Below, piece after piece: positions 1-64,000 of a stretch of 64,000 bases of DNA. The notes under the pieces are model-generated. The model was not told where the DNA came from and searched no databases. It saw nothing but the letters and a program-made list of their open reading frames with translations. The stretch comes from Siphonodentalium dalli (taxonomy: Eukaryota > Mollusca > Scaphopoda > Gadilida > Siphonodentaliidae), in the NCBI GenBank assembly GCA_032622095.1, contig CP136066.1:52728609-52792608 (forward strand), written 5' to 3'. Made by a program: the position numbers and the translations under genes. Positions within the stretch are counted from its first letter, which is position 1. Each line of letters begins with the position of its first letter.

Positions 1-702
1 AATGAAAAATATTTATCATTTCAGTTGTCACGGCTTCGGTTGTTAATCAACCGAGTTATAACATTTTAGTCCACACTAAAACTTCAAAAGTGTACGTGTA
101 AGTCGCGGCAGAATGCGGCTTCAAATAAAATATGCAAGCGGGTGTTATGTCGTGTTTTCACGGTTTTTATAGGATACTGTAAAACGATTGATGACGGCGA
201 GTCGATGCGCGGCCTTTTTGTTCACTCAAATTTGATAATTTGCACCCAAATCGACACAGGTGAACGTCTTATCCTATCAACTTGGAGCCAACGATTTGGT
301 GCTGTGTGGAACCCATGATCTACTGGTTCTACATCATTATACATGTTCTACAGGTACAGTCATATAGTATCATTATATATGGTACCGATGGGGGCTACTG
401 TCTTTCCGGAGTGCCCAAAATATTTTTTTTATCCAAGAGTGTAATATGCACTATTATATCTCACACTGACTGCACACTGCTATACTAATTTAAGACAGTA
501 CCCCAGTAGGATTCCTACTCGCCTACTATTCGTTTTCCATTTATAGTGCGACTCATTTCGCGCAATCGGGTTTCCACATGAAGACACGGCCAATCTGAAA
601 CTATAACTTATACGTCACGTTACTCGATTTTACAAGTGTCCGATCATAGATGTCCAATGTATTGAATAGTTTGTCACTTTAGTTTGACAGTCGGACAGTA
701 TA
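1..702. other. unannotated left edge
   Basis: AT-rich sequence with only short open frames and no recognisable domain, splice-flanked coding block or RNA gene. I see nothing supportable here. Confidence 0.5.
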
Positions 703-818
703 CAGTTGTCGCCCGCTGTCGAGGGAGACATTGAGATTTGTCACCCGCTCGAGAACGGAATTCCGTTCTCGATCGGGTGACAAATCCCGATGTCTCCCGA
801 GAAGAAGGGCAACAACTG
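703..818. repeat. foldback palindrome, copy 1
   Basis: This is a long imperfect inverted repeat. It begins CAGTTGTCGCCCG, ends GGGCAACAACTG and is centred on the palindrome GAACGGAATTCCGTTC at about 752-767. The arms contain matching GGGAGACAT/ATGTCTCCC and TTTGTCACCCG/CGGGTGACAAA blocks. A related copy lies at 1341-1446. It resembles a non-autonomous inverted-repeat transposon, but I could not define a target-site duplication. Confidence 0.7.
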
Positions 819-1152
819 TTTTGTTATCCGATTATACCACAGAAAAAACTCCTTGCCATCCACACGCACGATGTTGCACTGAGTTTAGAGTGCTTTCTTT
901 CCCGATTATGTATATTTTCATTAACTACTTTTCGTTCTGTTCCATAAACGATAGTCAAGTCGTTAAGCGTTTGATAATCAGCGTTTATTTACGATCATTT
1001 TGGTGGTTAAATCGTCAATATCGGTCCATGCAATGTAAACAAATAAGCCATATAGGTATGCTATCGCCTTCTGCAATGTGGACATGAACATATTGAATCA
1101 CCGCGATAAAAGTATCAACTTCAAAGTTCGAATATTAGTGTTCAATAAATAT

Positions 1153-1208
1153 ATGCAAATTAGCAAACACCACAACTGGTGTGTTTTGCGAATCCGTGGG
1201 GTATATAA
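1153..1208 (+). promoter_or_regulatory. octamer plus TATA-like arrangement, copy 1
   Basis: An ATGCAAAT octamer (1153-1160), followed by TAGCAAACACCAC, lies about 40 bp upstream of a TATATAA box (1202-1208). The same order recurs at 2140-2198. Octamer plus TATA is known from some metazoan promoters, including histone genes, but no open reading frame follows. It could equally be part of a duplicated repeat. Confidence 0.2.
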
Positions 1209-1340
1209 GATCTATGATTTTTAGTACATTATAGTGATGTGAAATAGAGTTACTGCAGTGTGTGTTTGGAGATAGTCTTGCATTATAACATCAGGCGGGC
1301 GGCAAAAACAAAGTCTCCCGGCTCAGCGGGCGACAGTATA

Positions 1341-1446
1341 CAGTTATCGCCCGCGATTGAGTGAGACACGGGGATTTGTCGCCCGCTCGAGACCTGGAAT
1401 GTCACCCGAGGGCCGCCGTGTCTCACGAAAACAAGGGTGATAACTG
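1341..1446. repeat. foldback palindrome, copy 2
   Basis: A diverged copy of the palindrome at 703-818. It starts CAGTTATCGCCCGCGATTGA, carries GAGACACGG/CCGTGTCTC arms, and ends GGGTGATAACTG. Arm pairing is clear but imperfect. Confidence 0.6.
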
Positions 1447-2139
1447 TTTTGTTATCTGACAATGGAGTACACACGAACCTCCGTGATATCAGGCATAAAT
1501 GCGCGCATATATTCTTTAATCCAGTTCGAAAAGTTAATTTTATGTTGGAATCATCGCTATTTAGAAAATAAAACATTCATAATCTGGATCAATTAACAGA
1601 ACCGTCATTTGCGCAGATATTCTCCGGTCAGTTTGCTGGTTGCACTGTGGAAATCGGTTCACGTAAAGAAGAGTAAAGCAATTTCGAAGTTGAGAAGCCA
1701 TGCAGCGAAATGTTCGGTTTCGTATCAAATGAGCGTGAATACGTCGACAGATGTGTTAATTTCCAGAATGCTAAAATGTGGAACTAACACGTTGTAGTAG
1801 TGCAAAAAGAAATTGACATCTGTCACAGATCGTTACGCAACATAAGGGTATTCTCTGAAGTCTGATGAATGTATTGAAGAAAAGAAATAATCAATTGATA
1901 AACAGCAAAGAGTGGCTATTTTATCTAGTACATAAACGTAGTTGTAACGTATGTACATCGTATGTGCAATTGTCTGCAGCATACCAACTACATAATGAAG
2001 TTTATCTATTTGTCCCACGGTCTTTATTATTGATATAAAAAGGTCCAATATGAATATTACACCTTATAACAGATATGTGTCTGTGATAACACCATTTATA
2101 CATAGCGTGCTTTAATTGCAAATAAAAAAACACACAATT

Positions 2140-2460
2140 ATGCAAATTAGCAAACACCACAGTTCGCGGTTGTTATGAAACAGTGTGGTTTATAAAAACA
2201 GTGTTTTTCGAAATTATCAGAGCGCTTTCAGAGAATCTCTGTGCGGTGAGTTCTTCGTAGTTCTGTGTTTACTGGTAACAGCTGAGCGGTCAATAACTGA
2301 GACAATGTTACCCTCGAGGGTGATATGGTGATTTATCGCCCGCCATGTGACGCACTCTCAGCCAATCAGAAGAGAGGAAAATGGGATGAAGGATAACAAT
2401 GTGATTTGTCGCCCGGCACGTGGCAGGAAATGGGCCAATCAGAAGGGTGGAAAATAGGGA
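2140..2460 (+). promoter_or_regulatory. octamer, TATA-like and two CCAAT-box motifs
   Basis: The second copy of the octamer/TATA arrangement has ATGCAAAT at 2140-2147 and TTTATAAAA at about 2189. Two GCCAATCAGAAG elements follow (about 2351 and 2434), each close to a CGCCCG block related to the palindromes further left. NF-Y binds CCAAT boxes in known promoters, but no gene is visible downstream. Regulatory function is only a possibility. Confidence 0.2.
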
Positions 2461-2925
2461 GGAGGGTAACAATCCTAATTTGTGAATGCCAGTGAACGGT
2501 AATTGTAACTTCATTTTTTGTTTTCATCGAATATGTCAAATTTTACTTTTTAAATTTCGCCAAAATGAATTTGCTAACAAAACGATGAATTTATTGAAAT
2601 AAATACACAAACACGAAGATCAGTTGTTAGTTGTAACTATTAACAGTGTTCGCTCCCCTGCCATTTACAAAAAGATTGTTGTAAGTTTTGAAATCTGACA
2701 TAATTTGTTTGAGAATTCATACCAGTTTTCGATACAATATAGTAAATAATCCACGTCTTATCGTTGATTATGCCAAAACTAGTGGTCGCCTGCAACTCGT
2801 GGATTATTCCTCGTCTCGGACCAGTATTTTGGCATAGTCAACTCCCAAGCCAAGCATTATCTTTCTAATATTCCACAGCTAGCTACTTCATATCCCTTTG
2901 ATACATGTGGAGGCAGTGTGGATGT
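2461..2925. other. unannotated stretch
   Basis: I see no gene, repeat array or inverted repeat here beyond short AT-rich runs. Confidence 0.4.
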
Positions 2926-3285
2926 GGGGTGGAGGTAGGTGGCGACTGGGTGGATGTGTGGTGGCGCAGGGTGTAGGTGTAGTGTCGACAGGGTGGATGT
3001 GTAGTGTCGACAGAGTGTAGGTGTAGTGTCGACAGGGTGTAGGTGCAGTGTCGACAGGGTGGAGATGTGGTGGCGACATGGTGAAGGTGTGGTGGATGCG
3101 TGGTGGCGACAGGGTGTAGGTGTAGTGTCGATAGGGTGGAGATGTGGTTGCGACAGGGTGAAGGTGGGGTGGCGACAGGGTGAATGTGGGGTGGCGACAG
3201 GGTGAAGGTGGGGTGGCGACAGGGTGAAGGTGGGGTGGCGACAGGGTGAATGTGGGGTGGCGACAGGGTGAGGGTGGGGTGGGCA
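2926..3285. repeat. G-rich 22-24 bp minisatellite
   Basis: About 15 tandem units carry the core GTGGCGACAGGGTGAAGGTG. The right end is a homogeneous 22-bp register (about 3150-3280) and the left end is a diverged 24-bp register with GTGTCGACAGGGTGTAGGT. The + strand is strongly purine-rich with many GG and GGGG runs. The long minus-strand open frames across it are repeat artefacts rich in His, Pro and Thr. Confidence 0.9.
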
Positions 3286-3297
3286 TTGATTTCCCAA

Positions 3298-3800
3298 CCA
3301 GTATTTAGTGTGACATTTGTTGTTTTAGACCGACAGTCTCATATTATGTTCTTAATTTAGGTAACATTGGTCTAATTAATATATGGCTATCAGTTGGAAA
3401 TTTCCCAACTTAAGTGGTGTCATTGAAATTCCATGACAAGTGGCTGCATGCATGAGGTGGAACCTTCCGGAATTGGATATTTCAAAGGGTCTGGTTCAAG
3501 TGGGTGCAACTTGGAAAGGCTTTTTGTAATTTAATATTGATGTTAAATGAAAAAAAACATTGTATAACTTATATACCCTTTCAGGACAGTCTTAATGGCT
3601 ATTTTTGTATAGCCGAAGAGATTTTTACCGCGACACTCGCCTACATCTGAATTAAACGACTCTATTCTATAATGCCTTGGTATGCATATCATTTACTCAA
3701 TCTGTTTATGATATGTTTAGTCATGAAATCGGGTTTTATAAAATATATGTTGTTGCAATTGTGGCCCGGAGAGATACACTCTCTCGAAAGAGCTAATTCC
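3298..3800. other. unannotated stretch
   Basis: No supportable gene. The right end approaches the inverted repeat of a Tc1/mariner relic. Confidence 0.4.
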
Positions 3801-3810
3801 CCAACTACGG

Positions 3811-3950
3811 TATATAAACACATCAAAAAAAGAAAGTTCCCTCCTAATATAATATGTAATATTTTCGGAAATATTGGGTGTATTTTTGAGCTAGCGACAC
3901 AATCCACTCGAAGGACAGCCATGTGCGTGGTGTTACGACTGACTGATCAT
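3811..3950. repeat. left inverted repeat of Tc1/mariner relic
   Basis: Blocks such as TATAAACACATCAAAAAAAG, AATATTTTCGGAAATATTGG and GACACAATCC..GAAGGACAGCCATG recur in inverted order at about 4590-4765. The outer end cannot be fixed, because similarity fades left of about 3811. Confidence 0.6.
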
Positions 3951-3974
3951 CGATTGAATGGGAGTGGGGTAGAT

Positions 3975-4275
3975 TTAATAAAATGACAAAAGAGATAACA
4001 ATGAGATTTTATTCAACGAATCAATATTGTAGACACCGTGTCGTTGGATAACCTGCTGGTATCGTGGTAGCATGATGTCGATTGGAGGGGCGATTCTACG
4101 CTTTGGAATGTTCCTCCATTCATCCTGCAACAGACAGTGCATGTCACCGAGCATGGTGTGGTCATTGACACGATGATAAACAACTCTCTTCAGTTGGTCC
4201 CATAAATGTTCTGGGCTCCTACATTCAGATTCCCATTAACAGTGACAAGTTCAGTCTTATGTGTGGTGCTGATAC
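3975..4275 (-). pseudogene. Tc1/mariner-type transposase C-terminal remnant
   Basis: The minus strand reads a fragment with EHLWDQLKR, then LLQDEWRNIPKRRI and a trailing VIQRHGVYNI. This is the familiar C-terminal end of Tc1-like DDE transposases (W-D-x-L-K-R and E-W-x-x-I-P). Just upstream in translation order an ELVTVNGNLNV block matches the preceding conserved strand, but in another frame, so part of the gene has been deleted. A stop follows at 3975-3977. It sits between inverted repeats at 3811-3950 and 4590-4765, as expected for a dead Tc1/mariner element. The DDE residues lie in the missing portion. Confidence 0.6.
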
Positions 4276-4589
4276 ATACCACTCGTGGACGGGGAACATG
4301 TTTTATGGAGAAATTCAATAGCTATGCCTCTGTTTTTTGGGTTGGTATTCGACCTATCACTGGTTGAATTCAACCTTCCCAGCTAAAGGGGTATGGAATG
4401 ACTGAAGGGAATGAGTATGGACCGGGTACATACTGTTCCCATTCGGCACATTTATGCTCTAAAGCATACAGGGGGACTCACGACATCATTTTCTGACAAA
4501 AACTACAGGCAGTACACAACGTGTAATCAAGGAACCAATACTGTGGCCGAGATCACTCTTCCTGTGTGTTTGCCGTTTTTGAAAAGCAC

Positions 4590-4765
4590 TCGTGCTCAGT
4601 CGTCCGTAACACTACTTACATGGCTGTCCTTCGCAGCACGGATTGTGTCTCTAGCTCCAGTAATCATTTGTGGAAAGTTTCACCAAAATGCAACCAATAT
4701 CTCCGAAAATATTACACATTATATTAGGAAGGGGCTTTCTTTTTTATGTGTTTATATCGTTTGGA
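4590..4765. repeat. right inverted repeat of Tc1/mariner relic
   Basis: The reverse complement matches 3811-3950, including the AATATTTTCGG block and the GAAGGACAGCCATG block. The arms are about 140-170 bp with small indels. With the transposase remnant between them this defines a decayed element of roughly 1 kb. Confidence 0.6.
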
Positions 4766-4981
4766 AAGTGCACAACGGGAATATCCACCCACGCACTACC
4801 ACATAGACATGAGTATAGAAACTAAAACATCAGACAATCATTTTTTAATGCTTTTATTTGCCCAACCATTAATGCATGGAATACAAAGTGAAACTGTGGG
4901 GTGAGTGCTTTTCTGTTCTATGTCTAGTTTAGTGGAATTTTTTTATTTCAATTGTGGGTATCGTTTGTTTCACAGTGATGT

Positions 4982-5436
4982 TTAACCCTTTACCCAACAA
5001 ACCGGTCAAAAACGCCCAAATAAAGCTTCAACAGCCTAAAATATCTTCGGTCTGTCTCAATAACACCATACAAATATGGATATCATTGGAACCAGTTCAT
5101 TGACCACATTGTGATGGTTACAGTTATGCCCTGTGCCAATGCATTCTCTTATATATGCGAGTCGACCATATGTCGCCTCGCATATATAAGAGAATGCATT
5201 GGCCTAAAAAAATCTGTTTTTAACACCATTTTTCTTACATTCTTTAACAATTTTATAATTTTTTCTTACATTTTTTAAAAATTTTATAATATTTTTCTAC
5301 ATTCTTTGACAATTTTATCATTTTTAATATGTGTTAAGCCAATGCATTCTCTTATATATGCGAGGCGACCTATGGTCGACTCGCATATATAAGAGAATGC
5401 ATTGGCACAGTGCCGTTATGTTGGGTAAAGGGTTAA
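4982..5436. mobile_element. piggyBac-type MITE with two nested palindromes, copy 1
   Basis: The element is bounded by TTAA on both sides (4982-4985, 5433-5436) and has a 14-bp terminal inverted repeat, CCCTTTACCCAACA. TTAA targets and CCC-starting ends are piggyBac hallmarks. Inside are two 69-bp near-perfect palindromes (5135-5203, 5338-5406) starting GCCAATGCATTCTCTTATAT. AT-rich TTCTTACATTCTTTAACAATTTT-like runs separate them. There is no transposase, so it is non-autonomous. A second complete copy, inverted, lies at 36189-36588. Confidence 0.8.
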
Positions 5437-5749
5437 ATTCGCAATTTGATCACTGTTATATATTGATAGTTGATTTGTTTTCGTTTCTGTTGAACGGGTC
5501 ACCATTCTGATCAGCTATCAAAGAAGAATAACTCTAAACTAATAACAATCTCCGTGATCGGAACAGCTGATGTTTAACATAATTTGTCAGCGGGGCATCA
5601 AAAACATGCATACATGATCGGGTTTCTCCCATATATCCGGCTGAGGTGTACCTGGTGGCACTAATGTAGAGGTTTTCCAAAACAGAGTGTAATAGTGGTC
5701 AAAGGTATATGCAAGGTTCCAAGCTACTTTTTAAAATCATATTTTACTT

Positions 5750-5755
5750 TTTATT
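5750..5755 (-). terminator. candidate poly(A) signal for the EGF/lectin gene
   Basis: AATAAA on the minus strand lies about 390 nt downstream of the stop at 6146. The surrounding 5437-6145 stretch shows no other feature. It is the nearest canonical hexamer I found, but it is weak evidence by itself. Confidence 0.3.
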
Positions 5756-6145
5756 CAGGTAATTCCTATTGTACAGTTTTATAACTAGAAATAGGGAAAT
5801 CGATTCTGCAATCATATGTGAACCCATTATATACTAAATTGATTCCCCTGTGTAATCATCGGAATGTTGTGGTATTAATTTGGCGGATGTAACATAAGGA
5901 GACAGCCAAACATATCGCGCATGTTTCTTTGTGGGAGATGGGAGATGTTTAGAACATATGTTCAACAATCGGCGTATTGCCTATATGAACGTCTGTTGAT
6001 CTTATTACCTGAACACTACACACGATAACTATTTGTTAAAGAATATTTAGCAAAATAAAGGGTTCATAAGGTGAATTCTAAAATACGTTTCCGCCAGGTC
6101 CTCATCCAATGGGAGTTTCTGTTCTAGTGGGGCGCACTGTTACTC

Positions 6146-6390
6146 TTAATTGAAGAAATCTTGGCACAGCCAGAGGTTTTGTTGATCGTTCGTATTTTTG
6201 AACAGTGACGTTTGGGCGCTCCCGCTTTGAGCAAAGATCACCAGATAATCCTTCGATGCTGTGGTTTGTGCCGTAGGATCCCACCAACCGTTAGTCTCCA
6301 GCTGGGAATGCGTATATAAATCCTGGTCGGTATAGTCTGATACGAATCTGAGTGGATCAGCCAGCTCCAAACCAGTGATCCAGAACTCCT
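6146..6390 (-). CDS. exon 12: C-terminal half of C-type-lectin-like domain, with stop
   Basis: The acceptor is TTTTCGTCCACAG, and the frame then runs 80 codons to TAA at 6146. It opens EFWITGLEL, the typical buried strand of C-type lectin folds, continues with TNGWWDP and DYLVIFA, and closes LWLCQ, where the last cysteine of the fold normally sits. The WND and EPN/QPD calcium-sugar motifs of classical lectins are absent, and only one cysteine is present. Binding, if any, is therefore probably not classical mannose or galactose recognition. Phase fits the donor at 8102/8103. No membrane anchor follows, so the protein ends with this domain. Confidence 0.75.
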
Positions 6391-8102
6391 CTGTGGACGA
6401 AAATATTTAACAACGTCACGTGACACAATTTCAACCAACCAACATGCTGCTTTCAGATTCCACCGGCGAACAAATAACATAAAGTGTGAATATAAAGATT
6501 CCAATTATGATATGATAGACATAAAGAGCGTTTGTTTTACTTATCTGTGAAAAATGGCTGTGACCATGCACGGTAAGTCTTGTTTCAGAGCACATGAAGA
6601 CGGTATATTGACATTTCGTATATGCCTCAACCTATCTTTTACCTCCATCGAAATTACGTTGAAAACAGTTATAAGTTCGAATGAGCCATGTCTCTTTAAT
6701 ATAACAGAATATATTAGCAGTATAAACCAAACCCAATCAATTCAATGCAATATTTCAGTAAGCCTTCAGTAAGCCTTCAGTAAGCCTTCAGTAAGCCTGC
6801 CACAAATGAAATAGCTAGTTGATGAACTTCAACTCTTTCTATTGTTATCTGTCGTACAATCTATACGGTGGCCAAGAGGTCGGGGATTATGGATGTATTA
6901 CCACAATGATTAATTTGTTCTTGTGTATATGCTATTATTTAATTTTGGGAAATATTTAGACCAATATAGATAGTATGCTACGCCAATGACAATAAAGGAG
7001 GAAGTAGTCAATTAATACATAACATCCAACTTAAAATTGTGTTGTGAAATTGGAGGTCAGTCTTGAAAATGCTGATTTGTTTACACTTTGCTTTGACAAA
7101 TCACTATCTTTCCAAAAGACAACCAAGGCGGCCAGGTATTTTAATATAATTCAAATGTAATGCATATGTAGTTAAATTACATGCCTTTTGGTGAAATAAT
7201 GCGAACAAAGGTTGCACTACACATTACTGTGCATTACTTTTAAAAAGAGGTGCATTGTAATGCATCACCATTACACACCACCATTACCTCACCTATGGTA
7301 TGTAGATTATAAGGAGATGTTGAATTTGTATTTAAGACGTTTATAGAGTATATTAGGTGTCTTATAAATGGCTGGATTTATTAAATCACGTTAATGACTT
7401 ACTAATTTTAAATCCAAAAGCGAAGATAGATTTGCGAAGTAGATCCAGATATGCTAAGACAACGCAGAGTTACCGGAGATTACGATTGGTAAAAGTTAAG
7501 GGTCAGACGCACGTTTTGTCAAAATGTCCTGGTATTTCAAAATGAAGTTCTCAAAATATTTCAGGAATTTATTTGTGATATTTGGTACAAGCGAATGCTG
7601 TGACACATAAATTGCTAACCGTCAACCCATTGGACATTATAACCTCATTTGCTTTACTTCGATGGCATGAAACCTATTTAAAATTCCACTATCTTCCGGT
7701 ACCAAGAACTGTAAAATATATCTTTTCAAAAGTACAGTTCATATTATATCCATGCTATCATATCTGAAGATCACGAGGAAACTACATGTATCCATAAATA
7801 ATTTTCTATATTTGAGAATTTTCGTTCGATAACTGTTGACCAATGAAAAATGGGTCTGATGTGAGCTCAATGTCGTGTTTTCACCACAAAGTTAAGCTGA
7901 CTACCATATGTATGTGACCTTATGCCAGTTGATTGCTCCCTACTTGGGTGGACCGGAGGCATGGACGCTCTTTATAAGCGGCGGTCACTGGATTATTGCC
8001 AGGATGAAACACATTCAAAATGTGTTAACACTTCCTCTTTTGACAGTCGATACACAATTGCTGGGACAACACTCATTCGGATTAGTTGGTGACGTAACTT
8101 AC
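6391..8102 (-). other. intron 11
   Basis: Phase-1 intron between the two lectin-domain exons, GTAAGT...CCACAG on the minus strand. It holds a small 11-bp tandem repeat (6754-6797) and otherwise nothing I can identify. Confidence 0.6.
6754..6797. repeat. 11-bp tandem repeat
   Basis: Four exact copies of TTCAGTAAGCC in tandem. Small intronic minisatellite. Confidence 0.9.
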
Positions 8103-8312
8103 GTTGTGGTTGCAATTCACACAATATTACAGCCTGCTGCAACCATGCACCAACGGCTTCAATGTTGCTGGCGTCGACAGTTAATAGGCCTCCATAGGTA
8201 GTGTCACACAGCTCTTTAGCGTCGGCTCTGTTCATCTTATTTTTGCCACATATCGTATCTTTCGGACTTGCATGGCATTCTCCATCAATCTCAATTTCGC
8301 CATTTCTGCATA
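8103..8312 (-). CDS. exon 11: N-terminal half of C-type-lectin-like domain
   Basis: This 210-bp exon (70 codons, phase 1-1) has acceptor ATTATACAG and donor GTAAGT. The frame begins CRNGEIEIDGEC and continues with NRADAKELCDTTYGGLLTVD, which fits helix 1 and strand 2 of the C-type lectin fold: an aromatic/Ala-rich helix ending in Cys, then GG-x-L. IEAVGAWLQQA then fits helix 2. It joins in frame to exon 12 at FWITGLEL, where the fold continues. Cysteines before the fold suggest the long-form domain with an N-terminal hairpin. The next exon upstream in the model is the EGF at 24806-24919. Confidence 0.7.
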
Positions 8313-8448
8313 CTGTATAATGTATGAACGTATGGCTAATGTATGCACGAATGGATACCATATGAACAAATGGATAATGTAGTAGACATCTTTCGCACAA
8401 TGGACCTTTACGTATAAGAATTGTGAATAGCTAATGGGAGGCCCCTAC

Positions 8449-8460
8449 CCCCCCCCCCCC
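8449..8460. repeat. poly-C tract
   Basis: A run of about 12 C residues within GGCCCCTACC...TTCGTACG. Nearby 8463-8770 contains repeated GTACGCCGTATTCC-like words but no gene. Confidence 0.8.
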
Positions 8461-9899
8461 TTCGTACGCCGTATTCCATGCCCTGCTATGAGGTACACCG
8501 TATTCCGGCCCCTCTGTTAGGAGGTATTCGGTATTCCAAAAATACCGGTATTCGTACGCCGACCTTCCAAAAAATGATCATAATAATAATATAATAATAT
8601 AAATGCGATTTTTTTCACAATAAATTCACGGTTTGACATACATATCATCGATCGTCGTCATTTTATACCATTTTAGACGTGGACACTGCGGGATGACCGG
8701 CGTACGTACGGCAATAGAAAATGTATCCACATGGATGTTAACTGGTATTCCGTATTTCCGTATTCCAGGGGGTGGGGGTGTGGGCCTCTAATGGTGGTCA
8801 CAAATTTGTCGGACGGCCCAAAAATCTTTTCGCAGAAATGACGACTGTAATACAACTCCGTGTATATAATTATATCATTATTTCAGACAGTTCAGTCCAC
8901 ATTGTTTGTGTTCACATAAATGACTAAAGTATATACATACAGCAGGTAAATTTGAGAGTGAATATGGCGTCTTGGTGCAGACATTTGTCAGAGTGGATAA
9001 TTCGTATATATACACTATTTCGTTCAATGTGTTGACATGTCTGAAGTGTTTACTATGTCTGATGTCATTTACTCTACTTGCTCACAATCCCACGAAAATA
9101 ACACACGAACTTTCGTCTCAATATTGGCGTAGACAGCACTCATCAATTGCGAATATACGAATGGACAAGCACTACATCTTTGAGCATAGCTCATACAGAG
9201 CAGAAATGCATTATTGAAACAAACACGTAAATGTACAGTTTGCGTAATTAAATTAATTATCTTGACATTATACCATAGCTAGCAAAAAAAGGAGAAATAT
9301 GTATCGGGGGAAAAACTGAACAGTTAACAGCTTGAGAACATTTGAAAAGTTTCTTAGTAATTAATTAGCTCTGAGTTAATAGCCCGAAATTGACTGCATT
9401 ATTTGTTTTCATTATAATATATGGGGATATGATGCTATATTATGCAGTTAAAAATTTAACTCAACATTATAATACAAACTAGGATTTAAATTTCTGAAAT
9501 GCCAGAAATTTTATACTTCCATGGAATATTTAATTTTTAATGAACACAATCTTTATATTATATGGAAATTATATATTAAATAATTAAAAGAAATGAATGA
9601 GAAAAAGATCATAGACATGGATTGTAAGTTCAGAATTTTGACCTGTTGGTAATTATTAATGATATATGCGGATTTATTCACTCTTGTTACGATTGTTATA
9701 ATGATACTAATATTATGCAATACGCCACAACCCTGGCTGCTAATTTATAACAAACACTCTCACACTACATAAGCGAAATACTACATACCACTGTAAGCCA
9801 TGAAAGTCTTAAGATATATATCATTAATATAATGCTACGGCCGTGCAACATTCTATAGTCGTTCGCTCAAAAACTTAGAAAATCGCACTAAAGTTGCAC

Positions 9900-11320
9900 A
9901 TAGATACTACCCATCACATCCACTCGTCAATTTTGCATTATCTGGATTCGAGATTCCACCCCCACTCCCATTGAGTTTTGGTGGAATTTTTCAAAACGTG
10001 TGAACCATTCCTAACCGAGCTCTCCGTTGGGCAGGTTGCTTTTATAGCAGAGCGGTCAAAATTTGCGGGCAATCTGACAGTATACCGACGTACCTGTCCC
10101 TGCATTATATTAATATTAATAAATGTCCTAGTGTATACAGTCATCCGGTGGTATTTTCCTATTAACATGTGAATGCATGTAATATCGGGCACTTAATCCT
10201 GATTAACTCATTGCGCATTTATTTTAAAAGTTAGTACATGTCACGGAATTTGCCGAAAGCCTCGACCCGCACCGATGCAAGCTCTCTGTTAAACGGATTG
10301 CTTTTAAACAACGACAGTCAAACTTCCAGGATGTATCTATTGTATACCGATGTACCTGCTAGCGCATTTCACTCGCTCCTTCATTAGCCTGTTTGAATTT
10401 GACGGGAATATTGGATAATTTCGAGTTTTGCCATATATCTATGGCAGGCTGTGTTAATCTGCATGTAGTGCGTATTACGCTATATCGCGTCGCCACTAGT
10501 AAACCCTTTGCTCTGAAACTTAAGAAATTGCACCAGAGTTGGGCGTTGATACCCCCTATCACACCCGCTCATCAGCAAAATTGTAACTCCGTATTTGATA
10601 TTTTGAAGTATTTTTCAACTTTTGGTTTTTGTTGGAATTTGCCAATTTGAACCCACCTGAACACGAGTTCTCCGTTGGTCAGGTTGCTTTGATAGTAGAG
10701 CGGTCAAACTTTCGGATATTATCAGAAGTATATCGACGTACCTGCTCCTGCATTAGCTCGCTCCTTCATTAACCCGGTCGGATTTGGCGAGAAAAATAGG
10801 TTAGTGATACAGCACTTAACAAAACTTATTTACATTATAAAGCCTCGCTACGAGTAAACCTTCGACCTTAGCGCCAATTAAGCAGACATCAATAAGTTGC
10901 CCTTGGATACTATCTATCATATGTACTACGCAGAAAATTTTTAGCTCGATGTTTCATTTTTTAGACAATTTCCCCCCTTTGATTTTTGTTGGAATTTGCA
11001 AAAAGTCTGAACCCACCGAACCTCGCTCGCTGTTGGGCAGGTTTCTGTTATAGTAGAGCTATCAAACTTCGGGGGCCTACCTGTGAGATACCAGTATATC
11101 CGCTCCTGCATTAACCTTGCTCATCAATTAGCCCATTGGAATTGGCGCCAAAAATATGTCATTTTCTTGTCCATGCTGTAGATCGGTAACGGTTGGGACA
11201 AAAAACTGATAAATGGTATATTCCGGTCCGAATCACTCTTCCCATCTGGAGCACGCAATAAAAATATTATTCCGCTGGACTTGTTTTTTTTTTTTTTTTT
11301 GCTAAATCTGACGTTTACAT
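9900..11320. repeat. degenerate tandem repeats of about 350 bp, block 1
   Basis: A diverged module recurs at about 10010, 10275, 10658 and 11019. It contains CTCCGTTGGGCAGGTTGCTTT, then a TAGCAGAGCGGTCAAA-like run, then CGACGTACCTGCTCCTGCAT, then a TTCATTAGCCCG..TTGG-like run. Spacing is irregular (roughly 270-380 bp) and identity is low, so the array is old. Short ORFs across it are not conserved between units. Confidence 0.6.
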
Positions 11321-11324
11321 CCGC

Positions 11325-11435
11325 CACCGGTCAGCCTGGTCTCACCACCCTCGGCCTGGTCTCACCACCCCGACATGGTATCACCACCAGGCATGGTCTC
11401 GTCGCCTCCCCGATATGGTCTCACCCTCTCCCATG
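11325..11435. repeat. short CTGGTCTCACCACC tandem repeat
   Basis: About five diverged units of a TGGTCTCACCACC word at 17-22 bp spacing, next to a poly-T run at 11284-11300. Confidence 0.7.
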
Positions 11436-11749
11436 CTCCTTCATTAGCCAAATTATATAATATTCGATGGTCTGTAACTTGGACATTTCTCAACCGATTT
11501 ACAAAATTCTTTCAGGAGGATCATTAGTACGTCCAAAAGATACATGGTAGTAAAAATGGTTGAAATCATCGCAAAAATAAAATTGCGAAAATTTCGCCCC
11601 CACCCTAACCAAAAAATGTAAGTCCGACCCTGTCCAAATTATTTTTGTGAAGTATATTGACAACGGCCAGCACTACCATAGAAACTAAATCCAGCTATAT
11701 TTCTTGCTATGTGAGAACAGGCGATCAGAACATTTCGAGGTTGACATAT

Positions 11750-12130
11750 ATATGGGAGATAACTCTGGAGAGGAAAGACGGACAGAGTTTTTGATGTGCT
11801 CATGATTCAGTGGATATCAAGATGTATGTATCGACCAAATTTCAGTGCTGTACTCCTTATATTTTCGGAGTTCTGAAAACACCAATTGTTCACATAAAGG
11901 GAGATAACTCTGCAAATCAAGTGAGGACATGATTCTCAATAGGCCTAAGCACTAGAGTTTGTATACATATATATACATACAAAGTTTTAGCTTTCTAACT
12001 CTTGTATTGACTGAGCTATGCTCATTATAAAATTGCTAAGAAGAATAAAGAATAATAATAATAATAATAGAGAAAAATAAAAATCACAAAAACAATATAC
12101 TTCCATGTAAAACATGGAAGTATAATGAAG
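11750..12130. repeat. GGGAGATAACTCT-bearing repeat with small hairpin
   Basis: GGGAGATAACTCT words occur at about 11755 and 11899. A perfect small hairpin ATACTTCCATG..CATGGAAGTAT lies at about 12099-12125. A related arrangement recurs at 14390-14890. The motif is one I associate with molluscan interspersed repeats. Confidence 0.5.
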
Positions 12131-12620
12131 TCTCCTATCATAGAGCCAAGAAAATAAACAATTTGGTGATTGGAGTTTTGTGTGAAATTATAATTATTCT
12201 AGCAGTTCTTGGTATGACAACACATAGCATAATATTTTCAACATCTCAAATGTATTATTATCCATTGCTTTTGCGGTCTCTTCATAATTGCTCATATTCT
12301 ATACACAATGAAGGTGGTGATATGAGAAGATTTATTTCCAGATTAATCCCAGATTAATCCAGATAAATTCTTTGTTGAAAATCCACATTGTTACTGTTTG
12401 TGGCAGGGATGGTGAGGGGCACTAACATACATAATAACGTTTTAGTCGCTTATATTAACCAAATGTATATATATATAGTCGTATCAATGATACCAGCAAT
12501 CTAGCGGTGTTAACCAAAGTGTCCCTATTAGAGTCAGGGATGGAGAGGGGATGGGTGTAGCGGTGAAAACAAATATCGCCGATGTTCACAAAACCTATAT
12601 ATGACCATCTCTATAATTAT

Positions 12621-12805
12621 GCTGGAGTTATACATTCATTTCCATTATAATTCCCACAGTGTATGCATCGCTCGTAGAGCACATGAGTGTATTTTGCACT
12701 AATCAATGGCTCAAATTCATTCATTTGTTGCCTATATTATGTTGAGTATAAAAGGAGATGGTCCCACAAATGGCCGGATTTAGTGTAGAGTACCCCTTGA
12801 AACCT
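12621..12805. mobile_element. half copy of GGCCGGATTTAGTACCCC MITE
   Basis: Matches the right half of the complete inverted-repeat element at 46088-46436, including CATTTGTTG..TTATGTTGAGTATAAAAGGAGATGG-like sequence and the GGCCGGATTTAGTGTAGAGTACCCC end. A third terminal fragment follows at about 13089-13160. Confidence 0.6.
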
Positions 12806-12849
12806 TTCAGTGCCATTTGCAAGTCTGATTTTTGTATCAACCCATATAC

Positions 12850-13085
12850 CCTGTGCCAATGCATTCTCTTATATATGCGAGTCGACCATAGGTCGCCTCG
12901 CATATATAAGAGAATGCATTGGCCTAACATTTTTTTTACAATTGTAATAAGTTGTTCTTGTATTCTTTAACAATTTTATAATTTCACCCATGCAGAGCCC
13001 CAGACAAACATGAGCAGACGACACTCTTCTATATGCTTCTCTATATGTGTGGGGCTCCCTGCAGGGTAATGGATGTTTTTTTATT
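12850..13085. mobile_element. palindrome MITE, partial copy
   Basis: One 69-bp palindrome (12855-12923) begins GCCAATGCATTCTCTTATAT. The AT-rich spacer follows, then the AGAGCCCCAGACAAACATGAG...GGGGCTCCCTGCAGGG block seen in inverse order at 26630-26700. The second terminal palindrome is missing. It lies between two end fragments of the GGCCGG MITE, suggesting a nested insertion. Confidence 0.65.
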
Positions 13086-13724
13086 TTGATTCATTTGTTG
13101 CACATTATTACGTTGAGTGTGAAAGGAGATGGTTCCGTACATGGACGGGTTTCGTGTACAGTAAGACAGTAAAACGATGTAGTAGTCAGATATCGATGAG
13201 AGGAGTGCACTTTCTAACATTTTTAATTGAGTTATTTTAGTTCTATTGAAGGAAGCTGTTGACACTCACTTCTCTGTTATGGCGTACATTCGCTGCCCTG
13301 GGTGACATTGGGAATGGGGTGCTACACATGGGCACTATAATTGATAACATTGAGTTGGTTCCAAAATCAGCTGCAAATTTGTATTAGGCATTTACATGAT
13401 ATGAAGATACTACTAGTTTCGTGTGGCATCAAAATTTATAACAGCAACATTGACAATAGAAAATTTAACCATATGTATACAATGTTTGGTTACTGTTTAC
13501 AGCTAAGCTGTGTGTCAAGTTATTGAATCACTCAGTGAGTATTCCGGAATGATCCAATCTGGAAGCATGTTACACTGATCTACGTTCGTTGAGATTCCAA
13601 CCACGTCCATTGCGCCATTCCAAACTAACATAAATAAATAATGTCCTAAGTATGCGCAGTTGTAACTATTTACTTCTTTTCTCGGGAAGAATTAATCGCG
13701 ATAAACAAATGTCAATTATTCTGA

Positions 13725-14345
13725 CAGGATGAGCAGCTCTCTGTGAGCAAGTTGAATTTACAGTAGATCGGTCAAATTTTGGAGGCGAATCTACAGTATA
13801 TCGACTTACATGCTGCTGCATTAAAATCGCTCATTCATTAGCCCGTTGGATTTGGGGCTAAAAATAGGTTACTGTTAGACTACTTAACTATACATAGTTA
13901 TGTTATCTAGCGTTGTCACGAGTAAACCGTTCCATTTGAAAATCAGCAAATCGCACGCTAGATGCGCGTGAACACAACCCATAAGTCATAAGATGTACTC
14001 GTCAAATTATTTTTATTTCGATGTTTGAATTTTGCCCCTTTGCGATTTTCGGTGGAATTTTCCAAAAGTCTCAAACCACCCCGACTCGCATTCTCCGTTG
14101 GGCAGGTTACTTTTAAAGTATAGCGGTAAAACTGTGTGGGCGTACACAGAGTACCCCAAGGTACTTGCTATGGCATTAACTTGCTCCCTAATTCGCCCGC
14201 TTGGATTTGGCGGGAAGAATATGAGCAATGTTTCCGTTCCCGGTATAGCGGAAATGCCTGTGAGAAAAAACGTTTAAGCAGCATATTCGGGTCCAAATCT
14301 CTCTTACCATTCCAAATATGCGATCAAAAAAAATAATAGCGCTGG
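13725..14345. repeat. degenerate tandem repeats, block 2
   Basis: Two further units of the module in block 1 (9900-11320). One is at about 13735-14000 and the other at about 14085-14345, with TTCTCCGTTGGGCAGGTTAC and TTGGATTTGGCGGG words. Confidence 0.55.
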
Positions 14346-14389
14346 AAAACCCCTCAGTTTATACGTCCTTGTGTATGGTGTTTGCATTT

Positions 14390-14890
14390 ATATGGTGATA
14401 ACTCCGCAGGGAAAGCGCGGACATATGTTATAATGCCCGTGGCCAGTAGAGCATTTCGAGGTGTGCCTCTGGTCCAAATTTGGATGCCCTGCTCCTCTTA
14501 ATTTCCGAGATAATAAAATGATATTTTTAAGATAAAGGGAGATAACACCGCAGGGAAAACGCTGATAATACTAGTTATTGCTTCAAGGCATACAACTCAT
14601 TGGCCCCAACATACGTACCGAATTTTAGTTCGCTACTGCTCATAATTTCAGAGATTAAGGCGTTGAAAAATGGTTAAGTATAATAATAACAAGAAAAAAT
14701 AATTGTTCTTTTAATTTCACTCTGGGCCGAAATCGCGATACCTTTATTTTGAGTATCCCTTAGATGCCAACATTCGCTAGAAATTTCGCGGTCCTCCTCC
14801 CATTAGTTTCTGAGTATTTCCAATTATACTGAAAACGGCCCTAAAAGAAGAACACTATACTTCCTTGGTTACACCATGGAAGTATAATAA
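14390..14890. repeat. second GGGAGATAAC-bearing repeat with hairpin
   Basis: Contains TGATAACTCCGCAGGGAAAG and GGGAGATAACACCGCAGGG words and ends in an imperfect hairpin, ATACTTCCTTGG..CCATGGAAGTAT, at about 14854-14886. It parallels 11750-12130. Confidence 0.5.
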
Positions 14891-15176
14891 TAATGACCAG
14901 TTTTATATAGCGATTGACCAATTACTTGCAATAACACGATTGGTACAATATTATCCCAGCCAGTCATTTGTACAAGGCAACCATGAACCAGCTACAGCCA
15001 TTGCCCGCGCTGCTCTAGTTTGATCAGAACATGCTTTGATACTCATCAGTATGACAAGCTGACTGGTACTCTTTTAGCGTATGTGTGATGCAAAGCCGAC
15101 ACAGTACGAGCGACCTTGCTCAAGGGTCACAACTTGGCGCGGGTTTTGAAACAGCAAAGCAATCTGACAATACGAC

Positions 15177-15716
15177 ATACGATACAGGCGGAATCCGGCA
15201 GAATCCGGCGTGCGATACAGGCGGAATCCGGCGTGCGATACAGACGGAATCCGTATTAATGATACAGGTGGAATCCGGCGTACGATACAGGCGGAATCCG
15301 GCATGCGAAACAGGCGATATCCGGCGTACGATACAGACGGAATCCGGCATACAATACCGGCGGAATACGGCGTGCGATACTGATGGAATACGACATACGA
15401 TACAGGCGGAATCCGGCATACGATACAGGTGGAATCTGGCATACGATACAGGCGAAATCCGGCATACGATACAGGCGGAATCCGTATTAATGATAAAGGT
15501 GAAATCCGGCGTACGACACAGATGTAATGCGACATACTACACAGGCGTAATCCGGCATACGATACCGGCGGAATCCGGCGTGCGATACAGGCTGCATACG
15601 GTGCACGATACAGGTGGAATACGGCGTACGATTAATCCTGAATCCGGCGTACGATACAGACGGAATCCGGCGTATGATACAGGCGGAATCCGGCGTACGA
15701 TACAGGCGGAATCAAG
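15177..15716. repeat. 23-bp minisatellite, about 23 units
   Basis: Tandem units with the core GATACAGGCGGAATCCGGCG and length variants. Because 23 is not divisible by 3, the repeat cycles through all frames, and the consensus lacks stops. Long open frames therefore appear on both strands (about 224 codons plus, 153 codons minus). I regard them as repeat artefacts. Confidence 0.9.
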
Positions 15717-16324
15717 AGTAAGAAAAAAACAGACGGTGGTACTCTCATTAATTCGATAATTTACCGTATAATTAAAAACGTTCCCATGGAAACAATATGA
15801 TTTCCCGGTAGGCATTACGATTATTATGTTTTAGAACGGTCGAAACTAATATTATTCGTAACTGAGAAATACATTTTAGTTCTTCTATTAGGATCATAGT
15901 TTTGATGAAACATAAATCCTCAGTGCATAAGGCGATAAACAATACTTGTGAAACTTTGCAGTTTGCAGAGGATCAAACTTGTTATATGCCTCGTGGAATT
16001 TAACCATAATAAAGGCTGCGCACGGTAGTATGTTCACCTTTCACTGATCTGGTTACAGTATAAATATGGTTGTAAATAAAAAAGATGATAATAGTAATAG
16101 ATGCTAAGCCAATCGTTAATATTCAGTTACGAGTAATACTAATTTCTACCATTCTAACCATGAATCGGCATGCCCTTTTAAGACATAAAACAAGCTACAT
16201 GTGTCGTAGTTAAAACTCAAATTTATGTACATGTAATAGTAACACATTTTAATGCCATACGTTTGGTAACATGTAAGGCGTGAAATTGTCCAGTCACTTG
16301 TAAACACAATTTTTGTTTTAACAG

Positions 16325-16626
16325 GTGAATCTGTACATCACGACAATGCAATACCAGACAGACGAAGTGGTATATTGAGGCGCGCCTTTATTGCAATATT
16401 GAGCATCGAACCGCCGATTGGAACCGAAGCAAGCACATCTAAAAGCAATGGACACTCATTACTGAGTCCCACTGTTACACATCACAATGACTTAGGATTA
16501 AGATCTTCTAGTAATGATTTGTTATTTACTTTAGAAATAGTTCCTATAGCATACTATTGTACCCAATGTATCTTAAAGGTACCCATCACGTATACCTGTG
16601 AATTACATGAACAGGCAAAACATTAA
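16325..16626 (+). CDS. possible terminal exon on the plus strand (weak)
   Basis: A pyrimidine-rich run ending TTTTAACAG (about 16309-16324) resembles a splice acceptor. It is followed by about 100 open codons to a stop at 16626. The translation begins ESVHHDNAIPDRRSG and matches no domain I know. Part of it (about 16400-16520) is repeated out of context at 16645-16760, which argues for a repeat rather than a gene. Low confidence. Confidence 0.15.
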
Positions 16627-16765
16627 ATATCGATGAACATGTACACCGATTGGTACCGAAGTAAGCACATCTAAAAGCAATGAACACTCATTACCGAGTC
16701 CCACTTTTGCACATTACAATTACTTGGTATTAAGGTATTTTAGTAATGAATTTGTTACTTACTGT
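16400..16765. repeat. diverged direct duplication
   Basis: Two copies, about 235 bp apart, share AAGCACATCTAAAAGCAATG, ACACTCATTAC..GAGTCCCAC and TTAGTAATGA.TTTGTTA-like words. Confidence 0.65.
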
Positions 16766-17099
16766 AGAATTCCTATTTGGTTCCTATCATACTATTTTAC
16801 CGAATGGAAGTGGGTGTTTCTGTTAATAATAAGGTGTTATTTAGTTTAGAAATGTTGCTATTATATTTCATTATATTGCAATCATTTGTATCATTTAGAA
16901 TGTCAACATCTGGTCTAAATCAGTCATATTAGTTATATATACGGCCAATTGCCTTCAAGTTATAACTCATTAAAACTATGCTTCACCCGTTAATTCTATG
17001 TACCTGGAATATGCTCGGTCTCCATGGCCTTCCTTATTTGGTCATATTGCATGATATAACCAACTGATGTTCATACTCTTGTCGAACGTATGTGTATAG

Positions 17100-17165
17100 G
17101 ATAGCAAGGGTAGAGTGGGAGAGAGTGAAATAGAGAGATAAAGAGAAAGAGAGAGGGAGAAATAG
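17100..17165. repeat. GA-rich simple sequence
   Basis: Purine-rich GAGA-type low-complexity run. No gene in the surrounding 16.8-18.0 kb. Confidence 0.7.
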
Positions 17166-18369
17166 AGATAGGCAGACAAAGAGAAAGGTAACCTAACATC
17201 ACTAACATAGCCATACGTCATATAAGCCGGACAGACGAGCCATACATTACATACGTCAGACAGACAAGTTCTCCATATCAGTGTCGTCCACAGAAAATGG
17301 GTAAACGCTCTTCGTCAAGCGTGATTATGTCATTACTTCACTGATAACCATTATAAATCCCTACACTATCAAACGCAGTGTTTCAATAATGGGTTTGCTT
17401 ACAATTTTGACTAAATATTTGTTATATTATATGCATTAGTGACCCCTCTTAATAACGCTTTGTAATTTTTAAAACGCATCGCCATTAACGAGTTTTGAAT
17501 CGCCATATGGGTCAATGTATACCCAATTCAATGTAATTTATGAGATTTCAATCTATCCATTATAAAGAGAAAGCTAGCAGGAACAATACAATATGTTTAC
17601 GTAATTGACTAGAGGCAGTGAGGTAAAGGGAACCCTGGTGTATCAAAGGTTTTTAATTAGCAACCAATTATGGCATGTATTTTGTTTGGAGTGTTCTATG
17701 CAACACTGTGTTTCGTATGCAATACAGGCTTAAACAAACTAGATGGTGTTTAAATCACCGAAGGCCAATATTCCAGATGGTAAGTTATTTTTAGCATATT
17801 ACATGGGTTACATTTATGACTAAATGCGAACACATGTGTATATTAATTTCTCATACACTTTTACGATTCAGTCGTATACACTCTAAATGTTCTGTTATAT
17901 ACGGAGGTATCAAGCATTGGCCAGGAAAGGGCTTACTATGTGGACACGTGTTTACACATTAGCTTGATGTATTCTTTAATCGTTCATTACTTAAACATGA
18001 ACTCTTTATTATCGTTCATTTATAGCATTATTATTAGAAATACAGTCCAAACAGGCCAGTGTATGGGATAATATATCGCCAATACTGCTTTATTGCTGTA
18101 ACTGTAATTATTGCACCATGTATTACAACCAAACAAGCGAGACAACTCATCACAACACATAAGTTTGTAATATTTCTGAAGCCTTTGGCGTTTGTATCAT
18201 GCCATGTACATTTTCTCTCTCATTATTGTTACAATTTTATGGCATTCATTTTGAGTTTATTTAGTTTTAAGTAATTGCCTGTTAGGTGTTACGATGTGTT
18301 GTAAGCCCCTTTTATTGGTAAATCATGTATAAACGCCTTCTACTATAGTTAAACTACGCTAGTCTCTAT

Positions 18370-18795
18370 GGAGGTCTGGTGTGTCTTACCAATAAGCCAT
18401 ATATATGCACGAAGGCAACGTGTTCAAAGTTTGCATGTACATGTCGGATTGTGTGCTTATGATTTCTTAGAGCAGTACAGTATATATATATGCGTTATGA
18501 CGTATATATAGATGGAACTAATGAGTTTTCACACACATGTCTATGTTTTTGTGGACTATATACGTGTTATTATATGTGACAGTATATACACAAAAGTAAT
18601 CTGTTCTAAGTATGCAATTGCGTGTCTGATTTATGTATATGTACATATTTCTTAATGCAAAATCACTACACAACTGTGTGTCTTACCAATGAGCCGTTAT
18701 ATGCACAAATGCAATGTGTTCAAAGTATGCGTGCACATGTCTGATTGCTACCAATGTTTTCTTCATTCAAACTCTATACATATATGTGGGTTATG
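18370..18795. repeat. diverged direct repeat
   Basis: Two copies about 300 bp apart of TCTTACCAAT.AGCC..ATATGCAC.AA.GCAA.GTGTTCAAAGT, each followed by a CGTTATGACGTATAT-like run. Old repeat of unknown family. Confidence 0.55.
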
Positions 18796-18991
18796 ACGTA
18801 TATTGTAATGGTAAAGTATATAAACGCTCTTTAAAATAGTTAATCTATACGCATATGCAGTAGGGTTTATTTGCATATCAACATGTCATTAAATAAATCA
18901 TATATATAAAATCTCGTTATATTATGACTCAACTTTTAAATTCCCCATACTTTCATGTCTGCAATAGGTTTAAATTGTGACATTTGTCTTC

Positions 18992-19922
18992 TTAATGGTA
19001 AACTGAATCTTATATCTATAGATTAGTTATATATGGGAATGTTTTAGCCAGTCCTATTTGGAGAAAATACGTAGGTGTATCCTTTAATGTGATGCAACTA
19101 CAGAAACGGTGTATAAAAACGCAGTGTTTGGAATAATATGTGAACTTCAAAATAGTTAAAAGTACACACATGTACTTCAAATTTCATTATTTACGGTCGA
19201 TTTCATGTTATGAAGTCAGTCATTTTATAATCACGAAATACGCGATTCGAAAATCATCCATTTGAAAATTTGCTTAAACGTTATTATCACTATATGTGGC
19301 ATATACAAATGCTCCATTTGACGATTGTATGACAATGCGAAATGACTACTTTTTAAAATGCGAATTTGAAAGAATTGCGACTTCTTTCAAATTTGCGTTT
19401 TAAAAAGTAGTCATTCGCATTGTCATGCTTTGTCAAATGGCAGTAAAAATGTACCTGTGTTTGTGCACACATTCATATTATTTTCCATATCAACACAGTG
19501 TTTAAAATATATTTTGATGGAGTGTTGAAAGAACCCGCTTTTTCAATTTCACGTCTTAAAAATTAGGAATTTCGCATTGTCATACTTCGTCAAATGGCGC
19601 GTTTTATATATGCCAAATATAGTGATAATATGGTTTTAAAATATTGTCAATTTGACAATTTTCGAATCGCGCGTATTACGTGATTATAAAATGACTCACT
19701 TCATAACTCGAAATCGACGGTAAATAATAAAATTTGAAGTACAAATGTGTACTTTTAGCTATTTTGAAGTTAACACATTATTCCAAACATTGCATTGTTA
19801 TACTTCTTTTCTGAATTTGCATCACATTTAAGGATATACCTACGTGTTTACTCTAAATATGACTGGCTAAAACATTCCCATATATAACTTGTGTATACAC
19901 ATAAGATTCAGTTTACCATTAA
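18992..19922. mobile_element. 0.93-kb TTAA-bounded inverted repeat
   Basis: The sequence starts TTAATGGTAAACTGAATCTT and ends with its reverse complement, giving arms of several hundred bp that meet at a central hairpin near 19378 (GAATTTGAAAG..CTTTCAAATTTG). The right arm carries about 150 bp extra sequence (about 19440-19590). There is no open reading frame. The TTAA ends suggest a TTAA-targeting non-autonomous transposon. The terminal TGG differs from the CCC ends of the palindrome MITE. Confidence 0.7.
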
Positions 19923-21379
19923 AGTGTAACTGACACGAATTAATAAATCTAAACAGTATACAATGTAAATGATGCATATTTCATCACTCAATGACAATGC
20001 AATCGTTTCCAGTCGTGACTACAGCCGAATCGACTACCCGAGATCAATAACTGTAAAACGCTATGTTTTTGTTTTGATTTTGCACGAAACACGTGGCCTT
20101 ATTACGTGACGTCATAGGCAGAGGACCGGTGTGTTATATCCATTAGTTCATGAAGCAATTCTCTAAATATATACGGTATTCTGGTCTTCAAATTTTCACA
20201 ATATTTCTAATTTGTGGTGTGTTTTAAGTTATCTGACTGATATAGTATTCACTGTCAGACATAAACAAATTAAATTTGTTTGTTGTGTGTAGACCAAAGA
20301 ATTTGGAAATCACGCAAATTTGTCACCATGGAGAATCTCGCTGTCATTAAATTCGTGGAATTGTCAGCTGTCGATTAGTTGTATTAATATTTTAATAGAT
20401 GACAGATATATGCATAGAATAAATCAAATTATAGTGGTCTGATTGACAATTTCACAAGTTTAGAGAAATCTTCCTTGCTGACTAATAGTTATATTTCTAC
20501 TCGTCACGTCTTCACAAATAATGTCATGATTCGGGTGAAAAATAAAAAACAATAACGATTCACCGGTCGGGAATGGCGAATCTTGAATGAAAATTGCTTC
20601 TCTTACAAGAGTGGGGAAGCAAATCGTTCGGAATCGTAGAACGTACTGTTATAACTTTACACATAACCTGCATTGTTACCGATAATAAATACACCAAACT
20701 TTTATTTATACATACAATAAGCCTGTATGTGCACTTTTAAGAATACCGATTTCTCATCAACTATCACAATTTTTGTTAATCTAATATAGTTAAAGGCCAT
20801 CAGAATAGTCGGGAATATGACCATTAATTTGTTATATAAATAACGCGCCAGATAACCACGCCCAAAATATTATATACTTCAGTGTCAGTGACAGCCGATG
20901 TGCATTCGGTACAAACGCAAAACAATATAGATCCTGTGTCAGACATGAACTATATGTATCTATATCCGTCGGTCTTATTTTTCCCACAATGCGCAAAAAT
21001 AAAACTACAAGAACACACGAGTGTTCATAAGATTTTCAAAATACGACACACAGAAAATTACGTTAGAACATCAACGTTGACTCAGTACCAGAAGCAGTTT
21101 AGTATATTGTGCAGCTACAGTCGAGACCAGATGTATGTGTCATTATACATGCAACCGACTTCATAGGATCTATACTCGAAAAGCTCGATGTTTATGTTCC
21201 AGAAAATAGGCATTTTAACTGTTTTGTTATACTGACTGTATTACCAAATTGATGGTTTTTCGTCGCTGAATATATCAAGTCCGAAACAGCATACGTGATA
21301 ATTGTTTAAGTTATCACAATTTTTTTCTAATTGATTTCAAGGCTTTATCACCACTTTTGAAATGTTCTTTATATTTAGG
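19923..21379. other. unannotated intronic stretch
   Basis: AT-rich, with no gene, array or inverted repeat that I can support. It includes a CACGTG..TGACGTCA word cluster at about 20090-20115 that has no gene beside it. Confidence 0.4.
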
Positions 21380-23100
21380 GACTTCCGAGTCAAACTACCA
21401 TTTGCTGGTATGATTTGTAAATAAGAGATTCTTGGTCTGGGGTCGTTGACTTTATTGCAAATTTAACTTCACAGGATATGGCATCATACACAATAGGATA
21501 TATACTTGGTTCTGCTCGCACCACGTGATTCGATGCCATACGATTTACCCAAAGCGCATATTTACAAAAAACGTATGTGAGTTGTTTCACACGGCACGGT
21601 TTCAAGATTGTTCAGATTCATGTCGGAGGCCCATGCTTCACAACCACAAAGTGCAATTGGTTTGATGAGCTTATCGAAGAGCGTGTTCCAAACCCTGAGT
21701 GAATATATATAATTTTGTCTTAAAGATTTAATCAGTGCATACATTGCCTTCATGCTTTTATTATGGACATTAAGTTGCGCCTTTTTAAATGATCCATTGG
21801 CACAAAATGTAATGCGAAGGTATGTATTTTCTTTGACAATACCGACAGAGGAATCACCTATTTTGAATGAGAAATCGTTTCGACTGTTTTCTTTCTGAAA
21901 TTCTATGCACTTTGTCTTCTTAATTGTTAAACTATTCTGACTTACATATTTGTGCAATTTTAGTAAACAGTTTTGAAAACCATGTTGTGACTCCGACACC
22001 AAAACAAGTTCAAGACACAAAGATAATGTGATGGATAAAGGTATCACAACCTCTATTGGGGCACACGACTTGTCAAAACCATTTGATACATCGTCTACAA
22101 AAATATTGAAAAGTTTGGGGATAGAAATAATCCATATCTTACCCCAATATTTGATAGCATTTTTCGTCCAACACCATCTCGAGTCTGTGTCATATAATAG
22201 CTAGAATTGTACATTGACTTTGGTATATGGAGTGTTTTGTCTGTTATTCATATATTACATACTTTCTGGAATAAAATTTTCCTGTCCACAGAATCAAACG
22301 CCGTTCGGAGTTCTATACATGCTGGAGAACGCTGTTTTGATTGCTTTCGGTATCTGGCTATCATTGTTTTCAAAATGAAGGCGCTATCAAAATACGTTTA
22401 TTTTTACGGAAGCCAAATTGGTTTTCACTGATCAAATTGTTTTCTTCTAAGAATGCCGTAATCCTTTTTTTAATTATTTTATTGAAAAATTCCCAAGCGA
22501 GCTCTAAGAGCAATTGCTCTATAGTTATTGGGGTCGGTACGGTCCCCTTTCTTGTGGATCGGGTTGAGAACAGATTCGCTCCAAGAGACGGGATAATTGG
22601 ATTATTGGTACACAACATTGCAGAGTCGTGTAACATCATCAATTAACATTGGTATAATCGTTTTCAGTAGTTCATTATCGATCCCGTCTTCACCAGATTT
22701 GTTATTCTTAATTTCTCGTAATGCATTGATAACTTCCTTGGGCGCTATCTATTCGTTATTAAGATTGTTCTTAATTATCGGTCCATCTTTCTTGGGTATA
22801 CATCGGTGGTTCCAACAGCCCTGCCGAATAAATCATTGAAAAATGAGAACTGTTTAGCTTCTCTCAAATTATGTATAATCTTCCAGTACTCGCTCAGATC
22901 AGATGCTTCTAGTGTGTTTAGTCTTTCTTCGAGTGTTTGGTGAAAAAGTTTACGCTTGTATTTTAGTTCTATAGGCCTTCTTAGCGACAAAGAACTTATG
23001 TATTAAAGATTTGTCAAATGGATTAGTTTTCATGTCACATACTATTGCTCTCACATTACCATTGACGGTTTTACATGTATCATCATACTATTATCGTTTC
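21380..23100 (-). pseudogene. LINE (non-LTR) reverse transcriptase remnant
   Basis: Reading down the minus strand gives pieces of a LINE ORF2 in several frames. The order is NNKSGEDGIDNELLK (about 22690), SVLNPIHKKGDRTDPNNYR (about 22535), ENNLISENQFGFRKN (about 22400) and LTIKKTKCIEFQ (about 21915). FCKYALWVNRMASNHVV follows at about 21540. These are the finger/palm and thumb blocks of Jockey/RTE/CR1-like elements. Stops and frameshifts break it, and the catalytic YADD stretch is not intact. It sits in intron 10 of the EGF/lectin gene, in the same orientation. The 5' part may continue to about 23.7 kb. Confidence 0.75.
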
Positions 23101-23706
23101 TTTTTCAACTTGTTCTTATTAAAATTAACTTTCTTTGAAGCCATTTAGTTAATTTTTGTCATAAGGGCTGTGAATTTGTCGACTGCCCTTTAAATTCCGT
23201 TTTTCATTGTTTCCGAACGTTTCAAATCAGAACATCATCAATTTGATTTCAATGTTACTGCTATTAAAATCTGCAATAGCCTTATTTGAGCTTTCAGTTG
23301 CCCATTTCAGCGCATAATTAATTTTGATATGCTTATATCTGTGTTCCTTTTCGTGCACATTTACTGTCGAATAATATAGGTGCAGAGCCAACTGACTATG
23401 TTCTGAATATTCATTCGGTGATTTAGTGCAAAAATAAGCAACGTCTGAATAATATCGTTAACAAATTGGAACACAGTCAACAACGCTACATCCATTGTAC
23501 TGATAGCTCGTGAAATTATCAAGAAAATCTCCCGTTGTACTTCCATTTACAATACGAAAAGATGAAGATTTGCATAGCGAGATAAGAGGTCTACCAAATG
23601 AATTAATCTGTGCATCCAAATTTTCTCGAGGGATTACATCATCTGTTTTATAATTTTTGACAAAGGGACATATTCATCACTGTCATCTGCAACAAAGTCC
23701 ATCATT

Positions 23707-24678
23707 TTTCATGTTCGCTTCACGTTTCAAGTAAATAAATACGGACGACTTCGTGGACACTAATACAAATGGAGATAAGCCTCAAACATGTTAATCACGA
23801 ATAACCTTCAACACAACCTCACTTGCAAACTTGCAGAGTTGCACAACATGCAATATAAACGACGAATTGTGCCAACACAATTCCATCAAACAGAAGGCCC
23901 TAAGCGAAACTGTCATTACTTGCACATTTCGTAATACGTAAACAACACCCCGTGTACGTGATATCGCCAAACCCGAGGGTATCACGAAATCCGAGAATTG
24001 CGGTTATGATAAATGAACATATCTTCCCTCAGATGAAGCTATATATCTGCCAGTTAAATGGTGATATTCACTGCTTATTCAAAACATAGTTTCCCAAAGC
24101 GGAATGTTCCCTCAATGGGATAGCGACTATAGCTTGCTCTCACCCCGATAAATTTAATAGAAATTCCGACTCATTTCCGATTTTATCATAAACAGTAGAC
24201 ACTTTTTGACGTTAGGTAGTTCGTTTGAAACATAATTATCAGCCATAGATGGCGGATAACGCGTGTGTCAATAGAAAAATATATGTTTAATTAACCATAA
24301 AATTGTCTAGCCTGCAGAGCGGTTCTGAAAAATACTATTTGCGTCCAAGTGTGGGTACCCACCATAATTTCGGGTATCAAAGCCGCAGATCGAGATGTTG
24401 CCAAACACATATCTGGGATGTCAAAGATGCGAATGATATACTTCACATTTTGACCACTTCTGCTTGAAAATATCCCAATTATCATTCGGACAGGCATGCA
24501 CATGGATCATATTTAGAGTGGGGTGCATGCACAAGGGTGAAAACGTGTATGTTTGTTTGTGTTTTATGTTCTTATGTCATATTAATAGTATAGGCTATTT
24601 GTGTTATTCGACATTATAGGCCCGGGACTGTATTCATTTGTTTCTGTCAGTGTAATGTGGTGCATGTAACTGTCGAAA
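23707..24678. repeat. segmental duplication, left copy
   Basis: Matches 34144-35060, for example ACTAATACAAATGGAGATAA and ATATCTTCCCTCAGATGAAG, with scattered substitutions and indels. Both copies lead directly into an EGF A-type exon, so this is intron sequence that belonged to the ancestral EGF module. Confidence 0.85.
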
Positions 24679-24805
24679 CTGGCGTTTTTCGTTGATAATA
24701 GTCAAGTAAGTGTTCACATTTTGTCGTTCTTCCAGTGGATGGATCATTTTCACATATGTACCGGTAGTCGAATGGGTGTAATTTCAATAATTTAGCATCA
24801 CTTAC

Positions 24806-24919
24806 TAGGTTCACATATGTCACCTTCGAAGCCTGTAATACAAGTACAAGTGAAACTATTTTCGCCGTCAGTGCAATTTCCTCCGTTCAGGCACGGATTG
24901 GAATCACAATCGTCGATAT
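24806..24919 (-). CDS. exon 10: EGF-like domain, A type, unit 1
   Basis: 38 codons, phase 1-1, acceptor TTGATTACAG and donor GTAAGT. The six cysteines follow EGF spacing: IDDC, NPC, GNC, FTC, TC and DIC. IDDC fits a calcium-binding EGF, and C-T-D-x4-F-T-C fits the Asp beta-hydroxylation site. It ends CEP, where unit 2 has CET and unit 3 has CES. This is the last EGF before the lectin exons in the model. Confidence 0.85.
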
Positions 24920-25171
24920 CTGTAATCAAAGAACTGAATGTACTTATATAAATATACGTTGGCACGGTCTATTACTCGTTTGGGGGGTCCTGGTTATACA
25001 ACCACCACACGGACAGTTGAAAAGCTAATACGGGTGCAGCAGGATTCATATGTTTTGGTTGTCTGTTGAACTTATTACCTGATCAGTTCGAAGGGATATA
25101 CGTATAGGTTACAAACAGCTAACTAGTCTCCATATGAGACAGTGTTAACTATAAGTCCTGTTGGTGATGGG

Positions 25172-25510
25172 TTAACCCGTTGGAGAGTATCTGTAACGTC
25201 ATATACATGACGTCAAGAGTAAATTTAACGTCAACGTCATAGCAATAATTATTAACAAGTTCGGGACAAAATGGTCCAATAATTCGTTTTAATGTATGTG
25301 CATTTTTGTTAACGTGTGTTATCATAATCGATTGCACTTATACATTTGGGACATTATATTAATAAAAATAACTCCTATACAAATCATTTATAAATGATTT
25401 ATTGAAGTTATGTCTACATAAAATAACACTTCCTGAAACGACTTATATGTCGTTCTACTCCTCAACCGATAGACGACATATATAGGTCGTTCTACTCGCC
25501 AAAGGGTTTA
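25172..25510. mobile_element. TTAA-type MITE in unit 1
   Basis: Starts TTAACCCGTTGGAGAGT and ends CTCGCCAAAGGGTTTA, an imperfect inverted terminal repeat next to TTAA/TTTA. Inside is a hairpin-prone run with two CGACATATA.GTCGTTCTACTC words. No coding capacity. It was copied with the unit into 28068-28411 and 30963-31306. Confidence 0.65.
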
Positions 25511-26267
25511 GCCACTTTCAAGTTCAAGTGGTCAATTTTCCCTTAGAATGTCATCTGATACACCAGACGGTTACAACAAACACGCCATTTCCGGTATTTG
25601 TTCAAAATATGTCCGCCTTTTTGGCGCCATTTGGTATTTGCGGGACATTTTATTGGATGATATATAAGGAAAGTACTTAGCCTCAGTATTACCAACTCAC
25701 AAGAGTAATAATGTGTGTAGTTATCGTAATAATAACGCTGACTGATGTGGAAGACAGCGATTTTCGATGATTTTTTTAATTTTTGGTCGACATTGTGTCC
25801 GCCATCTTGGATATGGTGATTATTTCTGATCTCGAGTATAAGAGTAATCCTACCTCGGGTATTTCATAGACATGTACAACGCATGAATGGAGTTTTAATA
25901 GCAATAACACCCACTTATTCGAAACAGACATTACGCGATTAGCGTCGATTTGGCTTTGATCGGATTATACCGGTATTTGTGAAAACGTGATAGCGGGCAA
26001 AAATATCTGTTTAACATTTCGGCCGCCATCTTGGCCGCCATATTTGATTTTGGTGTCGGATTTTGGGCCAGTTTGTAAGTATCGTATGTTGGAATAACGA
26101 GCGGATAATAGTATGCTGTGGTATCACACAATTATATACTACGACATTATACGTTTCGAAAATAATTAATTCTATGCGATAAAAACAAGTACCATAGATT
26201 CATTGTAGCTTTATGAAGAACCTGAATACAGCTAAGTTGCTTATTAATATATTATTCATGAACTTAC

Positions 26268-26378
26268 TGTTATCGCAGTCAGTCCCATCATAACCACTGT
26301 CGCAAATGCACTCGTAAGAATCAACCCCATCAATACAGCGGCCGTGTTCGCACAGTGAGGAGTCACAATCATTTATGT
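26268..26378 (-). CDS. exon 9: EGF-like domain, B type, unit 1
   Basis: 37 codons, phase 1-1, acceptor ATATTTCAG and donor GTAAGTTC. Six cysteines fit an EGF domain, with INDC, LCEHGRC and YECIC. INDC at the start and C-I-D-x4-Y-E-C fit calcium binding and hydroxylation. It differs from units 2 and 3 by SSLC instead of SSPC. Confidence 0.85.
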
Positions 26379-26454
26379 CTGAAATATCAATAAACAATGT
26401 GAGGCCCGACCAACCGCATATATACGCTGTCAATATGTTAGTTATCAAAGTTGA

Positions 26455-26870
26455 CCCTGTGCCAATGCATTCTCTTATATATGCGAGTCGACCATATGTC
26501 GCCTCGCATATATAAGAGAATGCATTGGCCTAACAATTTTTTATAATTTTTTTAATAACTTTTTCTGACATTCTTTAGCAATTTTTAGGACATAAAATAA
26601 AAAATATACAGAGTGTCAATAACACTGCAGGGAGCCCCACACATATATAGAAGCATGTGTATTGATTGTCGTCTGCTCATGTTTGTCTGGGGCTCTGTGT
26701 GGGTGAAATTATAAAATTGTTAAAGAATATAAGAACAAATTATTAAAATTGTAAAACATTGTAAAAAATAATAACAAATGATAACAAATTGTTTGGCCAA
26801 TGCATTATGTTATATATAAGAGGCGACCTATGGTCGACTCGCATATATAAGAGAATGCATTGGCATAGGG
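26455..26870. mobile_element. palindrome MITE in unit 1
   Basis: Bounded by CCCTGT...ATAGGG, with terminal 69-bp palindromes at 26461-26529 and 26796-26864 (the second slightly mutated). Between them is a central CTGCAGGGAGCCCCACACAT...GGGGCTCTGTGTGGG segment that itself folds. The outer TTAACCCTTTACCC ends of the full element are missing here. Confidence 0.8.
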
Positions 26871-27702
26871 TATTACTATTCTGTATAATCACAAAGGACA
26901 ACGTGGAGGCACTCAATGAATAATATCAATCAGTTCATGTCCATATACTATGATCATAGGAAGAGTGTAGCAATGAACTAAGATTGTCGAAAATTCCAAA
27001 CATATTAACTGACTATGGTACAATATTTATACAAATATAAAGGACAGTTCGGAAATTCCAAATACTATTCATGTTTGCATGTATGTTACTATGCATTGTG
27101 TGTATTCTCCAGAGTTGTTGGCCATTATAAATAAATATATATATATACCTTTGAAAAATATATTTCGTTTGATTTTCTTCGTGTTAAATGCCTGTAAATA
27201 CTAATTACCCTTGTATTGTGCTCTTGTTCACTATCTATAAGCTCTCTGTATTACGGAGGAAATAAAGGTATATATATTGAATCTGAACAGTACAAAACAT
27301 TCCTTTGGGGAGATACAACATTTGCGATCGTAATACTCGTCAGGATTGGCACACAACGACCCTAATATTTGTTTGTGATATCCCCTCAATATTATATTCA
27401 AGAGTTTTATATATGATTATAGTCTGCGTGCGTGGATACGAAATACATGCCATCTAATCAATTATGTATAAAACACCAGGCAGAGTTATCTCCCATCGCT
27501 CCGCTGAGATATATGGAGTTTGTTATGTACATGTATAGTGTAGTTATACTTGGTTTAGTTGGTAGGAGGAAGAATCTGGAGTTTTTCGTTGATAATAGTC
27601 AAGTAAGTGTTCACATTTTGTCGTTTTTCCAGTGGATGGATCATTTTCACATATGTACCGGTAGTCGAATGGGTGTAATTTCAATAATTTAGCATCACTT
27701 AC

Positions 27703-27816
27703 TAGTTTCACATATGTCACCTTCGAAGCCTGTAATACAAGTACAAGTGAAACTATTTTCGCCGTCAGTGCAATTTCCTCCGTTCAGGCACGGATTGGAA
27801 TCACAATCGTCGATAT
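27703..27816 (-). CDS. exon 8: EGF-like domain, A type, unit 2
   Basis: 38 codons, phase 1-1, intact AG acceptor and GTAAGT donor. Same six-cysteine calcium-binding EGF pattern as exon 10 (IDDC start), ending CET. The near identity to exon 10 reflects the tandem duplication. Confidence 0.85.
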
Positions 27817-28067
27817 CTGTAATCAAAGAACTGAATGTACTTATATAAATAGACGCTGGCACGGTCTATTACTCGTTTGGGGGGTCCTAGTTATACAACC
27901 ACCACACGGACAGTTGAAAAGCTAATACGGGTGCAGCAGGATTCATATGTTTTGGTTGTCTGTTGAACTTATTACCTGATCAGTTCGAAGGGATATACGT
28001 ATAGGTTACAAACAGCTAACTAGTCTCCGTATGAGACAGTGTTAACTATAAGTCTCGTTGGTGATGG

Positions 28068-28411
28068 TTAACCCGTTGGAGAGTATCTGTAACGTCATAT
28101 ACTTGACGTTACGAGTAAATTTAACGTCAACGTCATAGCAATAATTATTAACAAGTTCGGGTCAAAATGGTCCAATAATTCGTTTTAATGTATGTGCATT
28201 TTTGTTAACGTGTGTTATCATAATCGATTGCACTTATACATTTGGGACATTATATTAATAAAAATAACTCCTATACAAATCATTTATAAATCAGATGATT
28301 TATTGAAGTTATGTCTACATAAAATAACACTTCCTGAAACGACATATATGTCGTTCTACTCCTCAACCGATAGACGACATATATAGGTCGTTCTACTCGC
28401 CAAAGGGTTTA
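28068..28411. mobile_element. TTAA-type MITE in unit 2
   Basis: Copy of 25172-25510, with a few substitutions and a small insertion (CAGA) in the middle. It was duplicated with the unit and did not insert independently. Confidence 0.6.
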
Positions 28412-29168
28412 GCCTCTTTCAACTTCAAGTGGTCAATTTTCCCTTAGAATGTCATCTGATACACCAGACGGTTACAACAAACACGCCATTTCCGGTATTT
28501 GTTCAAAATATGTCCGCCTTTTTGGCGCCATTTGGTATTTGCGGGACATTTTATTGGATGATATATAAGGAAAGTACTTAGCCTCAGTATTACCAACTCA
28601 CAAGAGTAATAATGTGTGTAGTTATCGTAATAATAACGCTGACTGATGTGGAAGACAGCGATTTTCGAAGATTTTTTTAATTTTTGGTCGACATTGTGTC
28701 CGCCATCTTGGATATGGTGATTATTTCTGATCTCGAGTATAAGAGTAATCCTACCTCGGGTATTTCATAGACATGTACAACGCATGAATGGAGTTTTAAT
28801 AGCAATAACACCCACTTATTCGAAACAGACATTACTCGATTAGCGTCGATTTGGCTTTGACCGGATTATACCGGTATTTGGGAAAACGTGATAGCGGGCA
28901 AAAATATCTGTTTAACATTTCGGCCACCATCTTGGCCGCCATATTAGATTTTGGTGTCGGATTTTGGGCCAGTTTGTAAGTATAGTATGTTGGAATAACG
29001 AGCGGATAATAGTATGCTGTGGTATCACACAATTATATACTACGACATTATACGTTTCGAAAATAATTAATTCTATGCTATAAAAACAAGTACCATAGAT
29101 TCATTGTAGCTTTATGAAGAACCTGAATATAGCTAAGTTGCTTATTACTATATTATTCATGAACTTAC

Positions 29169-29279
29169 TGTTATCGCAGTCAGTCCCATCATAACCACTG
29201 TCGCAAATGCACTCGTAAGAATCAACCCCATCAATACAGCGGCCGTGTTCGCACGGTGAGGAGTCACAATCATTTATGT
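29169..29279 (-). CDS. exon 7: EGF-like domain, B type, unit 2
   Basis: 37 codons, phase 1-1, intact splice sites. Reads INDC, SSPC, HGRC, YEC, IC and TDC. Six cysteines, calcium-binding signature present. Confidence 0.85.
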
Positions 29280-29355
29280 CTGAAATATCAATAAACAATG
29301 TGAGGCCCGACCAACCGCATATATACGCTGTCAATATGTTAGTTATCAAAGTTGA

Positions 29356-29771
29356 CCCTGTGCCAATGCATTCTCTTATATATGCGAGTCGACCATATGT
29401 CGCCTCGCATATATACGAGAATGCATTGGCCTAACAAGTTTTTATAATTTTTTTAATAACTTTTTCTGACATTCTTTAACAATTTTTAGGACATAAAATA
29501 AAAAATATACAGAGTGTCAATAACACTGCAGGGAGCCCCACACATATATAGAAGCATGTGTATTGATTGTCGTCTGCTCATGTTTGTCTGGGGCTCTGTG
29601 TGGGTGAAATTATAAAATTGTTAAAGAATATAAGAACAAATTATTAAAATTGTAAAACATTGTAAAAAATAATAACAAATGATAACAAATTGTTAGGCCA
29701 ATGCATTATGTTATATATCTGAGACGGCCTATGGTCGACTCGCATATATAAGAGAATGCATTGGCATAGGG
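29356..29771. mobile_element. palindrome MITE in unit 2
   Basis: Palindromes at 29362-29430 and 29697-29765. The second has mutated to TTATATATCTGAGACGGCC, which weakens its stem. Otherwise like 26455-26870. Confidence 0.8.
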
Positions 29772-30597
29772 TATTACTATTCTGTATAATCACAAAGGAC
29801 AACGTGGAGGCACTCAATGAATAATATCATTCAGTTCATGTCCATACACTATGATCATAGGAAGAGAGTAGCAATGAACTAAGATTGTCGAAAATTCCAA
29901 ACATATTAACTGACTATGGTACAATATTTATACAAATATAAAGGACAGTTCGGAACTTCCAAATACTATTCATGTTTGCATGTATGTTACTATGCATTGC
30001 GTGTATTCTCCAGAGTTGTTGGCCATTATAAATAAATATATATATATACCTTTGAAAAATATATTTCGTTTGATTTTCTTCGTGTTAAATGCCTGTAAAT
30101 ACTAATTACCCTTGTATTGTGCTCTTGTTCACTATCTATAAGCTCTCTGTATTACGGAGGAAATAAAGGTATATATATTGAATCTGAACAGTACAAAACA
30201 TTCCTTTGGGGAGATACAACATTTGCGATCGTAATACTCGTCAGGATTGGCACACAACGACCCTAATATTTGTTTGTGATATCCCCTCAATATTATATTC
30301 AAGAGTTTTATATATGATTATAGTCTGCGTGCGTGGATACGAAATACATGCCATCTAATCAATTATGTATAAAACACCAGGCAGAGTTATCTCCCATCGC
30401 TCTGCTGAGATATATGGAGTTTGTTATGTATAGTGTAGTTACACTTGGTTTAGTTGGTAGGAGGAAGAATCTGGCGTTTTTCGTTGATAATAGTCAAGTA
30501 AGTGTTCACATTTTGTCGTTTTTCCAGTGGATGGGTCATTTTCACATATGTACCGGTAGTCGAATGGGTGTAATTTCAATAATTTAGCATCACTTAC

Positions 30598-30711
30598 TAG
30601 ATTCACATATGTCACCTTCGAAGCCTGTAATACAAGTACAAGTGAAACTATTTTCGCCGTCAGTGCAATTTCCTCCGTTCAGGCACGGATTGGAATCACA
30701 TTCGTTGATAT
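30598..30711 (-). CDS. exon 6: EGF-like domain, A type, unit 3
   Basis: 38 codons, phase 1-1. Starts INEC rather than IDDC, which is closer to the classical calcium-binding EGF consensus and to the diverged copy at 35174-35287. Ends CES. Splice sites intact. Confidence 0.85.
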
Positions 30712-30962
30712 CTGTAATCAAAGAACTTAATGTACTTATATAAATATACGTTGGCACGGTCTATTACTCGTTTGGGGGTCCTGGTTATACAACCACCACA
30801 CGGACAGTTGAAAAGCTAATACGGGTGCAGCAGGATTCATATGTTTTGGTTGTCTGTTGAACTTATTACCTGATCAGTTCGAAGGGATATACGTATAGGT
30901 TACAAACAGCTAACTAGTCTCCATATGAGACAGTGTTAACTATAAGTCCCGTTGGTGATGGG

Positions 30963-31306
30963 TTAACCCGTTGGAGAGTATCTGTAACGTCATATACTTG
31001 ACGTCACGAGTAAATTTAACGTCAACGTCATAGCAATAATTATTAACAAGTTCTGGACAAAATGGTCCAATAATTCGTTTTAATGTATGTGCATTTTTGT
31101 TAACGTGTGTTATCATAATCGATTGCACTTATACATATGGGACATTATATTAATAAAAATAACTCCTATACAAATCATTTATAAATCAGATGATTTATTG
31201 AAGTTATGTCTACATAAAATAACACTTCCTACAACGACATATATGTCGTTCTACCCCTCAACCGATAGACGACATATATAGGTCGTTCTACTCGCCAAAG
31301 GGTTTA
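30963..31306. mobile_element. TTAA-type MITE in unit 3
   Basis: Copy of 28068-28411 with the same CAGA insertion, so units 2 and 3 share this difference from unit 1. Confidence 0.6.
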
Positions 31307-32063
31307 GCCTCTTTGAACTTCAAGTGGTCAATTTTCCCTTAGAATGTCATCTGATACACCAGACGGTTACAACAAACACGCCATTTCCGGTATTTGTTCA
31401 AAATATGTCCGCCTTTTTGGCGCCATTTGGTATTTGCGGGACATTTTATTGGATGATATATAAGGAAAGTACTTAGCCTCAGTATTACCAACTCACAAGA
31501 GTAATAATGTGTGTAGTTTTCGTAATAATAACGCTGACTGATGTGGAAGACAGCGATTTTCGAAGAATTTTTTAATTTTTGGTCGACATTGTGTCCGCCA
31601 TCTTGGATATGGTGATTATTTGTGATCTCCAGTATAAGAGTAATCCTACCTCGGGTATTTCATAGACATGTACAACGCATGAATGGAGTTTTAATAGCAA
31701 TAACACCCACTTATTCGAAACAGACATTACGCGATTAGCGTCGATTTGGCTTTGATCGGATTATACCGGTATTTGGGAAAACGTGATAGCGGGCAAAAAT
31801 ATCTGTTTAACATTTCGGCCGCCATCTTGGCCGCCATATTTGATTTTGGTGTCGGATTTTGTGCCAGTTTGTAAGTATCGTATGTTAGAATAACGAGCGG
31901 ATAATAGTATGCTGTGGTATCACACAATTATATACTACGACATTATACGTTTCGAAAATAATTAATTCTATGCGATAAAAACAAGTACCATAGATTCATT
32001 GTAGCTTTATGAAGAACCTGAATATAGCTAAGTTGCTTATTAATATATTATTCATGAACTTAC

Positions 32064-32174
32064 TGTTATCGCAGTCAGTCCCATCATAACCACTGTCGCA
32101 AATGCACTCGTAAGAATCAACCCCATCAATACAGCGACCGTGTTCGCACGGTGAGGAGTCACAATCATTTATGT
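32064..32174 (-). CDS. exon 5: EGF-like domain, B type, unit 3
   Basis: 37 codons, phase 1-1, intact acceptor ATATTTCAG and donor GTAAGTTC. The six-cysteine calcium-binding EGF pattern equals unit 2 (SSPC). Confidence 0.85.
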
Positions 32175-32250
32175 CTGAAATATCAATAAACAATGTGAGG
32201 CCCGACCAACCGCATATACACGCTGTCAATATGTTAGTTATCAAAGTTGA

Positions 32251-32658
32251 CCCTGTGCCAATGCATTCTCTTATATATGCGAGTCGACCATATGTCGCCT
32301 CGCATATATAAGAGAATGCATTGGCCTAACAATTTTTTATAATTTTTTTAATAACTTTTTCTGACATTCTTTAACAATTTTTAGGACATCAAATAAAAAA
32401 TATACAGAGTGTCAATAACACTGCAGGGAGCCCCACACATATATAGAAGCATGTGTATTGATTGTCGTCTGCTCATGTTTGTCTGGGGCTCTGTGTGGGT
32501 GAAATTATAAAATTGTTAAAGAATATATTATTAAAATTGTAAAAAATTGTAAAAAATAATAACAAATGATAACAAATTGTTAGGCCAATGCATTATGTTA
32601 TATATGCGAGACGACATATGGTCGACTCGCATATATAAGAGAATGCATTGGCATAGGG
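32251..32658. mobile_element. palindrome MITE in unit 3
   Basis: Palindromes at 32257-32325 and 32584-32652. The spacer is 8-10 bp shorter than in units 1 and 2 (GAATATATTATTAAAATT instead of GAATATAAGAACAAATTATT). Confidence 0.8.
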
Positions 32659-33358
32659 TATTACTATTCTGTATAATCACAAAGGACAACGTGGAGGCAC
32701 TCAATGAATAATATCAATCAGTTCATGTCCATACACTATGATCATAGGAAGAGTGTAGCAATGAACTAAGATTGTCGAAAATTCCAAACATATTAACTGA
32801 CTATGGTACAATATTTATACAAATATAAAGGACAGTTCGGAAATTCCAAATACTATTCATGTTTGCATGTATGTTACTATGCATTGCGTGTATTCTCCAG
32901 AGTTGTTGGCCATTATAAATAAATATATATATATACCTTTGAAAAATATATTTCGTTTGATTTTCTTCGTGTTAAATGCCTGTAAATACTAATTACCCTT
33001 GTATTGTGCTCTTGTTCACTATCTATAAGCTCTCTGTATTACGGGGGAAATAAAGGTATATATATTGAATCTGAACAGTACAAAACATTCCTTTGGGGAG
33101 ATACAACATTTGCGATCGTAATACTCGTCAGGATTGGCACTCAACGACCCTAATATTTGTTTGTAATATTCCCTCAATATTATATTCAAGATAGAGTTTG
33201 ATATATAATTATAGTCTGCGTGCGTGGATACGAAATACATGCCATCTAATCAATTATGTATAAAACTCCAGGCAGGGTTATCTCCCATCGCTCCGCTGAG
33301 ATATATGGAGTTTGTTATGTATAGTGTAGTTATACTTGTTTTAGTTGGTAGGAGGAAG

Positions 33359-33925
33359 ACAGCACCGACAGGGCTAGGTTACCACCAAACATATACAGCA
33401 TTACCGCGTTATTTGTTACTGTCATTATATTATTCATGTATGTGTGTATTGTAAATTAAATATAATAGTGCATGTATACATAAACGGTATGATAGGAGAG
33501 TGAGTTCAAACAAATCAATGGGCCTATGTTAAGTTTGTTACCCTTTTGTTACGATCATCCCCCAACCATCTGAGCAAGATTATGGATGAGCGATTAAGTA
33601 TCCACGTTAATGTAATTTAGAAAGGTATACTTGCGCGATTATTAAATATAATACGGTGGTGCAAAAGGATGCAGCACGAATTTTATCTGACTAGTGTCAG
33701 TTGGCTACTTTGTTGTTAACGATGGTGTATATCGTAAGGTCCCCAATTGCCACAGCGCCATTTAATATAACCCGATTTCACTATTTATTTTTCCGAATAA
33801 TTATCAGACAAAACAGAAGATTGGGTATATTAGTTTACAAAGGCCTTTTGGCAGTAAAATTTATCACGCGGTGTTATGAGACCGACTGTTATATGTAACG
33901 AAATAAGTTTCATCTGTTGTTATAA

Positions 33926-33971
<46 letters not shown>

Positions 33972-34143
33972 AGTGGGATATGTATTTCTCCCATCCTACA
34001 CATTTTAGTGTGGGATAGCTGGGTGAGATTTACCTGTATCACACAACACGTGACCAGCTGTATCACCATACCCACGTGTCTGCTTTACCTATTTAATTAA
34101 GAGCCGGAACTAATTTAACACAATGGCGACCAACCATGCAGTT
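33359..34143. other. unique sequence with TA microsatellite
   Basis: This stretch separates unit 3 from the older duplicated block. The only feature I can name is an uninterrupted (TA)n run of about 40 bp at about 33928-33969. Short ORFs here are not supported. Confidence 0.5.
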
Positions 34144-35060
34144 ACGCTTCACGTCTCAAGTAAATACATAATGACGAATTCGTGAACACTAATACAAATG
34201 GAGATAAGCATCAAACATGTTAATCACGAAGAACCTTCAACACAACCTCACTTACAGACGCAGAGTTGCACAACATGCAATATAAACGACTAATTGTGCG
34301 AAAAAAAATTCATCAAACAGAAGGCCCCAAGCGAAACTGGCATTACTTGCACATTTCGTAGAACGTAAACAACGCACCCGTGTACGTGGTATCCTCAAAC
34401 CCGAGGTTATCACGAAACCCGAGAATTTTGGTTTTGTTAAATGAACATATCTTCCCTCAGATGAAGCTATATATCTGCCAGTTAAATGGTGATATCCACT
34501 ATTCAAAACAGAATGTTCCCTCAATGGGATAGCGAAAATAGCTTGCTCTCACCCCGATAAATTTAATAGAAATTCCGACTCATTTCCGATTTTATCATAA
34601 ACAGTAGACACTTTTTGACGTTAGGTAGTTCGTTTGAATCATAATTATCAGCCATATATGGCGGACAACGCGTGTGTCAATAGAAACATATATGTTTAAG
34701 TAACCATAAGATTCGGTTCGAAAAAAATACTATTTGCGTCCAAGTGTGGGTACCCACAATAATTTCGGATATCAAAGCCGCATATCGAGATGTCGCTAAA
34801 CACAGATCTGGGATGTCAAAGATGTGAATGATATGCTTCACATTTTGACCGTTTCTGCTTGAAAATATCCCAATTATCATCCGACAGGCCGTCACATGTA
34901 TCATCTTTATGGTGGGGGTGCATGTGCACGGGTTAAAACGTGTATGTTTGTTTGTGTTTTATGTTCTAATGTAATATTAATAGTATAAGCTATTCTGTGT
35001 TATTCGACAGTATAGGACCGGAACTGTACTCATTTGTTTCTGTCAGTCCAATGTGGTGCA
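34144..35060. repeat. segmental duplication, right copy
   Basis: Diverged copy of 23707-24678, with deletions (for example about 30 bp near 34700). With exon 4 and its downstream intron it is a single-copy relative of the tandem unit, older than the three-copy expansion. Confidence 0.85.
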
Positions 35061-35173
35061 TGTAACTGTCAGGTAAGTGTTCACATTTTGTCGTTTTTCC
35101 AGTGGATGAATCATTTTCACATATGTACCGGAGGTCGAATGGGTGTAATTTCAATAATTAATGCATCACTTAC

Positions 35174-35287
35174 TAGTTTCACAGATGTCACCTTCGAAGC
35201 CTCCAGCACAGTCACAATTGAAACTATTTACGTCGTCAGTGCAATTTCCTCCGTTCAGGCACGGATTGGGTTCACACTCGTTGATAT
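35174..35287 (-). CDS. exon 4: EGF-like domain, diverged A type
   Basis: 38 codons, phase 1-1, acceptor TTGATTACAG and donor GTAAGT. Calcium-binding EGF starting INEC and containing NPC, GNC, FNC, DC and DIC. Coding changes relative to the A exons of the tandem units lie mainly between cysteines 3 and 6 (FNCDCAGG versus FTCTCITG). The reading frame, cysteines and splice sites are all kept, which suggests it is functional. Confidence 0.85.
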
Positions 35288-35877
35288 CTGTAATCAAAGA
35301 ACTGAATGTACTTAACCCTTTGTTGACTAAATGGAATCTTACGTGTAGTTATATAAATATACGTTGGCACCGTCTATTACTCATTTGGTGGGGGTCCTGG
35401 TAATATAACCACCAGACGGACAGTTGAAAAGCTAATACGGGTGCAGCAGGATTCATATTCGTTGGTTGTCTGTTGAACTTATTACCTGAGCATTTCTAAG
35501 GGATATACGTATAGGTTACAAACAACTAACTAGTTCCCCAGTTAACAGTGTTAACTATAAGTCACACCGGTGATGGGTTAAGCCTATTAACAAACAAATA
35601 ATTAGTTCTCATAGGCGACAGTGTTAACTATAAGTCCCGCCGCCGATGGCTTAAGCCTACTTACAAACAACTAATTATTGTCCACAGGCGACCTTGTTAA
35701 CTGTAATTCCCGCCGGCGATGTGTTAAACCTATTTGAACTTTAAGTGGTCAATTTCCCCTAAGAACGTCATCTGATATACCAGACGGTTACAACAAACAC
35801 GCCATTTTCGGTATTTTTTTCAAACTATAATCTTGCATTTCCACAACTACCCCATTTTCTGCACACAAGTCAGCGGT

Positions 35878-36178
35878 ATAAAAATACCCACATAACGTCG
35901 GAACCCCACCAGACTAAATACCCACACCACCTCCATAACGTCGGAACCCCACCAGACTAAATACCCACACCACCTCCATAACGTCGGAACCCCACCAGAC
36001 TCTTATACCCACACCACGTCCATAACGTCGGAACCCCACCAGACTCTTATACCCACACCACGTCCATAACGTCGGAACCCCACCAGACTCTTATACCCAC
36101 ACCACCTCCATAACGTCGGAACCCCACCAGACTAAATACCCACATCACCTCCATAACGTCGGAACCCCATCAGACTCT
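35878..36178. repeat. 43-44 bp minisatellite, 7 units
   Basis: Tandem units with CCATAACGTCGGAACCCCAC and alternating CAGACTAAATACC or CAGACTCTTATACC ends. One unit-like relic is seen near 44860-44900, in the matching position of the oldest module copy. Confidence 0.9.
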
Positions 36179-36188
36179 TCCTGGCCAG

Positions 36189-36588
36189 TTAACCCTTTAC
36201 CCAATAGAACGGCCCTGTGCCAATGCATTCTCTTATATATGCGAGTCGACCATAGGTCGCCTCGCATATATAAGAGAATGCATTGGCTTAACACATTAAA
36301 AATTATAAAATTGTTTAAGAATGTAAGAAAAAATGGTAAAAAGTGTTAAAAAACGATTTTTTTTAGGCCAATGCATTCTCTTATATATGCGAGGCGACCT
36401 ATGGTCGACTCGCATATATAAGAGAATGCATTGGCACAGGGCATAACTGTTACTATCACAATGTGGTCAAGGAGCCGGTTCCAATGATATCCATATGTGT
36501 ATGGTTCTATTGAGACAGACCGAAGATATTTTAGGCTGTTGAAGCTTTATTTGGCCGGTTTTGGCCGGTTTGTTGGGTAAAGGGTTAA
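36189..36588. mobile_element. piggyBac-type MITE with two nested palindromes, copy 2 (inverted)
   Basis: TTAA on both sides (36189-36192, 36585-36588) with CCCTTTACCCAA ends and palindromes at 36219-36287 and 36367-36435. Flanking internal blocks such as CTGTTGAAGCTTTATTTGG match copy 1 at 4982-5436 in reverse. The two copies therefore define the full-length element as about 0.40-0.45 kb. Confidence 0.8.
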
Positions 36589-39414
36589 ACAAAAATTATC
36601 GCCATATTTACGTAGGCGATGATTTTTTTTTCAAAGGTAATCGACCAATCAGCAGCCATATTTGTTTGTACTAGTATGTTGATTCGGAGTTTCCCCACAC
36701 AAATTCAAGAAGCGTAACTCTATATAATTAGTTGCTTGTAATCTATACTCGCCAATGAGCATTTCGTATAGAATGTTGATTTGCAATATTAATTCAGTGG
36801 CATGATCATTATACACGATCATGCATAAAATATAGTATATCTATCTCCTGAAGGCTTAACCCTTCCATGACTGGAACTTTGCCAATTAATGTTCTTATAT
36901 ATGCGAGACAATATTGACATTGACCCTGTAAGCCACTGTCGTGAACTACACCACCAACTGTCCACATGTGTAGTGTACATACACGTTCTATCCATTTGGC
37001 CACATGTTCAGTAAATGCAATGTCTTAACCTTCTGTAAAGTTTGAAAATGCAGACTACTATAATGTTTATTTGGGTACGTTTACATTGCTGTAGATATGT
37101 GTAAAGTTCCACACGCAAACTAGTATAAACAGGTTGATATAGAAATGCATACATAAAGAAAACTGTAGATCTGTACACAGATCTGTGTGAAGTCACGCGT
37201 CGCAGATTGCGGTGATCACAACATGATTACTGATACAATGTAGTGAACGCGCGCTCATCAGTACAGTTCACTATGAGTCGTGTCAGTTTTGGCCAGACAA
37301 AACAAAATGAATCAACTATCAGCAGACCAAAGAAGTTTATTCTTAAACCAGTTGATAATGGTTATGCTATGCTTTTGCGGTCGCCCTGTTGTTCACAGTG
37401 CTCTAAGATATTACCAAACTCCAAGCACAAATATTAACAAGAAAACCATAGTCAGAAATGGTAACGCCACCAAGATCATATTATTAGCCATAAATATAAA
37501 TTATAACATAATTATAATATAAAGTATTATTCATTAGTTAGCGCTAATATAGGCGCTAACTAATGAACAATATTATTTGATTGACTTGTTAAATAACATC
37601 TAAAAAATATTCATCTTATTTACAACTTTAAGGAGTCCTTCTGGCACACGAGAATATTTATCGCCGTTTGATTTGCACCATGTGAACTCGGCGCATATAT
37701 AATTGATAGAACAGACCTCTATTATGATGATCGTGTCGTTATTTATTTAAAATACGTATCAATTGACATATACGCACCCGTTCTCTCATTAAAATCTACA
37801 TTTATCGCCAATTTTAGGGGACCTCCGCGAATTCGGGGACCCTACTGCAAATCGTCGCACCCAATGCAATTTGTAAACAAATACAATTGACATGCGTTTT
37901 AACGAGGTGAGCTTTAATTAAATGAAAGAAGCAATGCTACATAAACTATTTGTCATGGACTCAGCCAGTGTGCCATATATTTGTGTCAACCAAGGTCGCT
38001 TTGCGTGGTAAAAGTGAAAAGTGAAATTGGAAATTCGGAAAATCCTGTTGAAAATGAAAGTAGCCTACAATTTTTGGAATTCCGCCGCAGATTCAGAGAA
38101 TCTATACTATTGAAAGTGAATGTACGATTCCTGGAATTCTATCAGATATCGCGACTCTGCTCGTTTTCGTGATCATAGGTTATATATAGGGCCTATATGA
38201 CCACGAAAACGATTCGAGTCACGATACATCCATCGGTACAAACACATTGTGTATACGATACAATGTTTACTTGATGACCAGAAAATACAAGATAGCGGTT
38301 ACTCCAACAGAACAGGCATGCGCACTCAAATTAACATTACCCATAATTCACTTCACTACACCAGGAGCTCCCAATGGGTTATACATTATTTTCAGGCTAT
38401 CAAATTATTTATATTTTAAACAACATATTATTACACCGGTGACTTTAAGTTTACAATTTCAGCCTGTTCTGACTATATCGATACGATTGAGTCATATTTT
38501 CAAAAACATATTATACACCGGTGGCGTTAACTTTACAATTTCAGCATCTACGTGATTCTATCGGTACGATTGAGTAAGGTACCTTGTCGACCACAGAATA
38601 TCAAAATCTCCGAAACAACTTACACCACATGTGGCGTAATAAGATATTCTGTATAGTAAACACTTTATTTTAAGAACTTTGTGTAATTAGTCTAATACGA
38701 TACAAAAGTCTAATAAACATGTGACGGTAAACATTGGAAGAGCTTAAGGTCACTGCTTTGAATATATTCTGAAAATCATATTCAGACCGAAATAATTGAA
38801 CTTATACTACACGATAAGCGATGTTTTTGACAATTCACTGTAACATTTTTGTTTTCATAATACTGGTTTAAACACGCGATATTGCGTTAATGGGGAACTA
38901 TCAACAATAATGAATATAAGAAGAAAAAAGGTTATATATTGTTCCAATTTATTCATATAATGATGATGTTTTTACATATTTTTATATTGTTTTGCACATT
39001 TACGCATTAGTGTAAACATGTTTAATTCCAATCCAACACTGTCATAATTATATATATGAAATTTAACAAAATTTTTGTCAATACGAAATATAACACTACA
39101 CATAGATGGATTGATTGGAAATGAAATTAAACAACAAGCCCACGCGCCCCCTCCAGAATCGGATGGAACGGAATGGAAATGTTATAAATAATTGTAATGA
39201 TAGTGTTGATAGTTGATACAGACAGACAGAATGTGTGAAGGAGAGGGCGAAGATATGAGAGATAGAGAAAGCGAGAAAGAACAATATCGAGAGGGATAGA
39301 GATAACGGGAGAGAGAGAGAGAGGGGGAGAGAAAGGGAGAGAGAGATTGCACCGGAAATCCATTTGCTCATTGCCAGTGCCGTGGGTCCATCTAAAGGGT
39401 CGTATGACACTTAC
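36589..39414 (-). other. intron 3, unannotated part
   Basis: Its left end (about 36590-36850) matches 44910-45250, including the TGGCATGATCATTATACACG hairpin word. The rest (36.9-39.2 kb) shows no domain or array. There is a small perfect inverted repeat TTAGTTAGCGC..GCGCTAACTAA near 37535-37565. Confidence 0.45.
39239..39350. repeat. GA-rich simple sequence
   Basis: GAGAGAGA-type low-complexity run next to exon 3 on its intronic (3') side. It creates spurious Leu/Ser-rich ORFs on the minus strand. Confidence 0.8.
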
Positions 39415-39519
39415 TTGTTTCACAAAGGTCTCCATCAAAACCTTGATCACAGCAGCAAGAGAAATTGCCTGCGAACCTCCGACCTTTAATACAGTGTCCG
39501 TGTTCACCACAATAACAAG
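39415..39519 (-). CDS. exon 3: first EGF-like domain (atypical)
   Basis: 35 codons, phase 1-1, acceptor TTGTTTTCCAG and donor GTAAGTG. Reads CYCGEHGHC, then FSCCCDQGFDGDLC. It has seven cysteines, an unusually short first loop and no calcium-binding D/N-x-D/N-E-C start, so it is a non-calcium EGF variant. The extra cysteine could form an intermolecular bond. It directly follows the acidic linker of exon 2 in the spliced message. Confidence 0.78.
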
Positions 39520-39906
39520 CTGGAAAACAATTAACAGTCTGACAATATATATAACTAGCAGGGTTACCCAGGTTAAAGTTATGTGAAACCCTCTGCATAT
39601 TATGGATATATGATGGGAGTAGAGGATACTCTTGTTCAAAGCGTTACACATATTCTCACAAATTATATACCCAAATAGCATCACAAAACATTATTCTTAC
39701 ACACGGAATATAAGTAGTAGCTCACCTTGTCGGATCGGAGCGATTGTCATTTTGTTTATCGCGATTAATCCGTCCCACCAATAAAGAACTATTTATTTAT
39801 TTACAACAGCGTAAACATCATACGTTATAACATGAACATGAGCACATTAGTTCGCAAAAATAAAAGACGACAATTGAGTTTTACATATAGAGGATCTACA
39901 GCGAAT

Positions 39907-40025
39907 CCCCAGTTTATAGCGAAATTTACAAAACGAGTCCAGTAAGTTAGGTCTGGACCGAGCCTTTGGCGAGGTCAAGACCTAATTTACCGGACGAGCT
40001 TTGTAAATTCCGCTATAAACTGGGG
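39907..40025. repeat. 119-bp hairpin
   Basis: Inverted repeat beginning CCCCAGTTTATAGCGAAATT and ending with its near complement, including AGGTCTGGAC/GTCAAGACCT inner arms. It lies in intron 2 of the EGF gene. It could be a MITE or a structured RNA, and no copies elsewhere in the window support either. Confidence 0.7.
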
Positions 40026-41085
40026 ACGAGTTATAGATTCTATTTATTACATGATCCAAAAACTCTACAAAACATACATAATAAATCAACAAACGGGACG
40101 ATAAACTAACATCTGTTTCTATAAGGCATGCGATGACGTTTCACGTAAGTATGCGTTGTTTGTCCACGTAAAGAAATAGTCTCAGATAAATAAACACTCT
40201 TTGGCGTATTTTAACTTTTAAGGCGTATATTTAATGACAAAACTTTTCCAACTCTTCATTCATTATTGCTTTTTGGAAAAATATTGGAAGACATAGTATT
40301 TTGAGACATAGCGTATGTACAGTGAATAGACGACAAACCGGATGTCAATGGTTACCTGGCACTATTTCTTGTTATTAAACGAACGTTTAATATCAGAATT
40401 TATAGAATGGGTTTATGGAATGGAATAAGGGTAGGATAATGTAATAAAGAGACGTATCAATCAATCTAGTTGGTTTGACTAAGATTTTGAGGACACCTGG
40501 TTATCAAATCTCCACGAAGATACAGATACTTTAATGAAATGTCCCAGTGCTCCTCTGTCCATTGTGCTATATACCGGCTAATTATTCTCAGTTTAAAATA
40601 AATTTTGCTATGCTGCTATATCAGCTGCATGTGCCCGACACAGAATGAGATTTTGAGTTTTTGTATGTTAGGCGATGAGTCTGTTCTAAACATGAATGAT
40701 ATCCTCTGTATTTTGGGCAGATATAACATTGTCAGATGGCAGTATTGGAGGATCCTGAAAAGTCATGTTCCACTGACTCCGTTTTCTTTTATCTCAGACA
40801 TTATACTCGACGGCACACTGTGACCACAATTGTTGAACAGGCCTTATATGCATTTCCATATCTCTTGTAACCTTTGGGTGAAAACTATATTGAATGGGGC
40901 AGACTCAATTGTGTTATAATATTAACATGGGCTATTCTAATATTTTAACATGCACCATTATCTTCCTCGCAAAATGTTACCACAGTTTGAACGCCTTGGT
41001 GTCACCTCGATTGTACCCCGTGAAGTTATATATAGAACACATACATACAGACAGACATATATTTGCAAATATATCTAGGCACCAA
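40026..41085. other. unannotated intronic stretch
   Basis: No supportable gene or repeat. Ends with a CAGACAGACATATATTTGCAAATAT tract resembling the one at 43130-43170, so the degenerate array is bracketed by similar sequence. Confidence 0.4.
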
Positions 41086-43125
41086 ATGTGACATTTTACG
41101 TACGATTTGATTCCTCGTATTATTTGAGAAGAACGTGTGTGAATTTGATGTTAATTGGCACTAAATATATTTATATCAGTTGTGGTGAACCACCCGTCCC
41201 TATTTCGGACTCAAGCGCGCAACATTTGACACCATTAAACCACAAACTTAGACTCATTATGGAGATGAATATATATAAAATTGTTTAAAATTGGCGCGAG
41301 TATACAAATTCGTATCAGATTTAAGGCCCTACATCTCTCACCCAAACTGTACTAATTTGGCGTAGTTAAACCACATGATTCGATTCCTCGTATCACGGAG
41401 AATATGTACCAATCTGGTTGAAATCGGAGCTAAATATATTGTTTATCTATTCGTGTGTCTCTCTCGCCCTCTGTGGACCCTTGTCTCGAATGACACCAGT
41501 TTTGACTTCTTTATAGCACACAATTAGACTCATGATATCATGGAGATAAATATTTATAAATTTGGTACTAATCGGCGACTAAATAATGTTTTTTTTATCA
41601 AATTGAGTGCCCACCCACAACATCTCGCACACAAACAACACCAATATAGCGTCTTTAAATCACGTGATATGATTCCGCGTATCGTGGATAAGAATGTGTA
41701 TCAATTTGGTGCAAATTGGCGCTAAAATTATTTGTATCAATGTTGGTGCCCCTCTCCCCTTTCATTGCACCCCTGACTCGAATGACGCAACTTTTGACAG
41801 CTTCAAGCCACCCCATTATATTCCTGATACCGTGTGGATGATATTGTATAAGTATTTGTATAAAATTGGCGAGTGTACAAATTCGTATCAAATTAATGGC
41901 CCCGATATCTCTTATCCAAACAGCACCAATTTGGCGTATCTAAACCACACGATTAGATTCTCCTATCACGGAGAATATGTATCAATCTGGTGGAATTCAG
42001 CGCTAAACATATTGTTCGTCTTTTTTTGCGTTCCTCTCACCCCTATGCGTCATGACTCGAATGGTCCCACTTGTGACAGCTTGTGACATCCTTAAACCAC
42101 ACAATTAGACTACTGGTAAACCAATTTTGATTAAAGTTAAGGCCCACTAACCCCCATCTCTCACCCAAAAAACAGCACCAACATGGCGTCTTTAAATTAC
42201 ACGATCAGACTCCTCGTATTTTGGATGAGAATGCGTATCACTTTGGTGGAAATTGGTGCTACAATTATTACGTATCAATTTTGTTGCCCCTCTGCCTTTC
42301 AGTTCAACCCTGACTCGAATGACACCACTTTTGACATATTTAAGCCACACCATTAGACTCCTCATACCATGTCGGATGATAGTGTATAAGTGTTGTGGCA
42401 ATCGGCGACTAAACCCATTCTTATCTAATTGATGGAGTGCCCCTCCCACAATCTTTCATCTAAAGGACAGCAATTTGGAGTCTTTAAATCGCACACTTAG
42501 ATTCCTTGTATCATGGAGAAGAATATTTATCAAGTTGGTGGAAATCGGCGCTAAAATTTTGGCGCCCCTCTCCCCTTCCGTGCACCCCTGACGCGATTGG
42601 CGCCACGTTTAACATATTTAAACAACACCATTAGATTCCTCATGTAATGCATGGGCATGATTATATAAAAGTTTTATGGCAATCGGCGGCAAACAGTTTT
42701 TGTATCCCCCCCCCTGTTCTTCCCCGGACAACGGCGTCACTTTAGAAAATTCTAACCCACACCATTATCTTTCTACTAAAAAGTTACCCCTATTAGACCG
42801 TTTGGTGCCATATAGATGGTCCCTTGGCGCTAAACTTAGTTTATACATTTTGGTGCCCCTCTCCCCTTCCGTGCATCCCTGACTCGAACGGTGCCACTCT
42901 TGATATATTTAAACCACACAATCAGATTCCTTATATCATGGTGATGATTATATATAAGTTTCGTGGCAATCAGCGACAAATTGCTTTTCTTCCCCTCCCC
43001 CTTTTCTGCCCCTGCCAACAACGGCCTCATTTTAGAAAATCCTAACCATCACCATTATCTTTCTCGTAAAAAGTTACCCCTAGTAGACCCCTTTGGTGTC
43101 GTCTAGATGGTCCCCTGTGAATTTC
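41086..43125. repeat. degenerate tandem array of about 190 bp
   Basis: The module recurs about ten times, with irregular spacing and strong divergence. It consists of AAACCACACGATTAGATTCC, then a TCGTATCACGGAGAATATGTA-like run, then ATCGGCGCTAAA, then GTGCCCCTCTCCCCTT and GACTCGAATGACACCAC. Many short ORFs arise from it. Both ends carry ATAGAACACA.ACA.ACAGACAGACA followed by GCAAATATA, which may be the natural terminus of an interspersed element. The family is unknown to me. Confidence 0.65.
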
Positions 43126-43490
43126 TATAGAACACAGACAGACAGACAGACATTCGCAAATATAGATATAAGATAGATAATCCGCTTCTTGGGATTGTAC
43201 GGAGTGTATAGGATGTCTTCACGCGAGTCTCCTTGGTAACTGTGGATGGGACTATAGATGTCGATACTGTTACTTGTAATGCATTTGAATGACAAACCAC
43301 AATACTGGAATCAATAAACCACAATAAAAGCAATACAATTATGGAATTAATGACATAAATCCCTGTTTTGCCTTAAGAACTGTCAAGTTAAGGCAGATGC
43401 GATATTAATTTGGTCCAACATGGAATGTTTCAGGTTTTGTCGTCAGATCTGAATGTAATCATATATAAACAACGCGCATCTTAACCCTTT

Positions 43491-43690
43491 GATGGCGGGA
43501 GCTGCGCTGGTGCAGCATTAAATACCATGTGCCAGCGCATTATCTTATATATGCGAGGCTGTCATATATATAGGGAGCCGCACATATATAAGATAATGCA
43601 CTGGGTTACACGGTCAAGATAAATATTGTTAAACCAATGTATTATCTTAGATATGCGAGGCGCCCTATATAAGGGAATACATTGGCATTC
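43491..43690. mobile_element. diverged palindrome MITE relative
   Basis: TTAACCCTTTGATGGC start at 43491, then a palindrome (about 43531-43605) with GCATTATCTTATATATGCGAGGC arms and a second, shorter one (about 43634-43687). This is a related but distinct subfamily of the piggyBac-type MITEs, with no clear right TTAA end. Confidence 0.55.
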
Positions 43691-44372
43691 GCAAAAATTC
43701 AGGATACTCCAGTCACCAAATGTTAATCAAGAACCGACCATCGAATTAGATGCGGACGCCGCAAGGCTATATTTCGCGAAAGCTTTTACTTGGTTTTGAA
43801 CCCATGACACATAACACATGAAAGCATGACCCAAACTGAACAGCTTGTCAAAATCTTATCCAACAATGTGTCAAATACATGCACTTCAATTTGTCATATG
43901 ATCCGAAGATTATTCTCCGCATGTGATGAGCATCGTATCATAAATCAATGAACAAATACAGAATAGATGATCCATTGCACATTCGGCTTGACCTTATATT
44001 AATATCATTTATTATACTGTTCAATACACAATGTACAATTATATGTTATTATGTATGCATACTGTGCTTATAAGGATGTTTTTGCCAATTAAACTTATCT
44101 TATCTTATCTTAACACACCTCAGCCCAATTTGTCATTGATCAACATGCATGACGTGAACATTCTCAAATATTCAATTTCTCAAATACATAATTATTAAGT
44201 TTCCCAGTGATCTTCGGATGATATCTTGGATATATGAAATGCACTTTTGAAAACAAACTATTCTACAGAAGTTCTTTGACCTGAACAGTGAAATTTTAAA
44301 TATTGTTCATGCCATAAAAGTAATGGAAATGAGGTTTTAATACCCAACGGGTAGACGACTCTTAGATATTTT

Positions 44373-44404
44373 GGCACGGATTGGGATCACAGTCGTCGAC
44401 ATCG
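44373..44404 (-). pseudogene. truncated EGF A-type pseudo-exon
   Basis: The minus strand matches the start of the A exon (VDDCDPNPC), but the acceptor AG has become CG (TTGATTACCG) and similarity stops after NPC. Flanking intron sequence (44405-45250) matches 35290-36850. It is a dead first copy of the EGF module and is not included in the gene model. Confidence 0.8.
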
Positions 44405-45009
44405 GTAATCAAAGAACTGAATGTACTAAACCCTTTGTTAACTAAATGAAATCTTACGTGCAGTTATACAAGATATACGTTGGCACGGTCTATTAATCAG
44501 TGGGGTGTGTCCTGGTAATAAACCCATCCCCAATATAACCACCAGACAGACAGTTGAAAAGCTAATACGGGTGCAGCAGGATTCATAGTCGTTGGCTGTC
44601 TGTTGACTTTATTACCTGAGCATTTCTAAGGGATAATACCTATATGTAACAAACAACTAATTGGTTTCCATAGGCGACAGTGTTTTCTATATCCCGTTGG
44701 CGATAGATTAAACTTCAAGTGGTCAATTGTCCGTTAGAACGTCATCCGATACACCAGTCGGTGACAACAAACGCGTCCTTTTAGGTAATTTTCAAACGAT
44801 AATCTTGCATTTCCACAACTACCCCATTTACTGCACAAAAAATCAGCGGTATAAAAATACCCACACCACGTCCATAACTTCGGAACCCCACCAGACTCTT
44901 ACTGGCCATATAAACAAAAATGATCGGCATATTTACGTAGGCGATTATTTGTTTCCCGCTCAGGGAATTTTCGTTCAAAGATAATCGACCAATCAATACA
45001 CAAATTCAA

Positions 45010-45129
45010 GAAGCGTAACACTACTAGTATATAATTAGTGAAGCGTAACACTACTAGTATATAATTAGTGAATCGTAACACTACTAGTATATAATTAGTG
45101 AATCGTAACACTACTAGTATATAATTAGT
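45010..45129. repeat. 30-bp tandem repeat, 4 units
   Basis: Four units of GAAGCGTAACACTACTAGTA followed by TATAATTAGT. The homologous place at about 36710 has one unit only. Confidence 0.95.
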
Positions 45130-46087
45130 TGCTTGTAACCTATAATCGCCAATGAGTATTTGGTATAGAATGTTGATTTGCAGTATTAATTCAGTGGCAT
45201 GATCATTATACACGATCATGCATAAAATATACTATAACTCTCTCCTTAAGGTTTAACCCTTCCATGACTGGACCTTCCTGAAATTTTCTTATGTTGTTCC
45301 AGGCATTAATTTTTCTTCATCTGGTGAAAATGTTGACCAAAATTCGGGTGGGGGTGTGACACTACAATTTCATCACCGGTCATCACGATCCTGTCTGTAC
45401 CAGCGTCACCGCTGCTACCAGCACGCATGCAGTCTTGTGAATTTAAATATTGTTGTCACAAACGTTGCCCAATCTTTTCAGAAGTTGGAAATGTCATGCT
45501 TAAGAAACATGAGTCATCGATTTTGTATTGGGGTTTTATGTATTTTATGAACACATAACATGGCATCTAAACACATGCTTAATGGCATAATCCTTCAATA
45601 TAACTCGTTATTGATACCATGCAATACTTTGTTACACAGTTGGAGAGATGCTCAACGAAGTCTTTTTTTATTTTTTAAATGCAGGTTTTTTGTTTTGTTA
45701 TGTGTTTCATTTGTATCAACTTGTTCGAAATTGGTTTATTATTCGCAGCAGCTAGTGCTGATAACAGTTCACACATTCGAGTTATGATCCATCACATATT
45801 ATAGCCTGTTTCAACAATTTACTTCGTAATTCAATTTTAGATTGGCTGACATAAGTGGTGAAGTATTATATAGATGTGCGTGAATGGACGTATATCTGTT
45901 GAGGGTTTCCAATGACGGAGGGTGTCTATGTACGATTCCCAACTGCACCCCCCCCCCATTGGACCAGGCCAAACTCCCAAGATACAATGTACATGTTATA
46001 TACCCGAACATAATTATATTGGTACACAGCAATAAAGAGCGTTCTCACTTGTGAGATTTAAAAGGGTACTGTACACTAAAGCCGGCC

Positions 46088-46436
46088 ATTAAAGGGGTAC
46101 TGAACACTAAAGCCGGCCATTTATGGGACCATCTCCTTTTATAATCAACATAATATATGCAACAAATTGATTAATTTGAGCAATGTATGAGTCCAAAATA
46201 CTCCCATTTAGTTATGAACGATGTAAAACAAGATGGTAACTATAATGAAAATTAATTTATGGCTGGAGTCATAATTTCATTTTCATTATAATTACCATGT
46301 TGTTTGCATCATTCATAGAGCATATGAACATATTTTGCACTAATCCATGGCTCAAATTCATTCATTTGTTGAATATATTCTGTTGAATATAAAAGAAGAT
46401 GTTCCCATAAATGGCCGGATTTAGTACCCCTTTAAT
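46088..46436. mobile_element. GGCCGGATTTAGTACCCC MITE, complete copy
   Basis: Inverted ends ATTAAAGGGGTACTGAACAC and its near complement ending AGTACCCCTTTAAT, with arms of about 50 bp that include GGCCGG and CATTTATGGGA words. A partial duplicate of the left end lies just before it (about 46059-46087). No coding capacity. Half copies occur at 12621-12805 and 13089-13160. Confidence 0.75.
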
Positions 46437-46941
46437 GATCTGTTTGTTGCTAGAAATTCATCTTGTGGAAATCCAAATTTGGCCTCCCAAATCTCATATT
46501 AATTGGCTCATTTGTACGATTCAACTATATTCCAGTACTGATTGCGTGCATATTCCATCCGCCAAATTGAGACGCTTTGTGTGACTCAAGACGACAGACA
46601 CCTAGATATACTTATGTGCGTTGCCATACATATATATATATAAACCACAACTAGCAATACACCAGTAACCGTTCTAACTTTGAGTTCTACATACATATGC
46701 ACGATTTCTGATGATAAGTAATTACTTCACCGGTTGCTGACAGGGACCGGCGGGAGTTACATGACCTGTCATAATGTACATTCCCAAACTACGACTACAG
46801 TGCAGTTAAAATTCTTTCAGTTTGAATTATACCTTTTAATCAATAGTACAATGTTCAATTCTACAAATTAGTATTTATTGTTTGACCCTTCAACCGTGAA
46901 CATCGGACAGTGAATACTTAATTTATAATGAGATATTGTAC

Positions 46942-47112
46942 CTCCAACACCATTGGAGCTGGATAATACGCCGTCATCTGGGTTGGGTGGTTCGAGTTCA
47001 TCGGAGCTGGATGATTGGCCTTTATCTGGGTTGGGTGATTCGAGTTCAACGGAGCTGGGTGATTCGCCTTCAAGTCGTCTTACGCGGCTCTCGCCTTTCG
47101 GGAATTTCGACG
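46942..47112 (-). CDS. exon 2: acidic linker with furin-type site and 16-residue repeats
   Basis: 57 codons, phase 1-1. The acceptor is a T-rich run ending TTTTTTAACAG and the donor is G|GTACAA. The translation begins SKFPKGESRVRRLEGESPSS. RVRR fits the furin consensus R-x-K/R-R, so the mature protein may start at LEGES. After it come about 2.5 repeats of 16 residues (48 bp) built on SSSDELEPPNPD, acidic and Ser/Pro-rich. Such linkers are common in secreted matrix and adhesive proteins. The frame stays open in the joined transcript, but there is no domain match. Confidence 0.65.
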
Positions 47113-47546
47113 CTGTTAAAAAAAAACAAATTGAATTGTTTTATGAGAATTCCGGTGTAATAATTACGGCGAATAATTATGCCGTCCTCCAAAAATAATT
47201 TGACTGAATTTCATCTTTGATAGTTTGTGTTGAAATTGTAATAAACGGGATATCATTACTGAGAAATCAGACAGTTTAGAGATATTGATACAGATTATTT
47301 TTTTTGTATAAATATATAATTGTACCCCATCTTCCAACACATTTTTTAAACAATGCAAGAAAACCATGAAAATAATGATATGGTGGGAGTTGTAACGTTG
47401 AGTGCCGGCTACGAGTTATCTCGTAGTGCATTTATGCCATGTTGTTATGTGATCTAAGCTGATACATGACCAGTTTTGGGGTTTGAGGGTGGTTATATGG
47501 TGCTATCTACCTACTTAATACAAAATATAAAGTTGGCACCCGGAAT

Positions 47547-48961
47547 GTTAATTTAAGGGAGATGGCACCCTTATTATGTGTGTAGTGTATGCCACATCTG
47601 GTAACAGTGTATTAATTAAGGGAGATGGCACGCTAATTATTTGTGTAGTGTATAGCCACATCTGATAACAGTTTATTAATTAAGGTAGATGGCACCCTAA
47701 TTATTTGTGTAGTGTATAGCCACATCTGGTAACAGTGTATTAATTAAGGGAGATGGCACCCTAATTATCTGTGTAGTGTATAGCCACATCTGGTAACAGT
47801 GTATTAATTAAGGGAGATGGCACCCTACTTATTTGTGTAGTTTATAGCCACATCTGGTAACAGTTTATTAATTAAGGGAGATAGCACCCTAGTTATTTGT
47901 GTAGTGTACAGCCACATCTGGTAACAGTTTATTAATTAAGGGAGATGGCACCCTAATTATTTGTGTAGTGCATAGCCACATGTGGTAACAGTTTATTAAT
48001 TAAGGGAGATGGCACCCTAATTATTTGTGTAGTGTATAGCCACATCTGGTAACAGTTTATTAATTAAGGTAGATGGCTCCCTAATTATTTGTGTAGTGTA
48101 TAGCCACATCTGGTAACAGTTTATTAATTAAGGTAGATGGCACCTTAATTATTTGTGTAGGGTATAGCCACATCTGGTAACAGTTTATTAATTAAGGTAG
48201 ATGGCACCCTAATTATTTGTGTAGTGTATAGCCACATCTGGTAACAGTTTAGTAATTAGGGTAGATGGCACCCTAATTATTTGTGTAGTGTATAGCCACA
48301 TCTGGTAACAGTTTATTAATTAAGGTAGATGGCTCCCTAATTATTTGTGCAGTGTACAGCCACATCTGGTAACAGTTTATTAATTAAGGTAGATGGCACC
48401 TTAATTATTTGTGTAGTGTATAGCCATATCTGGTAACAGTTTATTAATTAAGGTAAGTGGCACCCTAATTATTTGTGTAGTGTATAGCCACATCTGGTAA
48501 CAGTTTATTAATTAAGGTAGAAGGCACACTAATTATTTGTGCAGTGATTAGCTACATCTGGTAACAGTTCATTAATTAAGGGAAATGGCACCCTACTGCT
48601 TTTTGCAGTGTATAGCCACATCTGGTAACAGTGTATTAATTAAGGTAGATGGCACCCTAATTATTTGTGTAGTGAATAGCCACATCTGGTAACAGTGTAT
48701 TAATTAAGGGAGATGGCACCCTAATTATTTCTGTAGTGTATATCCACATCTGGTAACAGTGTAATAATTAAGGGAGATGGCACCCTAATTATTTGTGTAG
48801 TGTATATCCACATCTGGTAACAGTTTATTAATTAAGGTAGATGGCACCCTAATTATGTGTGTAGTGTATAGCCACATCTGGTAACAGTTTATTAATTAAG
48901 GGAGATGGCACCCTAATTATTTATGTAGTGTATAGCCACATCTGGTAACAGTGTATTAATT
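47547..48961. repeat. 64-bp minisatellite, about 22 units, in intron 1
   Basis: Units follow TTAATTAAGGGAGATGGCAC, CCTAATTATTTGTGTAGTGT and ATAGCCACATCTGGTAACAG in tandem, with point differences (GGGAGATGG versus GGTAGATGG). The array ends at ATTAATTC, whose last bases are part of the minus-strand splice donor GTGAATTAAT of exon 1. The repeat therefore abuts the 5' splice site. There are no unique spacers, so it is not CRISPR-like. Confidence 0.95.
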
Positions 48962-48964
48962 CAC

Positions 48965-49079
48965 CTGTGTCAGGGTCCATCGCATCCTGTAGAATTTCGT
49001 CCATTGTCTTTGGTCTTCCGTTGACGAAGTGCAAACCACAGATCACAAAAACCATAATCGCCGCCTGTAACATAACCAT
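48965..49079 (-). CDS. exon 1: signal peptide
   Basis: ATG at 49079, then MVMLQAAIMVFVICGLHFVN, a hydrophobic core with small residues before a likely cleavage site near VNG/RP, followed by the charged stretch KTMDEILQDAMDPDT. The exon ends ACAG|GTGAAT in phase 1 and joins in frame to exon 2. A second in-frame ATG lies two codons in. The out-of-frame ATG at 49090 is not used here. A TATATATG word about 30 bp upstream is too close to be a convincing TATA box, so the 5' UTR may be on another exon. Confidence 0.72.
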
Positions 49080-49112
49080 TCTCTAGTCATTATGGGTATG
49101 CCATGTCATATA

Positions 49113-49523
49113 TATGGTCCGGATTGCAGTTGTTGTAATCTTGCCTGTACCCTGTGCCAATGCATTCTCTTGTATATGCGAGTCGACCATAGGTCGCCTC
49201 GCATATATAAGAGAATGCACTGGCCTAATATTTTGTTGTCATTTTTTATCAATTTTTCATACATTCCTTAACAATATTTATTTTGTTTATCATTTTTTCT
49301 TATATTCAACAATTTTTATCATTTAAAAAAAAAATTCTTACATTCTATACTTACATTCTATAACAATTTTTATAATTATTTCTTACATTCTTTAACAGTT
49401 AATGTTTAACCCACATGGAGCCTCACAAAGATGGAAGCATGCACTACTGAGTGTCGTCTGCTTCAGTCTATGGGGGGCTCACTATGAGTTCAGACACATA
49501 TGTATGGTCCGGATTGCAGTTGT
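49113..49523. mobile_element. palindrome MITE flanked by a 21-bp direct repeat
   Basis: One 69-bp palindrome (49156-49224) and the AT-rich spacer are followed by a central GGAGCCTCACA...GGGGGGCTCACTATG segment. A direct repeat starting TATGGTCCGGATTGCAGTTG sits on each side (49113-49133, 49503-49523). It lies only 34 bp upstream of the signal-peptide ATG, so it may be in or near the promoter. Confidence 0.65.
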
Positions 49524-49649
49524 GGTATTCCATTGCAAGATGCACACCAATTCTTCTTGGTATGCCCGTTATAGCAATAGGAACGAATGAAATTTCGAAG
49601 GAAAGCCACACCATGATTAGTTCGTTACAACAGACACTGATGGGTTTAT

Positions 49650-49975
49650 TCGCGGTAAATCAGGGTATACAGTAACTGTATGAAGAATAAAATGTTTGTG
49701 CATCGAAACATGAAGTGACATGCGCTTAGCATGGCATATAGTCAGCAAACTGCAACTGATTGTGGTCTTATCAAAACATTTTGGCATCTGTTTAACTCAT
49801 TGTCATTCTGGTGTGCTAGGTGTGATTTTGGTTGACCCGGGCAGATTTGTTACCTTGTCAGACAACCACTTAACTGTATTTGTTGACCTATAAAATGCGG
49901 TAAATCAGGTATACAGTAACTATATGAAGAATAGGTGTGTGCATCTAGTGCAAAGATTCGTGATCACCTAGCAGG
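49650..49975. repeat. diverged direct repeat
   Basis: GCGGTAAATCAGG.TATACAGTAACT.TATGAAGAATA at 49652 recurs at 49898, both followed by GTG.GCATC. No gene is visible between them. Confidence 0.6.
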
Positions 49976-50639
49976 GGTTAACTGAGTTGAGATAACTTGT
50001 GTTCCAATCCATTTTGTATATTATTATATACGACTAAACTTAGCTTAAACTAAACATATGGATATATAACTCACCGGTCAGCAAGCCGGTCATGGTGTTT
50101 TTGCATATGTTGGGATACTATTATAATGGCGTCCATTCGTGAATTTTCAAAAAAATCTCAATTTCAAACTATTAATTTGAAGGGAAAGATCATTACCCTT
50201 TATCACCAATGTATGCTATAGAACTATAACAACAAATGTTTACCCTCAATATAATGACAGTTCTGTTCATATTATGAAAAAATGTGGTTTAAAATAGGTC
50301 GATAGACAGGAAATATTTATAAAAACACACTGCATTTTCTAGACTATGAACCCAACAAGGGTATGTGCTCAGTCTACCATCTTAAATCATGACTGTCTGC
50401 GAGAAAACAAGTAAAACATTCCCATTCCATATTTCAGATTTTTGGCAGCCATTTGCAGGATTATTTGTTTTTTTAGGAAAATCACCTTAAAACTACATAA
50501 TAAATATTATATAGCGAACCGCATAAACAGATACACGCATCTCACACCCTCGACACAGGCCCAAATACCACACAAAGATATTTTAGCGCTGAAAATATCA
50601 GTAACTTCAAATCTGTTTTACAATCATGCAAATTTGAAT

Positions 50640-51565
50640 CTGTACTACAATGTAATTCAATTGATCGTGCATACGATAATTTCCTTGAATTATACGAGAA
50701 TGCCTACGAATTGGCATTTTCACCCAAGAATCGTAAAATACCCAAGAAATTTATAAAACGCGAGCCCTGGATGACAGGAGATCTCATAAAATCAAGTATC
50801 GTAAAGCAAGAATTATACACCAAGAAACTTAAATCAGCATCTGGTCGAGCTACAAATACATAATTAAATTATCGTCAATTATATAATAAACTTTTCAGAA
50901 AGAGCAAACAATTATATTACTCACGAATTATTGATGGAAAAAAGAACGATATGAAGAAAACTTGGACAATACTGAAGAGTGCACTAAAGATGGAAGTGGG
51001 CACTGTTAAGGTCATTTTCGATAACGGGACTGAAATCACTTGTCCCAGCCTTATGGCAGACAAATTTAATGCGTACTTCTCGAGCATTGGGCGTAAAACC
51101 AGTCAACTTGTTGCGAATGAACACAAACGTAGTTTTTTTTATTATCTCCGCAATAGAATAGACGACCTTGACATCTTTGATGTTACCCCAACCACAATCC
51201 AAGAAATTATTTTAACCTGCTTATCAATGAAAGATAAATATGGTATGGATTTTAAAGGGATAACCACTAAACTCATGAAGGAAACAATTGAAACCATAGC
51301 TCCGGCATTGAAACATATATTTAACCTCTCATTTGAACAAGGAATTGTCCCAGAAAAGATGAGAATTGCAAAGGTTGTTCCAATACCAAAAAATAACAAT
51401 GCACACGAAATTTAGACCAACTATAGACCAATTAGCATCATACATACTTTTTCCAAACTATTAGAACGAATAATGCAAAAACGACTAATATATTTTTTAG
51501 CTGAGCACGATATTTTGTACAAGCACCAATATGGCTTCCGTCCAAACCACTCTACTTTTCATCCA
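50640..51565 (+). pseudogene. LINE (non-LTR) reverse transcriptase remnant
   Basis: In order the plus strand reads a pre-RT linker ending KKFIKREPWMTGDLIKSS, then FRKSKQLYYSRII, FNAYFSSIGR, and VPEKMRIAKVVPIPKNNN. TNYRPISIIHTFSKLLERIM and YKHQYGFRPNHST follow. These are the finger and first palm blocks of Jockey/CR1/RTE-like reverse transcriptases. In-frame stops occur at about 50860 and 51413, and the sequence ends after block 2, before the catalytic FADD-type motif. It is 5'-truncated and 3'-broken. It is not the same copy as the relic at 21.4-23.1 kb, but of a similar type. Confidence 0.8.
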
Positions 51566-51703
51566 ATCGCACATTCAAAATAAAAGCAATTTGTTGTGTT
51601 ATAATGCAATATTTTTGTTGTAAACTATGACAGGGAAAAAACGCAAAACTCTGGGCTCTGTGGATGCTATGCTACATGCTCTCTATGGCTTACTGGACAC
51701 TAC

Positions 51704-52351
51704 GGGAACCATTAGCTGCTGTGATAATAGTATACCCTATATATACCATATGTCGCCTCGCATATATACGAGAATGCACTGGCCTAACAATTTTGTATCA
51801 TTTTTTTAAATACATTTTTCTTACATTCTTTAACAATTTTTAGGTCATAAAATAAAAAACATCCAGAGTGTGAATAACCCTGCAGGGAGCCCCTAACATA
51901 CATAGAAGCATGTAGGTGAGTGTCGTCTGCTCATGTTTGTCTGGGGATATGTATGGGTGAAATTATTAAATTGTTAAAAAATGTAAGAAAAAATTAAAAA
52001 AATTGTTAAATAATGTAAGAAAAAAATGATAAAAAATGATAAATTGTTTAAAGAATGTAAGAACAAAATTATTAAAAAAATGATAAAATTGTTAAAGATT
52101 GTAAGACAAAATTATTAAATTTTTTTTAAATTGTAAAAAATAATAACAAATGATAAAAAATTGTTAGGCCAATGCATTCTCTTATATATGCGAGGCGACC
52201 TATGGTCGACTCTCATATATAAGAGAATGCATTGGCACATGGTACTTGAAATATAGTGTGATTACCGTCCACTGGACAATATGCGGTAGGGCGCCCTGGG
52301 GCTCTCTGAATGCTAAATGATTAAGGGAACCATTAGCTGCTGTGATAATAG
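51704..52351. mobile_element. palindrome MITE between 27-bp direct repeats
   Basis: A half palindrome (about 51735-51783), long TAAAATTGTTAAAGAATGTAAG-type AT runs, a central GCAGGGAGCCCC...GGGGATATG block and a full palindrome at 52168-52236. GGGAACCATTAGCTGCTGTG plus ATAATAG occurs on both sides (51704-51730, 52325-52351), longer than a normal TTAA target duplication. Confidence 0.65.
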
Positions 52352-53700
52352 CAAACGTTAGGACGATATCCTCAGGGTTCGCGCTGCCATAAATGCTAAC
52401 TGACTAGCTCTACCATATACACGCCATCTAACTACTCTAGTTGTCAAGTACTTATACTTGATATATAGTGTGATTACCTCAGTGTCCTCAAGTCACTGAG
52501 AGCAAACGTAATTGATAATATATTCATTTTTTCATCTAACAATAACTAAATTTGTTAGTAAAAGTTTACGCACAGGTCTAATTTTCCAGATATTACACCG
52601 TTGGAACCCACATGGACCTAAGGGTATGCATAAAACACATGGTCGCTATATCTGTACTGCCATGATATTTGTGTGTTTCATTGGTATACAAAAAATAATA
52701 CAAAATAATACAATCACAGAATTCTGATTAATTCAGACTAGGATAATATTAGCAACACCTTTCAGAACCTTCAGTTATCAGAGAAATTGCACAATTATAT
52801 ATGATCATAACAGTTAGAAACAAAAATCGAATAAATCGATTTAAATAAACAAAATGTTGATTTAAATCAAATAAATCGATTTTGTTCATTTTATTTGAAG
52901 AAAAAAAAATCACCAACCCTGTTAAACTATCTAACTCAATGAAATATAAGAATCCAAGTCGCCACTCCTATATTTCAGCAATATATAATTATAATTTCAA
53001 TTAGTGTTTGCATTGAAAATGAACCCAATAACCTTGTGGCAAGCATGCACTGAGTATACTTATCATTGTTCGTGCTGCCACTTGCCAAATTTGCCAATGG
53101 CAAAAATATTCACATTTTGCAAAAAGTATTTTCATTTGGCAAAGGTTTTGGCAAGTCACTTTTAATTCGCCAAGACAGTTGACCAATTAATAGTTATCAG
53201 TATCAATGGATGGAGGGATTATCCGTATTTAGTGTGGTGGTGTTTACATAGTTAATCATATTGTGGTGTGACCTTCTCGTGAAGCAACCCTGCTATCATT
53301 TTATTGTTGGGTGATTGGTTTATTGTTGTATGATAAACCACAATAGAGATGCTAGTTAAATGATTAACTAACTGCTTTCATATCGATCAAAAGTCGTTCA
53401 AACTGCGAGTGTCAAATTATACATGTTGCAGAAAATAGTAATACCAGTGATGGCATTACAATATTTTCATTTGGCAAAAGTAAATTTCGGTCCAGCGCGG
53501 ACCCTGGATATCCTCCAATGTCTCTTCACATTTTGTCGTAAATATTGATCGGTTGCAATGTGAGTCGCAAAGCTTAGAGTTGGAAATGAAAGCAGCAGTC
53601 AGTATAAAATTATTTGCTTTAACCAGGTCGTTAAAATCATATGTACGTCTCCCTTGTTTAGTGGTGGAATAGTATTAATCGAAGTTGTAATCACAATATA
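52352..53700. other. unannotated stretch
   Basis: No gene that I can support. It contains an ATAAATCGATTT palindromic cluster at about 52825-52885 and a TTTGGCAAA-rich patch at 53080-53165. Confidence 0.4.
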
Positions 53701-53707
53701 TTTGATG

Positions 53708-55071
53708 CTGTAGCGTCTAGATTTTGATGGATATTAGTAACTTAAATAACGATATGATGATATGAAACCTGATTTGTCACGGCAATTCCGTTTGAATGCC
53801 CAAACACGAAGAAAATCTCGTTTGTCGCCGAAAGCGAACCGTCTCGTTTATCGGATTTCCACCGTCTCTTTATCGGAATTCCACCGTCTCTTTATCGAAA
53901 TGCCACCGATCCTCACGTCGCAGTCCCCCCCCCCCCCCGTGAACAGGTAGTCAAGTTTATTCAATTTATGAGTTTAATCCAGGGAAGTAAATGTCCCGTT
54001 CCCCCAATGCAAAAGCAAGGAAAGGGTCAAGCCAACAATCTCCATTTATCGTCAACCATGCAAAGCCACCATGTAGTTGTGCAGATTATATAATATATTT
54101 TCTTATCTGGTCCTTTAAATATAAATGTGGCTACGTACATATAAACAGCTTAAGGTGATATGGCATTAAAACAGGTATAGATAAATAGTTTATTGTTTAA
54201 ACAATAGCATACGTACAGTAATTCTGATCTGCGAATGTCGCTAGGCAGTTTGAGAGTGCACAGTGAAATGTTTCAGAGAAAGAATTACTACGACCAGACC
54301 GAAATATGTCACAATGACAAATTTGGGTATGCCATAAAATAAAAGTGGACTACGGTGGTCATCGGAAGCGCACATGGGTTATGTAATGGGCGAAATGAGT
54401 CCATTATTGTGAGACGGTTTCGACGAGGAAGCGCCTGCACCTAGGTCCCCATGCCTCGTCACGAGAAGGTGATTACGACCGGTCACCTCCCCGTCCACCA
54501 AGCACAAAAACAGACCAAAATCAACTCTAGGCCTATAACGAGGACAATCAGATCAGAATATTAAGAAAACCGCGAGCGATATCAGTGCACTGGACGCGAT
54601 GTAGACGTATGCGCGATACGGAAAACAAATGTATTATAAATATATGTATAAATAGTAGTAAATATAGTGTAGTGGGTATATTGACAGGTAGTAGTCATTG
54701 TGCTATGGGCGAAGACGGGGTAGGCCGGGCAACACATCGATGCCAAGACAAATATTAGAGTGATGGTAACCAAGTAACTACACATCGTACAACGCGGTAA
54801 TGTTGTGACAGACTGACCGGGGGTGGTAACCAAGTAATGACACATCGAAAAACGCGGCTATACTCACGGGGGGAGAACTGCGACGTGAGGATCGGTGGCA
54901 ATCCGATAAAGAGACGGTGGAAATCCGATAAACGAGACGGTTCGCTTTCGGCGACAAACGAGATTTTCTTCGTGTTTGGGCATTCAAACGGAATTGCCGT
55001 GACAAATCAGGTTTCATTTCATCATATCGCTATTTAAGTTACTAATATCCATCAAAATCTAGACGCTACAG
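53708..55071. mobile_element. 1.36-kb element with about 200-bp inverted ends
   Basis: Left arm 53708-53940 and inverted right arm 54870-55071 share CTGTAGCGTCTAGATTTTGA, then GATTTGTCACGGCAATTCCG and TTTGTCGCCGAAAGCGAACC, down to CCACCGATCCTCACGTCGCA. The left arm has a duplicated CACCGTCTCTTTATCGGAATT segment and a poly-C run at 53926-53938. The interior (about 53950-54770) has no transposase that I recognise. A third copy of the arm, direct, is at 55208-55416. Confidence 0.7.
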
Positions 55072-55092
55072 TGACTAAACCCAAGATAATAG

Positions 55093-55190
55093 CCATTTAA
55101 AAGTCACGCAACGGTTCGTTTTCCGATAAAAGACACGCGACGGTTCGTTTTTATCGGAAAACGAACCGTCGCGTGAATTTTAAATGGCGA
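55093..55190. repeat. 98-bp hairpin
   Basis: Inverted repeat of ATTTAAAAGTCACGC.ACGGTTCGTTTTCCGATAAAA arms around AGACACGCGACGG. It lies between two arms of the neighbouring element. Confidence 0.75.
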
Positions 55191-55207
55191 TTCTATTGGT
55201 TTTACTC

Positions 55208-55416
55208 ACTGTAGCGTCTAGATTTTGATGGATATTAGTAACTAAAATAACTATATGATGATATGAAACATGATTTGTCACGGCAATTCCGTTTGAATGC
55301 CCAAACACGAAGAAAATCTCGTTTGTCGCCGAAAGCGAACCGTCTCGTTTATCGGATTTTCACCGTCTCTTTATCGGAATGCCACCGATCCTCACGTCGC
55401 AGTTCTCCCCCCGTGA
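55208..55416. repeat. solo arm of the 53708-55071 element
   Basis: Direct copy of the left arm, beginning CACTGTAGCGTCTAGA and ending at TCACGTCGCAGTTCTCCCCCC. Fewer internal duplications than the left arm. Confidence 0.8.
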
Positions 55417-55776
55417 TACTGTCGCGGTAATGTTATGGCAGACTGACCGGGGGTATTGCCAACCAAACACCTAAGGTGGCACCAGAGTACATGGCATGGA
55501 GTAGCAATTGTTGAAAGATGTAGAAATTTAACAATCAACCAATAATATATGCATGTATTAAACGCGACTATACCACCGGTGGTGGTAACCAAGTAACGAC
55601 ACATCGTAAAACGCGGCTATACTGTCGCGGTAATCTTATGGCAGACTGACCGGGGGTGCCAACCAAACACCTAAGGTGGCATCAGAGTACATGACATGGA
55701 GTAGCAATTGTTGAAAGATGTAGAAATGTAACAATCAACCAATAATATATGCATATATTAAACGCGACTATACTGT
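55417..55776. repeat. 203-bp tandem repeat, about 1.8 units
   Basis: TACTGTCGCGGTAAT.TTATGG opens each unit (55417 and 55620). Shared words include GCAGACTGACCGGGGGT, CAAACACCTAAGGTGGCA and TAGCAATTGTTGAAAGATGT. A related CCGGGGGTGGTAACCAAGTAA word also occurs at 54820 and 55580. Confidence 0.85.
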
Positions 55777-55979
55777 CACGAAAGGCCTATATAAATATAA
55801 CGATGCATAGGGGCATGGGTGGATTGGGACTACAGTGGGGATGTAGGTTATTATCGATTTCCGGATAATTTATGCCGAACGTAGTGCAAATTTACATTTT
55901 CTCTCAAAAGGTTCATAATAAAGGTTCATAATAAAGGTACATAATTATGGTTAAGTAAAACTGTTTTTGCCGGAGGTTT

Positions 55980-56335
55980 ATTACACGCCTTTTCCTAGAA
56001 GTACAGTGTTATTGCTGTTCCATATTTAAAAATCCCGTTAACGTAAAATGATGTACATGACGTTCGCCTCAAACATGAAACTGGAACTATTTAAATAAAA
56101 GAATCATCACACATGACACACACGCCCTGTATGAGCCTAAATAAACCTTATAATCCGGTAATTTTAATGCACGGATTCTAGGATGCGAAGCGTGTAATAA
56201 ACACAGAACGACACGATGTGTACATGCGTTTGTCGATACGGCACTCGTGCTGTCGCGGAACGATATAACTCGAGGCGCGACAGCATTCGTGTCGTATCGA
56301 CAAACCCATTTACACATGGTGTCGTTCTGTGCATA
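55980..56335. repeat. segment duplicated at 57600-57960, with hairpin
   Basis: GTACAGTGTTATTGCTGTTC, ATGACGTTCGCCTCAA and GAACTATTTAAATAAA match the copy about 1.62 kb to the right. The right half folds on itself: AACACAGAACGACAC pairs with GTGTCGTTCTGTG, and TTTGTCGATACGGCACTCGTG with its near complement (about 56203-56335). Confidence 0.8.
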
Positions 56336-56339
56336 TATC

Positions 56340-57220
56340 ACATATGAGCTATAAATTTTGAGTGCAAAACGCGATATTTGAATAACTTTTACTGTAAGTT
56401 ACCTTGCATGATCCGTAACAGCATTATATAAACAATGTAGATTCCGTCATTCAGATAAAAAGAAATATTGCTGTGTGTCAACCATATATATATAATATGC
56501 ACGATATTCAGACACCAAAGACCACACACAGCTTATGCCTACGGATCTATGGCAGCAAATTATTCCAAACGACACTTGTTAACGTACGTAATGACGTAGG
56601 TAGACGTAAGTATGTCACGTGAATGAATGCCGTCATAGACAACATGTGCTTGCCGTGGCAGGGTTGTATACATATAAATAGGGCAGGGTAGGGAGGGGGG
56701 CAATAGAATGTGCCTTCAGGCGGGTTTTATATCCATGAATTGATATTAAATAATATCGTGGAGACAACATTAAATTTGTTGTACATGCAATGCAGTACGA
56801 CTGTACTGTCGTGGTTACGGTTATGACATGGGGGTGGTAGCTAAATTGTACACATAAGTCCTGTTCCAAACAACGAAGCAAAGAATAATAATTAATGACA
56901 TTGTGAGTAGATAAGGAAATCAACAGCAGTAATAAATCCAACGGTACTAATTAATTATTGGATGAATGGTCCCGGGTTCCGGTCATTCTCTAGATAGGTA
57001 CTAGTATGGACGTATTACAGAGCGTTACATAAGTGATTTATTGATAATAACGTGCCATTAAGGAGCTTACGTCAAAATATTAGAATAAAATTTCTGATAT
57101 TGTTTATGCCGTAATGGTAGTGTTATGCATGGTATGCAGAGACCACACTACGCACTCACCAGCAATGCACAAATGTGGGTAGCGGGCAATAGAAGGGGCC
57201 TTCAAACGTTTTATATCCGT
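56340..57220. other. unannotated stretch
   Basis: No supportable gene or structured repeat. AT-rich with scattered short ORFs. Confidence 0.4.
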
Positions 57221-57224
57221 GCAT

Positions 57225-57477
57225 TGATATTGCACACTTGGGAGTCCAACATGACATTCGTGAGAAAAATATGACATTTTCCCGGACTATCACGTTGCGG
57301 CTTTTGCCCAATTGGAAATGGTGTTATTTAAGGGATGGATCATAATATACATTATTATCCATCCCTTTAATTAACTAACACCATTTCCGATTGGACAAAA
57401 GCCGCAACGTGATAGTCCGGTAAAATGTCATATTTTACTCCCGAATGTCATATTTGACTCCCAAGTGTGCAATATCA
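57225..57477. repeat. palindrome P1 (253 bp)
   Basis: GATATTGCACACTTGGGAGT on the left pairs with its complement at the right end. Inner arms CCCGGACTATCACGTTGCGG pair across a centre near 57352 (TATACATTATTATCCATCC). A second copy is at 58394-58642 and a half copy at about 59285-59345. Confidence 0.85.
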
Positions 57478-57599
57478 CTTTTGTATTGGGACTCCGTGAC
57501 GTCACTTGAATTAACTAATGCGAAATGAATCGGTGAAATTGTGATGCGCGCGCAACACTGGTGGAAAAACACATAATGCACACAACATTGTATAATAAC

Positions 57600-57960
57600 T
57601 TTATAATATTACACGCTTGTTCCTATAAATACAGTGTTATTGCTGTTCAATATTTACAAATCCGTATGGAACGTACGTTCCATACGCATCTCGTTGACGT
57701 AAAATGACGTACATGACGTTCGCCTCAACCATGAATCTGGAACTATTTAAATAAACGAATCGTCACACATAACAAACGCGCCCTGTATGAGCATAAATAA
57801 ACCTTTATTCCTGTATTTTTAACGCACGGATTCTAGGACGCGAAGCGTGTAATAAACACAGAACGATTTGTCGATACGGCACTCTCGTTCTATCCTTCCG
57901 CGACAGCACTCGTGCCGTATCGACAAACCCAATTACAAAACCGTGTCGTTCTGTGTATTT
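57600..57960. repeat. right copy of duplicated segment, with hairpins
   Basis: Copy of 55980-56335 with an added perfect 22-bp palindrome, GTATGGAACGT/ACGTTCCATAC (57664-57685), absent from the left copy. The right half again folds as a TTTGTCGATACGG hairpin. Confidence 0.8.
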
Positions 57961-57962
57961 AT

Positions 57963-58118
57963 TATACAATGCTCTGTACAGTATGTGTTTTTCTTGTACG
58001 AGTCAAGGTTGTGGTGAAAAGTCATATTAGACGAGACACGCAGTGTCGAGTCCGATATGACTTTTCACCACAACCTGGACGAGTACAAGAAAAACTCATA
58101 TTGTACACAACATTCTAT
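57963..58118. repeat. palindrome C1
   Basis: Inverted arms of TGTACAGTATGTGTTTTTCT and GTTGTGGTGAAAAGTCATAT meet near 58035 around AGACGAGACACGCAGTGTCG. A sister palindrome is at 58922-59050. Confidence 0.85.
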
Positions 58119-58393
58119 AATGACATTTTTATTATCATTTGTATGTTTATCCAAATTTTGGGAATAAACTTTTTGTGGTTATTTTTGGTATTTGTCGGCA
58201 CTTAATTCTCTACAAAAGCCTGTATTTTGATAATCAGAAAGCATGATTTGGAAAGTAAACACGAAAGTAAAAAAAAAACTCAATCCTGAAGTGAAACGTC
58301 TGCTAAATCCACCAGTGTTGCGCGCGTATCACAATTTAACCGATTCATTTCGCAATAGTGTTAATTCGTGACGTCACTGAGTCCCAATACAAA

Positions 58394-58642
58394 GTGATAT
58401 TGCACTCTTGTGAGTCCAATATGACATTCGGGAGTACAATATGACTTTTTCCCGGACTATCAAGTGGCGGCTTTTGCCCAATCGGAAATGGTGTTAGTTA
58501 AGGGGTGGATAATAATATACATTATTATCCATCCTTTAACTAACACCATATCCGATTGGGCAAAAGCCGCCACGTGATATTCCTGGAAAAAGTCATATTG
58601 GACTCCCGAAACTCATATTGGACTCCTGACTGCACAATATGA
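58394..58642. repeat. palindrome P2
   Basis: Second copy of P1. Its centre at about 58518 is also the mirror point between palindromes C1 and C2, so 58.0-59.0 kb is a roughly 1-kb composite palindrome. Confidence 0.85.
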
Positions 58643-58649
58643 CTTTTCA

Positions 58650-59275
58650 TATTGGACTCCGTGACGTCACGAATTTAATCTGTTGCGAAATGAATCGGTG
58701 GAATTGTGATGCGCGCGCAACATTGATGGATTTTAGCAGATGTTTCACTTCCGCATTGAGTTTTTTTTTTCTCACTTCCGTGTTTACTTTTCCAATTCAT
58801 GCTTTCTGATGATCAAAATACAGGCTTTTATAGATAATGAAGAGCCGACAAATACCAAAAATAACCACGAAAGTTTTATTCCCAAAATGTGGATAAACAT
58901 ACAGATGGATAATAACAATGTCATTATACAATGTTGTGTACAGTATGAGTTTTTCTTGTACTTGTCCAGGTTGTGGTGAAAAGTCATATTTTTCACCACA
59001 ACCTGGACGAGTACAAAAAAACTCATACTGTACACAGCATTGTAGAATGACATTTATATTATCCATCTGTATGTATATCCATTTTTTTTGGAATAAAATT
59101 TAGTGGTTACTTTTTGTATTTAGCCTGTATTTGATCATCAGAAAGCATGTAAGCACGGAAATGAAAAAAAAAACTCAACGCGGAAGTAAAACGTCTGCTA
59201 AATTCACCAGTGTTGCGCGCGCATTACAATTTCACCGATTAATTTCTCAATAGATAATTCGTGACGTTACAGAAA
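58650..59275. repeat. palindrome C2 with long arms
   Basis: Arms of about 300 bp run from GACTCCGTGACGTCACGAAT inward through GATGCGCGCGCAACATTGAT and CATGCTTTCTGATGATCAAA, and meet near 58988. Short ORFs on both strands are mirror images of one another. Confidence 0.85.
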
Positions 59276-59349
59276 CCCGATAAAAAAGTTATATTGCACA
59301 CCTGGGAGTCCAATATGACATTCTGGAGTCCAATATGACTTTCGAGAAA

Positions 59350-60191
59350 CACAGAGGTCGACAAAGGGTATAGTTGTCCGATCCCCCTGCTGCTGGTCAG
59401 ATTATTACAATTGTGCCAAGACAACCCCAGGGACATAACTTTCAACCTGGGAAGAAGATAGGAAATCTCTAAGTCAGAGGGGCGCTCGATTACCACACAT
59501 ATCAGCGTCGCTGTTGACCACATCTAGATCGCAAGTACTGAGCACCAAATCGAATTAGCGAGCGTCCATGCAATAACATAGGGAAATGATTTGTGGAGTA
59601 AACAGAACACGGTATTGAGGATTAGCAAGACCAGATGTATCGCCTATAAAAGCTACTGAACCCAGGAGAGTTAATAGGACTCATGGGGAGATGACGATAA
59701 CTCAATTACCCTAAGTAATTCTGGAACCGACGCGCCGTGAAAATACACATGGCCATCATTAGCAGACACTGGGTATTTTAGGAAGAAGAAAACCGACATC
59801 CAAAGACAGTTCTAACCAGTTTCTATCTGACCAACACAAGCGATCATCACGAACCCTCGGACGCTTAGAAGAGCAGAGTGGAGCAATGGACGGAAATACA
59901 AGGTAAACATTATGCTCTTGTATTTCTAACAACGCCCCACTGATGCGCCGACGGAGGAAGAAGAAGAGCAGACGACAGGAAGACGAACTCAACCGGAACT
60001 CAACCGAGTAGAAGACAAGCAGACACACCCAACCTATGAAGACGGAAGAAGACCCGAAACCAAGCAGACGACAGGAAGAGAAACCCAGATGCCGATGATT
60101 GAACATTATTGACTTTGTTATATATAAATAATCAAACAGTTCTGATAGCCTTAAGAGTTATATGTACCCGTATTGGCACATATCTCTTAAC
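59350..60191 (+). other. probable 5' LTR/leader of the Ty3/gypsy element (ends unresolved)
   Basis: Palindrome P3 is cut at about 59345, where unrelated sequence begins. That sequence contains a TATAAAAG box (59645-59652) and a purine-rich run (59.94-60.09 kb), and leads into gag. This fits a long terminal repeat, but the matching 3' LTR lies outside the window and I see no clean TG start, so the boundary is inferred. Confidence 0.4.
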
Positions 60192-60209
60192 TGGTGCCTT
60201 CGAGCCAGG
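60192..60209 (+). promoter_or_regulatory. candidate primer binding site
   Basis: TGGTGCCTTCGAGCCAGG starts with TGG, as required for pairing with a tRNA 3' CCA end, and lies about 108 nt before gag. Which tRNA is used cannot be told from the sequence alone. Confidence 0.4.
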
Positions 60210-60316
60210 ATCTGAACGCTAATCACAGACACAACGTGAAGCCAGACGAGGAACAGTGTGCACAGAAACAGTGTGGGAAAATTCGCAAAACGTGAGTCTA
60301 ATTGTTTATTATCATA

Positions 60317-61405
60317 ATGGCTACCCAACAACAACAATCAGCTGGTGTTCTCGCCCCATTAACAGAATCTATCAATTCTCAAATTGCTGCAATGGCCATG
60401 ACTACGGTGACACAGGTAGTGACGTCATTTGACGGGGACCCCACGAAATACCACGGGTGGGTCAAGTCGATAGAAAAATGCGCGATCCTAACCGGCGCTA
60501 ACGAAGCAAAGAAGCCCTATATGGCATTTCAGAGTGCGACGGGCCCCGTATCAGATTTTTTACAAAGATATTTGGCCACGAATCCTAACGCCACGTGGCA
60601 AGACACAAAAACTGAATTATCTAGTCGATTTGCCGAGATAAATGACATTCAATTCGCCTTTTCGATGCTAAGAAAAATCAAGCAAAAACAAAACGAAAAT
60701 TTACATGTGCTTGCCGAACGGATTTTGGAGATCGCGATTGTGGCATACCGAGAGCAGCCCGGCGGGATCAACGCGGTTGAAGGCCAACTCGTAGGGTTTT
60801 ATATTGACGCTTTAAGAAGCGACAGTTTGAAAATGAAGTTGATCAGGGATGCGCCGAAGACACTAAAATTGGCAGCCGACATCGCCATGCGGGAAATGGG
60901 GATCCGACGGGTATTCAACCTACGAACGGGCCGCGAAAATTACAACGAAAACGAACCGGAAGCAATGGAAATCGATAGTTTCAGAAACAAACGCGCGAGG
61001 GCAACCTGCGATATATGCGCAAGCGATAACCACACGACCCGTGAACACCGATCACGCCCGAGACAGGTGCATGTCGAAGCGGTGGTTAAACCACGAACAG
61101 TCGAATGTTGGACGTGTCTAGGTGACCATTTCGCTCGCGACTGCCCCTTTAAAACCGAAAACCGAAGGCACGTATCTTGCTGGGGTTGCAACGGTAATCA
61201 CTTGGCTAGAAATTGCCCCTCTAAATCCGGAGATTTGAAGCAAAGGCAATGGAACACGCCAGTAACGCCACCTAGGGGAATCCGCCGAGATCAGCCGAAC
61301 CGATCACGTGACCTATCCCATGATACACCGCGTCACAGCCGGAGATATCCGACATTAAACGAACCACCGCGACTAATGACCCCGCCCACATACGCAAAAA
61401 ACTAA
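60317..61405 (+). CDS. gag: retrotransposon Gag
   Basis: ATG at 60317 (MATQQQQSAG), 362 residues to TAA at 61403-61405. The N-terminal two thirds is capsid-like helical sequence (for example PTKYHGWVKSIEKC and NATWQDTKTELSSRFAEI). Near the C-terminus are three zinc knuckles. The first is CDIC..NHTTREH at about residue 231 (last ligand His). The others are CWTCLGDHFARDC at about 264 and CWGCNGNHLARNC at about 288. The last two have C-x2-C-x3-H-x4-C spacing, one residue shorter than the usual x4, as I recall for mag-type Ty3/gypsy Gags. The tail is Arg/Pro-rich. Pol is reached by a -1 shift at 61396-61402. The frame is intact. Confidence 0.9.
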   Translation: MATQQQQSAGVLAPLTESINSQIAAMAMTTVTQVVTSFDGDPTKYHGWVKSIEKCAILTGANEAKKPYMAFQSATGPVSDFLQRYLATNPNATWQDTKTELSSRFAEINDIQFAFSMLRKIKQKQNENLHVLAERILEIAIVAYREQPGGINAVEGQLVGFYIDALRSDSLKMKLIRDAPKTLKLAADIAMREMGIRRVFNLRTGRENYNENEPEAMEIDSFRNKRARATCDICASDNHTTREHRSRPRQVHVEAVVKPRTVECWTCLGDHFARDCPFKTENRRHVSCWGCNGNHLARNCPSKSGDLKQRQWNTPVTPPRGIRRDQPNRSRDLSHDTPRHSRRYPTLNEPPRLMTPPTYAKN

Positions 61406-61438
61406 GGAATCCTCTCATTGAGGCCACATGTGAGAGGA
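61396..61438 (+). promoter_or_regulatory. -1 ribosomal frameshift signal between gag and pol
   Basis: The slippery heptamer A AAA AAC (61396-61402) is in the correct zero frame, just before the gag stop. A 7-nt spacer follows, then an 8-bp stem TCCTCTCA/TGAGAGGA (61410-61417 with 61431-61438, 13-nt loop). The pol frame is -1 relative to gag and open through the overlap. All elements match the known simple -1 frameshift design. An identical copy lies at 63359-63401. Confidence 0.85.
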
Positions 61439-63228
61439 AATTTAGTATCAACATTGTGGGGAACCCCAGCTCGTGTTTAGTCAGAATAGGGAAAAATAAA
61501 TATCGCTCATTAGTGGATAGTGGAGCGGAAGTATCATTGATTCACAAACGCGTCTATGACGCATTACAGTTCCGACCAAAACTAACTAGGGAACACATCA
61601 ACCTTAGCTCCGTGAATGGGAAGTCACTGGGCGTACTTGGTAGCGTGGAACTGACCTTCAGAATGGCGAAACTAAAATTAACCCATAAATTTTATGTGGC
61701 GAATGATATGACTTGGAATATGATCTTGGGGAGGGATTGGTTGACCTCTCGGGGGGTCAGACTATATTATGATCTGGGATGCCTCAAGGTCAGTGACGTG
61801 TACGTCCCATTGGAATCGGACGCGCACATAGCTTCCCTGCTGAGATTGACCAGCAAGGTTAGCTTAAAGCCTCAAACATCAACTTTATGTATGGGAAAAT
61901 CAAAAAACTTAGCTTCTCTTCGCAAGTCGACATTAGTAGAGGTGGCCCAAATCGAGACAGGTTACCTAGCGTCAGAACCCGGTCTGGAAATCGGCAGCTC
62001 CATTTCTGGGGTGGGCAAGAGGAACAAGGTCCCGGTATTACTCGTCAATAACACCAACAAAACGTTTCGCCTACGACGGGGCAGTGTAATCGGCAAGACG
62101 GTAGTGTGTGACCCCGGAACCAGCCGCGAAATTAACTCTTTGTCACAAAGCTCCCAGTTCCCGACGACCCGTAATTACCGCGACGATGGCTACGCCCTTA
62201 GACGCGCCGGCCATAACAGGGGAGACAACTCTAGGTCAGCGCGCGCTACCGGCGAGAAAAGATTAAATTTGGCCGAAGTTTCGTGCCCAGAGCGATACCG
62301 AGAAACACTGATAAAATTGTTGAAGTCCAACTCGGACATCTTTGCCGACAAAGATACCGAGCTGACACAGACGAGCACAGTCAAAATTCATATCGACACG
62401 GGAAACCACCCTCCGATAAAACTTCGCCCGTATCGCACCCCTTTGAATAAACGACCGTTGGTTGACGTTGCCATAAATGATATGCTAGAAGCAGACATTA
62501 TCAGGCCGAGTTCGAGTCCTTACTCAAGTCCGATTGTTATGGTTGATAAGCGCGATGGCACCAAACGATTTTGCGTCGACTTCAGGCAATTAAATGCCGT
62601 AACCAAACCTATGTCATACCCACTTCCGGTTATCGACGATATTTTGGCACTTCTTGGAAAATCTAAATTCTTCACCGCTATCGATCTCAAAAGCGGTTAT
62701 TGGCAGTGCCAGGTCGCAGAGGAGGACAAGCAAAAGACGGCATTCGCTTGCCACCGAGGTCTTTTTGAATTCAACTCCATGCCTTTTGGGCTCCGGAACG
62801 CTGGAGGGGTTTTCTCCCAGCTGATGGCCCAGGTGTTATGTGGGATGGGTGATTACGCCATTGCCTACTTAGACGACGTCCTCATCTACAGCGAGTCCCT
62901 AGAATTACACTTGGAACATATCCAGAAAGTCTTTGACAAGTTGCGCCAACATACACTGAAATTAAAACTAAAAAAGTGCCAATTCCTAAAGCAAGAAACA
63001 CGGTATTTGGGTTTTATAATTGATACCGACGGCGTCCGACCTGACCCCGACAAGGTCAAGGCCATTCGGTCGCTTGTGCCCCCAACATCAGTAAAAGAAG
63101 TACGTTCCTTCATTGGCATGAGCAACTACTACCGCAGATTTGTCCCCTCATTTTCGCAAATCGCTGAACCTTTGGTACAGCTTACAAAAAAATATGCCAA
63201 ATTCAAAGGCAATGGAACACGCCAGTAA
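61402..63228 (+). CDS. pol: retrotransposon Pol, protease and reverse transcriptase part (interrupted)
   Basis: Entered by -1 frameshift from gag; the frame has no ATG near its start. A retropepsin motif, LVDSGAEVSLI, has its catalytic Asp at nt 61516. The reverse transcriptase follows: DIIRPSSSPYSSPIVMV, FCVDFRQLN, FTAIDLKSGYWQ and MPFGLRNAGGVF lead to the catalytic YLDD (Asp codons 62872-62877), then LGFIID and SFIGMSNYYRRFVPSF. These are Ty3/gypsy hallmarks in normal order. After AKFK the frame enters a 211-bp insertion copied from the gag tail and stops at 63226-63228, before RNase H. This copy therefore cannot make a full Pol. Confidence 0.9.
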   Translation, partial: LRNPLIEATCERKFSINIVGNPSSCLVRIGKNKYRSLVDSGAEVSLIHKRVYDALQFRPKLTREHINLSSVNGKSLGVLGSVELTFRMAKLKLTHKFYVANDMTWNMILGRDWLTSRGVRLYYDLGCLKVSDVYVPLESDAHIASLLRLTSKVSLKPQTSTLCMGKSKNLASLRKSTLVEVAQIETGYLASEPGLEIGSSISGVGKRNKVPVLLVNNTNKTFRLRRGSVIGKTVVCDPGTSREINSLSQSSQFPTTRNYRDDGYALRRAGHNRGDNSRSARATGEKRLNLAEVSCPERYRETLIKLLKSNSDIFADKDTELTQTSTVKIHIDTGNHPPIKLRPYRTPLNKRPLVDVAINDMLEADIIRPSSSPYSSPIVMVDKRDGTKRFCVDFRQLNAVTKPMSYPLPVIDDILALLGKSKFFTAIDLKSGYWQCQVAEEDKQKTAFACHRGLFEFNSMPFGLRNAGGVFSQLMAQVLCGMGDYAIAYLDDVLIYSESLELHLEHIQKVFDKLRQHTLKLKLKKCQFLKQETRYLGFIIDTDGVRPDPDKVKAIRSLVPPTSVKEVRSFIGMSNYYRRFVPSFSQIAEPLVQLTKKYAKFKGNGTRQ

Positions 63229-63418
63229 CGCCACCTAGGGGAATCCGCCGAGATCAGCCGAACCGATCACGTGACCTATCCCATGATACACCGCGTCACA
63301 GCCGGAGATATCCGACATTAAACGAACCACCGCGACTAATGACCCCGCCCACATACGCAAAAAACTAAGGAATCCTCTCATTGAGGCCACATGTGAGAGG
63401 AAATTTAGTATCAACCAA
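63208..63418 (+). repeat. 211-bp duplicate of the gag tail and frameshift signal inside pol
   Basis: 63204-63415 is identical to 61241-61452 (212 bp including shared edge bases). Removing about 211 bp between AAA (63205-63207) and TGG (63419) would leave the RT and RNase H frames matched across the junction, so this is an insertion and not a deletion with replacement. Perfect identity points to a very recent event during reverse transcription, or to an assembly artefact. Confidence 0.95.
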
Positions 63419-64000
63419 TGGGACCAAGCTTGCCAAATTTCGTTTGACAAACTAAAAGAAAATCTCACGGCAGTGCCTCTCCTGGCCTACCCAAATACGG
63501 CCACGCCCTATACATTGTATACTGATGCAAGCGACCTTTGCATCGGTGCCTGTCTGACCCAGTTGGGCTCAGATGGCGTTGAAGAACCAATTTATTATCT
63601 CTCACACAAACTTAGTGATACTCAAACCCGATGGCCAACTGTGGAGAAAGAGGCATATGCAATTCACTTCGCATTACAAAGGTTGGACCATTACCTTCAT
63701 AACGCCACTTTCACGATAAAAACAGATCATAAACCATTGAAGTATCTCTTGGAATCCCCCATGCAGAACAAGAAAATTCAACAGTGGGCTTTGGGCATAA
63801 CTGGATATAACTGTAACATTGAGTACATAGCTGGCCCAGATAATCACTGCGCAGACCTGCTCAGTCGAACGCCACCTAATGCTTATACGGAACAAGAGAA
63901 GGCAGAAGTAGAGGTAGATATCAACGACAATAACCTTACTGTCGCCGAGACCCAAGCGGAAATCGCCGCCTTGAATTCGTCTCGATTTAAACCCAAAGAC
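63419..64000 (+). pseudogene. pol: retrotransposon RNase H region, cut from pol by insertion
   Basis: Open in a different frame from RT because of the insertion. WDQACQISFDKLK opens it, the tether that normally follows the RT thumb. RNase H motifs are YTDASDLCIGACL (first Asp), KEAYAIHFALQRL (Glu), KTDHKPL (Asp) and GPDNHCADLLSR (last Asp). The frame is still open at the window edge, where the integrase region should follow. There is no start codon or frameshift route from RT as the sequence stands. Confidence 0.88.

Follow-up and report, generated by a model that had tools for sequence, protein, structure and literature searches.

Do the small exons spread over the minus strand of this 64,000-nucleotide stretch of Siphonodentalium dalli DNA (the window) belong to one gene and, if so, what would its product look like? 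We could reproduce, base by base, 12 minus-strand exons between positions 49079 and 6146. Joined together, they form a single open frame of 1635 nt (544 amino acids) whose sole stop lies at the end. Exon lengths (105-245 nt) were as given in a preliminary description of the locus, and its phase-1 boundaries and intact splice sites held for every junction, all 11 introns being GT-AG and all 11 junctions phase 1. G+C content was 46% in the joined exons versus 37% over the whole span. The gene model below, in which small phase-1 exons encode a secreted EGF plus lectin-like protein, is well supported.

48965-49079, minus strand: exon 1, start codon, signal-peptide-like N-terminus (from hydropathy) and donor GTGAAT
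46942-47112, minus strand: exon 2, linker of acidic, Ser/Pro-rich composition that contains the furin-type site RVRR and a 24-bp/48-bp tandem repeat
39415-39519, minus strand: exon 3, EGF1, atypical (C-Y-C spacing, 7 Cys; PF23106, below cut-off)
35174-35287, minus strand: exon 4, EGF2, type B0, an older copy of the B exon
32064-32174, minus strand: exon 5, EGF3 (A1)
30598-30711, minus strand: exon 6, EGF4 (B1)
29169-29279, minus strand: exon 7, EGF5 (A2)
27703-27816, minus strand: exon 8, EGF6 (B2)
26268-26378, minus strand: exon 9, EGF7 (A3)
24806-24919, minus strand: exon 10, EGF8 (B3)
8103-8312, minus strand: exon 11, initial half of the lectin-like part (Lectin_C profile together with exon 12)
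6146-6390, minus strand: exon 12, remaining half of the lectin-like part, then the stop codon (Lectin_C profile together with exon 11)
5750-5755, minus strand: polyadenylation signal AATAAA, 390 nt downstream of the stop

The proposed order of domains was borne out as to the single open frame and the EGF part, less so at two places, since EGF1 is atypical and the Lectin_C match stays below its cut-off. The statement that each exon falls below ordinary ORF thresholds has to be corrected: exon 11 and the three A-type EGF exons, 4 of the 12, lie inside stop-to-stop frames of at least 100 amino acids, so that not all pieces are under a 100-aa threshold.

Judged from its sequence, the locus is probably a single animal gene whose 12 exons encode a 544-residue secreted EGF rod with a lectin-like end. 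The N-terminus of exon 1 is hydrophobic, with a hydropathy of 3.13 over 9 residues as calculated by a hydropathy script, not a dedicated signal-peptide predictor; as a signal peptide, it would direct the protein out of the cell. RVRR was the one furin-type site that a pattern search returned in the protein, and a furin-type protease would cut behind it, releasing a short propeptide. Exons 1 and 2 together matched no Pfam family at E up to 10.

On sequence grounds, the EGF part of the protein is beyond doubt. Within the 544 residues, PF00008 was matched in 7 stretches with E = 1.2e-37, and EGF1 matched PF23106 with E 0.00019 (21.8 bits, below the family cut-off). Calcium-binding and Asx-hydroxylation patterns, in the forms known to us, were present in 7 of the 8 EGFs, while Pfam EGF_CA reached 12.9 bits, its cut-off being 27, and the EGF_1 signature, again in the form known to us, had no match in the protein. 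With calcium bound, such an array would form a stiff rod. The nearest solved EGF sequences, among the best 60 of 83 PDB matches, were those of Delta-like 1 (best E = 1.5e-52) and the Notch1 EGF array, and a further likeness to Notch/Delta-type arrays is the O-glucose consensus (as known to us) in 5 of the 8 domains. Unlike in these arrays, the O-fucose consensus occurred in 0 of 8, LNR and DSL had no match and no membrane anchor was apparent by eye.

A gap of 16.5 kb separates the EGF exons from the lectin-like exons, and it is here that the question of one or two genes arises. Since animals often have small C-type lectins that are secreted, the locus might consist of two genes, one encoding the EGF array at 49.1-24.8 kb and the other a small secreted lectin-like protein at 8.3-6.1 kb, the first exon of which escaped detection; a terminal exon that lacks any known domain would not show up in our scans. 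We consider this arrangement unlikely: the phase-1 acceptor of exon 11 fits the donor of exon 10, and a crude scan of both strands of the gap for signal-peptide-like first exons as strong as exon 1 returned 0 at a threshold of 3.0. At 2.5 there were 3 on the minus and 5 on the plus strand; the relaxed scan recovers exon 1. The gap (24.8-8.3 kb) held 103 minus-strand stop-to-stop frames of at least 38 aa, of which 96 were scanned and 7, located in a repeat array at 15.05-15.72 kb, dropped. At E up to 0.05 the known EGF exon was the sole EGF match, and reverse transcriptase was matched on 2 frames. Weak single matches to zinc_ribbon_6, a TFIIS ribbon, S-antigen, nSTAND3 and GH101_dom-5 (best E 0.01) may be taken as chance. 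With the limit raised to E = 1, Lectin_C was not among the best 25 of 31 families, which included one weak match to Planc_extracel (E 0.099).

What is the last domain of the single protein that we favor? Its sequence weakly suggests a C-type-lectin fold. Joined at GTAAGT, exons 11 and 12 (151 aa) matched Lectin_C over positions 2-106 of 107 with E = 0.056 and 14.6 bits, compared with a Pfam cut-off of 22.6; nine further residues of EGF8 changed E to 0.068. Neither exon alone gave a Lectin_C match, nor did the reversed piece, 3 shuffles or two other junctions between the exons, and the whole 544 aa had none at E up to 1. Since the score is under the cut-off and the whole protein has no match, we call the domain lectin-like and do not file it as a member of the CTLD superfamily. 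Another extracellular fold appears rather improbable to us. It would agree with an E value reached by the 151-aa piece only, with 0 matches of this end to PDB sequences at E up to 10 and with the absence of EPN, QPD and WND from the lectin-like part, the sole EPN of the protein being in EGF2; however, the match spans nearly the entire profile and depends on a consensus splice junction, and the first residues of exon 12 include FWITGL, which is similar to what we take to be the WIGL motif of CTLDs. NCBIfam had no match at E up to 1, and an AlphaFold model of exon 12 alone (pLDDT 45.5) was uninformative and too poor for a fold search. In canonical Ca2+/sugar-binding C-type lectins, the CTLD carries WND together with EPN or QPD. 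Because these are absent here, the terminal domain would bind a protein or matrix component more likely than a sugar via the classical site. A role in adhesion or in the matrix, as suggested in the preliminary description, may reasonably be proposed.

The most informative feature of the locus is a set of three near-identical units of 2.9 kb. Arranged head to tail, they contain six of the eight EGF exons, introns included, and are about 98% alike. Each contributes two EGF domains with the frame kept. Further copies, older or dead, lie upstream in the gene.

30467-33359, minus strand: tandem unit 1, EGF A1 and B1
27572-30466, minus strand: tandem unit 2, EGF A2 and B2
24675-27571, minus strand: tandem unit 3, EGF A3 and B3
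34145-35584, minus strand: block containing B0, an older duplicate that is homologous to the B3 region at 23716-25178 (84.8%, 1507 columns)
44373-44711, minus strand: dead remnant of an EGF-B block, exon start only, acceptor AG reading CG, early stop

These three units, the EGF remnant at 44.4 kb and the missing sugar/calcium motifs all go unmentioned in the preliminary description. EGF exons are 105, 111 or 114 nt long and in phase 1 at both ends, so that the rod can lengthen or shorten without a break of frame. Unequal crossing-over (or exon skipping) would change rod length in this manner, and the 2.9-kb repeats would be the product of the former. Their strong likeness also raises the suspicion of an assembly artefact, the units being over-counted or representing a longer array that was collapsed. 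We regard this as quite improbable. The three-unit alignment has 73 variable gap-free columns, with 30, 23 and 17 changes private to one unit and 3 three-state columns; private changes in each unit are not what a copied contig end would give. Moreover, the two inner unit junctions are nearly identical (1 difference in 46 bases compared). At non-exon sites the units differ by 1.5-2.0%.

The older copy allowed a comparison of exon and non-exon change. B0 and B3 differed at 16 of 114 exon sites and 111 of 1262 sites outside (one-sided Fisher p = 0.052), B0 and B1 at 15 of 114 and 30 of 341 (p = 0.12), B0 and B2 at 15 of 114 and 34 of 341 (p = 0.22). The 21 splice-border sites, counted apart, showed 0 differences between B0 and each of B1, B2 and B3. 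Shorter flank comparisons gave 91-95% identity; the full-block site counts are preferred. Sixteen differences were reached by 1.7% of non-exon windows of 114 sites. NG86 dN/dS of B0 versus B1, B2 and B3 was 0.96, 1.6 and 1.8 (38 codons), and among B1-B3 dN was 0.011-0.034 with dS 0. B0 and B3 differ by 11 amino-acid changes, where random change gave a mean of 11.2. Neither the site counts nor the amino-acid changes between B0 and B3 gave a sign of coding constraint on exon B0. Positive selection on the B exons was considered and is not claimed.

Exon sites that change no slower than non-coding ones, amino-acid changes that are not depleted, the dead copy at 44.4 kb and an L in place of P ahead of the second cysteine in A3 would all fit a decaying pseudogene or inactive locus whose EGF copies were spread by segmental duplication only, but this is very unlikely given 1635 nt free of internal stops and frameshifts, splice dinucleotides intact in 12 exons and the observation, suggestive only, that random placing of 16 changes in B0 kept all cysteines and produced no stop in just 6.6% of 20000 simulations.

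A single gene being our preferred reading, its product can be compared with known proteins. The preliminary description knew of no named family with exactly this order. EGF domains ahead of a CTLD are already known, because SEEC and a versican fragment show them, in the parts of the literature available to us; an EGF array with a terminal CTLD alone was noticed in none of the proteins in these parts, which is not proof of absence. SEEC, or CTLD group XVI, presumably today's CLEC18, shares with our protein the succession of EGF domains and CTLD. In the available sections of the source, its order is SCP-EGF-EGF-CTLD and its CTLD bears QPD (PMC514892). Here, by contrast, SCP had no match (E up to 1), the EGFs are eight instead of two and QPD is lacking. 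Lecticans (hyalectans) likewise have EGF followed by CTLD; a CCP comes after the CTLD, and Link domains are present. The same sections list a versican fragment with EGF, CTLD and CCP (PMC514892), whereas in our protein CCP, Link and Ig had no match and the lectin-like domain is the last. Proteins of the thrombomodulin/CD93 family, too, combine a CTLD with several EGF domains. They are anchored in the membrane. In this family (CTLD group XIV), as far as the accessible text goes, an N-terminal CTLD is followed by EGFs, a mucin-like region and the membrane anchor (PMC6852297). This order is reversed here, with nothing after the lectin-like domain. The main text of a paper on bivalve CTLDs, as far as available, does not contain the term EGF (PMC10140915).

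Another likeness concerns HrVC70, an ascidian egg-coat protein. According to the available part of the source, it is an EGF repeat array derived from a protease-processed precursor, HrVC120, with sequence variation between the third and fourth cysteines and in the connecting regions, and a role in gamete binding was reported (PMC9265791). Array and processing are shared with our protein, where processing is predicted; the HrVC120 precursor has a ZP domain and not a CTLD, and the gamete-binding role was reported for HrVC70. By analogy, there is a slim chance that the EGF rod may serve as a fast-evolving, copy-number-variable recognition module (self/nonself, gamete or microbe). It would then gain and lose two-EGF units of 2.9 kb in frame and change the residues between its cysteines at least at the intron rate, a speculative proposition in itself; with as little confidence, one might place its variability in the length of the rod and the sequence of the loops, next to a terminal lectin-like domain without a sugar site.

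The gene is thus of an ordinary kind and of unusual build. It offers a clean case of exon-wise growth, in which a two-EGF unit was triplicated together with its introns and an older copy, now dead, left a remnant nearby; since all exons are phase 1, four domains were gained at no frame cost. Should individuals vary in unit number, or diversifying selection prove to act on the loops, it would be a recognition gene open to direct tests; otherwise, its product is a modular extracellular protein of an ordinary sort.

From gene structure and retroelements only, the window would be taken as metazoan. ARAGORN returned no tRNA in it and, at gathering scores, nothing matched Rfam. In genome_contigs, the whole protein had 22 pattern matches and no relative; in viral_contigs, exon 12 had 3 and the reverse transcriptase frame 4 pattern matches, and tblastn returned no relative. 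The exact 23-base pattern of a MITE-like element was absent from both viral_contigs and genome_contigs. Counting against the 12-exon model, one copy of this element lies about 70 bp from exon 1, which is also 4 bp from a 22-copy array of 64 bp.

The gene model is real and the gene ordinary in kind, and the preliminary description had read it correctly. Its 12 minus-strand exons (105-245 nt each), placed by sequence with a script and then joined, formed a single 1635-nt frame whose sole stop is the last codon. The 11 introns are GT-AG, with phase 1 at 11/11 junctions; exons, splice sites, phase-1 boundaries and the single open frame were thus reproduced exactly. An AATAAA follows 390 nt 3' of the stop, and G+C amounts to 46% in the joined exons versus 37% in the span. 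The remark that each exon falls below ordinary ORF thresholds was correct only in part: four of the 12 lie inside stop-to-stop frames of at least 100 aa. The beginning of intron 1 is taken up by 22 copies of a 64-bp repeat (47548-48961), an array separated by 4 bp from the end of exon 1 (48965).

The notable feature of this otherwise ordinary gene is a neat exon-unit triplication, overlooked previously: six EGF exons sit within three head-to-tail units.

Repeated EGF-exon blocks
33359-30467, minus strand: head-to-tail unit 1, two EGF exons
30466-27572, minus strand: head-to-tail unit 2, two EGF exons
27571-24675, minus strand: head-to-tail unit 3, two EGF exons
44373-44711, minus strand: dead third EGF-B block, start of the exon only

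Outside the exons, the units differ pairwise at 52/2661, 45/2657 and 41/2665 positions; their two exons, which add 225 nt (two EGFs) per unit, vary at 5/225 sites, four of the five altering an amino acid. The two inner junctions differ at 1/46 bases compared, and this near-identity would make a single duplication followed by unequal crossing-over the simplest history. An older duplication relates the exon 4 block to the exon 10 block (84.8% over 1507 columns). In the dead block the acceptor AG has become CG, followed by a stop. A palindromic MITE-like element was seen at 49148-49324, with related copies around 5122-5290, 12845-13087, 26454-26871, 29355-29772, 32250-32659, 36297-36451 and 51745-52245. 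The copy ~70 bp ahead of the start codon is flanked on both sides by ACTGCAATCCGGACCATA. Since each 2.9-kb unit contains a copy, the element probably predates the triplication.

Of the 114 sites of exon 4, 15 or 16 differ between it and its copies, against ~9-10% in the surrounding non-coding DNA, so the exon is not slower than the introns; its excess of change falls short of significance (lowest p = 0.052). Between exons 4 and 10 there are 11 amino-acid changes, against a mean of 11.2 for simulated random changes, 6.6% of simulations keeping all cysteines and making no stop. Such rates would fit domains held together by their cysteines, whose loops are loose or changing, and may leave room for diversifying selection or weak constraint. 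The EGF repeats of HrVC70 are described as varying among individuals, both in the connecting regions and in the stretch from the third cysteine to the fourth (PMC9265791).

The claimed EGF domains were borne out by a profile scan of the 544 aa (Pfam EGF, E = 1.2e-37, 7 stretches), and the nearest solved sequences are the EGF arrays of Delta-like 1 (E = 1.5e-52) and Notch1. EGF1 (exon 3) is atypical, with 7 cysteines and a first spacing of one residue; a Teneurin-type EGF model matches it at E = 0.00019, short of that model's cut-off. Patterns for calcium binding and Asx-hydroxylation fit seven EGFs, all but EGF1, and an EGF_1 signature had 0 matches in the protein. The O-glucose consensus occurs in five EGFs, the O-fucose consensus in none. 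Calcium binding is likely, though not settled, because the Pfam EGF_CA score (12.9 bits) stays below the cut-off of 27.

Neither exon 11 nor exon 12 alone matched Pfam. Joined at the GTAAGT donor, they matched Lectin_C positions 2-106 of 107 (E = 0.056), at 14.6 bits below the 22.6-bit cut-off, which does not amount to family membership by Pfam's threshold. The reversed piece, three shuffles and two alternative in-frame joins gave no Lectin_C match; adding nine EGF8 residues gave E = 0.068. The proposed lectin-like fold is upheld in part: the sub-threshold match speaks for it, whereas Lectin_C was not listed for the whole protein (scan to E 1), and the lectin-like part found 0 PDB sequences at E up to 10 and no NCBIfam match. 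AlphaFold on exon 12 alone was uninformative (pLDDT 45.5). With moderate confidence, we read the last domain as a putative diverged C-type-lectin-like domain (CTLD) with a correct splice junction. With no EPN, QPD or WND motif, it would not be expected to bind sugars in the classical way.

Could the EGF and lectin-like exons, 16.5 kb apart, belong to two genes? A crude scan of the gap found 0 signal-peptide-like first exons of exon-1 strength on either strand (threshold 3.0), and three minus- and five plus-strand candidates at 2.5. No further convincing extracellular domain appeared among 96 open frames scanned there, a known EGF exon being the positive control. Splice phases are compatible, and a single gene is favoured, not proven, by these sequence data.

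SEEC (CTLD group XVI) has the order SCP-EGF-EGF-CTLD and bears a QPD motif; EGF, CTLD and CCP occur together in a versican fragment (PMC514892); in thrombomodulin-type proteins the CTLD comes first (PMC6852297). None of the tested defining features of SEEC, lecticans or group XIV was found in this gene. As metazoan multi-domain CTLD proteins are described as mostly species-specific arrangements (PMC10140915), an unnamed domain order would be expected. Candidate oyster adhesive or shell components are reported to include EGF arrays and CTLDs, on separate proteins (PMC6337334). The gene would best be grouped with other modular secreted proteins built on an EGF array, here with a lectin-like C-terminus.

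Other elements in the window
60302-63228, plus strand: Ty3/gypsy-type element, reverse transcriptase (E 3e-33) and aspartyl protease
21565-22200, minus strand: weak reverse transcriptase match (E 0.01)
54864-55416: inverted repeat, arms 268 nt, 95% complementary, spacer 17 nt
15197-15713: 23-bp tandem array, ~22 copies

The Ty3 capsid match of the first element is slightly below cut-off, and a 212-bp stretch at 61241 is repeated identically at 63204. At 50415-51415, frames on the plus strand have a LINE-like appearance on visual inspection; the one scanned, 50864-51412, matched no Pfam family (E up to 0.1). The 23-bp array has long open frames on both strands, which are probably repeat artefacts.
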